From Dillenia suffruticosa (Eukaryota; Streptophyta; Magnoliopsida; Dilleniales; Dilleniaceae), in the NCBI GenBank assembly GCA_033439265.1, contig JAVTVX010000016.1:2710501-2774500 (forward strand): 64,000 nt of DNA. Reading direction: 5' to 3'. The position numbers were made by a program, and so were the translations under genes. This document shows, piece by piece, positions 1 through 64,000 of the stretch (position 1 is its first letter; every line of letters begins with the position of its first letter). The notes beneath the pieces are model-generated. The model had not been told where the DNA came from. It saw only the letters and a list, made by a program, of their open reading frames with translations, and searched no databases.

Positions 1-904
1 CTTCACAAAACTCATTATGAGAGATTCCTTTGTGAGATAAGGAATCATTGAATTTAGTGTATTTTGACATTTCTCATAATGTATTATATTTGATACTTAC
101 CGAAATATATGACATGCGTGTATCATTAGGTCACAACTTTATTTTTCTTGTACTTATTTAATGTCATATATTTTGTGATATATTGTGATAAAAAGATGTG
201 TCAAGTAGGTATGGTTGACTCTCTCATACAAGTGACCACCTCCAGTTCTTAGTAAGCAGAGATGAGACAGTTTCTAGTCGTAAGAGACTTTGAGAGTGAC
301 CCTACTAGAACAAAAGTCGTCCTGATATGTGTTCAGGATGAGATTATTTGCGATATGACCGACATAGAAATACCCACATCTATGTTACCTGTAAGTAGCC
401 AATTTTGAGATCTCAGATATCACCTACGATTAGTGATATTGTCTCCGAGATGCTTACTTTGAGATTTTTAGGTAAAGTCTTATGTGTAAATTGAGTCACA
501 TATTTGCACAGTATTAGAGAAATCTGACATATGCCCTTTAAGAGATGGAGAATAATATTGTGGCACGTGTTTCATATCATGTATGATGAGACGATCATGG
601 AACAGTAGGAACTATTACTTGAGACGATAATGTGATCATGATCCCCGTTACCATTATGTAAGACCCGAGATCCATTAGATAGGATCTCTTGTACTCTTAT
701 TATTTTCGGCTGTTTTTAGAAATTTTGGTTCAGTGTTGCTACTTTAATATGTTTACCTATGGCCCAAAAGATAAATTGAGCTCTAAGGGACAGGTCTAGA
801 ACAGCGACTGAATTGACATTGATATATTCGAATTTGGGAAAAGGAAGATCAATGGTCATTACATCATTATGTTTATTCACAAGTCGATCTATTATATTAA
901 TCCA
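1..904 (+). mobile_element. Copia element, 3' internal remnant
   Basis: This matches the end of the Copia pol region and the untranslated stretch before the 3' LTR seen at 13080-13946 and 24830-25709. The first 100 bases correspond to the RNase H tail: the segment reading as 'RDSFVR' is shared with both other copies. No open frame survives. The body of this element lies to the left of the window. Confidence 0.75.
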
Positions 905-1691
905 TATTGGGATTTAAGTATAATAGTGAATACATAGTTGAGTAAACAATTAGGGATCACTTTCGATGAAGAAAGTAACTTGATGGATGTAATTACATTG
1001 GATCTGGGGTATAACGTGTTCTTTTTTATACTAACGATGACTCATCGTTCATCCTAACAGGTGTTTCGAGAAGTCTTTACTTGCAGGTGTATTCATCGGT
1101 CGCACGACGTTTAATCCTATATGAAAGTTCAGCAAGGTGATGTGATAGATCGTATGAGTTGTGATCTTGTAACGGATATAAAATACTCTCGTGTGCAAGT
1201 GAGAGATGTTAGAAAATACCAACGAAGGGTATTTTGGTAATTTTGAGATAATGAGGTAACTCTCATTATCCCATTTATCACCCCATTAACCACCCATTAA
1301 CCAACCCTAATGATATCTCCTTAATTAACCTAAATATGCCTACATGAAGGGGTGTGGCTGCTTCATCTTCGACGAAGCATGAGAGGCTAAGGTTTCTAGT
1401 GAAAGCACACTTCTCTAGAGAGAGAAAGACAAAAATGAGGGTTTGGAAAAATTCCCTGGAAAAATTCCAAGTAGGGAATTTTTTAAGACACATTCGTCAT
1501 TGGACTTGAGGATCGAGGCGTTGTGGTACTGTGATAGCGGTTCGATCACGTGATCACTATCCCGATCGAGCGTTCAAGGGAGTTCACGACTTAGTAAAAT
1601 TTTGGAGACCCTACGTGTTGAGGTAACCCAAAAAGTTCCAATTAATTTTCTACGCTTCCACATGCGCATGATATGTCAATTAAATCCAACA
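905..1691 (+). repeat. Copia 3' LTR (divergent subfamily)
   Basis: About 787 bp. The start (TATTGGGATT) aligns with the TGTTGGGATT start of the LTRs at 13947 and 25710, and it ends CCAACA at 1691. The 3' half (from about 1495) is not close to the other LTRs here, but is closely repeated at 28555-28755, so at least two LTR subfamilies are present. The terminal TG has become TA. No primer-binding site follows, so this is a 3' LTR. Confidence 0.75.
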
Positions 1692-2417
1692 ACTACTTTC
1701 TTGCTGTGATTTCTCTCCCACGCTACTCTTTTGCATAGCAACACAACAAATTTTAAAAGATAACTATTTTAGTTTGAATATTATCTTTACTTTTTTTTAT
1801 TTTCATGGATTTCTCCGACACAGACACGTAAGTCTATGTTACTTAAAAATCCCTTATTATCAGATATTTCAAAAATTCGATTAATTTAGATAACTGAACT
1901 AAATTAACCATCTAATTTGGTCAAATAAATTGTCGATTTTTAGTTTATTTGCTTAAGTTATGATTATATAAATTATATAATCGAATTAAATCGGTTATTT
2001 CAAATTTAATTATTTCGATCACGATTTAATCAAATGCTCACCTCTTATCTCCCAAGAGAATTAAGCAATCAATTGTGCGTTTATTTTTCATTTTAAATTT
2101 CATGCAATTGCATTTATTTTTCCAATTTTTTTTTTTACTTTAATTGCTTAATTTAATATTTTCACATATGTGCAATGTATGTCACTATATTTCTCTTCCT
2201 TATCTTTTCTAATTTTATTCATTATCTTTTATGTGCTTTAATAGATCTGCAAGAGATTCATTATCGCCTTCAATTAATAAGTAAAATGTCTCACACTATG
2301 AAACCTGAGACAATGTTCATTTTTTTTCCTGGGGAGAGCTATGTCAGAGTTATGAATATTTTATCAATAAATTATAGTTCAATTGATATCATTCATATCC
2401 TTAGAGTACTTGAGTTC
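1692..2417. repeat. Unit flank repeat, copy 1 (first half)
   Basis: This stretch recurs at 20205-20939 and 28756-29422. It begins with the block reading ctactttcttgct, holds an AT-rich region, and ends in a block that looks coding (see 2286). The 2418-5207 solo LTR and the CACTA element at 29423 both inserted into the end of this repeat. It lies upstream of peptide-gene units A, C and D and was duplicated with them. Confidence 0.7.
2286..2417 (+). pseudogene. Possible exon fragment of an unrecognised gene
   Basis: An ATG-started frame (MSHTMKPET...FPGESYVRVMN...) occurs in three flank copies, at 2286, 20803 and 29333. Only this copy stays in frame to the point where the solo LTR inserted; 20803 has a +2 indel near the end and 29333 a +2 change in its T-run. 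If the LTR is ignored, the frame would continue through 5213-5226, and after a possible 48-base intron join an open block at 5275 (IKQWNDNKGWIY...). That intron is shorter than is normal for plants, so the model is weak. I do not recognise the product. Confidence 0.3.
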
Positions 2418-4708
2418 TGTCACGCCCCGACCCGGGATCGTGAGCAGCCGGCCGTTACCCTGGATGCCGGCTGTATTTTTACAGAAAATCGGGCAGAACC
2501 TACCCATATATCGGAGGTCTCCCATATTAAAATAAATCTGTTACCTGTCCAAAAGGGGCCATCCCGGCCTCAAAATGCATATATTATCCTCAACAACAAA
2601 TCAGATCATCCTACTGCACAATCCAGGGCAACGCAAGGCTAACAAACAATTCTCCACAGTCCTAACCACAGACCTCTACTGCCATGCCCCCGTCAAAGGC
2701 ATGAACAGCCGCCAATCGCCCCTCCTGTGATTTAGAGGAGGCACCGAGCGATCCTAGAGGACAATTCTAAGACATGACACATTCCCAAATACAGACGCAA
2801 CGAAAAAGAAATGCCTCAATGCAATGTCATGCAGTGACATGAGAGTTCCACAATTTAAATGTCCATATTTATACAATACAGTCATCCCAGAATTATAAAA
2901 TGGTCATCTATAGACCTCAAAATACATATACATCATCAATACAAATTTGCAGCGGAAATACACAATAATTCCTCAAGTCCAGGCCTGATCTCCCAAAGAA
3001 ACTGAGCGTCCTAAAAGCGACACTCCTTGTCAAATACTATCTCTGAAACAAAAGGGAAATGAGGGGTGAGTACTCGGGAAAGAATACTCAGTGAGTGAAT
3101 GGGTCAATGCAATCGTCAAATATGAAGTGTGAAACTGGAGTGTCAAAGCATAAGTATACGAATCATATTTCAAATCATCATGCTTTTCATTTCAACAATA
3201 TATCATTTCACGCATTTTCAAGTCAAATATGCATCCAAAGCACTGTCATTAAAATCATAGAGCTGCCAGCCGAAAATGTCCTGGCAGAGGTCTACCGCGA
3301 CCTATGACAGGCGCACCGGGGGTGTTACATGCAAATTTCTTTAAAGTGCTCTCAACCCCGGCGTTGGCGACGAACCTCGTCCAGGTGCTAGACTTGGAGA
3401 GGATATCCAATCCAAATCCAAATCCTCCCCCTTTCGGGTTCAACCTGGCTAGTACCGTGTAGATAATCAAATCACGACAACTCGTGGGATACCCCAGGCC
3501 TAGGCATATCCGGACGCCACCAAAGCGCCTCTCACGGTGTCCTTCGTAGCTACGGAACAATACATATCAAAGCCCTCAAAGCCATAATCAATATCATATC
3601 AAAATGTGCCGAAGTCAGGTTCACAAACCAATGCAACATAGAGCATAAAATGGCACATTATACGTTTCAACCACTTGGATGCATAATTTCATAATTCAAT
3701 ACAGTTTTTGGACACTCCAACAGTTCACAAAAGTTAATTTTAAAACCAGTCAAAACATTTCCAACAAACGACAAATCATGCTCATTATCAAAATGTTGTA
3801 AAACAGGATTTACATATTAAACAAAAGCATTGAAATAAATCCCACTCACAGTTTTGGGGAGGATAGCGCACTCCCCAATAAAACCACAATACGTAAAGTA
3901 ATGCTCCCCTCAATCGAATCACCAAAATAGCCAACCTAATCAATCATCACGATTTTCATCAAATTTCGACTATTGTCAGGGTTTATCAATTTCCTTAAAT
4001 TTGTACAAACCCTAAATTCCTCAATTTATAAACATATTCCAATGTCATCAATTTCATTCTATTTATAAGTAAATAACAAAATCAAAATCAATCTTAATTC
4101 GAATCTAAAACCAACTAATACTACATAATTTGACAAAGTTTATCCAAAGGTTGAAGAGATTTCGTTTCTCTCACCTAGGGTTTCTCGGATCTCGGGTCTA
4201 GCTTTCGTTCGCCCGTTGGTTTGGTCTAAAACCTGAATGTTTCCAAATTTGAAACAATTGCGAACAATTTAAGTCCAATTACTAAAGAATTTCGAAATCC
4301 AAGTGCGAAAATCGAAACTTTGAGTCATTTACCTTCGCAGAGGCTCACGGACTGTCATGGGCCGTCGCGGGCTGGTGGGCCTGGCGGGCCTGGTGGGCCT
4401 GCGGGCCTGATGGGTCTGGTGGGCCGCGGGCCGGACTGGGCCGCAGTGGCTAGGGTCGCGCTCGCGAGCTGGATCGAGTGCTCGCGCTGGGTCGCGCGTT
4501 GGAGCGCTCGCTCTCGTGCTGGGGCGCGCTCGAGCAGTGGATCGCGCGCTGGAGCGCGCTGTGCTCGTGCTGGGGCATGCTGGAGGCACGCAGGGGCTTG
4601 TGCAGAGGCGCACAAGGGCGCGCTGGTGCTCGTGCAGGAGAGTGCAGAGGCGCGCTAGGGGTCGCGCGCTGCTCGTGTGCTGATCGAGCGCTGCTCGCGC
4701 TGGGCTCG

Positions 4709-4855
4709 TGCTGGGCTGGCGCTGGGCTGGCGCTGGGCTGGCGCTGGGCTGGCGCTGGGCTGGCGCTGGGCTGGCGCTGGGCTGGCGCTGGGCTGGCCCT
4801 GCTCGCGCTACTGGCGCTGCTCGCGCTGCTGGCGCTGCTCGCGCTGCTGGCGCTG
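4709..4855. repeat. 11-bp tandem array in solo LTR
   Basis: About eight copies of the 11-bp unit gcgctgggctg, followed by an imperfect array of gctcgcgctgctggc-like units. Because 11 is not a multiple of 3 and the unit lacks stops, several frames on both strands stay open through it. Those frames are not genes. Confidence 0.9.
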
Positions 4856-5129
4856 GGGTCACGCTGGGGTCGCTGGCGCTCGCGCGAGGGAGATCGCGCG
4901 CTATCTCGCGCGTTCGCACTGGGCAGCTCGTGCAGGGAGGAGCTGCAGCGGCTCACTCGCGGAAGGGAGGAGCTGCGGCGGCTGGGTGCGGTGGCGATGG
5001 TGGTGACCGGCGGTGCTGGCAGCGGCGGCAGCGGGAGGGGAAGAGACACGGCGGCGGGGAGATCGGGAAAGAGAAAGAGAAAGGGAGAGAAGAGAGGGGG
5101 AAAGAGAGAGAGAGAGAGAGAGAGAGGAG

Positions 5130-5156
5130 AAAATTAGGGCTTAAAGCCCTAATTTT
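5130..5156. repeat. Palindrome near the LTR 3' end
   Basis: Arms AAAATTAGGGCTT and AAGCCCTAATTTT are separated by one base. It lies between a GA-repeat and a T-run, about 50 bp before the LTR end. The second solo LTR has inverted repeats at the same relative place (17033-17100). Confidence 0.85.
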
Positions 5157-5212
5157 AATTTTCCTCTCTTTTTTTTTTTTTTTTTTTTTTTGTATTTGGG
5201 TATTACAAGTTC

Positions 5213-5378
5213 AATCTCTCCTATATGTAAACAAAAAAAAAACTATGAATAATTTCTTTAATATCATATTTCAGTATCAAGCAGTGGAATGACAACAAAG
5301 GATGGATTTATATACTCTTTAACATTAAAAAGAAAGTGCTCATAAAGGGAAATTTCCCTAAATTAGAATGCAAAAGAG
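5213..5378. repeat. Unit flank repeat, copy 1 (second half)
   Basis: Continuation of the 1692 flank after the solo LTR; it also occurs at 20937-21102 and 39967-40176. It contains an open block from 5275 shared by all three copies (IKQWNDNKGWIY... here), with small substitutions. In the copy lacking the SINE the frame stops at a TAG about 38 codons in. Confidence 0.6.
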
Positions 5379-5588
5379 ACCAACGTGGATTAGTTTAACT
5401 GCATGTGGGGTTGAATACCTTTAAGCATGGAGGTTCGACTCCCGCTGAAAGTATCGGACTTTCATGTGTATGGAGCGTTCCCTGTTGAGAGACCCACCCT
5501 CCTAAAGGAGCCACTGCAGCGGTCGGTTCGGATCAGTCGGGGTGAAATACCAGATACTGAGCGGTGTCTAAAACATGGTACAAAAAAA
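5379..5588 (+). mobile_element. tRNA-like SINE, copy 1
   Basis: About 210 bp, ending in an A-run, flanked by a 12-bp duplication AATGCAAAAGAG (5367-5378 and 5589-5600). The flank copy at 21091-21102 has this 12-mer once and nothing inserted, so the empty site is directly visible. A perfect B-box-like GGTTCGACTCC lies near 5430, with a weaker A-box-like stretch (GTGGATTAGTTTAAC) upstream. Poly(A) tail, target duplication and pol III-like boxes together indicate a SINE. The same insertion is at 40177-40387. Confidence 0.75.
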
Positions 5589-6408
5589 AATGCAAAAGAG
5601 TTCCTTTGTAGCATCCTATCGAAGTTTGGTGGAAACAAACAATTGGCAATCCAAACACAGCCCTAAAATGATGCATCTTAGACCTACAATTCTTCTTTTT
5701 CTCCTTTTATTTAAAACATGTTTTGGAGATTAGCTATCCTTTAGGCTTGGACATTGGTAACTTGTCATCTCAAGATTGGATGAGACCCTCATAATATAGA
5801 TCTGTTATTCATAATCTATTAAAGAACTTAAGGGCTATCATTTTTCTAAATATGATTTGAAAACTATATATCAATCGTCTTCTTAGTTTTCTTTAATGCA
5901 AGGCCAGTTTCGTATGATCTGTTGCCCTTTCCATGTGTTATCATGGTTTTAAGTTTTATAATTATACAAAAAAAAAAAAGAAATTTAACCCTTTAGTTAT
6001 TATAAGGAACATATAAGATAAAATACGTCAAATTTCCCCTCTATTATTGCGACTATAATTTCTTCTTTTATAATTTTTTAAATACAAACATATTTAATTT
6101 CATTGTCATAAATATTCTATATATCATGACAAAAATTTTGAAATATTTATTTACTTTTATGCTTTTGTTATGGAAATAAGGGCGTTGGGTATCTAGGGAA
6201 ATCCATGAGCTGAGCTATGGGTAAACTTGGAGCCCACCAACCAAGAAGCTGTTTTAACTTTGGCCCGAATCCTTCAAAATTGGTGTGAAGAATCCTTTTG
6301 TTAGGCGTTGGTGTCAGTTTTATGTTCTACAAGTGTCAGGTGACCAAATCCTAAATTATTACGACCAAATCCTAAATTTATTTCCAGATTTTGATGGCTT
6401 CCTATGCA

Positions 6409-6415
6409 TATATAT
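6409..6415 (+). promoter_or_regulatory. Putative TATA box of gene A
   Basis: TATATAT, 78 bases before the ATG, within a block (gcatatatattcgccatcgcatag) conserved at the same place upstream of C (26920), D (41201) and E (46149). The spacing allows a transcription start near 6440 and a leader of about 50 nt. Inferred from sequence only. Confidence 0.5.
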
Positions 6416-6492
6416 TCGCCATCGCATAGCCCTATACTTGCAATATCATATTCTTGGTATAAGGAGAAAACAAGTGTACAGAAAAATCAACC

Positions 6493-6847
6493 ATGAAGCA
6501 ATCTTACTTCATTGTGATGCTTGCTTTGATTCTTCTGTTCAATCCCAAAGGTATTTCTTTCTTTTAAGGTTTATCGATTCAATATTTAGTTTTCAGATTA
6601 AAAACTTTACTAACTCTTATAGAATTTAGAGGCATCTAATGCTGCAGGAGAAGCATCTACTAATAAGATATGCACTGCGGAGAGACCATGGCCGGGGCCT
6701 TGCCTCAGTGATTATTTTTGCATATTTCAATTCACCAAAGAGTATGGAAAAGGGTACGAGCCAAAGACATGCAAATGTATTCCTGGGAAAACCGATGAGT
6801 CTCATACTTGCAAATGCGAAATTCCTTGCTCCCCATCGCCTGCATAA
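6493..6847 (+). CDS. Secreted cysteine-rich (SCR/defensin-like) peptide A
   Basis: Two exons, 6493-6550 and 6648-6847, with a 97-bp GT-AG intron in phase 1, give 85 residues. Residues 1-20 form a hydrophobic signal peptide (MKQSYFIVMLALILLF). The mature part has eight cysteines at 28, 38, 44, 61, 63, 74, 76 and 80, spaced C-x9-C-x5-C-x16-C-x-C-x10-C-x-C-x3-C. A signal exon followed by one cysteine exon is the usual layout of plant defensin-like and SCR genes, and the two C-x-C pairs plus the final C resemble SCR/SP11. It would be exported and disulfide-bonded; receptor and role are unknown. The start is the only ATG giving a signal peptide in frame with the splice. Compared with D it has I27 rather than V and P58 rather than T. 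It could also be a general defensin-like peptide rather than a true SCR relative. Confidence 0.8.
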
Positions 6848-8330
6848 AGCATGGATCGCTGTTGAAACTTCTATATTTTATGTGCCGCTGTGGTTTTCTT
6901 TTATGGCCATTTTCAGTTAACTGCTTTTCTTTTTTTTTTCTCTCACTCTCATTTCGTGTATTCGGAGTTAGGAGAATGAGTAAAAATCATAGTTTGGTAA
7001 TTGCAGAAAACCTTTCATTTGTTTCGGTCTGTTTTTTTTTTTTTTCAAATTACGTACTAAAATGATTCACATTTCTCAACATAACGAGATTGAAAATGGG
7101 GAAATGAATAAATAAAATTTCAATACTGCCTTCATTAATGTTAAAACTCATCAAATTTCTCAATAAATAAGTATAATTAATTATTATATTAAAAATTATG
7201 ATATTAAAAGTAAAAGCTCATCGTGGGGCTGGCCTACTGAACGCTTTTTTTGGGAGATCAAGGCAGAAACAACACTAAAAGAAAATCCTATAGTTTTGGC
7301 CAACATTATAAATATTTTTTTAAATTTTATAAGATTATTGTTAGGAGACCTTTAAAATTTTATTTCAATCAATTTACCTTCCCATAAATTTTAAAATAAA
7401 AATCAATCGGTCTCAAAAATGAATGGAGTTTTTTTTTTTCATCTGAAGGTGAGTTATTTTCTTTATTTAAGGCTAAATATAGAATATTTGTGAAAAAATT
7501 AGTTGAAAAGGCTATATTTGGTAATTAGTATAGAAGAATGTAAAAATTAAAATCAAAAGAGGTTTAGGAGAAAATGTTGCGTGTCAAAATTTTCATGAAC
7601 ATTTGCTACAACGAATGAGGGAAAAAATAAGTACCTCATACAATTTGAAGGCTAAATTCAAATTTCTTACAAAAATAAGAGGAAAACCCAATACAAATTC
7701 TTAGCATCATCCACCTAAATTTATTTGCCAAAATTTTAAGTGCTAATTAGCTATGTACTTGAAATTCAGGAGGCTATTTAAAATTAGACGAAAGAATAGG
7801 AGATTATTTGTGGTTTTAGACTGCAATTTTTTTTAACATAATTTCTCTAATTCATATAGTTCGTATCTTATTATACACAGAGTTTATATATGGTATACAA
7901 TAGAAGAGTAGGTGTATTGTGAATAATCCGTAGAATCCCTTTCATGTCGTATTAATTAATTTGATTAAAATATTTAGGCCTATTCTTGTTATCACCTAGA
8001 AAAGAATTTTTATTAAGCTGAAAAGGATATTCATATTTTCTTCCATTCAAGTATTTGATGTAAATTTGTTTGTATTCCCTATATATATAAAACGGCGAAG
8101 GCGCTTACTATGCATTTCTTTTGGAACTCTTCTATATGGTCCTCCATATTTTTGGGACTCCGTTATTTTTTTTTCATTCAAGTCGTTGCACTTCCTTTTA
8201 TCTTTTCTTTTTCCCTCTTTTGGTCCTTGCACCTTTTTGACCCGCAACTGCACTTTTTTTTTCAATTCAAGTCTTTGCACGTTTTTTTTACCTCTTTTTT
8301 TTTTTCTGCTTAGGTCTTAGACCTTACACA

Positions 8331-8510
8331 ACCCTAGGATGATGCATCTTAGACATACAATTCTTCTTTTTCTCCTTTTATTTAAAATGTGATTTGGAGA
8401 TTAATTATCCTTTAGGCTTGGACATTGGGTAACTTGTCATCTCAAGATTGGATGAGACCCTCATAGTCTAGATCTATCATTCATAATCTATTCATAATCT
8501 CAAGATTGGA
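8331..8510 (+). repeat. Start of unit B
   Basis: Repeats the opening of unit A (aggcttggacattggg...gatctatcattcataatc) and then breaks into Copia internal sequence. About 150 bp of unit sequence and the Copia 5' LTR are missing at the junction, as also at 21320. Confidence 0.65.
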
Positions 8511-11500
8511 AAGATGCGATTTCAGGTTGTGATATATAGTGTCCGTTGACTCATACGCTCATTTTGGAGTCTATACTCGAATCATTTTAGATTTTTTGAT
8601 TCAAAGGGTGTACATGTGAGAATAAATATCAATAAATTATTAAGATCTCTATTGCTGCATTGAAAACTGTCGTAATAAATCTTAGTAAGAAGAATAAATT
8701 GAATAGTGACAATTGTGAGATTTTATACTTGAAGATTCAATTTGTTCTCAAGGAGCAAGACTTGTATGAGATTGAATGGCATGACATGGTGGGCCCCAGG
8801 GAGGATACCGCACCTTAGGCTAGACAAGATTAGGAGGTCCATCATGAATGGAGAAAAAATGATAGCCAATTTAAGACAATCCTTATCAGTAGCATGCATG
8901 ATGACATAATCTCATTCTATAAGTAGTATCATACGGCTATGTCGGTTTCTCACCCTAAAAGAGCATTATGTTGCTATTTTCAGCTCCTATGGTGAGGATG
9001 CTAAAGAAAAAGACTAATACAACATTTGATATAAATGTCAAGTATGATCGCTGAGTTAAAGAATGCGGATGAGCCCATTTCGGATGAATTTTAGGTACTG
9101 AGTGTGATCCAGGCTTTTACCTGATTCATGAGAGACCATGAAAACCTATCTCATGCATGACAAGAGTATTCGTACTTTCACTGATATGTACAGGTATTAT
9201 GAACTCGAGGAGGAGCACCTGGAAGCAAATAGACCTCACTCGAGTCATGCTTATGCAGCGGAGTCGAGTAAGGGCTCCTATGGCACCAAACAAATAGCAT
9301 AAATATAAGAAAGAAACTCAAGGTCTTGGCAAGAAGAAACCATTTGAGAAATCCGACAACAAGGTACAAAATGCAAGAAGAAGGAACTTGATAAGAGCAA
9401 TGCAGAGTGCTACATCTGAGACAGACTTGGTCATTTCGCTCGTAAGTGTGACAAGTGAAAGGAATGTCCTTGTTCTTTACATGGTTTGAGTTTTGTCTTA
9501 TCTATTATGATACTCATTGATTTCTCTCCTTTGTAGATTGTAAATTCAGGAGTCTCAGATCACATAACTCAAGATAGGAAATCATAAGTGGGGTTCCGCC
9601 GAGTGAATCATCAAGTTAGGAGGATTTACGTGAGAAACGGAACATTTGTTGTCATTAAAGGGATTGATACTTGCAAGTTCGAGTTACAAACTAACCAGAC
9701 TCTATATCTATATGACGTTTTTTATGCTCTGGGTACTAAACGGAACTTGATTTAAGTACTTTGTTTAAAATTGTCTAGGATATACTTTGTCATACATAAA
9801 ATCATTTGTTTTTATGAGATACAATAGCTCTTTGATTTGTTCTGGTTTTACCTATGATAGACTATATGCACTGGATGTCGTTTTTGGCAATATTATTCTT
9901 GTTATTCTCCTATTGCCTTTATATCTAATTGCATAGATAATGATATAAATGTATGGTATAATAGATTTGGACACATAGGGTAAAAGAGAATGAATAAGTT
10001 AGTAACGAATGGTTTGTCGGGCCGGCTAACTATGTTTGGGTTGTCCATATATGCGTTTTACCTAACTAATAAATTTACAAAAAAAAACATTTGACAACGC
10101 AATGAAAGTTGAGACTCCATTGTAGTTGATCTACTCTAATATCTGTGGCCCTATGAGCATAGCTCGAAATAAAGTTGTATATTTTATTACCTTCATAGAC
10201 GATTACACAAGTTTCGATTACGTCTATCTGATCTCGTACAAGTCTGAGGTATCGAAATGTTTCAAGAGATTTATTAACAAGGTTAAAAATTAGTTAGATT
10301 TGAATCTCATCGCCAATAATTATTTGAAAAAACTCAGAGCCATTAAATTTGATCACTTCGCGTGCACATACATTACACACATGGTTTTAAGAATCTCCTT
10401 TACACAAAATACCTTGCTAGATAAGCAAAGCATACTTAGGAAGTTTCATATGAAACAAAAGCATTTTTCTAATACCTACTTGCCTTCCTCAGCTGCAAAT
10501 TAAAAACTTTTCTTTCTTTAATTTAAATATAAAACTAGTCTCGCTCTCGCACAAGAGATTCCACTTACAAAAGGAAAATTGCTCAAAGCAAGAGAAAAAT
10601 AGTTTCCAATAATATATTGATGCAATGCAAAGTGTCCTGTCCTCTTATCAATCACTTTGGTTGAATTTTTGGGTCAAACTCTTTTCAAAACCTCACAATA
10701 CAAACAGCTTCACAGGCCCACTGTTTGTGCAATTTGCACCAAATGACAACGGCAATGTAGAATATAATTTAATGCCATTTCAATCACAATCTTGACTTCT
10801 CATCCAATTATATGCATGTCTAGCTTTGGCTTCTCTCACGATGAAAAAAGATTAGTGGTTGAACCTTGTCGTCTTTGGTGGATATTGAGAAATTTTACGT
10901 TGACATATAACCAAATGCTGCACCAACATTTTATTGGTACATTGGCAATAGTCCAAGAGGTTTATTACGAGACAGCCGACTGTTTTTGTTATTTCCCAGG
11001 AGAATGGAGTAACCGAGAGGAGTAATAGGACTTTCTTGGAGATGTTGAGACCTATGATAGTGTAGGCTAATTTGTCTATCTCCCATTGGGGAAATATTTT
11101 ATTGACTGCTCGTATCTCATTAAAGTTCACAATCAGTACTCATTGAACTTTGGATAGGGGGCAGTCTGACCTTAACCACTTGAAGTCATGGGGTTGTGCT
11201 ATGTATGATCACGATTTCTCATATCCACAAGGCAAGTTAGACTCGCGAGAAAAGAAATATATTTTTATAAGATACTTAGAACACTCCAGGAATTATGTAT
11301 TTTTAGGTGAGCAAACAGACGACACTGTCATTGAGATTGGATTTCATGATTCCACATTCTTTAAGAATGGTTTTCCTAAGAGAGGTAAAATCCATCGGGA
11401 CCTTACCTTCTATGAGATGGATGAATCTAGTAATTTAGGTGAACTCAGCGATGGGATACAAAAATCCATTATGAATCTTGATCCTAGTGGGAGTGATCTA

Positions 11501-13946
11501 TCTAGAGGTGAAGAGGTTTTCTCCCCTCATAGGAGTACCGAGGATGTGTACATAAATGTCCTTTTCTAATTGAGGGTGAAACCCTCATTATGACTCTTGG
11601 GAATGATGAGAAATCTAAAACGGTCCAAAAAACTCTTAAGGGTCCTATAAATGACCGTTGGTTGAAGGCCATGGATGAAAATAAGAAGTTGATGAAAATC
11701 AACGGATCTAGAATCTAATTGATTTGCCTAAGGGTAGAAGAACCATTAAGAACAAGTAGATTCTCAAGATCAAGAGAAAAGTCGATGGATTGGTGGAGAC
11801 GTATATGACACATCTAGTAGCGACGATTATACTCAAACTAAGGGCGTGAACTATCAGGGAGAAAGAGTCCAAATTTATCCTGATTCATTTATTTCTAGCG
11901 ATTGTCATGAGTATGACTCTAAAGTTATACCATATGGATGTAAAAACTATCTTCCTTAACAGAAGTTTGGATGAGGAGATCTACATGAAATACCCTCTAG
12001 GTTCATTTTAGTAGGTTAGGATGATTAGATTTGTGAACTTCAAACGTCGATATACGGTCTAAAGCAGTCATCCAAACGGTGGTATTTAAAATTTTACGAG
12101 GAGGTGATATTTTATGGTTTTATAATGATCGAGGAGAATCATTGTGTCTATCTAATACGTTCTAGTGACTCTTTTGTGATTATGTTCTTATATGTGGTTG
12201 ACATTCTATTGGTCGGAAACAACAGAGAGTATCTGATAATTATTAAAATATAGTTATTATCGAGTTTTGATATGAAAGACATGGGTAAAGTTTAATTCAT
12301 TCTCAAAGTTAAGATCTAGAGAAATTACTCGAGATAGGTGTTGACTCTTTCACAATAGTTCTACATCAGGAAAATTCTTGAGTATTTTGAAATGAGCGAT
12401 TGCAATCCAATAGATTCTCCTATCATTAAAGACGAAGATCTGACTCTTTACATATGCCCTAAAACTCAGGAAGAAATGAAGAATAAGAGTAGACTCTCTT
12501 ATGTCAATGCGATGTGTAGTCTAGTATATACGATAAAACATATATGACCAAATATTTATTTTGCAATCAATCTGGTGAGCAGATATCAATCGAATCCTAG
12601 AAAAGATCACTAGAGAGCAATGAAAAGGATTTTGAGATTTCTCAAGGGGACTGTGGACCTCTCCTTGTATTTATGGAGGAGGTGATTTGTGTTTTATTAG
12701 GTATTCAGATGCCGATTGGGGGTGGCAATCTAAATAGACCCAAATCGACGTCAAGATTTGCTATATTGTTTAATAATAGTACTAATTTTGAAGAAACAAT
12801 AAACAAATCTATATATCTCTATCTACGATAAAGATGAGCTTGTGGCATGCTCAGTGATAATTCAGGAGAGTACTTGGTTTTAAAAATTTCTAGATGATTT
12901 AGGAGTTGTGGCAGATTGTGGGAGGACAATTATGATTTATTGTGATAACCAGGCCACCATTACCAACAACCGAGATCCTAAGTATCACAGTAAAACCAAA
13001 CACATTGATACCAGATATCATTTTGTGAAAGATATCACTGAGAATGGTGTAGTGACGATTAAGTAAACTTTTACACATGGTATAGTGGTTGATCCGTTCA
13101 CCAAATCCATTGTGAAAGATTCCTTTGTGAGACATGAAATCATTAGATTTAGTGTATTTTGACATTTCTCATTATATACTGATTTTAATACTTATTGATA
13201 TATATGACATATGTGCATTATATAGTCACAGGTTTATTTCTTACACTTATTTATTATCAAATATTGTGTAGTGTGTTATGATAAAAGATATGTTAAGCAG
13301 ACGTGGTTGACTCTCACACACGAGTGACCACCTCCAACTCTGAGTGAGCGGGGATGAAACAGTTTCTAGTCATAAGAGGATTTAAGCAATTTATATTCAT
13401 GATGAAATCATATGCGATATAACCGACATGGACATACCTACATCATGTTGCCTGTGAGTAACCAGTTTTGAGATCTTAAATATCACCTACATTTAGTGAT
13501 ATTATTTCTGTAATACTTTTTCTCTGAAATTTCTGAGTAAAGTTTTATGTATAAACTGAATTTCATACCTGCATAATATTAGAGAAATCTGACATATGTC
13601 TTTTTTAGACATGTGGGAATAATATTATGGCACGAGTTTCATACCGCGTGTGATAAAACGATCATAGGATAATGAGAGTTATTATTTGAGACAATAGTGT
13701 GATCATGATCCTTATTTCCAATGTGTGAGATTCGAGATCTATTGGGTGGAATTTCTTATACCCTTATTACAATCGACTGTTTCTAAAAATCTTGATTCAA
13801 TGTTTACTACTTTAGTCTGTTTATTTATAACTCGAAAAAGAAAAACAGCTGAATTGAAATTGATAAATTTGAGTTTGGGAAAATGAAGACCAATCGATAT
13901 TATATCATTGTATAGTATTCACAGGTCGACTTGTTATGTTAATCAT
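8511..13946 (+). mobile_element. Decayed Copia element, internal region (copy 2)
   Basis: Ty1/Copia order is readable on the plus strand with many stops and shifts. A gag-like block lies near 8640-8790. A CCHC zinc knuckle near 9406 has its second cysteine codon changed to TGA. Protease V-N-S-G-V-S-D-H is near 9540. The integrase core is near 10130-10290 and its C-terminal part near 11150-11569 (GKLDSREKKYIFIRY). Reverse transcriptase blocks are near 11640-12210, with the YVDD-type motif altered, and RNase H near 12800-13160. The 5' LTR and leader are missing. About 10298-10955 replaces roughly 90 bp present in copy 3 and matches nothing else in the window. The element cannot encode a working protein. 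Confidence 0.85.
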
Positions 13947-13996
13947 TGTTGGGATTCAAAAATAATAATGAATATATAATAGAGCAAATGATTAGA

Positions 13997-16900
13997 TGTC
14001 ACGCCCAGAATCGGGATCGTGAGCAGCCGCCCGTTACCCTGGATGCCGGCTGTATTTTTATAGAAAATCGGGCATAACCTCCCCATATTTCGGAGATCTC
14101 CCAAGTACAATTTGACCTGTATATCCACATTCATCCTGTAAATAAACAAATGGCCATCTCGGTTTCTCCAAAATCAATCACTGCTACAACCAACATCCAG
14201 AACAACGCAAGGTTATAAAATTTTTCCAACAGACCTATCCACAGACCTCTACTGTCATGCCCAACTAGAGCATGAGCAACCACCACATCGAGCGGACCTA
14301 AATTCTACTCATATATAAAATAAATTCCCAAGTTATTTTTAAATATTCACAAATGCCTCAATGCAATGAAATAAATCAATACGAGAGTTTTACGAATAAA
14401 TGTCCATAATTTATACAGTCATCCCATAAAAAAATTTAGATAAATACATTGTTCAACTAAAATCTCTAATATATAACGATATCACCAATCATCGTAGTAG
14501 AAGAGACGAAAATATCCATACCCAAACCCAGTGATATCACTTCACGTCACAATTATACAAACTCAACAATACCTCCTCGGTCCAACACTAATCTTGTGGG
14601 AAAGAAAGCGATGGGTGAGTATCTATAGGAGGATACTCAGTAAGTGAGGATATTGACATCATACTATCAATATCGAGGGTAAACTTGGAGTGTCAAAGTA
14701 TGAAATACAATATCAAGTGTGGGAAAAATAACGTACTGTTTCAATAAATCAGATATCATCAGGCACACATTTGAAAATAACATATGCATCCAATATGGAA
14801 ACCAATTCATAAAGAGCCGGCCAATCAAACAACCCCGACAATAGTCTACCTTGACCAAGGACGGCGCATTGGGGGTTTTTTCCAAATGCAAGTATTAAAT
14901 AATGGCTCTCTGCCCCAATGTTGGCCATATCCTCTAACTATCCTGTAAATAATAATAATGTACATATAACTAGTCGGCCGTGTATGTGCCCCCGCTTGGT
15001 GCTAGACAGAGCCGTACTCAACATCCTTTCTGATGAGGGTCAACCCGGGACACCCATACACATGACTATCTGGCGGATACCTCCGACTGAAGCGTATCCG
15101 GACACAAGGGGTGCATCTACCAGATGTCCTTCGTAGCTACGGATGTTATAGGAAGTATATCATGATATCATATCGGCCGGGCACGTAGCCTCATGCATCC
15201 CATCACCATGTCGGCCGGGCATAAATCCCCATGCATCATATTATAATGTTGGTCGGGCATACAACCCAAATATATAAGTAAATCAATTTAAAACCATATG
15301 TCAATGCAGTGGGAGTATTAAAACATATCAATATATCGAAAATGTGACACAATATTCAGTTATCAAAACTCATGGATGCATATCAATAAAGTCAGAAATT
15401 AAGACACTCCAAAGATCACAAAATATTTCATAAAATATTCGAAAATTCTAACAATCATACATTTTACAGAAACATGTCATTTAAAAAGTATTTTTGAAAT
15501 ATGGTTTTCAATCAATAGCGAATGTCAAAATTCTACTCACAGTTCTAGGGAGGGTGATCACTCCCTATTTTCAAAACAAATCCAATATGATTTCTCGAGT
15601 CTCAAAAAAGATCAACCTAATCAGATCATCAAAATTTAATATCAATTTCTCAAGCATCTTTAAGATTTATTCATTTTCATAATACTGAGATCGTATTTAG
15701 ATTGCCTATATGCAAAATAACTTATAATGAAAACGATTTCAACCATCTCTAAGCTCTGATCACCATTTTTAAGCTACCCTTCTTCATACATACCATTTTG
15801 CCAATTAACTACTCAAAAGAACCTAAGTAAGACATGAAATGTACAATATCCTCCACTTTAGGACTCATTTCATTCCAACCCTACAACCCAGATACTTTCA
15901 TGCATATTTCAAAGTTGAACTCTAAGGGAAATTATTCGAATTCACTCGATATGATTTTGTGATTCTATAACATGCTTCTTTCGTATCAGACCATTTAGTT
16001 TCTGTAACATTCTATACTTAACCTTCAAAATCACATATAATCATTTCAGAAATTGTATTCTATTCGCATTCTACTTACACTCTAAACATATACAGAATCT
16101 TTCATCTTAGATTCAATCCTAGATTCATTCAATTTATCAATTAGAGCCGAAATCTTTTCACCTAAGGTTTTCTCGAAATGCAGAGTTTCGTCCGAATGTC
16201 TCTTCGGTCACTCCAAAGTCTGTAGTGTTTCCTATCAAAACAAGATTTATTTGTTAAATCTAAACACTTAGATCATAATCAAAACTCTCAATTAGTTACC
16301 TGCGTGGAGGTTCATGGGCTATCACGGGCCATCGCGGGCCCGTAGGTTCGTGGGTCAGCGGGCCAGCGGGCCAGTGGGCCAGTGGGCTTCAGCTAGCGGG
16401 CTCACGGGTCTGCAAACCAGTGGACTAGTGGGCTAGCGGGTCGGCAGGCCTGCAGGCTGGCAGGCCTGCGACTGATGGGCCTGCGGGCTGACAGGCCTGC
16501 GACTGATGGGCCTGTTGGCCAGGCTCGTGCGCTGGCTAGCACGCTGGCTCGCGCGCTACCTAGCTCAGGCTCTCGCACACTACCTGGCTCGCGCTCGCGG
16601 CCTGGCTCACGCTCGCGGCCTCAATCTTGCTCACGGAATCGGTCCTGCTCGCTCGCGGACTGAGGTATGCTATAGCTCGATTGCGTGCAAGGGTGCTGGG
16701 TTGTGCTCACGGAGGCTCGCGGGAGGAAGGAGCAGCTGCTGTGTGCGGCGGCGATGGCGGAAGGGTGTGATCGATCTCGGCTCGCGGCGAAGGAAGGCGA
16801 GGCAGAGAGAGAGAGAGCAATCGCGGGAGATCGCGAGAGGGAGAGAAAGAAACAGTGAGATAGAGAGAGAAAGAGACAATGGGTGAGAGATAGAGAGAGA

Positions 16901-17124
16901 AGGGAAGGAAGTAAAGGGAGAGGGTGGCGGCGATGGCGGTGGCGGTGGCGGAGGAAGGCACGGAGCAGCGTCGGAAGGAAGAGAGGCGCCGCGGGAAGGT
17001 GAAAAGTCGGGAGAGAGAGAGAGAAAAAGAGGTTAGGGTTTTAACCCTAATCCCAAATTGGGGACGCAGCGTTTTACCCTAAAACGCTGTGTCTCCAATC
17101 CATTTTTTTTTTCTTAGTGTTATA
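13997..17124 (+). mobile_element. Solo LTR, Ty3/gypsy type, 3.13 kb
   Basis: Same family as 2418-5207: it starts TGTCACGCCCAGAATCGGG and ends GTGTTATA (final CA decayed to TA). A 5-bp duplication TTAGA lies at 13992-13996 and 17125-17129. The empty site is in the uninterrupted Copia LTR at 25710-26509. The 3' half has GC-rich short repeats (about 16310-16640), a GA-rich tract (about 16800-17030) and inverted repeats. No internal domain is present. Frames open through the GC- and GA-rich parts are low-complexity artefacts. Confidence 0.85.
17033..17100. repeat. Two inverted repeats near the LTR 3' end
   Basis: The first pairs TTAGGGTT with AACCCTAA around two bases. The second, about 17055-17100, pairs GACGCAGCGTTTTA with TAAAACGCTGTGTC around CCC, with few mismatches in a longer stem. 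It occupies the same place as the palindrome at 5130. Confidence 0.8.
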
Positions 17125-17882
17125 TTAGAGATCACTTTCAATGAAAAAAGTGATTTGATGGATATAATTGCATTAAGTCTGGGGTACAATGAGTTCTTTG
17201 TGATACTAATGTTGGCTACTTGGTCATCCTAATAGATGTATCGAAAAGTTTTTGCTTGCAGGAGTACTTGCCCGTCACACAATACCCAACCATATGTGAA
17301 AATCTAGTAGGATAATATAGTAGATCACATGAGTTGTGATCTTATGACGGACATAAAATGTCTTCATGTACAAGTGTGAGATATTAGTTGATATACCCAT
17401 GTAAGGGCATTTTGGACTGTTTGAATAATTTAACTTAATTCAAATTAGTTCGAATTTGAGTGAATCTCACTCCCCATGATCTCTCCATCTTAGACCCATA
17501 TTTCATTATGGGGTTTAACTACTCTGATGATTGCATACATGAGATAACAGTTCCTTGTGTGAGAGACAACTGTGAGAATACATTTTTGGAGTTTGAGAAA
17601 TAAGCATACATTTTCTAGAGAGAATAAATGAGGGATCGAGAAAATTTCGACGAGAAAATTTTCTTCTTCTATATTGCATCACCGGATTTTGGGTTGAGTT
17701 ATCACAGCATAGTGATGGAGGTTCAATTTTGTAATCACCATTCTGATCAAATAATCCGTACAAGAGAGTTCGCGACTCGGTTGATTTTTTGGGGAAATGC
17801 GCATTAAACTATTTATCCGAAAATTTTAAATATTCAATTTTTGTGATTTACCACACTTCCGTACATATGAATAAATCTAACA

Positions 17883-18248
17883 ATTATAATAATGAATATA
17901 TAAAATAAAATACGTTGAATTTCCCCTATATTATTGCCACTAATAATTTCTTCTTTTATAATTTTTTAAATACAAACATATTTAGTTTCGTTCTCATAAA
18001 CATTTTATATATCATGGCAAAAAAAAATTTGAAATATTTATTTACCTTTTTTGCTTTTGTTATGGAAATAAGGGCGTTGGATATCTAGGGAAATCCATGA
18101 GCTGATCTATGCGTAAACTTGGTGCCCACCAACCAAAGAGCTGTTTTAACTTTGGCCTGAAACATTCACAATAAGTGTGAAGAATCCTTTTGTTAGGCGT
18201 TGGTATCAATGTTATGTTTTACAAGTGTCAGCTGACCAAATCCTAAAT
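17883..18248 (+). pseudogene. Unit B remnant: peptide-gene distal promoter only
   Basis: Matches 5990-6350 of unit A and 26510-26870 of unit C, including the block reading ctagggaaatccatgagctgat and the run to gaccaaatcctaaatt. It then departs into unrelated DNA about 60 bp before the TATA position. No exon of copy B is found, so this unit lost its coding part by deletion or replacement. Confidence 0.75.
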
Positions 18249-18888
18249 TCAACTTGAAAAAAAATGGAGGAAGAGGAGATTGTTGAGAAAATTGGAAAGA
18301 GTGTGTTCCGACCATTTTATTAAAAAATTAAGAAAAAATTTTCAAAATAAAATATACGATTAAATTTTTAAAAGGAAAATTAAGATTTAATTTTTTTTTT
18401 AAAAAAAAGTAATGCAAATGTAATGTAAATGCAAGAAAATAAAGATGCAAAAAATTAAATGTACCGACTTGACGGATATCGTAGTTATTTTTCATAAAAT
18501 CTTGAATTTGAGCTCCCAATCTTGAAATCTTGCCAAATCTTGATCAATGTTGAAGGTCATGAAAAATTTATAATTCTCCTTTCTCCACCCAAATCGTTCT
18601 GTAGCAAGACTACCAGGAAAGTTTCCAGGTAAGAGGTGAAGTTTGTCTATTCTCACTTAATTATCTCTTTCTTTCGACAATTAGTTGCCCCTAGACAGAA
18701 CTTTTCTAGACATACTATACCGTTGTATACGGAGTCAATGATTTTCACAAAAATTTAAAGTACAAATTTGAGAATATATTTAATGAAAATGTGTTTAATG
18801 AATAAAATGATAGAAATAAAGATAATTGTGGAAATGTAGATAATTATGGAAATGATAATAGAAATAGTGTAAAAATTGGTGGAAATAG

Positions 18889-19260
18889 TATAGAAAATGG
18901 TAATGAAAATGGTATAGAGAATTGTAAAAATGATGAAAAAGAAATGATAATGGAAATAGTAATAAAAATTAAGAGAATGTAGTAATATTGAGAGAATATA
19001 GATGTGAGAAAGAGAGATATTTTGTTGTTGAAATTTTGAAAATAGGGTGTAAGGTATTTATAGAAAAAATTTCTACAATAAAAATGGTATAGAAAATGGT
19101 AATGAAAATAGTATAAAGAATTGTAAAAATGGGGAAAAAGAAATGATAATGGAAATAGTAATGAAAATTAAGAGAATGTAGTAATATTGAGAGAATATAG
19201 ATGTGAGAGAGAGAGAGATATTTGTTGTAGAGATTTTGAAAATGGGGTGTAATATTGAGA
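18889..19260. repeat. Tandem duplication, about 199-bp period
   Basis: Two copies beginning tatagaaaatggtaatgaaaat, at 18889 and 19088, with the same internal order (gagaatgtagtaatattgagag). The second copy is slightly shorter. Purine-rich and noncoding. Confidence 0.8.
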
Positions 19261-19400
19261 GAATGTGGATATTTTGTCAAATGGTATAGAGATTTTGTTG
19301 TGGAAATATCTTATGGACCAAAATAATCTCAAAATAAACTGTTTTATAACTGTTGGGAGGGGTAAAATTGAAAAAAAAAAATTCAAAAAAAAAATGGAGT

Positions 19401-19602
19401 TGTAGGAGCCATTGGAAGCGGCCAGGCTGGGCCGATTTCGTGCCTGAGCCGGTTCCCTATTCCAAAATCGGTTGAACCGGCCCAAATCGCTACAGTACCC
19501 AGTTCGGGCCGGGCCGGATTACTGTAGATCCGGTCCGGTTCACAGGCCCGGCTTCTCCGGGCCGGCTGGGCCGATTTTTGGGCCCAAACCAGCCCAAGCA
19601 CA
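19401..19602. repeat. GC-rich GGCCGG-type island
   Basis: Repeated gggccggaccgg-like words (cgggccgggccgg, gatccggtccggttc) stand out in AT-rich DNA. Such words are common in the subterminal regions of plant hAT transposons, so a hAT end fragment is possible. No transposase domain or target duplication was found. Confidence 0.35.
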
Positions 19603-20204
19603 TCTCTATACAAGAGGCACAGAGACAGAGAGAGACGGGTAGAGAGTGACCAAAAGTTTATGGCGTTAGATTTTGAAGTCATTTTCCATCGTGAAAGATA
19701 GAAAAGAAATAATGATGCCGTCGCTATATCTCTTCATGGGAGTGAGTACTATTCTGTTAAAAAAAATTTATTTTCTCTAAATTAATTTTTATAGTTTAGA
19801 TGTTTTATCAAGTATTCAATTTAGTTATAGGTAAAAACAAAATTTAATATGATTTATTTGAACAATTATTAGTTTTAACGATTTTTATTCCGATCAAATC
19901 GAAAAATCGAATTAATTAAAAATATAATATATATTTTTAGATAATTTTATTCATATAAATATTATTATAATATTATAATTAAATTATTTTAAAAAATATT
20001 ATAATTGATAAAAAAGTTTAAAAGAGAAAAAAACTAAAAATTAAATTAATATAGTAGAGAATGCACAATTAATGAAAGACTTTCGATTTCCACCTTTCTA
20101 GTCCAATTTTCTAATGTTTGTTCGGTTTACAATTCTTCCACACCCAAACTTGAGACTCACACTCATCCTCTCCCTCTCCTTCCCCTATTTCACTTCTTTT
20201 CCCT

Positions 20205-21160
20205 TCCTTTTTGCTACTTTCTTGCTTCTTTTCTCTCCCATGTTACTCTCTTACATAGCATCACGATGAATTTTAGAATGTAACTATTTTAGTTTGAAAA
20301 CTATTTTTATTTTTTATTTTTATGGATTTTTCTGACACAAACACATAATGCAATGTTACTTAAAAATCTTTTATAGTCAGATATTTCAATAATTCAATTA
20401 ATTTAAATAACCAAACTGAATTAATTGTCTAATTCGATAAAATAAATTATCGATTTTTAGTCTAATCGGTTAGATTATGATTATACAAATTATATAATTG
20501 AATTAAATCAGTTATTTCAATTTTAATCATTTCGATTACGATTTAATCAAATGTTCACCACTTATCCCCCGAGAGAATTAAGCAATCGGTTGTGCATTTA
20601 TTTTTCATTTTAAATTTCATGCAATTGCATTTACTTTTCCCATTTTTTTTTACTTTAATTGCTCAATTTAATATTTTCACACACATGCAACGTATGTCAC
20701 TGTATTTCTCTTCCTCACCTTTTCTAATTTTATTCAATATCTTTTATGTGCCTTAATAGATCTGCAGGAGATTCATTATCCCCTTCAATAAATAAGTAAA
20801 AAATGTCTCACACTATGAAACCTGAGACTAAATTCATTTTTTTTCCTGGGGAGAGCTACGTTAGAGTTATGAATATTTTGCCAATAAATTATAATTCAAT
20901 TGATATCATCCATTTCCTCTTAAAGTATTTGAGTTCGAACTTTCCTAGATGTATATAAAAAAAGAACCATGAATAATTTCTTTAATATGCATATTTCAGT
21001 ATCAAGCAGTGGAATAACAACAAAGGAAGGATTTATATACACTTTAACATTAAAAAGAAAGTGCCCATAAAGGGAAATTTCCCTAAATTGGAATGCAAAA
21101 GAGTTCCTTTGTAGCATCCTATCGAAGTTTGGTGGAAACAAACAATTGGCAATCCAAACA
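20205..21160. repeat. Unit flank repeat, copy 2 (no insertion)
   Basis: Matches 1692-2417 joined to 5213-5378 and 5589-5650, without the solo LTR or the SINE. It is therefore the reference empty site for the SINE. The possible coding block starts at 20803 but has a two-base indel before the junction. Confidence 0.7.
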
Positions 21161-21320
21161 AAGCCCTAAGATGATGTATCTTAGACCTACAATTCTTCTT
21201 TTTCTCCTTTTATTTAAAACATGTTTTGGAGATTAATTATCCTTTAGGCTTGGACATTGGGTAACTTGTCATCTCAAGATTGGATGAGATCCTCATAATC
21301 TAGATCTATTATTCATAATC
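21161..21320 (+). repeat. Start of unit C
   Basis: Repeats the opening of unit A up to tattcataatc, then joins Copia internal sequence at a breakpoint close to that of unit B. Confidence 0.65.
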
Positions 21321-24300
21321 CTCGAATTATTTTGGATTTTTTTATTCAAAGGTGTACATGTTAGAATAAGTATCAATAAATTATTAAAATCTCTATTGCT
21401 GCATTGAAAACTGTCATAATAGATCTTTGTAAGGAGAATAAATTAAATGGTGACAATTGTGAGATTTTATACCGGAAGATTCAGTTTATTCTGAAGGAGC
21501 AAGACTTGTATGAGATTCTATGGCATGACATGGTAGGCATCAGGGAGGATACCGCAACTTAGACTAGATAGGATTAGGAGGTCCATCATGAATGGAGAAA
21601 AAAAGATAGCCAAGTTAAGACAATCCTTATCAGTAGCATGCATGATAATATGATCCCAATCTATGAGTAGTATCCTACGGTTATTTCGGTTTCTCGCCCT
21701 AAAAGAGCATTATGTTGCTATTTTTAGCTCCTATGGTGAGGATTCTGAAGAAAAAGACTGATCATACAATGATACAATATTTGATATAAATGTCAAGTAT
21801 GATCACTGAGTTAAAGAATGCGGATGAGCCTATCTTGAATGAATTTTAGGTACTAAGTGTGATACAGGCTTTTACCTTATTCATGGGAGATCATAAAAAC
21901 CTATCTCACGCATAACAAAAGAATTCTTACTTTCACTAATATGTACAGGTATTTTGAACTCGAGGAGGAACACCTGGAGGCAGGTAAACCTCACTCGAGT
22001 CATGTTTATACAGCGGAGTCGAGTGAGGGCTCCCGTGATACCAAACAAATGCATAAATATGAGAAACAAACTCGAGGCCCAGGCAAGAAGAAACCATTCG
22101 AGAAATCCGACAATAAGTATAAAATGCAAGAAGAAGGAATTTGATAAGACCAATGCAGAGTGCTACGTTTGAGATAAATTTGGTCATTTCACTCTTAAGT
22201 ATAACAAGTGAAAGGAATGTTCTTGTTCTTTATATGGTTTAAGCTTTGTCTTATCTATTATGATACTGATTGATTTCTCTCCTTTGTTGATTGTAAATTC
22301 AAGAGTCTCAGATCACATAACTCAAGATAGGAAATCATAAGTGGAGTTCCGCCGAGTGAATCATCAAGTTAAGAGGACTTACGTGAGGAACAGAGCATTT
22401 GTCGTCATTAAAGGGATTGATACTTGCATGTTCAAGTTACAAAGTAACCAAACTCTATATCTATATTACATTTTTTATGCTCTGGGACGGAACTTGATTT
22501 AAGTACTTTGTTTAAAATTGTTTAGGATATGCTTTGTCATATATAAAATCATTTGTTTTTATGAGATATAACAGCTCTTTGATCTGTTTTGATTTTATCT
22601 ATGATGAACTATATGCACTGAATACTGTTTCTGGCAATATTATTCTTGTTATTCTCCTATTATCTTTATATCTAATTGTGTAGATAATTATGTAGGTATA
22701 ATAGATTTGGACATATAGGGCAAGAGAGGATGAATAAGTTAGTAACGAATGGTTTGTTGGGCCCGCTAACGATGTTCGAGTTGTCCATATATGAGTATTG
22801 TCTAACTGATAAATTTACAAGAAAACCATTTGACAATGCAATAAAAGTTGGGACTCTATTATAGTTAATCTACTTCGATATCGGTGGCCTTATAAGCATG
22901 AGAGCTCGAAATAGAGTTGTGTACTTTATTACATTCATAGACAATTACACACATTTCAGTTACATCTATTTGATCTTGCACAAGTCTGAGGTATTGAAAT
23001 ATTTCAGGAGGTTTATTAGCAAGGTTAAAAATCAGTTAAACTTGAAAGTGAAGACTTTCAGAACGATCGGGGTACGAGTATTTGTCAGAACAATTTAGAA
23101 AACTCTATTTCGAGAAGGGTATTACGAGACAACTGACTGTTTTTGCTTCTTCTTAGCAGAAAGAAGTAACCAAGAGGAGTAATAGGACTTTCTTGGAGAT
23201 GTTGAGACCTATGATGGCGTAGGCTAATTTGTCCATTTCCCATTGGGTAGATGTATTATTGACTGCAGGTTACGTCATCAATCATATCTCATTAAAGTTC
23301 GCAGTAAGTACTCCATTGAATTTTGGACAGGGGCAGTCTGAGCTTAACCATTTTGAAGTTATGGGGTTGTTCTACGTATGATCACAATTTCTCATATCCA
23401 CAAGGCAAGTTAGACTCGCGAAAAAGGAAATGAATCTTTATAAGATACTCAGAACATTCCAAGAATTATGTGTTCTTAGATGAGCAAACGGACAACACTA
23501 TCATTGAGATTGGATCTCATGATACCACATTCTTTAAGAATGATTTTTCTAAGAGAGGTGAAATCGATCGGGACCTTATCTTCTATGAGATTGATGAATC
23601 TAATAATTTAGGTGAGCTCAACGGCGGGATATAAGAATCCATTACAGATTTTGGTTCTAGTAGGAATGATCTATCTAGAGGTGAAGAGATTTTCTCTCCC
23701 CGTAGGAATATCGAGGATGCGTACATAAACGTCCTTTTCTAATTGAGGATGAGATCCTCATTATGACCCCTGAGAATGATGAGAAATCTAAAACGATCCA
23801 AAAGGCTCTCAAGGGTCCTGTGAATGACCATTGATTGAAGGCCATGGATGAAAATAAGAAGTTGATGAGAATCAACTAGTCTAGGATCTACTTGATTGCC
23901 TGAGGGCAGAAGAGCCATTAATTATTGTCATTAAAATATGTGGTTAACATTTGATTGGTCGGAAATAATAGAGAGTATATGATAATCATTAAAATATAGT
24001 TATTGTCGAGTTTTGATACAAAGATATAGGTAAAGTTTAGTTCATTCTCAAAGTTAAGATCTAGAGAAATTACTCGAAATAGGTGTTGACTATTTCATAA
24101 GAGTTTTACATCAGAAAGATTTTTGAGTATTTTGAGATGAACGATTGCAAGCCAATAGATACTCTTATCATTAAATATGAAGATATGACTATTTACATAT
24201 GCCCTAAAACTCAGGAAGAAATGAAGAATAAGAGTAGACCCCCTTATGTCAATGCAATGTATAGTCTAGTATATACGATGAAACATATATGACCAGATAT

Positions 24301-25709
24301 TTATTTTGCAATCGATTTGGTGAGCAGATATTAATCGAATCTTAGAAAGGATCACTAGAAAGCAGTGAAAAAAATTCTGAGATTTCTCAAGGGGACTGTG
24401 GACCTCTCCTTGTATTTATGGAGGAGATGATTTGTGTTTTATTGGGTATTCAGACACCGATTGGGGGTGGTGATCTGAATGGATCCAAATCGATATCAAG
24501 ATTTGCTATATTGTTGTACTAATTTTGGAGAAACAAGAAGCAAATCTATGTATCTTTATCTACGATAGAGATGAACTTGTGGCATGTTCAATGGTAGTTC
24601 GGAGAGTGTTTGGTTTCAAAAATTTTTGGATAATTTAGGAGTTATGGCAGATAGTGGGATGCCAGTTATGATTTATTGTGATAATCAGTCCACCATTGCC
24701 AACAACCGAGATCCTAAGTATCACAATAAAATCAAACACATTGATACCAAATGCCATTTTGTGAGAAATATCACTGAAAAGAGTATAGTAACGATTAAGT
24801 AAACTTTTACACACGGTACAATGGCTGATCCGTTCACCACATCTATTGTGAAAGATTCCTTTGTAAGATATGGAATCATTGCATTTAATGTATTTTGATA
24901 TTTCTCACTATATACTGATTTTGATACTTATTGATATATATGTCATATGTGCATTATACAGTCAAATGTTTATTTCTTATACTTGTTTATTGTCAAATAT
25001 CATATAGTGTGTTATGATAAAAGATATATTAGGCAGACGTGGTTGACTTTCACACACGAGTGATCATTTTTAACTCTGAGTGAGCGGGGATGAAACGGTT
25101 TCTACTCGTAAGAGAATTTGTGAGTGGTCTTATTAGATATAAATCACATTAATATATATTCAGGATGAAATCATATGCGATATGACCAACATGGATATAC
25201 CTACATCATGTTGCCTGTGAGTAACCAGTTTTGAGATCTTAGATATCACTTACATTTAGTGATATTGTTTCTGTGATACTCTCTCTCTGAGATTTTTAGG
25301 TAAAGTTTTATGTATAAACTGAGTTTTATACCTGTATAATATTAAAGAAATCTGACATACATCCTTTTGAGAGATGTGAGAATAATATTATAGCATGAGT
25401 TTTATACTGCGTGTGAAAAGACGATCATGGGATGGTGTGAACTATTATTTGAGACAATAGTGTGATCATGATTCCCGTTCCTAATGTGTGAGATCCGAGA
25501 TCTTTTGGGTGGGATTTTTTATACCCTTATTATAATCGGCTATTTCTAAAAATCTTGATTCAGTATTTGCTATTTTAGTCTGTTTATCTATAGCCCGAAA
25601 AAGAAAAACAGCTGAATTGAGACTAATGGATTCGAGTTTGGGAAAATGAAGACCAATCGATATTACATCATTATATATTATTCATAGGTCGACCTGTTAT
25701 GGTAATTCT
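21321..25709 (+). mobile_element. Decayed Copia element, internal region (copy 3)
   Basis: Same element as copy 2 and collinear with it. Recognisable blocks are gag near 21390-21540, a damaged zinc knuckle near 22155, protease near 22290, integrase near 22870-23050 and 23390-23480, and RNase H near 24560-24800. About 455 bp of reverse transcriptase present in copy 2 (about 11745-12195) is deleted near 23925. The 5' LTR is missing, and about 83 bp more than in copy 2 is missing at the left junction. No full-length frame remains. Confidence 0.85.
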
Positions 25710-26509
25710 TGTTGGGATTCAAAGATAATAGTGAATACACAATCGAGTAAATGATTAAAGATTACATTCGATGAGAAAAGTGACTCGATTGATATAATTG
25801 CATTAAGTTTTGGGTACAGCGAGTTCTTTGTGATACTAATGTTGGCTACTCGATCATTCTAATAAGTGTATCGAAAAATCTTTGCTTATAGGAGTACTAA
25901 CCCATCACACAATACCCAACCTTGGGTGAAAATCCAGTAGGATAATATAGTAGATCACATGAGTTGTGATCTTATGATGAATATAAAATGTTTTCATGTG
26001 CAAGTATGAGATATTAGTTGATATGTCCATGCAGGGGCATTTTGGACTTTTGGGATAATTTAATTTAATTCAAATTAATTCGAATTTGAGTGAATCTCAC
26101 TCCCCATGATCTCTCCATTTTAGACCGATATTTAATTATGGGGTTTAACTACTCTGATGATTGCATACATGAGATAATGGTTCCTTGTGTGAGAGACAAC
26201 TGCGATAATGCATTTTTTGAATTTGAGAAATAAGCATACATTTTCTAGAGAGAATAAATAAGTGATCAAGAAAATTTCAACGAGAAAATTTTCTTCTTCT
26301 ATCGTTGCATCACTAGATTTTGGATTTAGGCATCACAACATAGTGATGGTGGTTCAATTTTGTGATCATCCTGACCAAATGATCCAATGAGAAAGTTCAC
26401 GATTCAGTTGATTTTTTTGGGAACTGCACATTGAACTATTTATTAGAAAATTTCGAATATTTAATTTTTGTGATTTATCACGCTTCCGTGCATATGAATA
26501 AATCTAATA
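25710..26509 (+). repeat. Copia 3' LTR, complete
   Basis: 800 bp, from TGTTGGGATTC to CTAATA, uninterrupted. It serves as the empty-site reference for the solo LTR at 13997 and the small CACTA at 44042. It abuts unit C sequence directly (gttattataatgaac, compared with gttattataaggaac in unit A). Confidence 0.8.
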
Positions 26510-26919
26510 GTTATTATAATGAACATATAAGATAAAATATGTCGAATTTCCCCTCCATTATTGCGACTAATAATTTCTTCTTTTATAGTTTTTTAAATAC
26601 AAACATATTTAGTTTCGTTTTCATAAATACTCTATATATCATTGCAAAAAAATTTTGAAATATTTTTTTACTTTTTTTTGCTTTTGTTATTGAAATAAGG
26701 GCGTTGGGTATCTAGGGAAATCCACGAGCTGATCTATGGGTAAACTTGGTGCCCACCAACCAGGGAGCTGTTTTAACTTTGGCCTGAAACATTCACAATA
26801 AGTGTGAAGAATCCTTTTGTTAGGCGTTGGTATCAGTGTTATGTTTTACAAGTGTCAGCTGACCAAATCCTATGACCGAATCCTAAATTTATTTCCTGAT
26901 TTTGATGGCCTCCCATGCA

Positions 26920-26926
26920 TATATAT
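26920..26926 (+). promoter_or_regulatory. Putative TATA box of gene C
   Basis: TATATAT, 79 bases before the first exon wall, in the same conserved block as in units A, D and E. Confidence 0.5.
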
Positions 26927-27004
26927 TCGCCATCGCATAGCCCTATACTTGCAATATCATATTCTTGGTATAAGGAGAAAAACAAGCGTACAGCAGTATC
27001 AACC

Positions 27005-27368
27005 ATGAAAACATCTTACTTCATTGTGATCCTTGCTTTGATTCTTCTGTTCAATCCCAAAGGTATTTCTTTCTTTTGACGCTTATTGATGCAATGTTTA
27101 GTTTTCGGATTAAAAACTTAGCTAAATTTTCAGACTCTTATAGAATTTAGAGACATCTACTGCTGCAGGAGAAGCATCTACTAACAAGGTATGCACTGCG
27201 GAGAGACCATGGCCGGGGCCTTGCCTCAGTGATTATTTTTGCATATTTCAATTCACAAAAGAGTATGGAAAAGGGTACGAGCCAAAGACATGCAAATGTA
27301 TTCCTGGGAAAACCGATGAGTCTCATACTTGCAAATGCGAAATTCCTTGCTCCCCATCGCCTGCATAA
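27005..27368 (+). CDS. Secreted cysteine-rich (SCR/defensin-like) peptide C
   Basis: Exons 27005-27062 and 27169-27368, with a 106-bp phase-1 GT-AG intron, give 85 residues. The signal peptide differs from copy A at position 3 (T for Q) and position 9 (I for M). The mature part matches copy A except V27 for I27, and all eight cysteines are kept with the same spacing. The intron holds about 10 extra bases relative to A and D. A Copia LTR ends about 495 bp upstream of the ATG, so any regulatory element beyond that point has been replaced by transposon DNA; the proximal promoter is intact. Exported disulfide-rich signalling or defence peptide by inference. Confidence 0.8.
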
Positions 27369-28350
27369 AGCATGGATCGCTGTTGAAACTTCTATATTTT
27401 ATGTGCCGCCGTGGTTTTCTTTTATCACCATTTTCAGTTAACTGCCTTTCTTTTTTTTTTCTCTCTCTCTCTCATTTCGTGTATTCGAAGTTAGGAGAAT
27501 GAGTAAAAATCATAGTTTGGTGATTGCAGAAAACCTTTCATTTGTTTCGGTCTGTTTTTTTTTTTTTTTAATTTATGTACTAAAATGATTCACATTTCTC
27601 AATATAACGAGATTGAAAATAGGTAAATAAATAAATAAAAGTTCAATACTGCCTTGATTAATGTTAAAAGAATAATTGTAATGAAAAAAAAAAACAAATT
27701 CCGAAAAAAGGAAACTGAAAAAACTCATAAATTTCTCAATAAATAAGTATAATTAATTATTATATTAAAAAATTATGATATTAAATGTAAAAACTCATCG
27801 TGGGGCCGCCCTACTGATTGCTGAAATCAGCCATGATTTTGGGAATCAAAAGAAGGCAAGCATTGGGCGGCTTACGGAGGGAGATGTGAGCTGTGGGCAT
27901 TGGGCACGACGATATTTTCTCTTCTTTTTTTTGGTAGAAACGATATTTTCTCTTCTATCCCACTGGGGCATGAGTGTATACGATACACCATTACTGCAAA
28001 CTGAAAAGTGATACCATATGGTTATAATATTTTGGGAAAAAAGGTATTTTTAAAAAATTAAGACCCTTAAAACTCATTTTTGTTTATTTTAAAATTAAAA
28101 TTTATATTTTAAAATTTAAGAAAAAAAATTTACTCCATCAAAATTTCGATTTGAAAATATTTTAAAACGAACCAAACATCCCTTTGTACCATCTTTCTTG
28201 AGGGCCACATCAGATGCACTTTTCTTGCCTGGATTTCTCCCCCACCTCTACAAAATCCTACAACAGATCAAGGCAGAAACAACACTAAAAGAAATCAAAA
28301 CTGCTGCAGCCAAATTGTGGACGAAGACTATCGTAATGTTCTTCATGGCG

Positions 28351-28554
28351 AGGTAAAAAAGGTTTAAGGGTTAGGGGTACCTTTTCATCTTTATATGTAT
28401 ATTCGGCATATAAAAATTTAATTTAATATATTATAAAGGGGTAAAAGTATTTTAAAATAAAGAATAAAAGTATACTCATTTTTTAAGGAGATAAAGTATT
28501 TCCTTTTTTAAAAATAAAATAATCAATGAAATTAATACATTACTTTTCATGACA
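28351..28554. other. Short AT-rich spacer
   Basis: Lies between unit C and a Copia LTR fragment. No gene or recognised repeat seen. Confidence 0.4.
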
Positions 28555-28755
28555 CACTTGTCACCGGACTTGAGGATCGAGGTATCGTGATACTGCGATA
28601 GTGATTCGATCACGTGATCACTCTTCCGATCGAGCATTCAAGGGAGTTTGCGACTCGGCAAAATTTTGGAGACCCCACGTGTTGAGATAACCTAAAAAAT
28701 TCGGATTAATTTTCGACGCTTCCGTATGCGAATGATGTTTCGATTAAATCCAACA
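28555..28755 (+). repeat. Copia LTR 3' fragment (first subfamily)
   Basis: Closely matches 1497-1691 (cggacttgaggatcgagg ... aaatccaaca) and is followed, as there, by the unit flank repeat. The LTR insertion therefore predates the duplication of this flank. Confidence 0.75.
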
Positions 28756-29422
28756 GCTACTTTCTGATTTCTCTCCCACGCTACTCTCTTGCATAGCAAC
28801 ACTACGAATTTTAGAAGATAACTATTTTAGTTTGAATACTATCTTTATTTATTTTTCATGGATTTCTCCGACAGACACGTAAGACCATGTTTCTTAAAAA
28901 TCTCTTATAGTCGATATTTCAAAAATTCGATTAATTTGGATAATCGAACTAAATTAACCATCTAATTTGGTCAAATAAATTGTCGATTTTTAGTTTATTT
29001 GCTTAAGTTATGATTATGTAAATTGTATAATCGAATTAAATCGGTTATTTCAAATTTAATTATTTCGATCACAATTTAATCAAATGCTCACCTCTTATCT
29101 CCCAAGAGAATTAAGCAATCAATTGTGCATTTATTTTTCATTTTAAATTTCATGCAATTGCATTTACTTTTCCAATTTTTTTACTTTAATTGCTTAATTT
29201 AATATTTTCACATACATGCAATGTATGTCACTATATTTCTCTTCCTTATCTTTTCTAATTTTATTCATTATCTTTTATGTGCTTTTATAGATCTGCAAGA
29301 GATTCATTTTCGCCTTCAATAAATAAGTAAAAATGTCTCACACTATGAAACCTGAGACTACGTTCATTTTTTTTTCCCTGGGGAGAGCTATGTTAGAGTT
29401 ATGAATATTTTGTCAAATTATA
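28756..29422. repeat. Unit flank repeat, copy 3 (first half)
   Basis: Matches 1692-2395, then is cut by the CACTA element at 29423. The second half resumes at 39964. The coding-like block starting at 29333 carries two extra bases in its T-run relative to 2286. Confidence 0.7.
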
Positions 29423-29439
29423 CACTACAAAAAAAGCAG

Positions 29440-31510
29440 ATTTTAGCGACGAAATTTAGCAACGAGAAATATTCGTCACAAATCTGCAACAAATTTAGCA
29501 ACAAAAAATGTTATCGTCGCCAATTAGCCATAATTTTAGCAACAAAAATATTTTCGTCTCAAATTTAGCAACTAAAAACTTTTTCGTTACAAAAATCGCC
29601 GCAAATTTGTGACGAAAATTTTTTGAAGCACAATTCGTTGCAAATTTGCGACGAAAAAATAACGTTACTAAATTTGCAACGAATTTAAAAATTCGTGGCA
29701 AAATTTGCCACAAATTTCAAATTCGTCCCTAAATTTGCGACGAATCTGAAATTCGTCCCTAAATTTGAGATGAATATAAAATTCGTCGCTAAATTCGGAA
29801 AAAAAAAAAATTGTCCCAAAATATTGGGACGAACTTCTCAATTGCGTCCCTAAATTTGGGACGAAAATGAATTTGTCCCTAAATTTGCGACGAATTCCTA
29901 AATTCGTTGCAAAGTTAGCGACGAATATTTATATTCGTCGCAACAAATTCGATTATTTGTTGTTAAATTTGTTGCAAATGAATGAGAAATATATTATTTC
30001 TGGCAAATTTCGTCGCTAAAATTAATTTTTCAGTAATTAGAAACATTTTCTTGTATGATAAACATTTTCTAATATAAAAAATGATTTGAAAACGGTGTTA
30101 TGCACCGTTTTCGCGTATAAAAATCTTAAAATGTTCAAAAGATTTTAAATAAAATCTTTCATTCATTGTCTATTTATAGAAAAGAATAATAATATAGTAT
30201 AATCTTTTAAATTGTTACAAAAAATTATTATTAGTATATTCATTTTTTATTCATTATCTGTTTAATTTTCCATTTCTAGCACTAATAACTCTATTTTATA
30301 AATTTGTTTAAATATTCGATTAACTAAATCAAGAGTTAAAGCAGAAATACTTGTTAAGTAATAATCAATACATTGAATATTTTTTTATAATTATATCATA
30401 GTACGCCAATATTATTAATAGTTTATCGATTTAGTTTCTATTTTAGTGTATTCAAAGAGTTATATATTAGAAACCATAAGTATTGTTGCAAAAATTGTTG
30501 TAAATTGTAAAGAAAATAATTATTTATCGTTAAATTTACTACAAATTGCTACAAAAACATATATTTATCAGAAATTTAGCGATGAAACCATTCTTTCGTC
30601 GTAGATTTTAGCGACAAAAAAAATTTTTCGTCCCCGATTCAGGGACGAAAAAAAAATTTCGTCCCTGATGTTGGAAAAAAAATTCGAAGGAAAACAATTT
30701 TCGTCCCTGATTCTAGGACGAAAAAATTTTTTCGTCCCTGATTCAGGGACGAAAAAGTTTTTCGTTCCAGAATCAGGGACGAATTTTGGGACAAAAAGTT
30801 TTTTGAAGCAAAATTCAAAATATAATGGAATGGATTTCGGGAAAATCAGTGGGCTACTCAAGTCTGTCTTTGGGAGGAACATTGTAGTGTATCATTAATT
30901 TCTTCCACTAAACTTAAATTCAATTTTGAATTTGTTTATTTAGTAAAATTTTTGAAAATACTATTAAAAATTGAAGTTTATATTTTTGTAACATAATTGA
31001 AGGGTACTAGTGAGTAAGAAAAAAATCGCCGAAAAAATTAAAAACCTATAAGTAAATGCGATATTTTCGTTCCGTTTTGATTTTGTTATTAGTATAATTT
31101 TGTTTTAAACTAATTAAACAAATAAAATATATTTAAAACGTTTCCGTCGATAATTGATCGTTGATAATATCAAACATAAAATTGAGTTGTGATATCAAGT
31201 GATATATTTAAAACGTTTCCGTTGATAATTGATCGTTGATAAAATCAAACATAAAATTGAGTTGTGATATCAAGTGAGATAATTTTTGTTGTACCTTGTT
31301 CCACCATCCCCAAAAAACGATTTCGTTGCTGAATCAGGGTCGAAAAAAAATTTCGTCCCTGAATCAGCCAGAACAAAATTTTGGTCCCTGAATCAGGGAC
31401 GAAAAAAAATTTCGTCCCTGAATCAGGGATGAAAAAAAAATTTCGTCCCTAAATCAGCGAGAACAAAAATTTGGTCCCTGAATCAGGGACGAAAAAAATT
31501 TTCGTCCCTC
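29440..31510. repeat. CACTA left subterminal repeats
   Basis: Dense direct and inverted copies of gcgacgaattt-like words at 29440-30020. Arrays of cgtccctgaatcagggacgaaa, itself an inverted repeat, follow at about 30590-30790 and 31315-31510. In En/Spm, subterminal repeats bind the TNPA protein (established for the maize element). Between them, 30020-30590 and 30880-31310 are AT-rich and show no gene. Confidence 0.75.
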
Positions 31511-31784
31511 TCTCTCTCTCTCTCTTTCTCACAGGTTCATCTCATTTGTGAAGAGTAGCCGCGAAGGGGTACTGCGAAGGGATGGCGGAAGGGATGCCGG
31601 ATCTACGATAGTGTTAGGTAATCTTTCTCTCTGTTTCTCTGTCTTGGCCGTAGATGGCAGATCCGGCGGCCAGCTGCTGGATCTGAGTTGCAGAAAGCAG
31701 ATCGGACTGCCAGCCACCGGATCTGAGATTCTGAAGGCAGATCCATGTGCGGCTGAGGTGCGCGAAGGCGCCGCCTCCCTCGCA

Positions 31785-32265
31785 CTACCCAGGTGCGCGA
31801 AGGGGCCGTCGCCCCTTCGCTACCCAGACGCGAAAAGGGGCCGCTGTCCCCTTTGCGCCTCCGCCACGCGAATCGGCAGCAGGGCCTGCGTGGCCCAGAC
31901 GCGGAAAGGTGCCGCGCAGCCCCTGTGCGGCCCTGCTGCGCGAAGGTGCCGTGCAGCCCCTGCGCGGCCCTGCTGCGCGAAGGGGCCGCCGCCCCTTCGA
32001 GGCCCAAACACGCGAAGGGGCCGCTGTCCCCTTTGTGCCTCCGCCGCGCGAAGGGGCAGCAACGGCTGCGCGGTCCAGACGAACCTTTGTGTTGCGCAGC
32101 CCCTGCGCGGCCCTGCTATGCGAAGGGGACACGGCCCCTTCGAGGCCCAGACGGGCAATGGGCCCGCTGGCCCCTTTGCGCCTCCGCCGCGCGAAGGGGC
32201 AGCAGTAGCTGTGCGGCCCAGACGCGGGAAGGTCCCGCGCAGCCCCTTCGCGGCCCTGCTGCCAT
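31785..32265. repeat. GC-rich hairpin array upstream of tnp2
   Basis: Repeated units built on GCGAAGGGGC...GCCCCTTCGC; the first perfect hairpin is 31797-31820 and variants recur near 31975, 32120 and 32190. Long frames open on both strands here because the repeat lacks stops. It sits about 0.7 kb before the transposase, preceded by a CT-run at 31509, and may be part of the leader. Confidence 0.8.
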
Positions 32266-32952
32266 TGATGGGCTCGGCCCAGCCCATTGGGACCGGCCAG
32301 TCCAAAAATTTAATGTAATTGATTTTTTTTTTTTAACTTTTTTAGAAATGTTATTTAAAAAAATGTTTTTATAATATTGTTTTAATAATATATTAGTTAT
32401 TTATAAATCTTTTTTATGTGTTAGGTTTTGCGATTCTCGAATATTTGTATTGGAAGCTGTTGCTGGTGTTGATATCGGACTCTATCGGTGAGTTATTAAT
32501 TGGTGGTGAAAAATGTTTTATTATGTACTGTAATGATGTTAAAATGCAATTTATAGTAAATTTTATGTGATAATTGATTATGAGAATTATTAGATTAACA
32601 ATACTCAGCAATTTATATTAAATCTTATATCGATTTGTTAAATAATCAATGTTGTTAAATGTTTAATATTTGATAATTTATTTAATTTTATGATAATATT
32701 TAATGTTATTGTAATAATGTAGTTAATTTGTTTCATATTAATTAAGTTTATAATATTATTTATTATTATATTAAATTTTTGTGAAATTATGCTTTGTATT
32801 AATGATGATTTGAGTTTTGTACAATTAACGTTATTATTTATTGTTATATGAATTTAGTTTGAAATATTGATGATATTACTTTTGATGATTTAGTAGTTTT
32901 GTTTGTAGTTCTTATTTATATTTAAAAAATTTTAAATTTGGAGACAGGGAAA

Positions 32953-35900
32953 ATGCAGAACGAAAGAAGTTGGATGTATAAGAAGAACTTATTTGATCGT
33001 CGGGGTTTAACTGATGAATTTATTTTTGGATTGGAGTAATTTTTAAATTTTGTTTGTACTCAAGTTGATTTTATGGATGGGAATAAGCTAAGGTGTCCGT
33101 GTAGAAGGTGTCGGAATGGTAAATTTTTACAGTATGATAAAGTTAGGGAACATCTTTGTAGAGTTAGTTTTACCCCGAATTACTATAATTGGACATGTCA
33201 TGGTGAACCATTCATTTCTGATGAGGAGTTTGGACGAAATAGACAATTCTCAGTTAGTGGGGATCGGAGTTATTATGAACAATTGAATCCGTATCAGAGG
33301 ATGGTAATTGATGTAGTGGGTCCGAATTTTGTTCCCGATCCAAGCGCTGCAAGTTCTAGTTTTGCTCTAACATTTGAATATGGGTATACTAGTTATGCAT
33401 CACCATTGGAGTAGGTAGAAGTAGTAGGTGTTGATGAAAATGTGTCAAATGAATCATCTCTCCAATTTCAGGAAGTCTTAAGAGCTGCAGATAAATCTTT
33501 GTGGGCTGGTTGTGATAGCCATACTAAACTATCTCTAACCGCAAGATTGTTGAATGTCAAGGCAGAGTATAATGTGTCTGAGAATTGTTTTAATGATTTT
33601 GTTCAAGTTATTGGAGAAATATTGTCGCGTGATCATATTATGCCCAATGACTTCTATAGTATGAAAAGGCTTGTGAAAGAATTAGGTCTTCCAGTACAGA
33701 GAATAAATGTTTACAGAGATGCTTGTATGCTATTTTGGGGAGATGATAAAGAAGCAGATTTTTGTAAATTCTGTAATCAAAGTAGATACAAGAGTTCTCG
33801 GAGGTCGGGTCGTAATCAGCAGCGTAAATCATACAGACAAATGTTTTATTTGCCTTTAACTCCTAGGTTACAAAGACTTTATGCATCTGAGACCACTGCT
33901 AAACACATGACCTGGCATGCAAATCATGAAACAGAAGAGGGGTTAATGTATCATCCTTCAGATGCAGAAGCGTGGAAATATTTTAATAGAACTTATCCTG
34001 AGTTCGCGAGAGAGACTCGAAATATTAGATTAGGTCTCTGTGCTGATGGATTTGCTCCATTTGGCAAATCAGGAAGAAATTATTCATGTTGGCCAGTTAT
34101 CTTAACTCCGTATAATCTTCCACCCGGTATGTGTATGAAGACACCGTATATATTTTTAACATTGGTCGTGCTTGGCCCGCAAAATCTAAAGAAATTAATA
34201 GATGTTTACATGCAACCATTGATTGCGGAGTTGAAACAACTATGGGATGAAGGTGTTCCTACATATGATGTTCATAGTAATCAGATGTTTGTAATGAAGG
34301 CTGCTCTTCTTTGGACCATTAATGATTTTCCAGCTATGGTATGTTATCGGGATGGAGTACCGCTGGGATTTTAGGATGTCCAATTTGTTTGGAGAGATCA
34401 AAATCATTCAGATTGAAATATGGGAAGAAAGCGAGTTATTTTGATTGTCATAGACAATTTTTACCGTTAAGTCATAAATTCAGAAGAAATAAAGAAGAAT
34501 TCACTAAGAATAGAATTGAAAGAACACCTCCTCCACTGAGATTAACCGGTGAACAAATTTGGCATAGAGTCATTAACTTTCCATCTGTTATTGAAGAGCC
34601 ACATGGTACAACATATGGCTATGGACATTCACAAAAATGGACTAAACGAAATTTATTTTGGGATTTACCATATTGGAAGACTCAATTGGTTCATCATAAT
34701 CTCGATGTAATGCATATCGAGAAGAATGTCTTTGATAATCTGATAAATACAGTGATGGATATTACTGAGAAAACGAAAGACAACTTGAATGCAAGAAAAG
34801 ATATGCGACTCCTTTGAAAACGACCCACTCTTGATGTCAATGAAAGTAGTAGGGGACCAAAACCGAAAGTAGTTTATACATTGAATAAGGATCAGAGACG
34901 GCTTATTTGTGAATGGTTGAAATCATTGAGATTTTCTGATGGTTATGTCTCAAATCTTGAAAGATGTCGATTTAAAGGAATGTAAATTAATTGGTTCGAA
35001 AAGTCATGATTGTCATATATTTATGGAAAGACTAATTTCTATTGCTTTTAAGGAACTCTTACCGAATTTTGTTTGGGGTGCCATTACGGAGTTAAGCATT
35101 TTTCTTCATGATATTTGCTCGACAGTGTTGAAACATTCACACATGGAGATGTTAGAGAGAGAGATTCCAATCATTTTGTGTAATTTAGAAAAGATATTTC
35201 CACCGTCATTTTTTGATTCTATGGAATATCTTTTGGTTCACTTGCCATATGAGGCGAAAGTTGGAGGTCCTGTCTAATTTAGATGGATGTATCCATTTGA
35301 AAGGTAAGTTTTTCATCTTTTTTTCTTCGTTATGAAGGCATATAAATTTTGTAATTTCATTACATATAATTTTCTAAAACATTTTGTTTTATTACAATTA
35401 GATTCCTATATCATTTGAAGAAGAAAGTTAAAAATAAGGCACGTGTTGAATCCTCTATTGTCAATGCATATATTGTGGAGAAAGTAACAACGTTTGCATC
35501 ATATTATTTTGAGCCTCACGTTCAGTACAAGAGGCGGAGAGCAGGAAGAAATGATGATGGTCCTATTGATCCCAATTTGAATTCATTCTCAATTTTTAAC
35601 TACCTTGGTCGACCAAGTGGATCATGTAAGCGTAGATATTTAACTGATCAAAAATGGCAGGCAGCTCACACATATATTTTACTGAACTGTCCATAAGTGA
35701 CACCATTTTTCGAGTAAGTGTATAGTTTTTATTTTATGTGTTTCTTATGTCGTACATTATGTGTGTTAAAATTTATTTCCTTTGATGGTAGAATTTTCCA
35801 AAACGTATATTCTCAACTTTCGAGACATGAGTTTGATCGTTACTGCGATGAAGAATTTGCACCATGGTTCAAAAAATATGTAAGTAGACTATCAATTATT

Positions 35901-36713
35901 TAAATATTTATGTTAAAACATATTAACATATTTATTTAACTTTAGGTCCATGATAATCAAGCTAAACTTCAGCAAGAATTGTTAATCCATCTGTCATGGG
36001 GTCCAAAAGCAATGGTACGAACTTGGCCATCCTATTTTATAAACGGGTATAATTTTCATACTGAAAAATATAGAGTGGGCAAAACGAAAATGAATAGTGG
36101 AGTTTGTGTTCAGTCATCCAATGATGGTGGAGGTCAAAATGATTTTTATGGTTTGTTAGATGAAATCGTTGAGGTAGAGTACCCTGGTCTAGCATTACGG
36201 GTTGTTTTATTTATGTGTCGCTGGTTTGACCCTGTGAAAGGGATGAAAGTGCATCCACAGTTTAATTTGGTTGAAATAAATCATAAGAAATTGTATAAAA
36301 GATATGAACCATTTGTGTTGGCACAACAAGCGATTCAAGTATTTTATGCTTCATATCCTAGTTTGAAACGTGACAAAATTGATTGGTGGGCTGTTTTTAA
36401 AACGAAAGCACAGAAAAAAATTGAAGAACATTGGGAAGAGACAGCATATCAACAAGAGCAAGTTGTCAATACAATTCAGACCGAGAAATATAATATTCCA
36501 ACGTTACGAGATCCTAGCAGAGTAGTGATAGATGTGGATGCAAGTGAAATTCATGAAAAATATGATGAAGAATCTAATTTTAAGACAAATGATGAGGATG
36601 AGGATGAGGATTCTGATGAGGATGAGGAAGAGGATGATGAAAATGATGTTGAAGAGTCTAATTTTGAGACACAGGATGACGATGAGGATAATAATGACGA
36701 TTTTGATTTTTGA
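32953..36713 (+). pseudogene. CACTA tnp2-type transposase, inactivated
   Basis: The order is a transposase-associated N-terminal domain (32953-33200, with CPCRRC), the TNP2 transposase core (about 33840-34810), the DUF4218 region (about 34970-35690) and a DUF4216-type region with an acidic Asp/Glu tail (about 35945-36713). Introns are supported at 35304-35400, 35711-35791 and about 35879-35944. Damage: TAA at 33037, TAG at 33412, a one-base loss near 34335, TGA at 34815, a shift near 34965, TAA at 35275 and TAA at 35694. Several stops fit C-to-T decay of CAA or CGA codons. It would have cut and rejoined the element ends in the nucleus. The catalytic residues cannot be assigned with certainty by eye. 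Confidence 0.85.
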
Positions 36714-36978
36714 TGACGGGTAAATTTTATTCTCTTCATATAATAAAAATCGGATATTTATCTTGATATATGATAATATATTTTTTTTAAGTGGGTAAGT
36801 TAATCGACACGTATAATTTGCAAATTTCTTTACTCAATTTCTTGTTTATTTACTGTCTCATTCTTAAATTTATATATTGAATTTGTTAATATACTATCTT
36901 TTTTTTTCTATAGGTCGTTAGAGAAAATTTCTTCACATATTGGTACCTTGTTTCGTCGGAACTAATTTATCAAATTAA

Positions 36979-38920
36979 ATATGGTAAGTTTATTCATGTT
37001 CTTCATTATATATATGATGATTATGCAATTTACATTTTTTTGTTTAAAATGTATTATGGTTGACAGTTTCGACGTGGCGGCCATAGACGCAATTCTGATG
37101 GAAATTCACGCTCTTCACCATCGCAGTCTGCTTCGGCAGCTTCGCAATCGCATTCCCTTGCCCGCGATGTACCTTTGCCTCCCCCTTCTGTTGCAGGCCC
37201 TTCACATTCTCAACACATCGCTAGCAATGTACCTTCTGCAGTCCTTTCGGTGGAACAGTCGTATGCCGATAGAGAAGACAATCGAGAGTTAATAACCCCT
37301 TATGGAGATTCGTAAGTACTAAATTTTAAATTTATAGATGTATTATTTCTTTTATTTATGAAATAATTTCTTCTTTTAACTATCATATTTATTTAACATT
37401 GTTTGTTTGAAACTTTACGATAGATTTACAAATTCTGTACATGTTATTCACGAGTTGAATAGAATTGTGAATAATCATTGGGGAGGGGCTTCGATGTTTT
37501 ACACAAGCACTTTGGATGAAACAAAAGAACTATGGTGGAACGAGTTCAAGGTAAGTTATCCCAATCAGTTTATATATGAAATTAAGTTAATAGCTTTATA
37601 AGTTATTGCTTTCTTTCCATTGCAACGAGTATTCACTTGGGACGAGACTGAAGAGTTGGAAGTAAGAAGGATTTTCAAGAAAAAATGTGGTGATCACATT
37701 CGACACGTTTTAAATCATGCAAAGAGACATGTAAAAAAGCCCAACTGCATCACCGAGTAAAATTGGGGCAGGATTCTGAATTTTTGGGAATCGGAGGAGA
37801 GCCAACGAAGGAGTGAGCAAAATAAAAAAAATCGAGCTTATAATTCAGGGGAATCGTCTGCGACGTATGCCGGAGGCTCGATCACTATCGGTGAATATAG
37901 AAATAGATTGGTAATTTTATACAAATATTAATTTTTTTTATCTAATTTAAAGTATATCATTATTTCTAATAGTGTTTTTTTTATTTTAGGCAAAGGAAAT
38001 GGGGACCGAGCCTTCATTCATAGAGACTTTCACGCGCACATTTCAAAAAAAAGACAAGACTTGGAGCAGGGAGAGGGCTAGAGCAATTAAGGTTTGTAAT
38101 TTCAAATTTTCCAATTACTTTATGTACATTTTCAATGTTGATATGAACATTTTATGTTGAGCATATCATAACAATGTAGGAAGATGAATTCTTTATGTTA
38201 GTCTCTCTCAAGTTTATTTTTATTGTTGATTTGATTCTTTGATTTCTAATGAATTACTTGCTAGAGATTCTCTTTTATTTTTTTTTCCCTAAAATTTCAA
38301 CTTATTCAATGTTAATATAAATGTTCATAATTTAGATCCTATATGGAGTCATGATTTATGTTACAAAATCTTTTATTTTCCTTGATTATGTGTTTGTATT
38401 ATAATGTTATTGTAAATTTATTTTAATTTTTCTCATGACAATGTAGGAGAAATATGATGAGCTAACATGTAGAAGTTCGAGTGCTAGTGATGATGCTGGC
38501 GGATCTGAGCCATCTGTTGATAACATGAATACATGGCTCGAGGTGACTGGTGGACGAAAAGGGAGTAGAGTAGTTGGGTTAGGTTTTTTGAGCAGAACAT
38601 ACAAAATCGCCGGTTTATCTTCTTCCACACCACCAGCAGTTAGAGCACAAATAAATCAATTGAATGAAGAGGTGAGCCATTTGAAGGACTTGCTACTGCA
38701 AAGAGATCAGACATTCAGTGAACTTCAAGCAAAGCACATGCAAGAATTGCACGAGGTCCGCACGCAGCAAATGTTAATCATGCAGCATCTTCAGTTAGTC
38801 TCCACTCCAAATCAGATTCCCCCTTCTATTTCTCCTCCTGATAATGCTTGCGATGGTGATGAGGGTGATGATTTCTTTGATGATGATGATGATGATGGTG
38901 ATGGTGGAGGTCATACTTGA
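36979..38920 (+). pseudogene. Ptta/En/Spm-family (TNPA-like) second CACTA gene
   Basis: The first exon is just ATG (36979-36981), followed by GTAAGT; the second begins FRRGGHRRNSDG, rich in Ser and Pro. Later exons contain W-D-E-T-E-E-L-E, G-T-E-P-S-F-I-E-T-F and a helical stretch with S-F-L-rich then acidic tail (38860-38918). This pattern is that of the plant transposase family PF03004, whose members bind the subterminal repeats. An in-frame TAA near 37758 (after N-C-I-T-E) interrupts one exon. The last exon, about 38447-38920, is open for 131 codons from its internal Met and ends in a run of Asp. Confidence 0.7.
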
Positions 38921-39179
38921 AATTGTAAACTGTTATGTTACTGTTACATTGATTTTTTTTTAATGTATGGTTATTGATATTTCGATATTTAGTTTTGATG
39001 TTGCTTTTTTATTTGATATTATAAATATGATTGCTTGTTAAATTTTTAATTTATTGATCTTATTGAATAGGTAGTTATAATTATGAGTATAGATTGTTTA
39101 AATTTTATATTAAAAATGATTTGGATGATAATATTGTTGATGAGGTTGGGTGAGCAGGCAAATTTGTCCAAATATGTTA

Positions 39180-39963
39180 ATAAAATTTGTATTCGTTGTA
39201 AAATATATATTCGTGACAAATTTTGTTCCTAAAAATAATGCTCATGGTGATATAAATTTTGATTTGCGACGAATTTTGCAATGAAAAACATTCGTCGCCG
39301 ATTTGCAACAAATTATTTTTCGTTGGTGATTTGCGATAAAAAACTTATTCGTTGCAAAATTAGCAACAAATATTGTTTCGTCGCAAAAATTTTGGACGAA
39401 ATAAGATTCATCACAATTTTGCGACGAAATAATATTCGTCGCACCTTTTGCGACGAAATAGTATTCGTCGCACCTTTTGCGACGAAATAATATTCGTCGC
39501 TAAATTTGCGACGACTGTTTTTCGTCGCAACTTTTTCGACGAATTTAGCAACGAATTACTTTTCGTCGCAAAGTTTGCCATAAATTTTTTTTCGTTGGAA
39601 ATTTTGCGACGAAAAATGTATTTGTCGCAAAATTTGCAACGAAAAAGTAATTCGTCGCTAAGTTTGCGACGAAATTGGTTTTGTTGCAGAATTTGCGACG
39701 AATATTATATTAGTGGCAGATTTGCGACGAATATTTTTTTCGTCGCAAATGTTGTTGCAAATTTGCGATGAATTTCGCATCATATAAATATTTGTTGCAA
39801 ATTGTTGCGATGAATAATTAATTTTTCGTCACAAATTTTTGCGACAACTTATTAGCAACGAAAAAATATTTGTTGCAAAATTCGTCGCAAATGTGTTTTG
39901 CGACAAATTTTTCTTACAATTTCGTCCCAAATTTTGTCGCAAAAATTGTTTTTCTTTGTTGTG
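39180..39963. repeat. CACTA right subterminal repeats
   Basis: Some 25 or more copies of gcgacgaa / ttcgtcgc words in both orientations, spaced about 20-35 bp, up to the right terminus. They mirror the left end at 29440-30020. Confidence 0.85.
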
Positions 39964-40176
39964 ATAGTTCAATTGACATCATTCCTTTCCTTAAAGTACT
40001 TGAGTTCAATCTCTCCTATATGTAAACAAAAAAAGAACTATGAATAATTTCTTTAATATACATATATTTCAGTATCAAGCAGTGGAATGACAACAAAGGA
40101 TGGATTTATGTACCCTTTAACATTAAAAAGAAAGTGCTCATAAAGGGAAATTTCCCTAAATTAGAATGCGAAAAAG
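39964..40176. repeat. Unit flank repeat, copy 3 (second half)
   Basis: Begins with the ATA target duplication and continues the flank cut at 29422. It provides the empty site for the solo LTR at 2418 (tgagttcaatctctcc without interruption). Confidence 0.75.
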
Positions 40177-40387
40177 ACCAACGTGGGTTGAATCAAATGG
40201 ATGTGGGTTGAGTACCCTTAAGCATGATCGAGATTTGACTCCCGCTAAGAGTATCGGACCCTCATGTGTATGAAGCGTTCCCCATTGGGAGACACACCCT
40301 CCGAAAGGAGTCACTGCAGTGGTCGGTCCGGATTAGTCGGGGCGAAACCCCAGATATCGGGCGGTGTCCAAGACATGGTACAAAAAA
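40177..40387 (+). mobile_element. tRNA-like SINE, copy 2
   Basis: Same insertion as 5379-5588, with the target duplication decayed on the left (aatgcgaaaaag) and intact on the right. The B box is changed (GAGATTTGACTCC), so this copy is probably not transcribed. Units A and D thus descend from one unit that already held the SINE. Confidence 0.7.
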
Positions 40388-41200
40388 AATGCAAAAGAGT
40401 TCCTTTGTAGCATCCTATCGAAGTTTGGTGGAAACAAACAATTGGCAATCCAAACACGGCCCTAAAATGATGCATCTTAGACCTACAATTCTTCTTTTTC
40501 TCCTTTTATTTTAAACATGTTTTGGAGATTAACTATCCTTTAGGCTTGGACATTGGGTAACTTGTCATCTCAAGATTGGATGAATCTAGATCTGTTATTC
40601 ATAATCTATTAAATAACTTAAGGGCTATCATTTTTCTAAATATGATTTGCAAACTATATATCAATTGTCTTCTTAGTTTTCTTTAATGCAAGGCCAGTTT
40701 CGTATGATCTGTTGCCCTTTCCATGTGTTATCATGGTTTTAAGTTTTATAATTATACCAAAAAAAAAAAAAAAAACTTAACCCTTTAGTTATTATAAGGA
40801 ACATATAAGATAAAATACCTCAAATTTCCCCTCTATTATTGCAACTATAATTTCTTCTTTTATTAATTTTTAAATACAAACATATTTAATTTCATTGTCA
40901 TAAATATTCTATATATCATGACAAAAAAATTTGAAATATTTATTTACTTTTTGCATTTGTTATGGAAATAAGGGCGTTGGGTATCTAGGGAAATCCATGA
41001 GCTGATTTATGGGAAAACTTGGAGCCCACCATCCAAGAAGCTGTTTTAACTTTGGCCCGAATCCTTCAAAATTGGTGTGAAGAATCCTTTTGTTAGGTGT
41101 TGGTGTCAGTTTTATGTTCTACAAGTGTCAGGTGACCAAATCCTAAATTATTACGACCAAATCCTAAATTTATTTCCAGATTTTGATGGCTTCCTATGCA

Positions 41201-41207
41201 TATATAT
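41201..41207 (+). promoter_or_regulatory. Putative TATA box of gene D
   Basis: TATATAT, 78 bases before the ATG, in the conserved promoter block shared with A, C and E. Confidence 0.5.
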
Positions 41208-41284
41208 TCGCCATCGCATAGCCCTATACTTGCAACATCATATTCTTGGTATAAGGAGAAAACAAGTGTACAGCAAAATCAACC

Positions 41285-41638
41285 ATGAAGCAATCTTACT
41301 TCATTGTGATGCTTGCTTTGATTCTTCTGTTCAATCCCAAAGGTATTTCTTTCTTTTGAGGTTTATCGATTCAATATTTAGTTTTCGGATTAAAAACTTT
41401 ACTAACTCTTAGAGAATTTAGAGGATCTACTGCTGCAGGAGAAGCATCTACTAATAAGGTATGCACTGCGGAGAGACCATGGCCGGGGCCTTGCCTCAGT
41501 GATTATTTTTGCATATTTCAATTCACAAAAGAGTATGGAAAAGGGTACGAGACAAAGACATGCAAATGTATTCCTGGGAAAACCGATGAGTCTCATACTT
41601 GCAAATGCGAAATTCCTTGTTCCCCATCGCCTGCATAA
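41285..41638 (+). CDS. Secreted cysteine-rich (SCR/defensin-like) peptide D
   Basis: Exons 41285-41342 and 41439-41638, with a 96-bp phase-1 intron, give 85 residues. The signal peptide is identical to copy A. The mature part differs from A at V27 and T58; the eight cysteines and their spacing are unchanged. Two more differences in exon 2 are silent, so four of 200 bases differ from A. Promoter and TATA block are intact and no LTR lies in the promoter. Expected to be secreted and disulfide-bonded; target unknown. Together with A and C it forms a dispersed family within 35 kb. Confidence 0.8.
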
Positions 41639-43679
41639 AGCATGGGTCGCTGTTGAAGCTTATATATTTTATGTGCCTCTGTGGTTTTCTTTTATCGCCA
41701 TTTTCAGTTAAATGCTCTTTTTTTTCTCCTCATTTTGTGTATTCGGAGTTAGGAGAATGAGTAAAAATCATAGTTTGGTAATTGCAGAAAACCTTTCATT
41801 TGTTTCGTTCTTTTTTTTTTTTTAATTACATACTAAAATGATTCACATTTCTAAATAAAATTCCAATACTGCCTTGATTAATGTTAAAAGAATAATTGTA
41901 ATGAAAAAAAAATTCTGATAAAAAGGAAACTGAAAAAAACTCATAAAATTTCTCAATGAATAAGTATAATTAATTATTATATTAAAAAATTATGATATTA
42001 AAAGTAAAAACTCACCGTGGGGCTGGCCTACTGATCGCTGAAATCAGCCATGATTTTGGGAATCAAAAGAAGGCAAGCATTGGGCGGCTTACAGGGGGAG
42101 ATGCGGGCTGTGGGCATTGAGCACGACCATATTTTCTCTTCTATCCCACCGGGGGCATGAGAGGATACCATATACCATTACTGTAAACTGTAAAGTGGTA
42201 CTATATGGTTATAATATTTTTGGAACAAGTTATATTAATTTATAATTGAAAAATATTCTATGGTATCTTAATAATAGTAACAATTTTGACGATATGATAA
42301 ATGATTAATTATCATATCGTTTTTAAGGTAGTAGCAGAGCGAGCGGCGAGAGGGGTTACTGTCGTATGAAATTCTCAACAAAGAATTTATAGTATGAATT
42401 TTTTATAAATTAAGATCCTTAAAACTCATTTTTGTTTATTCTAAAATTATAATTTATCCTTTAAAATTTAAGAAAAAATTTTGCTCCTTAAAAGTTTCCA
42501 ATTGAAAATATTTTAAAACCAACCAAACATCCCTTTATACCATCTTTCTTGAAGGCCACATCAGATGCACTTTTGTTGCCAGGATTTCTCCCCCTCCTCT
42601 ACAAAATCCTGCAACAGATCAAGGCAGAAAATCCTATAGTTTTGGCCAATATTATAAATATTTTCTTAAATTTTATAAGATTATTGTTAGGAGACCTTTA
42701 AAATTTTATTTCAATCAATTTACCTCCCCATAAATTTTAAAATAAAAATCAATCGGACTCAAAAATGAATGGAGTTTTTTTTTTTCATCTGAAGGTGAGT
42801 TATTTTCTTTATTTAAGGCTAAATATAGAATATTTGTGAAAAAATTAGTTGAAAAGGCTAAATTTGGTAATTAGTATAGAAGAATGTAAAAATTAAAATC
42901 AAAAATGGTTTAGGAGAAAATGTTGCTTGTCAAAATTTTCATGAACATTTGCTACAACGAATGACGGAAAAAAATAAGTACCTCATACAATTTGAAGGCT
43001 AAATTCAAATTTCTTACAAAAATAAGAGGAAAACCCAATACAAATTCTTAGCATCATCCACCTAAATTTATTTCCCAAAATTTTAAGTGCTAATTAGCTA
43101 TGTACTTGAAATTCAGGGGGCTATTTAAAATTAGACGAAAGAATAGGAGATTATTTGTGGTTTTAGACTGTAATTTTTTTAGTATAATTTCTCTAATTCA
43201 TATAGTTGGTATCTTATTACACACAGAGTTTATATATGTACAACAGAAGAGTAGGTGTATTGTGAATAATCCCTAGAATCCCTTTCATGTCGTATTAATT
43301 AATTTGATTAAAATATTTAGACCTATTCAAAAATTTAGTAATCACCTGGGAAAGAATTTTTATTAAGCTAAAAAGGGTATTCATATTTTGTTCCATTCAA
43401 GTATTTGATGTAAATTTGTTTGTATTCCCTATATATATAAAACGCCGAAGGTGCTTACTATGCATTTCTTTTGGGACGCCTCTATATGGTCCTCTCATAT
43501 TTTTGGGACTCCGTTAATTTTTTTTTCCATTCAAGTCGTTGCACTTCCTTTTATCTTTTCTTTTTCCCCCTTTTGGTCCTTGCACCTTTTTGACCCGCAA
43601 CTGCACTTTATTTTTTTTTCAATTCAAGTCTTTACACTTTTTTTTATCCTTTTTTTTCCGCTTAGGTCTTAGACCTTAC

Positions 43680-44016
43680 ACAACCCTAGGATGATGCATC
43701 TTAGACATACAATTCTTCTTTTTCTCCTTTTATTTAAAACGTGATTTGGAGATTAATTATCCTTTAGGCTTGGACATTGGGTAACTTGTCATCGCAAGAT
43801 AGGATGAGACCCTCGTAGTCTAGATCTACTATTCATAATCTATTAAAGAACTTAAGGGCTGTCGTTTTTCTAAATATGATTTGCAAACTATATATCAATC
43901 ATCTTCTTAGTTTTCTTTATTGCAAGGCCAGTTTCATACGATATTTTGCCCTTTTCAAGTGTAATCATGGTTATAAATTTTACAATTACACAAAAAAAAA
44001 AAAACTTAACCCATTA
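43680..44016 (+). repeat. Start of unit E
   Basis: Repeats the opening of unit A (5655-5985) through the A-run and cttaaccc, then joins a 5'-truncated Copia LTR. Here the distal promoter of gene E is separated from its proximal part by transposon DNA. Confidence 0.65.
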
Positions 44017-45590
44017 ATATTAGTTGATATGCCCATGCAGGCACTACTACAAATTTAGGCAACAGTGACGAAAATTTTTATCACTAAAAATAAAAAATCC
44101 ATCGTTAAAAAATATTAGCAATGGATTTTTTTTGTTGCTAAATCTATCATAATATACCACCTTGTTAATTTTTACCGACAGAACAACAATCCGTCGCTGA
44201 TTTTAGCGACGAAATAAAACTCATCACTGAAAATATCCAACAGAAAATTCCATCGCTGATTCTTGAGCCCTGAGACACAAGCTCAGTGACGGATTAACAA
44301 TGGAAAAAAAATTCGTCACTAAAAATATCTGACTGAAAATTTCGTCACTAAAAATTAGAACACTCATACCCATACACTTGCTAGCACGCAGCCTTACGTT
44401 CTCGCACGCGCCCTACCCGCCTGTGACCCACCCAGCACTGCCTCCTTTAATCTGCGAAAATTCCATCTTCAACTCTTCCGAGAGGAATCAAACCTGTGCA
44501 TAATAAAAACATCTACGACCTTACAACCATCAGACCACAATGATACATCTACTATTACTTTTCTTTTTTTTTATTTCTTATCTTTGTCACACAATTTTTT
44601 TAATAATAATAAAATAAAATAAAATGATAATTTATTATAAATTAATAAATTATTATCTAAAAATAAAATAATAAAAATTTTTAACAAAATAAAATACTTT
44701 TATTTTTTTACAAAATAAAATAAAAAGAAAAAGAAATTAATAAAAAAAAACTTCGTCGATAATCCGTCAGTAAAATTTCCGTCGCTAATCCGTCACTAAA
44801 TTTTCGTCGGTAATCCGTCACTAATTCGTCGCTGATCTGTACATATTTCTTTTATTTTTTTTTACCTTTCAGCACTATATCGACGGATCAGTAACGAAAA
44901 TTTTCTGTCACTAAAAATTCCGTCGGTAATTCATCGCTGATAGTTTTATAGAATTTTTTTTCTATTTGCCACATTAGCAACGGATTAGCGATAGAAATTT
45001 TTCCGTCGCTAATCTCTTGGTATTCAGTCCGATATTAATCCGTTTCAAATCCAATACTATTATCGACGGATTTTTTTCTGTCGGTAATTTTTCGTCTTTA
45101 ATAGCGTGTTTCTTGTAGTGAGGGGCATTTTGAACTTTTTAACTTAATTCAAATTAATTTGAATTTGATTGAATCTCACTCCATATAATCTTTCCATTTT
45201 AGACCCACGTTTCATTATGGGGTTTAACAACTCTGATAATTGGATACATGAGATGACAGTTCCTTGTGTGAGAGACAACTGTGAGAATGCATTTTTGGAG
45301 TTTGTGAAATAAGCACATATTTTCTAGAGAAAAAAATACAGGTTCGAGAAAATTTGGACGAGAAAATTTTCTTTTTCTATCATTGTATCATCGGATTTTA
45401 AATTGAGACGTCATAATATAGTAATGGTGGATCAATTTTTTATCATCATCCTGACCGAATGATCCGTACGAGAGAGTTCGTGACTCGATTGATTTTTCGG
45501 AGACCTACAAATTGAGCTATTCATCCAAAATTTCCAAATATTCAATTTTTGTGATTTACTACGCTTTCGTACATGTGAATAAATATAACA
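44017..45590 (+). repeat. Copia 5' LTR, truncated and split
   Basis: Parts 44017-44041 and 45121-45590 match about 26010-26509 of the complete LTR; the first 300 bp or so are missing. It ends ATAACA at 45590 and a primer-binding site follows, so it is a 5' LTR. A small CACTA element sits inside. Confidence 0.75.
44042..45120. mobile_element. Non-autonomous CACTA element, 1.08 kb
   Basis: It begins CACTACTACAAATTTAGGC and ends GTGTTTCTTGTAGTG, with a 3-bp duplication AGG at 44039-44041 and 45121-45123. The empty site is exact in the LTR at 26030 (catgcaggggcatttt). Subterminal words such as ccgtcgctaatccgtc occur at both ends. It has no transposase domain and depends on another element to move. 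Its middle is AT-rich with a short unrelated stretch near 44370-44530. Confidence 0.9.
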
Positions 45591-45602
45591 TTGATATCAG
45601 AG
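45591..45602 (+). other. Copia primer-binding site
   Basis: TTGATATCAGAG directly follows the LTR end and is one or two changes from TGGTATCAGAG, the usual plant Copia primer site complementary to initiator methionine tRNA. It marks the LTR to its left as a 5' LTR. Confidence 0.7.
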
Positions 45603-45866
45603 TTTTGTTGCATTTATTAAAAAAAATTGAAAAATTTTGAATATAGAATGTGTAGGGTAAAATTTAGGGTTCGGATCACGAATGAGTTTCGTGAATTCGA
45701 AGATACCATGAGAATACTCATAGTTCAATGATTATGAAAATTATTTTTGTTAAATTTTTTGAATATGTTTAAACAATGAAAAGTTTGGTCAAACTTTGCG
45801 ACCATACGAAATTCAAAACCTTAGATTTATCACAGAAACAATATCACTAAATGTAGTCTAGTATAT
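45603..45866 (+). mobile_element. Copia leader fragment
   Basis: Sequence following the primer-binding site, ended by unit E promoter sequence (tatttgaaatatttatttac). The rest of the element is gone, so an internal deletion joined the leader to the unit. Confidence 0.6.
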
Positions 45867-46324
45867 GCAATGTATTTGAAATATTTATTTACTTTTTATG
45901 CTTTTGTTCTGGAAATAAGGGCGTTGGGTATCTAGGGAAATCCATGAGCTGATCTATGGGTAAATTTGGTGCCCACCAACCAAGGAGCTGTTTTAACTTT
46001 GGCCCGAAACATTCACAATAAGTGTGAAGAATCCTTTTTGTTAGCCGTTGATATCTGTGTTATGTTTTACAAGTGTCAGCTGACCCAATCCTAAATTATT
46101 ATGACCGAATCCTAAATTTATTTCCAGATTTTGGTGGCTTCCCATGCATATATATTCGCCATCGCATAGCCCTATACTTGCAATATCATATTCTTGGTAT
46201 AAGGAGAAAAACAAGCGTACAGCAAAATCAACCATGAAGCCATCTTACTTCATTGTGATTCTTGCTTTGATTCTTCTGTTCAATCCCAAAGGTATTTCTT
46301 TCTTTTGACGTTTATTGATGCAAT
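45867..46324 (+). repeat. Unit E proximal promoter and exon 1
   Basis: Matches unit A from 6140 and unit C from 26660 up to the start of the intron, where a CACTA element has inserted. Promoter block and TATATAT (46149-46155) are intact. Confidence 0.75.
46234..46291 (+). pseudogene. Peptide gene E, exon 1 only
   Basis: Intact signal-peptide exon (MKPSYFIVILALILLF) with its GT donor. The CACTA terminus CACTACAAAAC enters at 46325, 33 bases into the intron. No cysteine exon follows within the window. Exon 2 may lie beyond the right edge if the transposon and anything nested in it extend that far, or it may be lost. If transcribed, the message would run into the transposon. Confidence 0.75.
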
Positions 46325-46552
46325 CACTACAAAACAAGTGACTTTTATTGACGGACTAAAACCGTCTCCTAAATATAGAAAAGCCGTCAGAAAAACCTTC
46401 TCCAACGGATAGGGATTTAGTCGGTAATACACCAGTCGGGATAAATGTATTCTGACACTTTTAATCACCGTTGGAATATGTTATATATTTATACTGACGG
46501 TTAGAACTGTAAATAGTGTTGAGAAAACTTACTATTGTCATTATAGTTATTA

Positions 46553-47025
46553 CTATCATCACTTACTACTCACTTACTAGTTACTTACTTCTTGATTATT
46601 ACTATTATCATTTACTACTCACTTACTAGTTACTTACTTCTTGGTTATTACCATCATTTACTACTTACTTACTAGTTACTTACTTCTTGGTTATTACTAT
46701 CATCATTTACTACTCACTTACTATTCACTTACTAGTTACTTACTTCTTTGTTATTACCATCATTTACTACTCACTTACTAGTTACTTACTTCTTGGTTAT
46801 TACTATCATCATTTACTACTCACTTACTAGTTACTTACTTCTTGGTTATTACCATCATTTACTACTCACTTACTAGTTACTTACTTCTTGATTATTACTA
46901 TCATCATTTACTACTCACTTACTAATTACTTACTTCTTGGTTATTACTATCATCATTTACTACTCACTTACTAGTTACTTACTTCTTAGTTACTACTATC
47001 ATCACTTATTTACTTTTTGATTACT
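46553..47025. repeat. CACTA subterminal tandem array
   Basis: About ten units of 46-49 bp built on actcacttactagttacttacttc, with ttggttattaccatcattt between. The spacing varies by a short duplicated insert. It lies 230 bp inside the terminus, where TNPA-type binding repeats are expected. Bases 47025-47280 show nothing further. Confidence 0.85.
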
Positions 47026-47279
47026 ATTACACCAGTCACTATAGTCTATAGTCGGTTACTATACATATCTTCTTCTGTGAGTAAATGTTATAAGTTTTGT
47101 GGATGGTTAATACAAATATAAGGAAATATAATTAAAAATGTGAAAATAAAGAAAATAGTAAAATATTGTACTATTGGAAAATGATTGATACAATAGGATA
47201 AAAAACAAAAAGATTACATATCCCACACCCACAATCCACATATCTTCTTCGGAGATGCTTCACTTCAATTATCAAAAGA

Positions 47280-49162
47280 TTATGGGCAAAGTCCACCTCC
47301 ATTCAATCCACCTTCAATCTATTCATTCATAATAAAAAATTAGAGTGAGATGAAGATGAATATAATATAATGATATAAAAATGGTTATAAATAAAAATAT
47401 TAGTATGTTAAAAATAAAATAAAAATAAGTAATGAAATAAATATTACCTTTTGGGACGGAGTCGGGCGGTGATGATGATTGTTGGTTTTTAAGTGCACTC
47501 CTAGCATCATCTGGTATCGAAGGAAGCTAAAATACAAATAATTTAAATTATTTTTGAAATGTAAAAGTAAAATTAATAAGAAATAGAGAAATTACATACC
47601 CGAACACCAACAGCCCTTGCTTCATTAATCATATTCATCAATTCATCTTTATGTCCACTTCCAACATTTATAGCAACATGAAGAAGAACATTACTTAAGA
47701 AATTAGTAAGATTATGATTTTGTTCCATTAATTGTTATATCATATTAGTTACATCTTCTTTGTCAACTCTCCTTGAATGTACAAATGCACTTGTAACTTT
47801 TCCTACACATCGGATTCTACCCCGCGAATCAGGACCTTTAACCTTTGACACAATATCACTTTTACAAGCTAAATTTGAACTTTCTATTTGGCCTTCTTCT
47901 CTCTCGACACACTCCATTTGACTCTTCATCATTTCCTATAAAGGAAATAAATAAAACATGAATGTCCATAGATCAAGAACTACATAAAAATAATCATCCA
48001 TACCACAACTTCTGATTCTTTTGTAGAGACTAAACTACCATCCAATCGGGTTCTACTTGTAATATAAAGTTCTGCTCTACAAGGTTTTGTCCCACGTTGT
48101 TGTGCTGTCTGTAATAATAAAATGTGATTCCAAGTATGTAAAATATTATGCAGTAAAATTAATTATAAGTAAAATAAAATATGAGTTGTTTATACCTTCT
48201 CATCAATGAGTTTGGCAAATGACTTAGATCCTAAGCAATGTGGATCAGTCAACTTTGCACGACATTCTGAATTTCTTTTACTAATTTCCTAATACAAAGT
48301 ACTAGAATTAAATGTATTCGATTAATAGTAATAATAAGAGAAATTGTGTATTTTTTAGGAGAGGACAAATGAATGAATGAGTGAGAAAAATTATTTATTT
48401 TTTACCTTCCCTTTATCACTTAGCCAGAAAGTAACAAGATCCTTGTACTGATTTGGATCAACCCTTTCATCTTCCATTCTTTTGATATTTTCATCCACTC
48501 CAAGTGAATCATCGAACCACTTTGATTTCAAACTATTTTTAAAACTCTTCCATTTCTCACACAAATTTCTAATAACCCATTTTTTGGTGTCTGCTCTAAG
48601 TGGATTGAAATTAATCTTGCACTATAATTCAAAATGAAAGAAATAAAATTAGATGAATTAATTTTCAATTTATGTGAATGTACAAAAAAAATTAGATGGA
48701 TTAATTTCCATTTATGTGATGTATAATTTAGTAGATACCTCTATAATTTTCCACATGTCTTCTTTATACTCTGTTGGCATATCACGCCAAGTCATATAAT
48801 TTATGGGAGCAATCGAGTGGACTCTGACTATAGAACCAAGAAATCTAGTAAAGATCGTCCCATCAATTCCTATCGGTTGATTTAATTCATTCATTGAACC
48901 ATCATCCGTTTTCCTTTTTCTAAATCCCAAACATCTTGACAACGTGTTGGCCCTCTACATTTCTTCTTGAGAACTGCTAAAAAATATTATAAATGGATAC
49001 TTATCTCAATGATATGTTTTTAAACCAAACCAAAGTTTTTAAACCAAACCAAATCAAACCTGGCGCAGCATCTTCGGCTTGTTCAGAGTGAAGTTGATTT
49101 TCGGATGGCTGTGATTCTTCATAATCAGCAACAATACTCATCTTTCGTTTAGTTTTTCCCAT
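47280..49162 (-). pseudogene. Ptta/En/Spm-family (TNPA-like) gene, inactivated
   Basis: It starts MGKTKRKMSIVADYEESQPS at 49162 with a donor near 49060. The second exon reads RGPTRCQDVWDLEKGK, is shifted by one base near 48900, and continues as NELNQPIGIDGTIFTRFLGS, then YMTWRDMPTEYKEDMWK. This is the signature of the PF03004 plant transposase family. Later exons contain WVIRNLCEKWKSFKN, DLVTFWLSDKG, and E-I-S-K-R-N-S. An in-frame TAA at 47735-47737 breaks the last large exon. The final exon and stop near 47280 are my guess. It would bind the subterminal repeats if functional. Confidence 0.7.
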
Positions 49163-49261
49163 ATTGAGTTAAGCAAAGTTTGAAAGAAGATTTTGATTAA
49201 GTCAAAAGAAAGAGTTGAGAATTTGAAAAATGATTATGGTTTTAAATATTTAAGATTTGAG

Positions 49262-50770
49262 GGAGGAGAGAGGTTTTGGAGGGAAAGAGGTTTGTAGAGA
49301 TCATATATTATATATTTGATTTAAGCGCTCAAATAAATTTTTAGAACCCGCTATTTTTTCCCGCCGTTTTATGTAGAATTTTATCTTTTTATTATTACAT
49401 CATTATAATTTCTCTTCGCTTTTGTTATAATGTTTTTATTTTTGGTATTACATTCTTACTCTAAATATTACATTACAATAAATAATAACCCTAAATTTAT
49501 ATCATTACCTTATTTAAATTAATAATGTTAAATATATCATTATTCTAGGTAATTCATATTTAAAATTTTTGATATAATTATGTAAAAATTTTTATATAAA
49601 AAAAAAGTATTGACACGGAATATGTGGGCTGACACTGGCGCCCGGCCATGCCAACCCACGCATGCCAGTGAACCCATGCAACCTCCCATGTAACCTCCTA
49701 CGCGGGCGCCCGAGAATGCCACGGTGGGCGCCAGTGCGTGCGCGCCCATGCATGCACCTCCCATGCAATCTCCTGTGCGGGCGGCCGACAATGCCAGGGC
49801 GGGCGCCAGTGCTTGCGCGCCCATGCATGCAAGGGTGCGACATTATTATTACTTATAACCTATTACTACTACTTAGTACTTACTTACTATTAACCTACTT
49901 ACTACTTACTATACTATTAAATTTTAAATTTTGGGGGGAAAGATGGAGGTACTATACTATTAAATTTTAAATTTTGGAGGGGGAAAGACGAAGGGAAAGA
50001 TGTTTGTGGAGAAATTAATTTTGGAGGGAGGGAAAGATGTTTGTGGAGAAATTAATTTTGGAGGGAAAGATGGAGGGAAAAAACTTATAAGTTGGAGGGA
50101 AAGATGGAGGAAAATAACTTATAGTTTTGGAGGGAAAGATGGATGGAAATTTGTTTGTGGTGAATAATTTATTATATATTTGATTTAGTCCTCAAATCAA
50201 TTTTCAGAATCTTCATTTTTTCCGTTTTTTTGTAAATTTTAATATATTTTTTTATTATTACATCATCAACAAATTAATTTTCTGTATTATTTTGTTACAA
50301 TATTGTAAATTCTTACCCTAAATATTACATTTCAATAAATAATAACCCTAAATTTATATCATTATATTATTTAAATTAATAATATTAAATATATCATTAT
50401 TCTACATAATTTAAAATTTTTGATATAATCCATATATAAAAATTTTAATATAATAAAAAATACAGAGACATGGTGGGCCAAGACGGGCGTGGCCATGCCA
50501 GCACGAGCGCCCCACACATGCCACAACACACATGCAACTCCATGGAACTCCATGCAACTCCAGCGCGGGTGCCCTACAATGCCAGCGCGGGCGCCAATGC
50601 ATGCCAGAGCGCCCCAATGCATGCCACAACACACATGCAACTCCAGTGCGGGCGCCCGGCAATGCCAGCACGGGCGCCAATGCATGCAAGTTTCTGCAAC
50701 ATTATTACTACTTACTATGTTTTTACTATTTACTTACTATCTACTTACTATCTTACTAACTAACTTATAA
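49262..50770. repeat. Tandem duplication (about 0.87 kb) with GC-rich cores
   Basis: Two copies (about 49262-49970 and 50132-50770) share the same order. A ggagggaaagatgg-rich stretch comes first, then atttgattta, an AT-rich block, then a GC-rich core (49625-49845 and 50465-50690), then tactta-rich DNA. The cores share words such as gcgggcgcc and catgcaactcc but are rearranged. Frames open in the cores are repeat artefacts. No gene. Confidence 0.7.
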
Positions 50771-51089
50771 ATTTTTAAAAACTCTACCATATTATTACAA
50801 TATTACTATATTATTAGTACTAATTATCAATTTTAAAAAAACTCTACTATATTATTATTACTACATCCTTACTATCTAACTTGTAAATTATGGAAAACTC
50901 TACTTACTACCTTTAAATTTTGATAATCATATACAATATGCAATGTAATTTTTAGTATTTGTTTTAGTAAACGTAAGGATATCACATCAATTATTATACC
51001 TAAGTGTACCGAATGAATTAAAGGAAAAAAAGGAAAATAAATATAAAAATAGAGAATGATCGGATAATATGTAAACAAAATTACATTTT

Positions 51090-54000
51090 CTATACATATG
51101 CATCCCATCCTACTCTATCAACATCATCATCATCATCATCATTTATCGCCATTGATATATTTCCTTCATCTTCATCAACATTAGTTCGAACCCATGTCTG
51201 ATTAGTTGACGGACTAGTTTCTGAATTGAAATGATGAATTGTGAAATCATCACCCATATCAAATTCATCTCGAACTTTGACATGTTTTACGACAAGCCAT
51301 CCTTTATGTCTTTCATCAGCCACATAAAACACTTTCTTTGCTTGGAATGCCAAAATATAAGGATCATCCAGTAAATCAGCACCGGTATGATTGAGATAAG
51401 AAAAATTGACAAGAGTTGAACCAAATCTATCCTTCTTGCATCCTCGTTGTAGGCCGACCCAATCACACCGAAATAATACAATTCCGTTATAGTTTACTTG
51501 AATGATTTCTCTCAAGATACCATAATAATTAACTTTACCTTCAATTGGCCTTTTATCCTTTGCACTTGCATAACTAATATCATCAACTGCTACCACAACT
51601 CCTGAATTCTGAGTTTGAAGGTATTTCTCACGATTTTTTATATGAAATCGATATCCATTGATCAGATAGCCACTGTAATTTTTAATGAATGGATCCGGTC
51701 CACGAGATATCCATTTAATTTCATCTGTAATCTCTCCATCATATTTTGGAATGGTAACCTATAAAAGTTAAAAGATTAAGTATTTATATAAAGAAAAGAA
51801 ATTAATAATATTAAAAATGATATACTTACACGATGACTAAACCAGGTAGTGAACTCTTTGCTATGAAGTTTGTCCATTTGGAAAGTGTTTAACTTCTTTC
51901 CACGATTTATTCTTCGAAGATGTTGCATATGTTCCCTTCATATATAATATATATATATATATGATATTAGAGTTTAAAAAATTTAAAATATATATGTAAA
52001 AATATATACTTACACTCTAAACGAAGCAATTGAGTCACTATTAAATACTATGTATCTATGACATTGCTGCAATGACTTGTCGTCCAGACGAATTCGAGAT
52101 ATTCTTTTTCTTTTTTGTCTTTGAATATATGAACGTGTTCTTACTCCCAAAGATCTTCCGATTGTTGTTAATGTGGACTCATCTTCTCCAAACACAATAT
52201 GATTATCATCATTCCGCAATGCACGATTAAACCTTGTTTCAACGCCATCTAAATATCTGGAACAAAATAGCAAACACTCATTTGCTATATATCCTTCTGC
52301 GATAGAGCCTTCAGGTTGTGCTCTATTACGTACATAGGATTTGAGTTGAAATAAGTATCTGCATACATATACATATATTATATTAAATTAAATACATATA
52401 TTGTATGAAATTTAAATGTGTAGGTTAAATGAAATGAGCTAAAAAAATTAAAAAATAAAACAAACCTTTCAACTGGATACATCCACCTATATGTGAGTGG
52501 TCCACCAATTCTTGCTTCAGTTGTCAAGTGAACCATCAAGTGTATCATGCTGGTAAAAAATGAGGGAGGAAAAATCTTTTCAAGCTCGCACATAATTTGT
52601 GGAACTGATACCTCTAATTGCTCAAGTTCTCGTGGGTCAAGGACCCTAGAGCAAAGAGATTTAAAAATATTACAAATTTTGATGATAACAGAGGTAACAT
52701 TATCCGGGAGTGATCCACGAATTGCTATAGGAATAAACTCTTACAATAAAATGTGACAGTCATAACTCTTTAGACCTATTAACTTCCGCTGCTTCAATTG
52801 AACACATCTGGAAATATTAGTAGAACACTCATCAGGAAGTTTTAACTCCTTTAGAACCTTAAGAAATGCATCTTTCTCTTGCAAAGTCATTTGGTAACAT
52901 GCTTTAGGCAACAATATATTTGTAGAGTTTGATCTACGGACATGTAAATCTTTTCTTATTCCCATCTCCTCAAGATCAAGTCTGGCCTTATAATTGTCCT
53001 TAGACTTTCCTTCTTGGCCCAGAATTGTACCAACAATTACATCAAAACAATTTTTTTCTGTGTGCATCATGTCAATATTATGTCTAATTAAAACATTTTT
53101 CCAATAAGGTAAATGAAATAATATGATCTTTTTCTTCCATCCAAGCATCTCATTTACACTTGTTAAATCAAAGCCATCTAATTCTCGCAATACATCAGAT
53201 CCGGATCGTTCTTTAGGAGCAACTTTGAATTCTTGTGTCCCATCAAAAGAATGTTTATCATACCTGAATGGATGAGTTGACTCTAACCATCTTCGATGTC
53301 CCATATAACAATACTTTCGGCCATGAGATAACCATTGAGAACATGTATCATATCCACATATTGGGCATGCAAATCTACCTTTAGTACTCCACCCAGACAA
53401 ATTTGCATATGCCGGAAAATCATTAATGGTCCATAAAAGTGCTGCATGCATTTTAAATGTTTCACTAACTGAACAATCATAAGCATCTACTCCTTGATTC
53501 CATAATTCTTTCAGTTCTTCCACCAATGGTTCCATGTACACATCTATCTTATCCCCAAGACTTCTAGGACCAGGAATAAGTAATGTGAGTATAAAGTTGG
53601 TAGATTTCATGCATAACCAAGGAGGCAAATTATATGGTATCATGATGACTGGCCAAGTACTATGTGAAACATTCATGGTTTTAAAAGGATTGAAACCATC
53701 TGCTGCTAACCCTAATCGAACATTTCTTGGATCAGAAGAGAAGTTAGGGTATAGAGAATCAAACTCTTTCCATGCAAGAGAATCTACTGGGTGTCTTAAA
53801 AGTTCATCCTTTGTTCTCTTATCATGATGCCATCTCATCAAAGAAGCTATTTCCCGACATGTAAATAGTCTTTGTAATCTAGGAATCAAAGGAAACCATC
53901 TCAATATTTTAGCAGCCTTTTTTTTTTAATTTCTTGACATCCTTCATCTCCTTTATCTGTATTTGATTTCCATCTGGAAGTACCACACACATAACATGAT

Positions 54001-54679
54001 TCGTCTTTGGCTCTATGTTTCCGGTATAACATACAATCGTTAGGACAAGCATGTATTTTCTCATATGTCAACCCTAAAGATGAAATAGTTTTCTTTACTT
54101 CATCGCAACTATTTGGTAAGATGTTATCATCAGGTAATAATTCTCCCAAAAATACTAACAGTAATGAAAAAGATTTGTTGCTCCATCCAGACAAACACTT
54201 TAAATGATATAAATGCACAATAGTTGTAAGTACAGAATATTTTGATTTTGGATATACCGGTTTTTTTGCATTCTGAAGTATTTCTTGAAATTTATCTGAA
54301 GTAAATCATCCACCTTAGTTGCACTTGCACTGAATGCATCATGTAACATGCCAAAGATATCATGCTGAAAAAGATTATCATGTACGTTTGATACATTAGA
54401 TGCATCACACGTTGATTCTGTCTTTTTTCCATCAGTTTCTCTATTGTTCTCTCCATGATATATCCACTTATCATATCCACGTTGAAACCCATAACGTAAC
54501 AAATGATTAAACACTGTATGTGTAGGAAATCTCAATGTGTTAAAACATTTTACACAAGGACATGATATCTTCCCATCTATGGATTGAATATTTTGATATG
54601 CAAATTCAAGAAATGTATTAACGCCAGTAATATATTCATCACTTGCTCTGGATTTAGAATACATCCATATCTTATCCAT
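51090..54679 (-). pseudogene. CACTA tnp2-type transposase, inactivated
   Basis: It starts MDKIWMYSKSRASDEY at 54679, the usual start of the transposase-associated domain, with CPCVKC. The order is that domain (54679-54400), a Cys-containing linker (CMLYRKHRAKDESCYVC), the TNP2 core (about 53904-52741), the DUF4218 region (about 52593-52010) and the DUF4216-type region ending in an acidic tail and GWDAYV (51596-51090). Introns lie near 52467-52365 and 52010-51936. Damage: a one-base shift near 54297, a shift in the A10 run at about 53922-53931, and TAA at 52741-52743. It has fewer defects than the copy at 32953, so it is probably younger. The homopolymer shift could also be an assembly error. 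Confidence 0.85.
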
Positions 54680-55619
54680 GAAAATAATAAAGATTTGTAA
54701 AAGCACAGAAAGAGAGAGAATAAATGAAGATATTTGCAAAGCAAAGCAAATAAATGAAGAAGAGTAAGGGAGACAAAGAAATAAATGAAATACGGGAGAG
54801 GGAGAGAGAGAAATATGTTATCCCAATAATAGAGGAAAGAAAAGAGCAGAGTCGAAAACAGAAATAAATGAAATTAATATGATAAGATATTTTTGGCGCC
54901 AAAATTCGCGCCAAAATTAATTTAATTATGGTAAAAATTTGGTCTTTTTTCCGCCAAAATTAATTTAATTACCGTTATCAAAAAATTAATAATAACTTTC
55001 TTCACGTGCGTGGCATGCGCTAGTGGTTGGTATGATCGAGTAAAATAAAAAGTTAGGATTTGTTTGGTTGTTGGAAGAGAATAATATGAATCAGAACATG
55101 CTTCTCTCATCATCTTCATCATCTTCGGGTAGAGATTAAAGATAGGAATAGGTGATGTCCTCAATTAATAAAAATTAATGTTATAAAGCGGATAAAATTT
55201 CGGATAGATATTGGGATAGATATTGGATCGATAGGATTCAACAATATAAATTTAATTTTTCAAAGGTAAGTGATTTCATCCATCATCTTCTAATAATCTT
55301 GTGCATTGATTCTTGACTAATTGGTTGTTTGCAAGCCCTCAAACAAAAAATAAATAAAAGTTTTTTTAAAAAATGAAAGTACGGTTTTCAAATAACATTT
55401 TATGTGATTTTATGTGTTAGAGTCTACAAATTTTACCAATAATTCTAAAAATTTTTCCTTCATAATTCATAATGAATTAAAATGATAAAATAATCACATA
55501 AATATTTTTTTTAGATGGTCGATTTGGTATTATAGAAAATCGTAATTTAATTTTATTATAAATTATAAATAATAATAATAATAAATTTAATTTAATAATA
55601 TAAAAAATTGAGTAATTAG
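54680..55619. other. Transposase upstream region
   Basis: Noncoding, AT-rich leader of the CACTA tnp2 gene on the minus strand, with an AG-rich stretch at 54700-54820. No gene seen. Confidence 0.4.
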
Positions 55620-56275
55620 TCGCGCGGGTGGCATGGTTGAGGCTGGCGGGCGCCAGGGCTGGCATGGCGGGCGCTAGGCCTGGCATGGGGGCCAGCCCTA
55701 CAAGCATGGAAGGGCCCTGGTGTCCGCGAGCGCCAAGGCTGGCATGGCGGGCGCTAGGGCTGGCATGGCGGGCGCCAGCCCTGCAAGCATGGAAGGGCCC
55801 TGGCGCCCGCGGGCGCCAGCCCTGCAAGCATGGAAGGGCCCTTGCAAGGGCCCTGGCGCCGGGCGGGTGCCAGGGCTGGCATGGCCGGGCGCCAGCGCTG
55901 CATGGATGGAAGGGGCATGGCCCGCGTGGGCGCTGCATGCTGGGCCTTTGCTGCTCGCATGCCCCGTGCATGGTTGCATGCATGGAAGGCTGGCCTTGGC
56001 TGTTCGCATGCCCCGCGTGCGGGCACTGCATGGATGGATGGCCAGCACATGCCATGAGTGCAAGCGCCCTGGCCCGCACGCTGGCATTAGCGGGGGCTCT
56101 TGCATCAACGCATGGAACGGGCAGCTCTTGCATCAACGCATGGAACGGGCTGTGGCATGCGTGGGCACTCGCGCTGCCCCTTGCATGCGCGCCCTTCACA
56201 GGCGCTGCATGAGCACATGCCATGCTGTGTGGCATGCGCGCCTGGCCGCGGGAGGCCCGATACGCGTAGCAACAA
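55620..56275. repeat. GC-rich repeat block
   Basis: Repeated words gcgggcgccagccctgcaag, catggaagggccctgg and ggctggcatggc, many able to pair with one another (ggcgcc, gggccc). It lies about 0.95 kb upstream of the tnp2 start, comparable with the hairpin array at 31785 in the other CACTA. Frames of 75 to 250 codons open on both strands have biased composition and are not genes. Confidence 0.75.
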
Positions 56276-56497
56276 ATTTTTGCATATTAAAAAAATTAAA
56301 AAATTTAACATAAATAAAATTTTGAAAAATATAGAAAATGAAAAAAATAACAGTACATTTAACATTTGGATCCATATATACATGACTTACATGATACGTG
56401 ATAATACATGAAAAAAAATGATACATGAAAAAATAAAAAGAAGGAAAGTTTGGAATTAAGGAAATTTAACTTTGGGTCGAAATTTTTTTGCTCTGGT

Positions 56498-58096
56498 CTA
56501 TTGAGAAGACGATGCACTTGCAGTTTCACCGGTCGCAGTGGCAGATGTAGTCGCAGCAGTCGCAGCAAAGGATGGAGCAGAGGATGGTATTCCTCTTATC
56601 ACTTCATTGATATCAAAAGGATTAAGATTTGATCTAGGAGGAGAAGCAAATGAAGCGAATGAAGTCCGAGGAGGATGAATGACGAATGGGTAGGCCGGGC
56701 AGGCAGAGCTCGCAGCTGGTCTAGGTTCGGCAGTTCTGGAGGAAGATGGTGCCAGCTGCAAATGATCTCTGATTAATTTAATAAAATTACTATTCACCCC
56801 TACATCCGTCTCCATACCTATCAAACATCCTATCATTCTGGCGTGATCTTCCTGGTTCTGCTCGTTAAAATTATAATCATGTCGCTTAAATTCTTCAAAT
56901 TTATCCCTTAATTCACCCACTTCGTTTCGGATTTCCAACTTAAATTCATCAAAATTATGCCTTAATTCACCCACTTGATGTCGAATTTGTCCGATTTCTT
57001 CTCTCGCTTCATTGCGAAACTCACCCACTTCATTGCGAAACTCAGTCACTTCAGTACGAACCTCACCTACTTCACTCCGAACATTCTCCAAATGTAATTT
57101 CATCTTATTCATACATTCAAACAATTCTTCCCATCTCCTTTTCTCATTTTCATTTACATCAGTCTGTTCATTTACATCAGTCTGTTGATTGACATCATCA
57201 TCATCATCATGAACTTGTCGTGATTCTGGAACACCTCTTCTTTTTAAATTTATCCAAATTCCATCTTCTTGGCACACCCAATATGCCCTACGTAAAGTTC
57301 TATCATTTATACTATTTTTAATCATATTTAATTGTAAATGATATTCTTTTCGTAGATTTATTCCGTGACTTTTTAAAATACCACTTATCATACTACAATA
57401 CGATAAATTATTATTAGAAGAATCCCTTAAAGATATCATAAAATAAGGAATTAAAAAATGTAAACCCGGATTTTTTCTTTCAATTATACGCGCCATTAAC
57501 CAAAAATCATCTCGAGTAATGGAGGTATAATTTCCGGCACGTGGTTTAATAGCATGTATAATTAGAAAATGCAGAATTCGTTCTTGAAAATTTAAATCAG
57601 TAGCATTTGTACTAAAAAATTCTAAATTATCATCCTTAAACACTATTTTAGCATCCATTATTATTTCAGTGTTTAAATACAAAGCACACTCTTCACACTC
57701 CACCCACGGAAGATTAGCCTCTCTGCATATCATCTCAGGAGTCACTTTAATTATTTCACCATCAAAATAACTTTGAAAACTACAAGAACTAATATTACCA
57801 TCAATAACTACACAATCGTTATGAATTTGTTTCATATTATTATAAAAAATTCTAACGGCATTCTCATATATTTTTGTATCTGGATTAAGAATCCAAGATG
57901 GACACACTTCCTTCAAATAACTTCCATACTCAAAACTTATACTGTCCAGAAAATTCCAATCAATTAATCGACCCGAAGTAATGTTGCGATGAGAAAATAC
58001 CTTCCGAAACAAATTGTTTTTTTTCAGAGATGGAAAGTGTTTGCTTTCTTCAGATTCTACCGTAATTCTTTTCCCTTTTCTAGACGACGAGGCCAT
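56498..58096 (-). CDS. Transposon-type protein, 532 aa, with long coiled coil
   Basis: A single uninterrupted frame starting MASSSRKGKRITVESEES. Residues 30-290 have the look of the putative plant transposon protein domain (PF20167): W-N-F-L-D-S-I then E-N-A-V-R-I-F-Y-N-N-M, and the block RDDFWLMARI. Residues 330-450 form a coiled coil built on seven-residue repeats (EVGEVRTEVTEFRNEVGEF). An Asp-rich linker and a small repeat (QTDVNEQTDVNE) precede it. The tail is rich in Pro, Ser and Ala. This type of protein occurs as a gag-like or accessory product in plant retroelements and DNA transposons. No partner polymerase or transposase is seen beside it. It is the only long intact frame in the window, which suggests recent arrival or use. 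Confidence 0.65.
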   Translation of the reverse strand: MASSSRKGKRITVESEESKHFPSLKKNNLFRKVFSHRNITSGRLIDWNFLDSISFEYGSYLKEVCPSWILNPDTKIYENAVRIFYNNMKQIHNDCVVIDGNISSCSFQSYFDGEIIKVTPEMICREANLPWVECEECALYLNTEIIMDAKIVFKDDNLEFFSTNATDLNFQERILHFLIIHAIKPRAGNYTSITRDDFWLMARIIERKNPGLHFLIPYFMISLRDSSNNNLSYCSMISGILKSHGINLRKEYHLQLNMIKNSINDRTLRRAYWVCQEDGIWINLKRRGVPESRQVHDDDDDVNQQTDVNEQTDVNENEKRRWEELFECMNKMKLHLENVRSEVGEVRTEVTEFRNEVGEFRNEAREEIGQIRHQVGELRHNFDEFKLEIRNEVGELRDKFEEFKRHDYNFNEQNQEDHARMIGCLIGMETDVGVNSNFIKLIRDHLQLAPSSSRTAEPRPAASSACPAYPFVIHPPRTSFASFASPPRSNLNPFDINEVIRGIPSSAPSFAATAATTSATATGETASASSSQ

Positions 58097-58740
58097 TGTG
58101 TCGAGTTTGTGACTTTGGGAAGAGGCGCTGAAGAAGGATGAGAGGCGGTTTGAAGGAAAGGTAGGCAGGAGGCGTGAAGGGAAGCTTGCGGAGACGAAGC
58201 CGAGAGAGGAGTTTGGAGAGGCGGAGAGGATAGGAGTTGGAGTTGGTTTATTACGAGTGAGTGGTGAGAAGGAAAGTGATGAGTGGTGAGAAGGAAAGTG
58301 ATGAGTAAGTTGAGTAGTTTTGAGAGAAATGTTTAGTTAAGAAGTAGTATAGCTCTTGTGTAGAAGTGCAGAAGTGCACCGGCTGGAGGACTGCACCAGC
58401 TGGACGAGTTTAGTGGTAGGGGGCAGTAGAGGGGGCAGTGGAGGGTGGCATTTGGCAGAGTGCACTAGCTGAGTGTCGGCAGACTAGCTGAGTGTTGGCA
58501 GAGTGCAGTAGCTGGGGAGTGCAGGAGTGTAGTGGTAGGGGCAGGGCAGGGTGGCACTTGGCGGGCGGGCGGCCAGTTGTGCAGAATTTGAAAGTTATTA
58601 TTTTCTGGTAGGTAGGTTGTAGTAGTCTAGTGGAAGTGTAGCGCAGTGCTAGGTGGAAGCATAGCGGGGTGTGGGTGTGAGTGGAGTCCAGTGCAAGGGG
58701 AGTCTTGTCGTGCAGCATTTCTTTGCTTTATGTTTTTTCT
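58097..58740. other. Upstream region of the 532-aa gene
   Basis: Moderately GC-rich with loose short repeats (gcagagtgcagtagctg, agctgagtgttggcag) at 58430-58560 and a tandem agtggtgagaaggaaagtgatg at 58257-58305. It may contain the promoter and leader. No gene. Confidence 0.4.
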
Positions 58741-58850
58741 TCGCTTCTTGGTTGGTTGTATACGGCTAAATTCATTCTGAAATTTCTTGTTGCTCTATGA
58801 TTTTCTGCTCGCTTGATGACCATGACTTGATGACCATGACTTGTTGAGGT

Positions 58851-58970
58851 TCTCATATTTCTATTTTGTTTTTTCTATTTTGTTTGCACCGCCAAACTTC
58901 ACGGGAGGCTCTCATATTTCTATTTTGTTTTTTCTATTTTGTTTGCACTATGCCAAACTTCAAACCTTGG
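58851..58970. repeat. Tandem duplication, about 59-bp period
   Basis: Two copies of a block beginning ctcatatttctattttg and ending gccaaacttca, at about 58852 and 58911. Noncoding. Confidence 0.8.
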
Positions 58971-61479
58971 CAAAGCAAGTTCAAATTTGACTTGTAAAAA
59001 TTTTTTTTTTTTCCGGTTTTGTTATATTTTTTTCTATCTATTTTTTAGTATTTTATTTTTGTATCCATAAAAAACAAATTTCTGAAGTAATTATTATTTT
59101 TTTTTTATATAATTTTTTAAAATATTTGTTTCTACTATTTATTATTACTTGAATTATTTATTTTTTGTTTGTTGCTTTAAGCTTAGTGTGTAGGCGACAA
59201 ATAAATTTTTTTCACAAACAAATCGGGTGTGCAACTAAAACTATATAATTCTTTTTTCTTCCACAATAAAAACTTTTGTATTTATCTTGTGTTATTATTT
59301 TATTATAAAAATATTTGTATTTATCTTGTGTCAAATTGTTATTATAAAAATATAAAGAATTTAAAAGAAATTGTGAACTCAAGCTTGTTTGTTCTTTTGT
59401 GGGCCTCTGATATTTTGTTCAGCTTCTATTCTGGCTTCTTTACAAATATTCTGGCTTCTTTACAATTTACAATTAAGAGGGTTGGAGGACAAGCCTCCCC
59501 CTCCCTCCCCCCGGGGCCAAGCGGGGGCCAAGTAAAAGCGCATTGGGATGAATGCTGTGAAGTGTCTTTTACCCAATGTGACATACCAATTTTGGTTTTT
59601 GGTCTAAGAGGTTTTGGCTCTTGGAACAAAGCTTGCAATCACAATATTTTTTATAACCTCAAAAGATTTTTTAACTTTCACAACCAATTTATTTTAATTG
59701 GATTTCAACCCATCAACTAACAAACAACAAGATGATGGTCTAGTTTTCACTCCTGCGGGTTTCATGAATGACAGAATATAAGAATATAACTGAATCCTTC
59801 ATTAATTTTGTGTGGGATATTAAAATATGTCGGTAGGGTGATTTTTTTGTTTTGTTTTATTTCTTTTTTTTTCTTTTATATTTATATAATTTTAGTAAAA
59901 TTCTAACAATTTTATTCCAACCCTCCTTCCATTTTGAACCGGGAATCAAACCGCATCAGACCAAAACAATTCGAACAACAAAACCGTTAAACCCATGATT
60001 AATCTCTCTCTCTCCTTGACAACTCTTCCTCTCCAACAACATCTATAGGCCACATGTCCATCACCTCTCTCTCTCTCTCTCTCTCCCCTCCCAAAAAAAA
60101 AATAAATAACTATTACTTTATGCAACGTCACAAAAACAGCTAACTTTGTAATATATTTTGTTGTAACTTTCTAATATATTTTATAACTACTGTTACAATA
60201 TTTTTCTTTTTCTTTTTATAAATATCATTTAAAATTTATTTTTCTTCCGTATCAAAATTCATCTTCTTTTTTTCATTTATAATATTGTCAATTTATTCAT
60301 TTTTTTCTAATTTATTTATTTTTATTCTAATTTGTTCGCTCTCAATTTTAATTTTTGTTCTAAGAAGTAAAAACTTTCTTGGTTACGAGGATGTTCTCAA
60401 GAATTTATTGTAATGTTAAAAATTTTAGATATAATTAAAAAAATATAATTGACAACTTTAATCAAAAAACTTTAAAAAGAATTATTAAAAAATATAAATT
60501 AATATAAGTCGAGAAAGCATTATTATAAAATATAAATGATGATATGATTTCTTAGCTTTTTTTACCAATTTTATCAAATGGATTGAACTAATAATTTAAT
60601 TTAATTAATAACCATATTATATACTATACATTACATAAATATAAATTTGAAATTTTTGAACCCTTTAAGTAAAAAATGAGCAGAAAAAAAAAACAAATCA
60701 TTATATAAATATAATATATTGACTTCATAATAATAAAAAAACAATATAATCATTACAAATCATTATAACCCTTACACATACAATAATACACAAACCACTT
60801 TGATATGTTATTATTTTTGGTGTGAGATTAAAAAAAATAAGTTAATTACCGTCACAAAACAACTATTAATATTAATATCTGAGAAAAAAATATAAAATAT
60901 TTTGTAGATGTTGAGAAAAAAATGAGATAATCTTGTATTGTTAGATGTAACTAGATGTACCTAAAGATCAGGGGAAAAAAAATTGTGAACTTTCTAATAT
61001 AACTCACAACTTTAATCTCATTACAAAATATATGATATAAAAATATAAATATGATATGTTATCTTCGCTCATATCATCTGATAATTTAATTTCATATATA
61101 AAGAAATAAGTATATTATATAAATCTAAATATAAATGGAATTTTTGAAATTTTTGATAAAAAAATTAAAAATTATATTTTATTTTTCACCTTCTCTTTTA
61201 AAATTTTATTCTATAATTTATATATTTTTTTAAGAGCAAAAAAATTAAAAATAATTTCTCTTCATCTCCTAAATTCTTTAAAATCATCTTCCAATCTCCC
61301 AAATCTTCACATCCCTCTCTCTCATCTCTCTCGTATCTCTCGTCTTTCATCTCAACAATTTTGTTTGCTTAAAGTAAAAAGTAAATAATAAGTCATTTTC
61401 CTAACTCATTTTTCAATCTTGTTCATAACATTCAATCTTGTCTCTTGTTAGCCACCTCGTATCTTTCAATCTCCTCTCC

Positions 61480-61513
<34 letters not shown>

Positions 61514-63056
61514 TGAACGAAATCAATTTTTAATCAATTCAACATAAAAAAATTTTCCAATTGAGTTTTATTAAAGAAAAAAATTATAAAACTAAAATCA
61601 TAATAAATCAAACTTCATAAAACTCCATAAACATTAATTATATTTAATCTTAATCATAATATATTAACTTCATAATATTAAAAAATAATCATACATATAA
61701 TATAATCAATTACAAATTATAAAATACATCTCATACTCTCACACATATATCTATATTATATATATAAGATAAGATATATCACCAATTGAACAGTTGAAAA
61801 GCCCAAAACAAAGGAACTAAAAAGGAAACTAAAGATAGTTCCCATACTTTTATGTTATATCCATATTAAATATATTAAACTTCCAAGTTTGTAACCCTTT
61901 TTTTAAGATCATAGATCAAATTCTTCTGATTTGCTTCTCTTGATTTTTTGATTTCCATCATATAAAAAAAAGAATTAAATTGTGAAAGTTTGGATTTTTA
62001 TTTTGTGTCAAGCAACCCATAATCTTTTATGATGTGGTCTCAGTTCTTAAAAATAATCCTAAATAATCCTAACTTCCTCTATACAATATGATATGAGTAT
62101 TTAAAAATTCTTTGAGGAGAATACTATGCATCTAATTGTTATGACTCATGATATTAATTTTTTTCCTCTTTTCTTTCTTTACTTCCTTTATATATGTTAT
62201 TCTAAAATAATATAACCAAATCATAATATATAGATTTGTTAGATACAAAAGAGTTTTTGAACATATTATATAATCTTAAGAAATTTTTGATATGATGAAA
62301 ATAAAATGTTTATTAGAGAGGCTCAATTGCTATGTGAGAGTTGAGAGTTGGTTGAAAATTTTTATAAGTTTTATAATTGAAAGGTGAAATTAAGTTATAA
62401 AATAGTTTTTTAAATAAAATTTATAAGTGTCTAAATTTTTTACGAAATAAATTGATTTCATTTGACTAAAAAGTTAAAGTTAAAGAATGAATAATTTGAT
62501 TTAATTTGAGAGAATAATATATCAAATAACATCTAACTCAAATTTATACAAATACAAGCAATGTTATTAATAAAGTAAATACAATATTAATATTAATAAA
62601 GTTAGTTTTCTGTTATTTATTTTTAATATATAACTCTTAATGACTCATAACTCTATCTATTTATATTCATACTTAAAAATAATTATCATATTTTTGTATA
62701 ACAAAACTATACAAAAATAAATAAATATTAAAAAAATTAGAGTTATATATTATAATATAATCACTATATAATAATATAGTGATATATAATAGTAATATAA
62801 TATAGTAGTAATGTTAATAAATTAATAATAAGTAGTAATATAATATAATATAATATAATATAATATTTATATTTATTTATTTAATAAGGGATTTTATGTA
62901 ATATAATATAATTTAATATAATATTATATGTTTAATAATATAATAATATATTTGTAATACTTAAATTGAAGTTTACTTTGAGCTCGTAACTTTGAGCTCT
63001 GTTCTCTCTGCCTGCAGGAGTGACTAACGTCATTTCAGTAATAATAGTAAGCATTA
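58971..63056. other. AT-rich region with no gene seen
   Basis: No frame, RNA gene or transposon end could be supported. It contains CT-repeat microsatellites at 60065-60085 and 61489-61513, an AATAT-type microsatellite at 62836-62866, and a small GC-richer patch at 59480-59540. The long AT-rich stretch may be old intergenic DNA. Confidence 0.5.
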
Positions 63057-63157
63057 ATGTTACTGCATTCATTCACTGCACTTCATTTCACTGTAGTCAC
63101 TTCACTTCACTTCATTTCACGGTGTTACTTCAACCTCAATGAACTTCCATCCATCCG

Positions 63158-63209
63158 ATCAAAATTATCAAAGAACAAACTCGATCAAAATTATCAAAGA
63201 ACAAACTCA
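63158..63209. repeat. 26-bp tandem duplication
   Basis: Two copies of gatcaaaattatcaaagaac plus aaactc, just upstream of the last gene and probably within its leader. A third related word, gatcaaaaccatcaaaac, follows at 63238. Confidence 0.75.
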
Positions 63210-63328
63210 ACTCGCTTCTTATCGCATTTTGTATCCGATCAAAACCATCAAAACAAAAAAAACACAGGAATCAAACTTGCTTTTGCGCTTCCATAAAAAC
63301 CCAAAAAAACATACAAATCAAGCTTCAT

Positions 63329-64000
63329 ATGTCCAGCAACAAGAAGGAAATTTTTTCTAATAAGAAGAAACTGAAATCTACGATGGTGAGTTACTGCTTT
63401 ATTTTACTCATACTCATTTTTTTTTCATTTTTAATTGAATAAATTATACTGAAAATAGTTTTTTTAATAGATAAATGAAGAAGATGAAAAGACAGTACAA
63501 GAAGAAATTTCTGGAATGAGAAAAGCAGCAATGACTACTCCGATGCTGACAAGGTGTTCTCCTAAACAAGTAAGAGAGCTATTTTCTACTCTTACGGACG
63601 ATATGAAATGTGTAGTGAAAGAAATGGGATTCGGAAGCCTTTTGCACATGACCTGTGATATACTGAGCCGAAAATTGTGTGAGAAACTTATAATGAGATT
63701 TGAACCCATGCAAAAAATATCTTTCTATCCCTCCCCATCACAATTTTAAACTCACGGTAGAAGAAGTAGCACGAATTTTAGGAATCCCTTATATGGGACA
63801 TGATGTGTTAGATTCATCCTCCATTGAATCTTCAGATATAAGAAAATATTTCTTGACATTAAAGCATAGCCAATTAAAACAAGAGATCCAAATCTATTCA
63901 CCCAACTTTAAACGATGTTTCTTGTTATTTATCCTTGGATGCTTTTTATGTCCAACTACGAATGTCTTCCCTGCTTCCAGACATCTTACTGCAACTATTG
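63329..64000 (+). pseudogene. Plant mobile domain / Ulp1-associated protein, frameshifted, partial
   Basis: Exon 1 is 63329-63385 (MSSNKKEIFSNKKKLKSTM), followed by an 85-bp GT-AG intron and exon 2 from 63471. The protein continues with R-C-S-P-K-Q-V, M-G-F-G-S-L-L-H and L-T-V-E-E-V-A-R-I-L-G-I-P. This is the N-terminal pattern of a large plant family found in Mutator-like elements carrying Ulp1-type proteases and in related host-like copies. At the A6 run, 63712-63717, the frame shifts by one base; the downstream frame is then open to the window end. Either the gene is a pseudogene or the homopolymer is miscalled. The catalytic part, if any, is beyond the edge. Confidence 0.6.

Follow-up and report, generated by a model that had tools for sequence, protein, structure and literature searches.

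The stretch of Dillenia suffruticosa DNA analysed here, referred to as the window, is 64,000 nucleotides long and corresponds to C16:2710501-2774500 in an assembly of 596 Mb in 37 contigs; its content is that of plant nuclear DNA. It contains five related units, U1 to U5. Their features are collected in Table 1 together with relatives from elsewhere in the genome. An earlier note on this DNA had described three intact two-exon genes for secreted cysteine-rich peptides among five related units, and its positions for the units are correct to within a base. The three genes (U1, U3 and U4) lie where it placed them, with open frames and GT...AG introns.

Table 1. Features of the cluster in the window (position 1 is the first letter of the window) and positions of relatives in the assembly.
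Feature	Position	Strand	Remarks
U1, whole homologous unit	5994..7245	+	upstream, gene and 3' flank
U1, conserved upstream block	6385..6492	+	putative core promoter / 5' leader; TATA-like TATATATT near 6409
U1, exon 1	6493..6550	+	signal peptide exon, MKQSYFIVMLALILLFNPK plus first base of a split Gly codon; donor GTATTT at 6551
U1, intron	6551..6647	+	97 nt, phase 1, GT...CTGCAG
U1, exon 2	6648..6847	+	eight-cysteine mature peptide and TAA stop; Pfam SCRL 26.7 bits
Spacer with apparently degenerate Copia-like retroelement	8573..13994	+	common to 21318-25757
U2, upstream region only	17884..18249	+	homology stops at 18249, followed by about 1.96 kb of other sequence
U3, exon 1	27005..27062	+	
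U3, exon 2	27169..27368	+	single residue change from U1 exon 2, I27V; Pfam SCRL 27.3 bits
CACTA-type transposon between U3 and U4	29423..39963	+	tnp2 33442-34817, DUF4216 35979-36713
U4, exon 1	41285..41342	+	
U4, exon 2	41439..41638	+	I27V and P58T relative to U1; Pfam SCRL 25.0 bits
U5, upstream region, exon 1 (46234-46291) and first 33 nt of intron	45875..46324	+	
CACTA-type transposon in U5 intron 1	46325..64000, onward to C16:2781714	-	left terminus CACTACAAAA at 46325
V1	C16:3.93 Mb		
W1	C34:21.92 Mb		
X1	C16:3.91 Mb		
Y1	C2:14.84 Mb		

Each intact gene has a signal exon of 58 nt and a cysteine exon of 200 nt, separated by a phase-1 intron, and the frames are open throughout. The introns of U3 (106 nt) and U4 (96 nt) start and end with the same bases as that of U1, and all three genes encode products of 85 aa. 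A hydrophobic N-terminus is visible in the peptide sequence. The eight cysteines are spaced C-x9-C-x5-C-x16-C-x-C-x10-C-x-C-x3-C (gaps 9-5-16-1-10-1-3), identically in U1, U3 and U4 and as had been claimed. The SCRL cysteine pattern, written as a regular expression, matched six times in the 223,403 bases of the window and its flanks, three of them inside the window, and all six are units of the cluster. The reversed sequences of the same 223,403 bases gave no match. The gene plan extends to seven models (U1, U3, U4, U5, U6, V1 and W1), in which the first exon measures 58 or 70 nt and is followed by an intron in phase 1, with predicted splice sites. The remark that such genes are easily missed holds for exons of 58 and 200 nt, and genes of this small cysteine-rich class are likewise described in PMC3924332 as escaping gene finders.

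The U1 unit belongs to a duplicated block at 5208-8492 that is common to 40003-43844. U2 is an upstream relic, as had been recognised, with homology in the upstream region only. U5 had been credited with exon 1, and that exon is present; however, the unit also has an intact exon 2, at C16:2781790-2781987, which is separated from exon 1 by 24.9 kb and falls beyond the window end. A genome-wide DNA search gave 13 matches. Two further units are located outside the window. U0 (C16:2709596) has retained exon 2, and its exon 1 was not found in the surrounding 9.9 kb. U6 (C16:2797208) is a complete gene of 78 aa with 78% identity to U1. All five units of the family first described are thus present in the window, but the cluster consists of at least seven, U0 to U6. 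The spacer that follows the U1 block encodes a retroviral polymerase SH3-like domain at 11147-11569, and the remainder of its Copia-like assignment was made by eye. Since both copies of the spacer carry this element, it probably predates the duplication of this unit. Scans of the window with Rfam, at gathering scores, and for tRNAs were both empty.

The setting is rich in transposons and duplicated, which agrees with the earlier description: besides the tandem units there are two CACTA elements. The element in the U5 intron is 24,890 bp in total, has its tnp2 gene at 52741-53904 on the minus strand, and is flanked on both sides by a 3-bp target duplication, AAT. The sequence of U5 resumes at C16:2781715 immediately after ...TTTTGTAGTG. 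Because the gene resumes at this point, AAT flanks both ends and exon 2 is intact, U5 is a gene with a CACTA element inserted in its intron between two intact exons. The element between U3 and U4 is 10.5 kb long, with the target duplication ATA and subterminal TTCGTCGC-type repeats. Its left terminus is also CACTACAAAA and its right terminus is imperfect (CTTTGTTGTG). The empty site of this element is visible in the adjoining repeat copy near 20890. With one mismatch allowed, the CACTACAAAA pattern was found 9 times against 7.07 expected and by itself is not rarer than chance; the ends were called from target duplications, the empty site and the tnp2 genes. Near the left end of the U5 transposon there is a tandem array at 46546-47008 with 9.4 copies of a 49-bp unit. 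Short G+C-rich tandem repeats at 4693-4868, 31760-32260, 49675-49831 and 55646-55842, the last three within the CACTA elements, produce long spurious reading frames.

The encoded peptides were compared with the Pfam SCRL profile (PF06876), which has a curated cut-off of 23 bits. Nine conceptual proteins were scored and eight were above the cut-off, including U5 (26.4 bits), V1 (23.8), W1 (28.4), X1 (28.2), Y1 (25.8) and the three genes scored in Table 1; U6 was not listed. A profile search had been proposed as a check on the family call, and the cut-off was passed by all three intact window proteins and by none of seven shuffled sequences. The best fold match of the modelled mature peptide was to S9-SP11/SCR of Brassica (5GYY), with modest scores, a probability of 1.00 and about 20% identity in the structural alignment. 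A sequence search of the PDB with the peptide gave no matches, and the only matches to a profile of four members were six P2X receptor chains (E 2.1-2.5), with no SP11 among them. It is thus the Pfam profile, together with the predicted fold, that links the peptide to SP11. Taken with the two exons and the phase-1 intron, the profile score and the closest predicted fold agree with the SCR/SP11-like family named in the earlier note, and the assignment of the cluster genes to the SCR/SCRL family is right.

Other groups of the superfamily were also considered. The classical CS-alpha-beta motif of plant defensins includes C-x3-C, and U1 reads CIFQF at this position. The Gamma-thionin profile was not listed for any of the nine proteins, and a plant defensin of the gamma-thionin type was rejected on these two grounds. 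The PCP-A/DEFL row tabulated in PMC9856046 has C-XXX-C as well. The PCP-B pattern given there is CXXXXCX(7-8)CXCCX(6-8)CX(6)CXXXC, and membership of this group was rejected since CXCC is absent from the members inspected (cluster genes, V1, W1 and the C2 and C5 relatives).

The earlier note had named a lack of homologues outside this repeat as a reason to abandon its proposal; homologues were found elsewhere on C16 and on three other contigs. A protein search of the genome with the mature peptide gave at least 19 matches, on contigs C16, C34, C5 and C2. The tally of relatives is a lower bound, and a PF06876 search of the genome listed six places and missed the genes of the window itself. Nine models are open under predicted splicing (U1, U3, U4, U5, U6, V1, W1, X1 and Y1), and C5 (14.11-14.12 Mb) has three further open cysteine exons with candidate signal exons. 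W1 is just 36% identical to U1, yet its cysteine gaps are 9-5-16-1-9-1-3. Y1 and the three C5 members form a second SCRL subfamily with gaps of 9-8-16-1-8-1-3. A donor site that differs leaves X2 (C16:3926915) without an assigned class, and several further matches contain stops or frameshifts.

In two of the three pairs tested, conservation was higher in exon 2 than in the intron and flanks. Exon 2 differs at 3/200 positions between U1 and U3, 4/200 between U1 and U4 and 3/200 between U3 and U4, against 71/983, 40/944 and 93/985 in non-coding sequence (Fisher p 0.0011, 0.16, which is not significant, and 2.6e-5, respectively). Within the array, homogenisation by gene conversion would produce the same picture. 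The U1-U6 comparison is a cleaner test of selection than the pairs within the array. For the mature region of this pair dN is 0.108 and dS 0.608, a ratio of 0.18 (Fisher p 4.2e-5 on rounded counts), and for U1-V1 dN/dS is 0.36 (p 0.005). Judged from these comparisons, the mature exon is under purifying selection or homogenised, and not diversified. Upstream of the ATG, all nine copies compared (U1 and eight others) can be aligned over a block of about 100 bp that contains a TATA-like sequence, even relatives that have lost clear alignment further upstream. By its sequence, this block looks like that of transcribed genes.

These results bear on whether the units are dead repeats, that is, gene fragments moved by local duplication and transposons that make no product. 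Two of the five window units are broken (U2 and U5), U0 is without exon 1, and the stops or frameshifts noted above occur in several relatives, as this explanation would predict. However, exon 2 is open in all six array copies that keep it (U0, U1, U3, U4, U5 and U6), it is conserved above the surrounding sequence in most pairs, and the mature region shows the low U1-U6 ratio. The upstream block also remains alignable in U6 and V1 despite synonymous divergence from U1 of 0.43 and 0.54. Dead repeats are considered improbable.

An S locus of the SRK type requires an S-domain receptor kinase adjoining the ligand gene. The earlier note had suggested a small-ligand locus, perhaps for recognition or defence, and had proposed looking for a receptor-kinase gene within 200 kb; the recognition part was not borne out. 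A genome search with the S_locus_glycop profile (PF00954) listed 114 matches, a lower bound for this large family, and none of those listed is on C16 or C34. S-domain clusters occur at 2.1-2.3 Mb on C2 and at 3.6-3.8 Mb on C5, in each case over 10 Mb away from the SCRL relatives on that contig. A kinase catalytic-loop motif, for which the stretch offered no positive control, was absent from the 223,403 bases of the window and flanks. Ten reading frames of the flanks were compared with Pfam and seven matched something, among them a CC-NB-LRR, a choline transporter, a serine carboxypeptidase, a MADS-box factor and a ROH1-like protein. The CC-NB-LRR frame, of resistance type, is open for 1,376 codons (C16:2644829-2648956). 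A frame at C16:2701276-2701692 resembles, by eye, a fragment of the plastid RNA polymerase beta subunit and is perhaps a nuclear plastid insert.

With none of the listed S-domain matches on its contig, the cluster is very probably not the male partner in an S locus of the SRK type. A determinant of Brassica-type self-incompatibility is disfavoured because no S-domain match is listed for the contig, no kinase motif was found in the window and flanks, and the copies are near-identical and conserved, not hypervariable. That the cluster serves as a self-incompatibility ligand locus in D. suffruticosa, with the function of SCR/SP11, is very unlikely. The fold match to S9-SP11 would suit such a role, SCRL genes can be recruited to it, as with Leavenworthia Lal2/SCRL (PMC3653793), and a similar S-locus protein with eight cysteines, predicted to be secreted, is Ipomoea AB2 (PMC13033167). 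Set against these points are the lack of any listed S-domain match on C16 or C34, the absence of the kinase motif from the 223,403 bases scanned, the near-identity and conservation of the copies within one haplotype and the scatter of relatives across four contigs. A small probability is kept for self-incompatibility because SCRLs can turn into its ligands, as reported for Leavenworthia (PMC3653793). Slighter still is the chance that this cluster, or its allelic counterpart in other individuals, forms the male side of self-recognition with a receptor other than an S-domain kinase, SCR-type ligands having been recruited independently of SRK.

The main rival is that the peptides are antimicrobial, or defend seed or root, as members of the defensin superfamily and are not signalling ligands. 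The superfamily is common to defensins, V1 on the same contig matches the Pfam family 'AtDEF-like' (Defensin-like family) below its cut-off (E 0.004, 17.9 bits against 25), and some 60 kb upstream of U0 there is the CC-NB-LRR frame. Defence is less probable than a signalling role, but it deserves more weight than the other alternatives.

On balance, the locus is probably a tandem cluster of SCRL-type genes of the defensin superfamily that make secreted, disulfide-held ligands, most likely laid on pollen. The observations behind this reading are the open structure with splice signals, membership of the profile family, tandem duplication, erosion by transposons and conservation of the coding exon. 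The product would be secreted with loss of its signal peptide, and the mature peptide is predicted to take an SCR-like strand-helix-strand-strand fold that four disulfides would hold, with the expected defensin/SCR-type pairing C1-C8, C2-C5, C3-C6 and C4-C7. Diffusing outside the cell, it may then serve as the ligand of a receptor at the cell surface. The anther would most likely deposit it on pollen, as with the SCRLs of Arabidopsis and Brassica, and the near-identical copies would supply dosage and not new specificities. The best guess, by analogy, is an anther- or pollen-borne extracellular ligand that would act on a receptor of the stigma or pistil. This guess is made because many Brassicaceae SCRLs are pollen-coat peptides and cotton SCRL11 is pollen-specific. 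According to PMC9856046, pollen coats of three species contain 34 SCRLs; A. thaliana has 28 known SCRLs, of which 10 are among these, and specificity to the mature anther is given for 15 SCRL genes. The cotton gene is named SCRL11 in PMC8954629 among heat-responsive pollen-specific genes. It was the only SCRL outside Brassicaceae found by a literature search, and hence no claim is made that the family is unreported elsewhere; a literature search with the identifier PF06876 found nothing.

The cluster resembles several known systems to different degrees. It shares with the SCRL family of Brassicaceae (PF06876 / CRP0830) the division into a signal exon and a cysteine exon, two C-x-C pairs among the eight cysteines, and clustering. 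The widest SCRL pattern tabulated for three species in PMC9856046 is CX(9-10)CX(7-10)CX(13-23)CXCX(10-27)CXCX(3-7)C, and six of the seven cysteine gaps of the array genes are inside these ranges. The exception is the C2-C3 gap, which is 5 in the array and 7-10 in that table (8 in the C2 and C5 relatives). The C5-C6 gap is below the tabulated 10 in W1 (9) and in the C2 and C5 relatives (8). The Dillenia copies are also nearly identical, unlike the diversified SCRLs. SCR/SP11, the pollen S determinant of Brassica (S9-SP11), is the best fold match and is likewise a small two-part gene for an eight-cysteine peptide. However, the Dillenia contig has no S-domain match among those listed, the haplotype gives no sign of hypervariability, there are several copies, and no PDB sequence match to S9-SP11 was obtained. 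Leavenworthia SCRL is a two-exon, eight-cysteine defensin-like gene with its receptor gene 2-10 kb away and highly variable alleles, as described in PMC3653793, and neither feature was found in the Dillenia cluster. Ipomoea AB2 is similarly a small predicted secreted eight-cysteine protein, but it is described in PMC13033167 as an S-determinant paired with stigma candidates, and no such pairing was found here. The pollen-tube attractant AtLURE1 (CRP810_1) also comes from a young defensin-like cluster, with one pseudogene among six according to PMC3525529. It differs in having six cysteines, in its CRP group and in being a product of synergid cells.

The cluster genes are newly found members of a known family, SCRL, and the 25-kb transposon in the U5 intron is a neat detail of their history. 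The cluster is a clean, testable set of conserved, almost identical paralogues, of which one is interrupted by the intronic transposon, with a divergent intact copy adjoining. If the genes are expressed in pollen, they would represent SCRL ligands that are kept for dosage and not diversified, and that act apart from any S-domain receptor.
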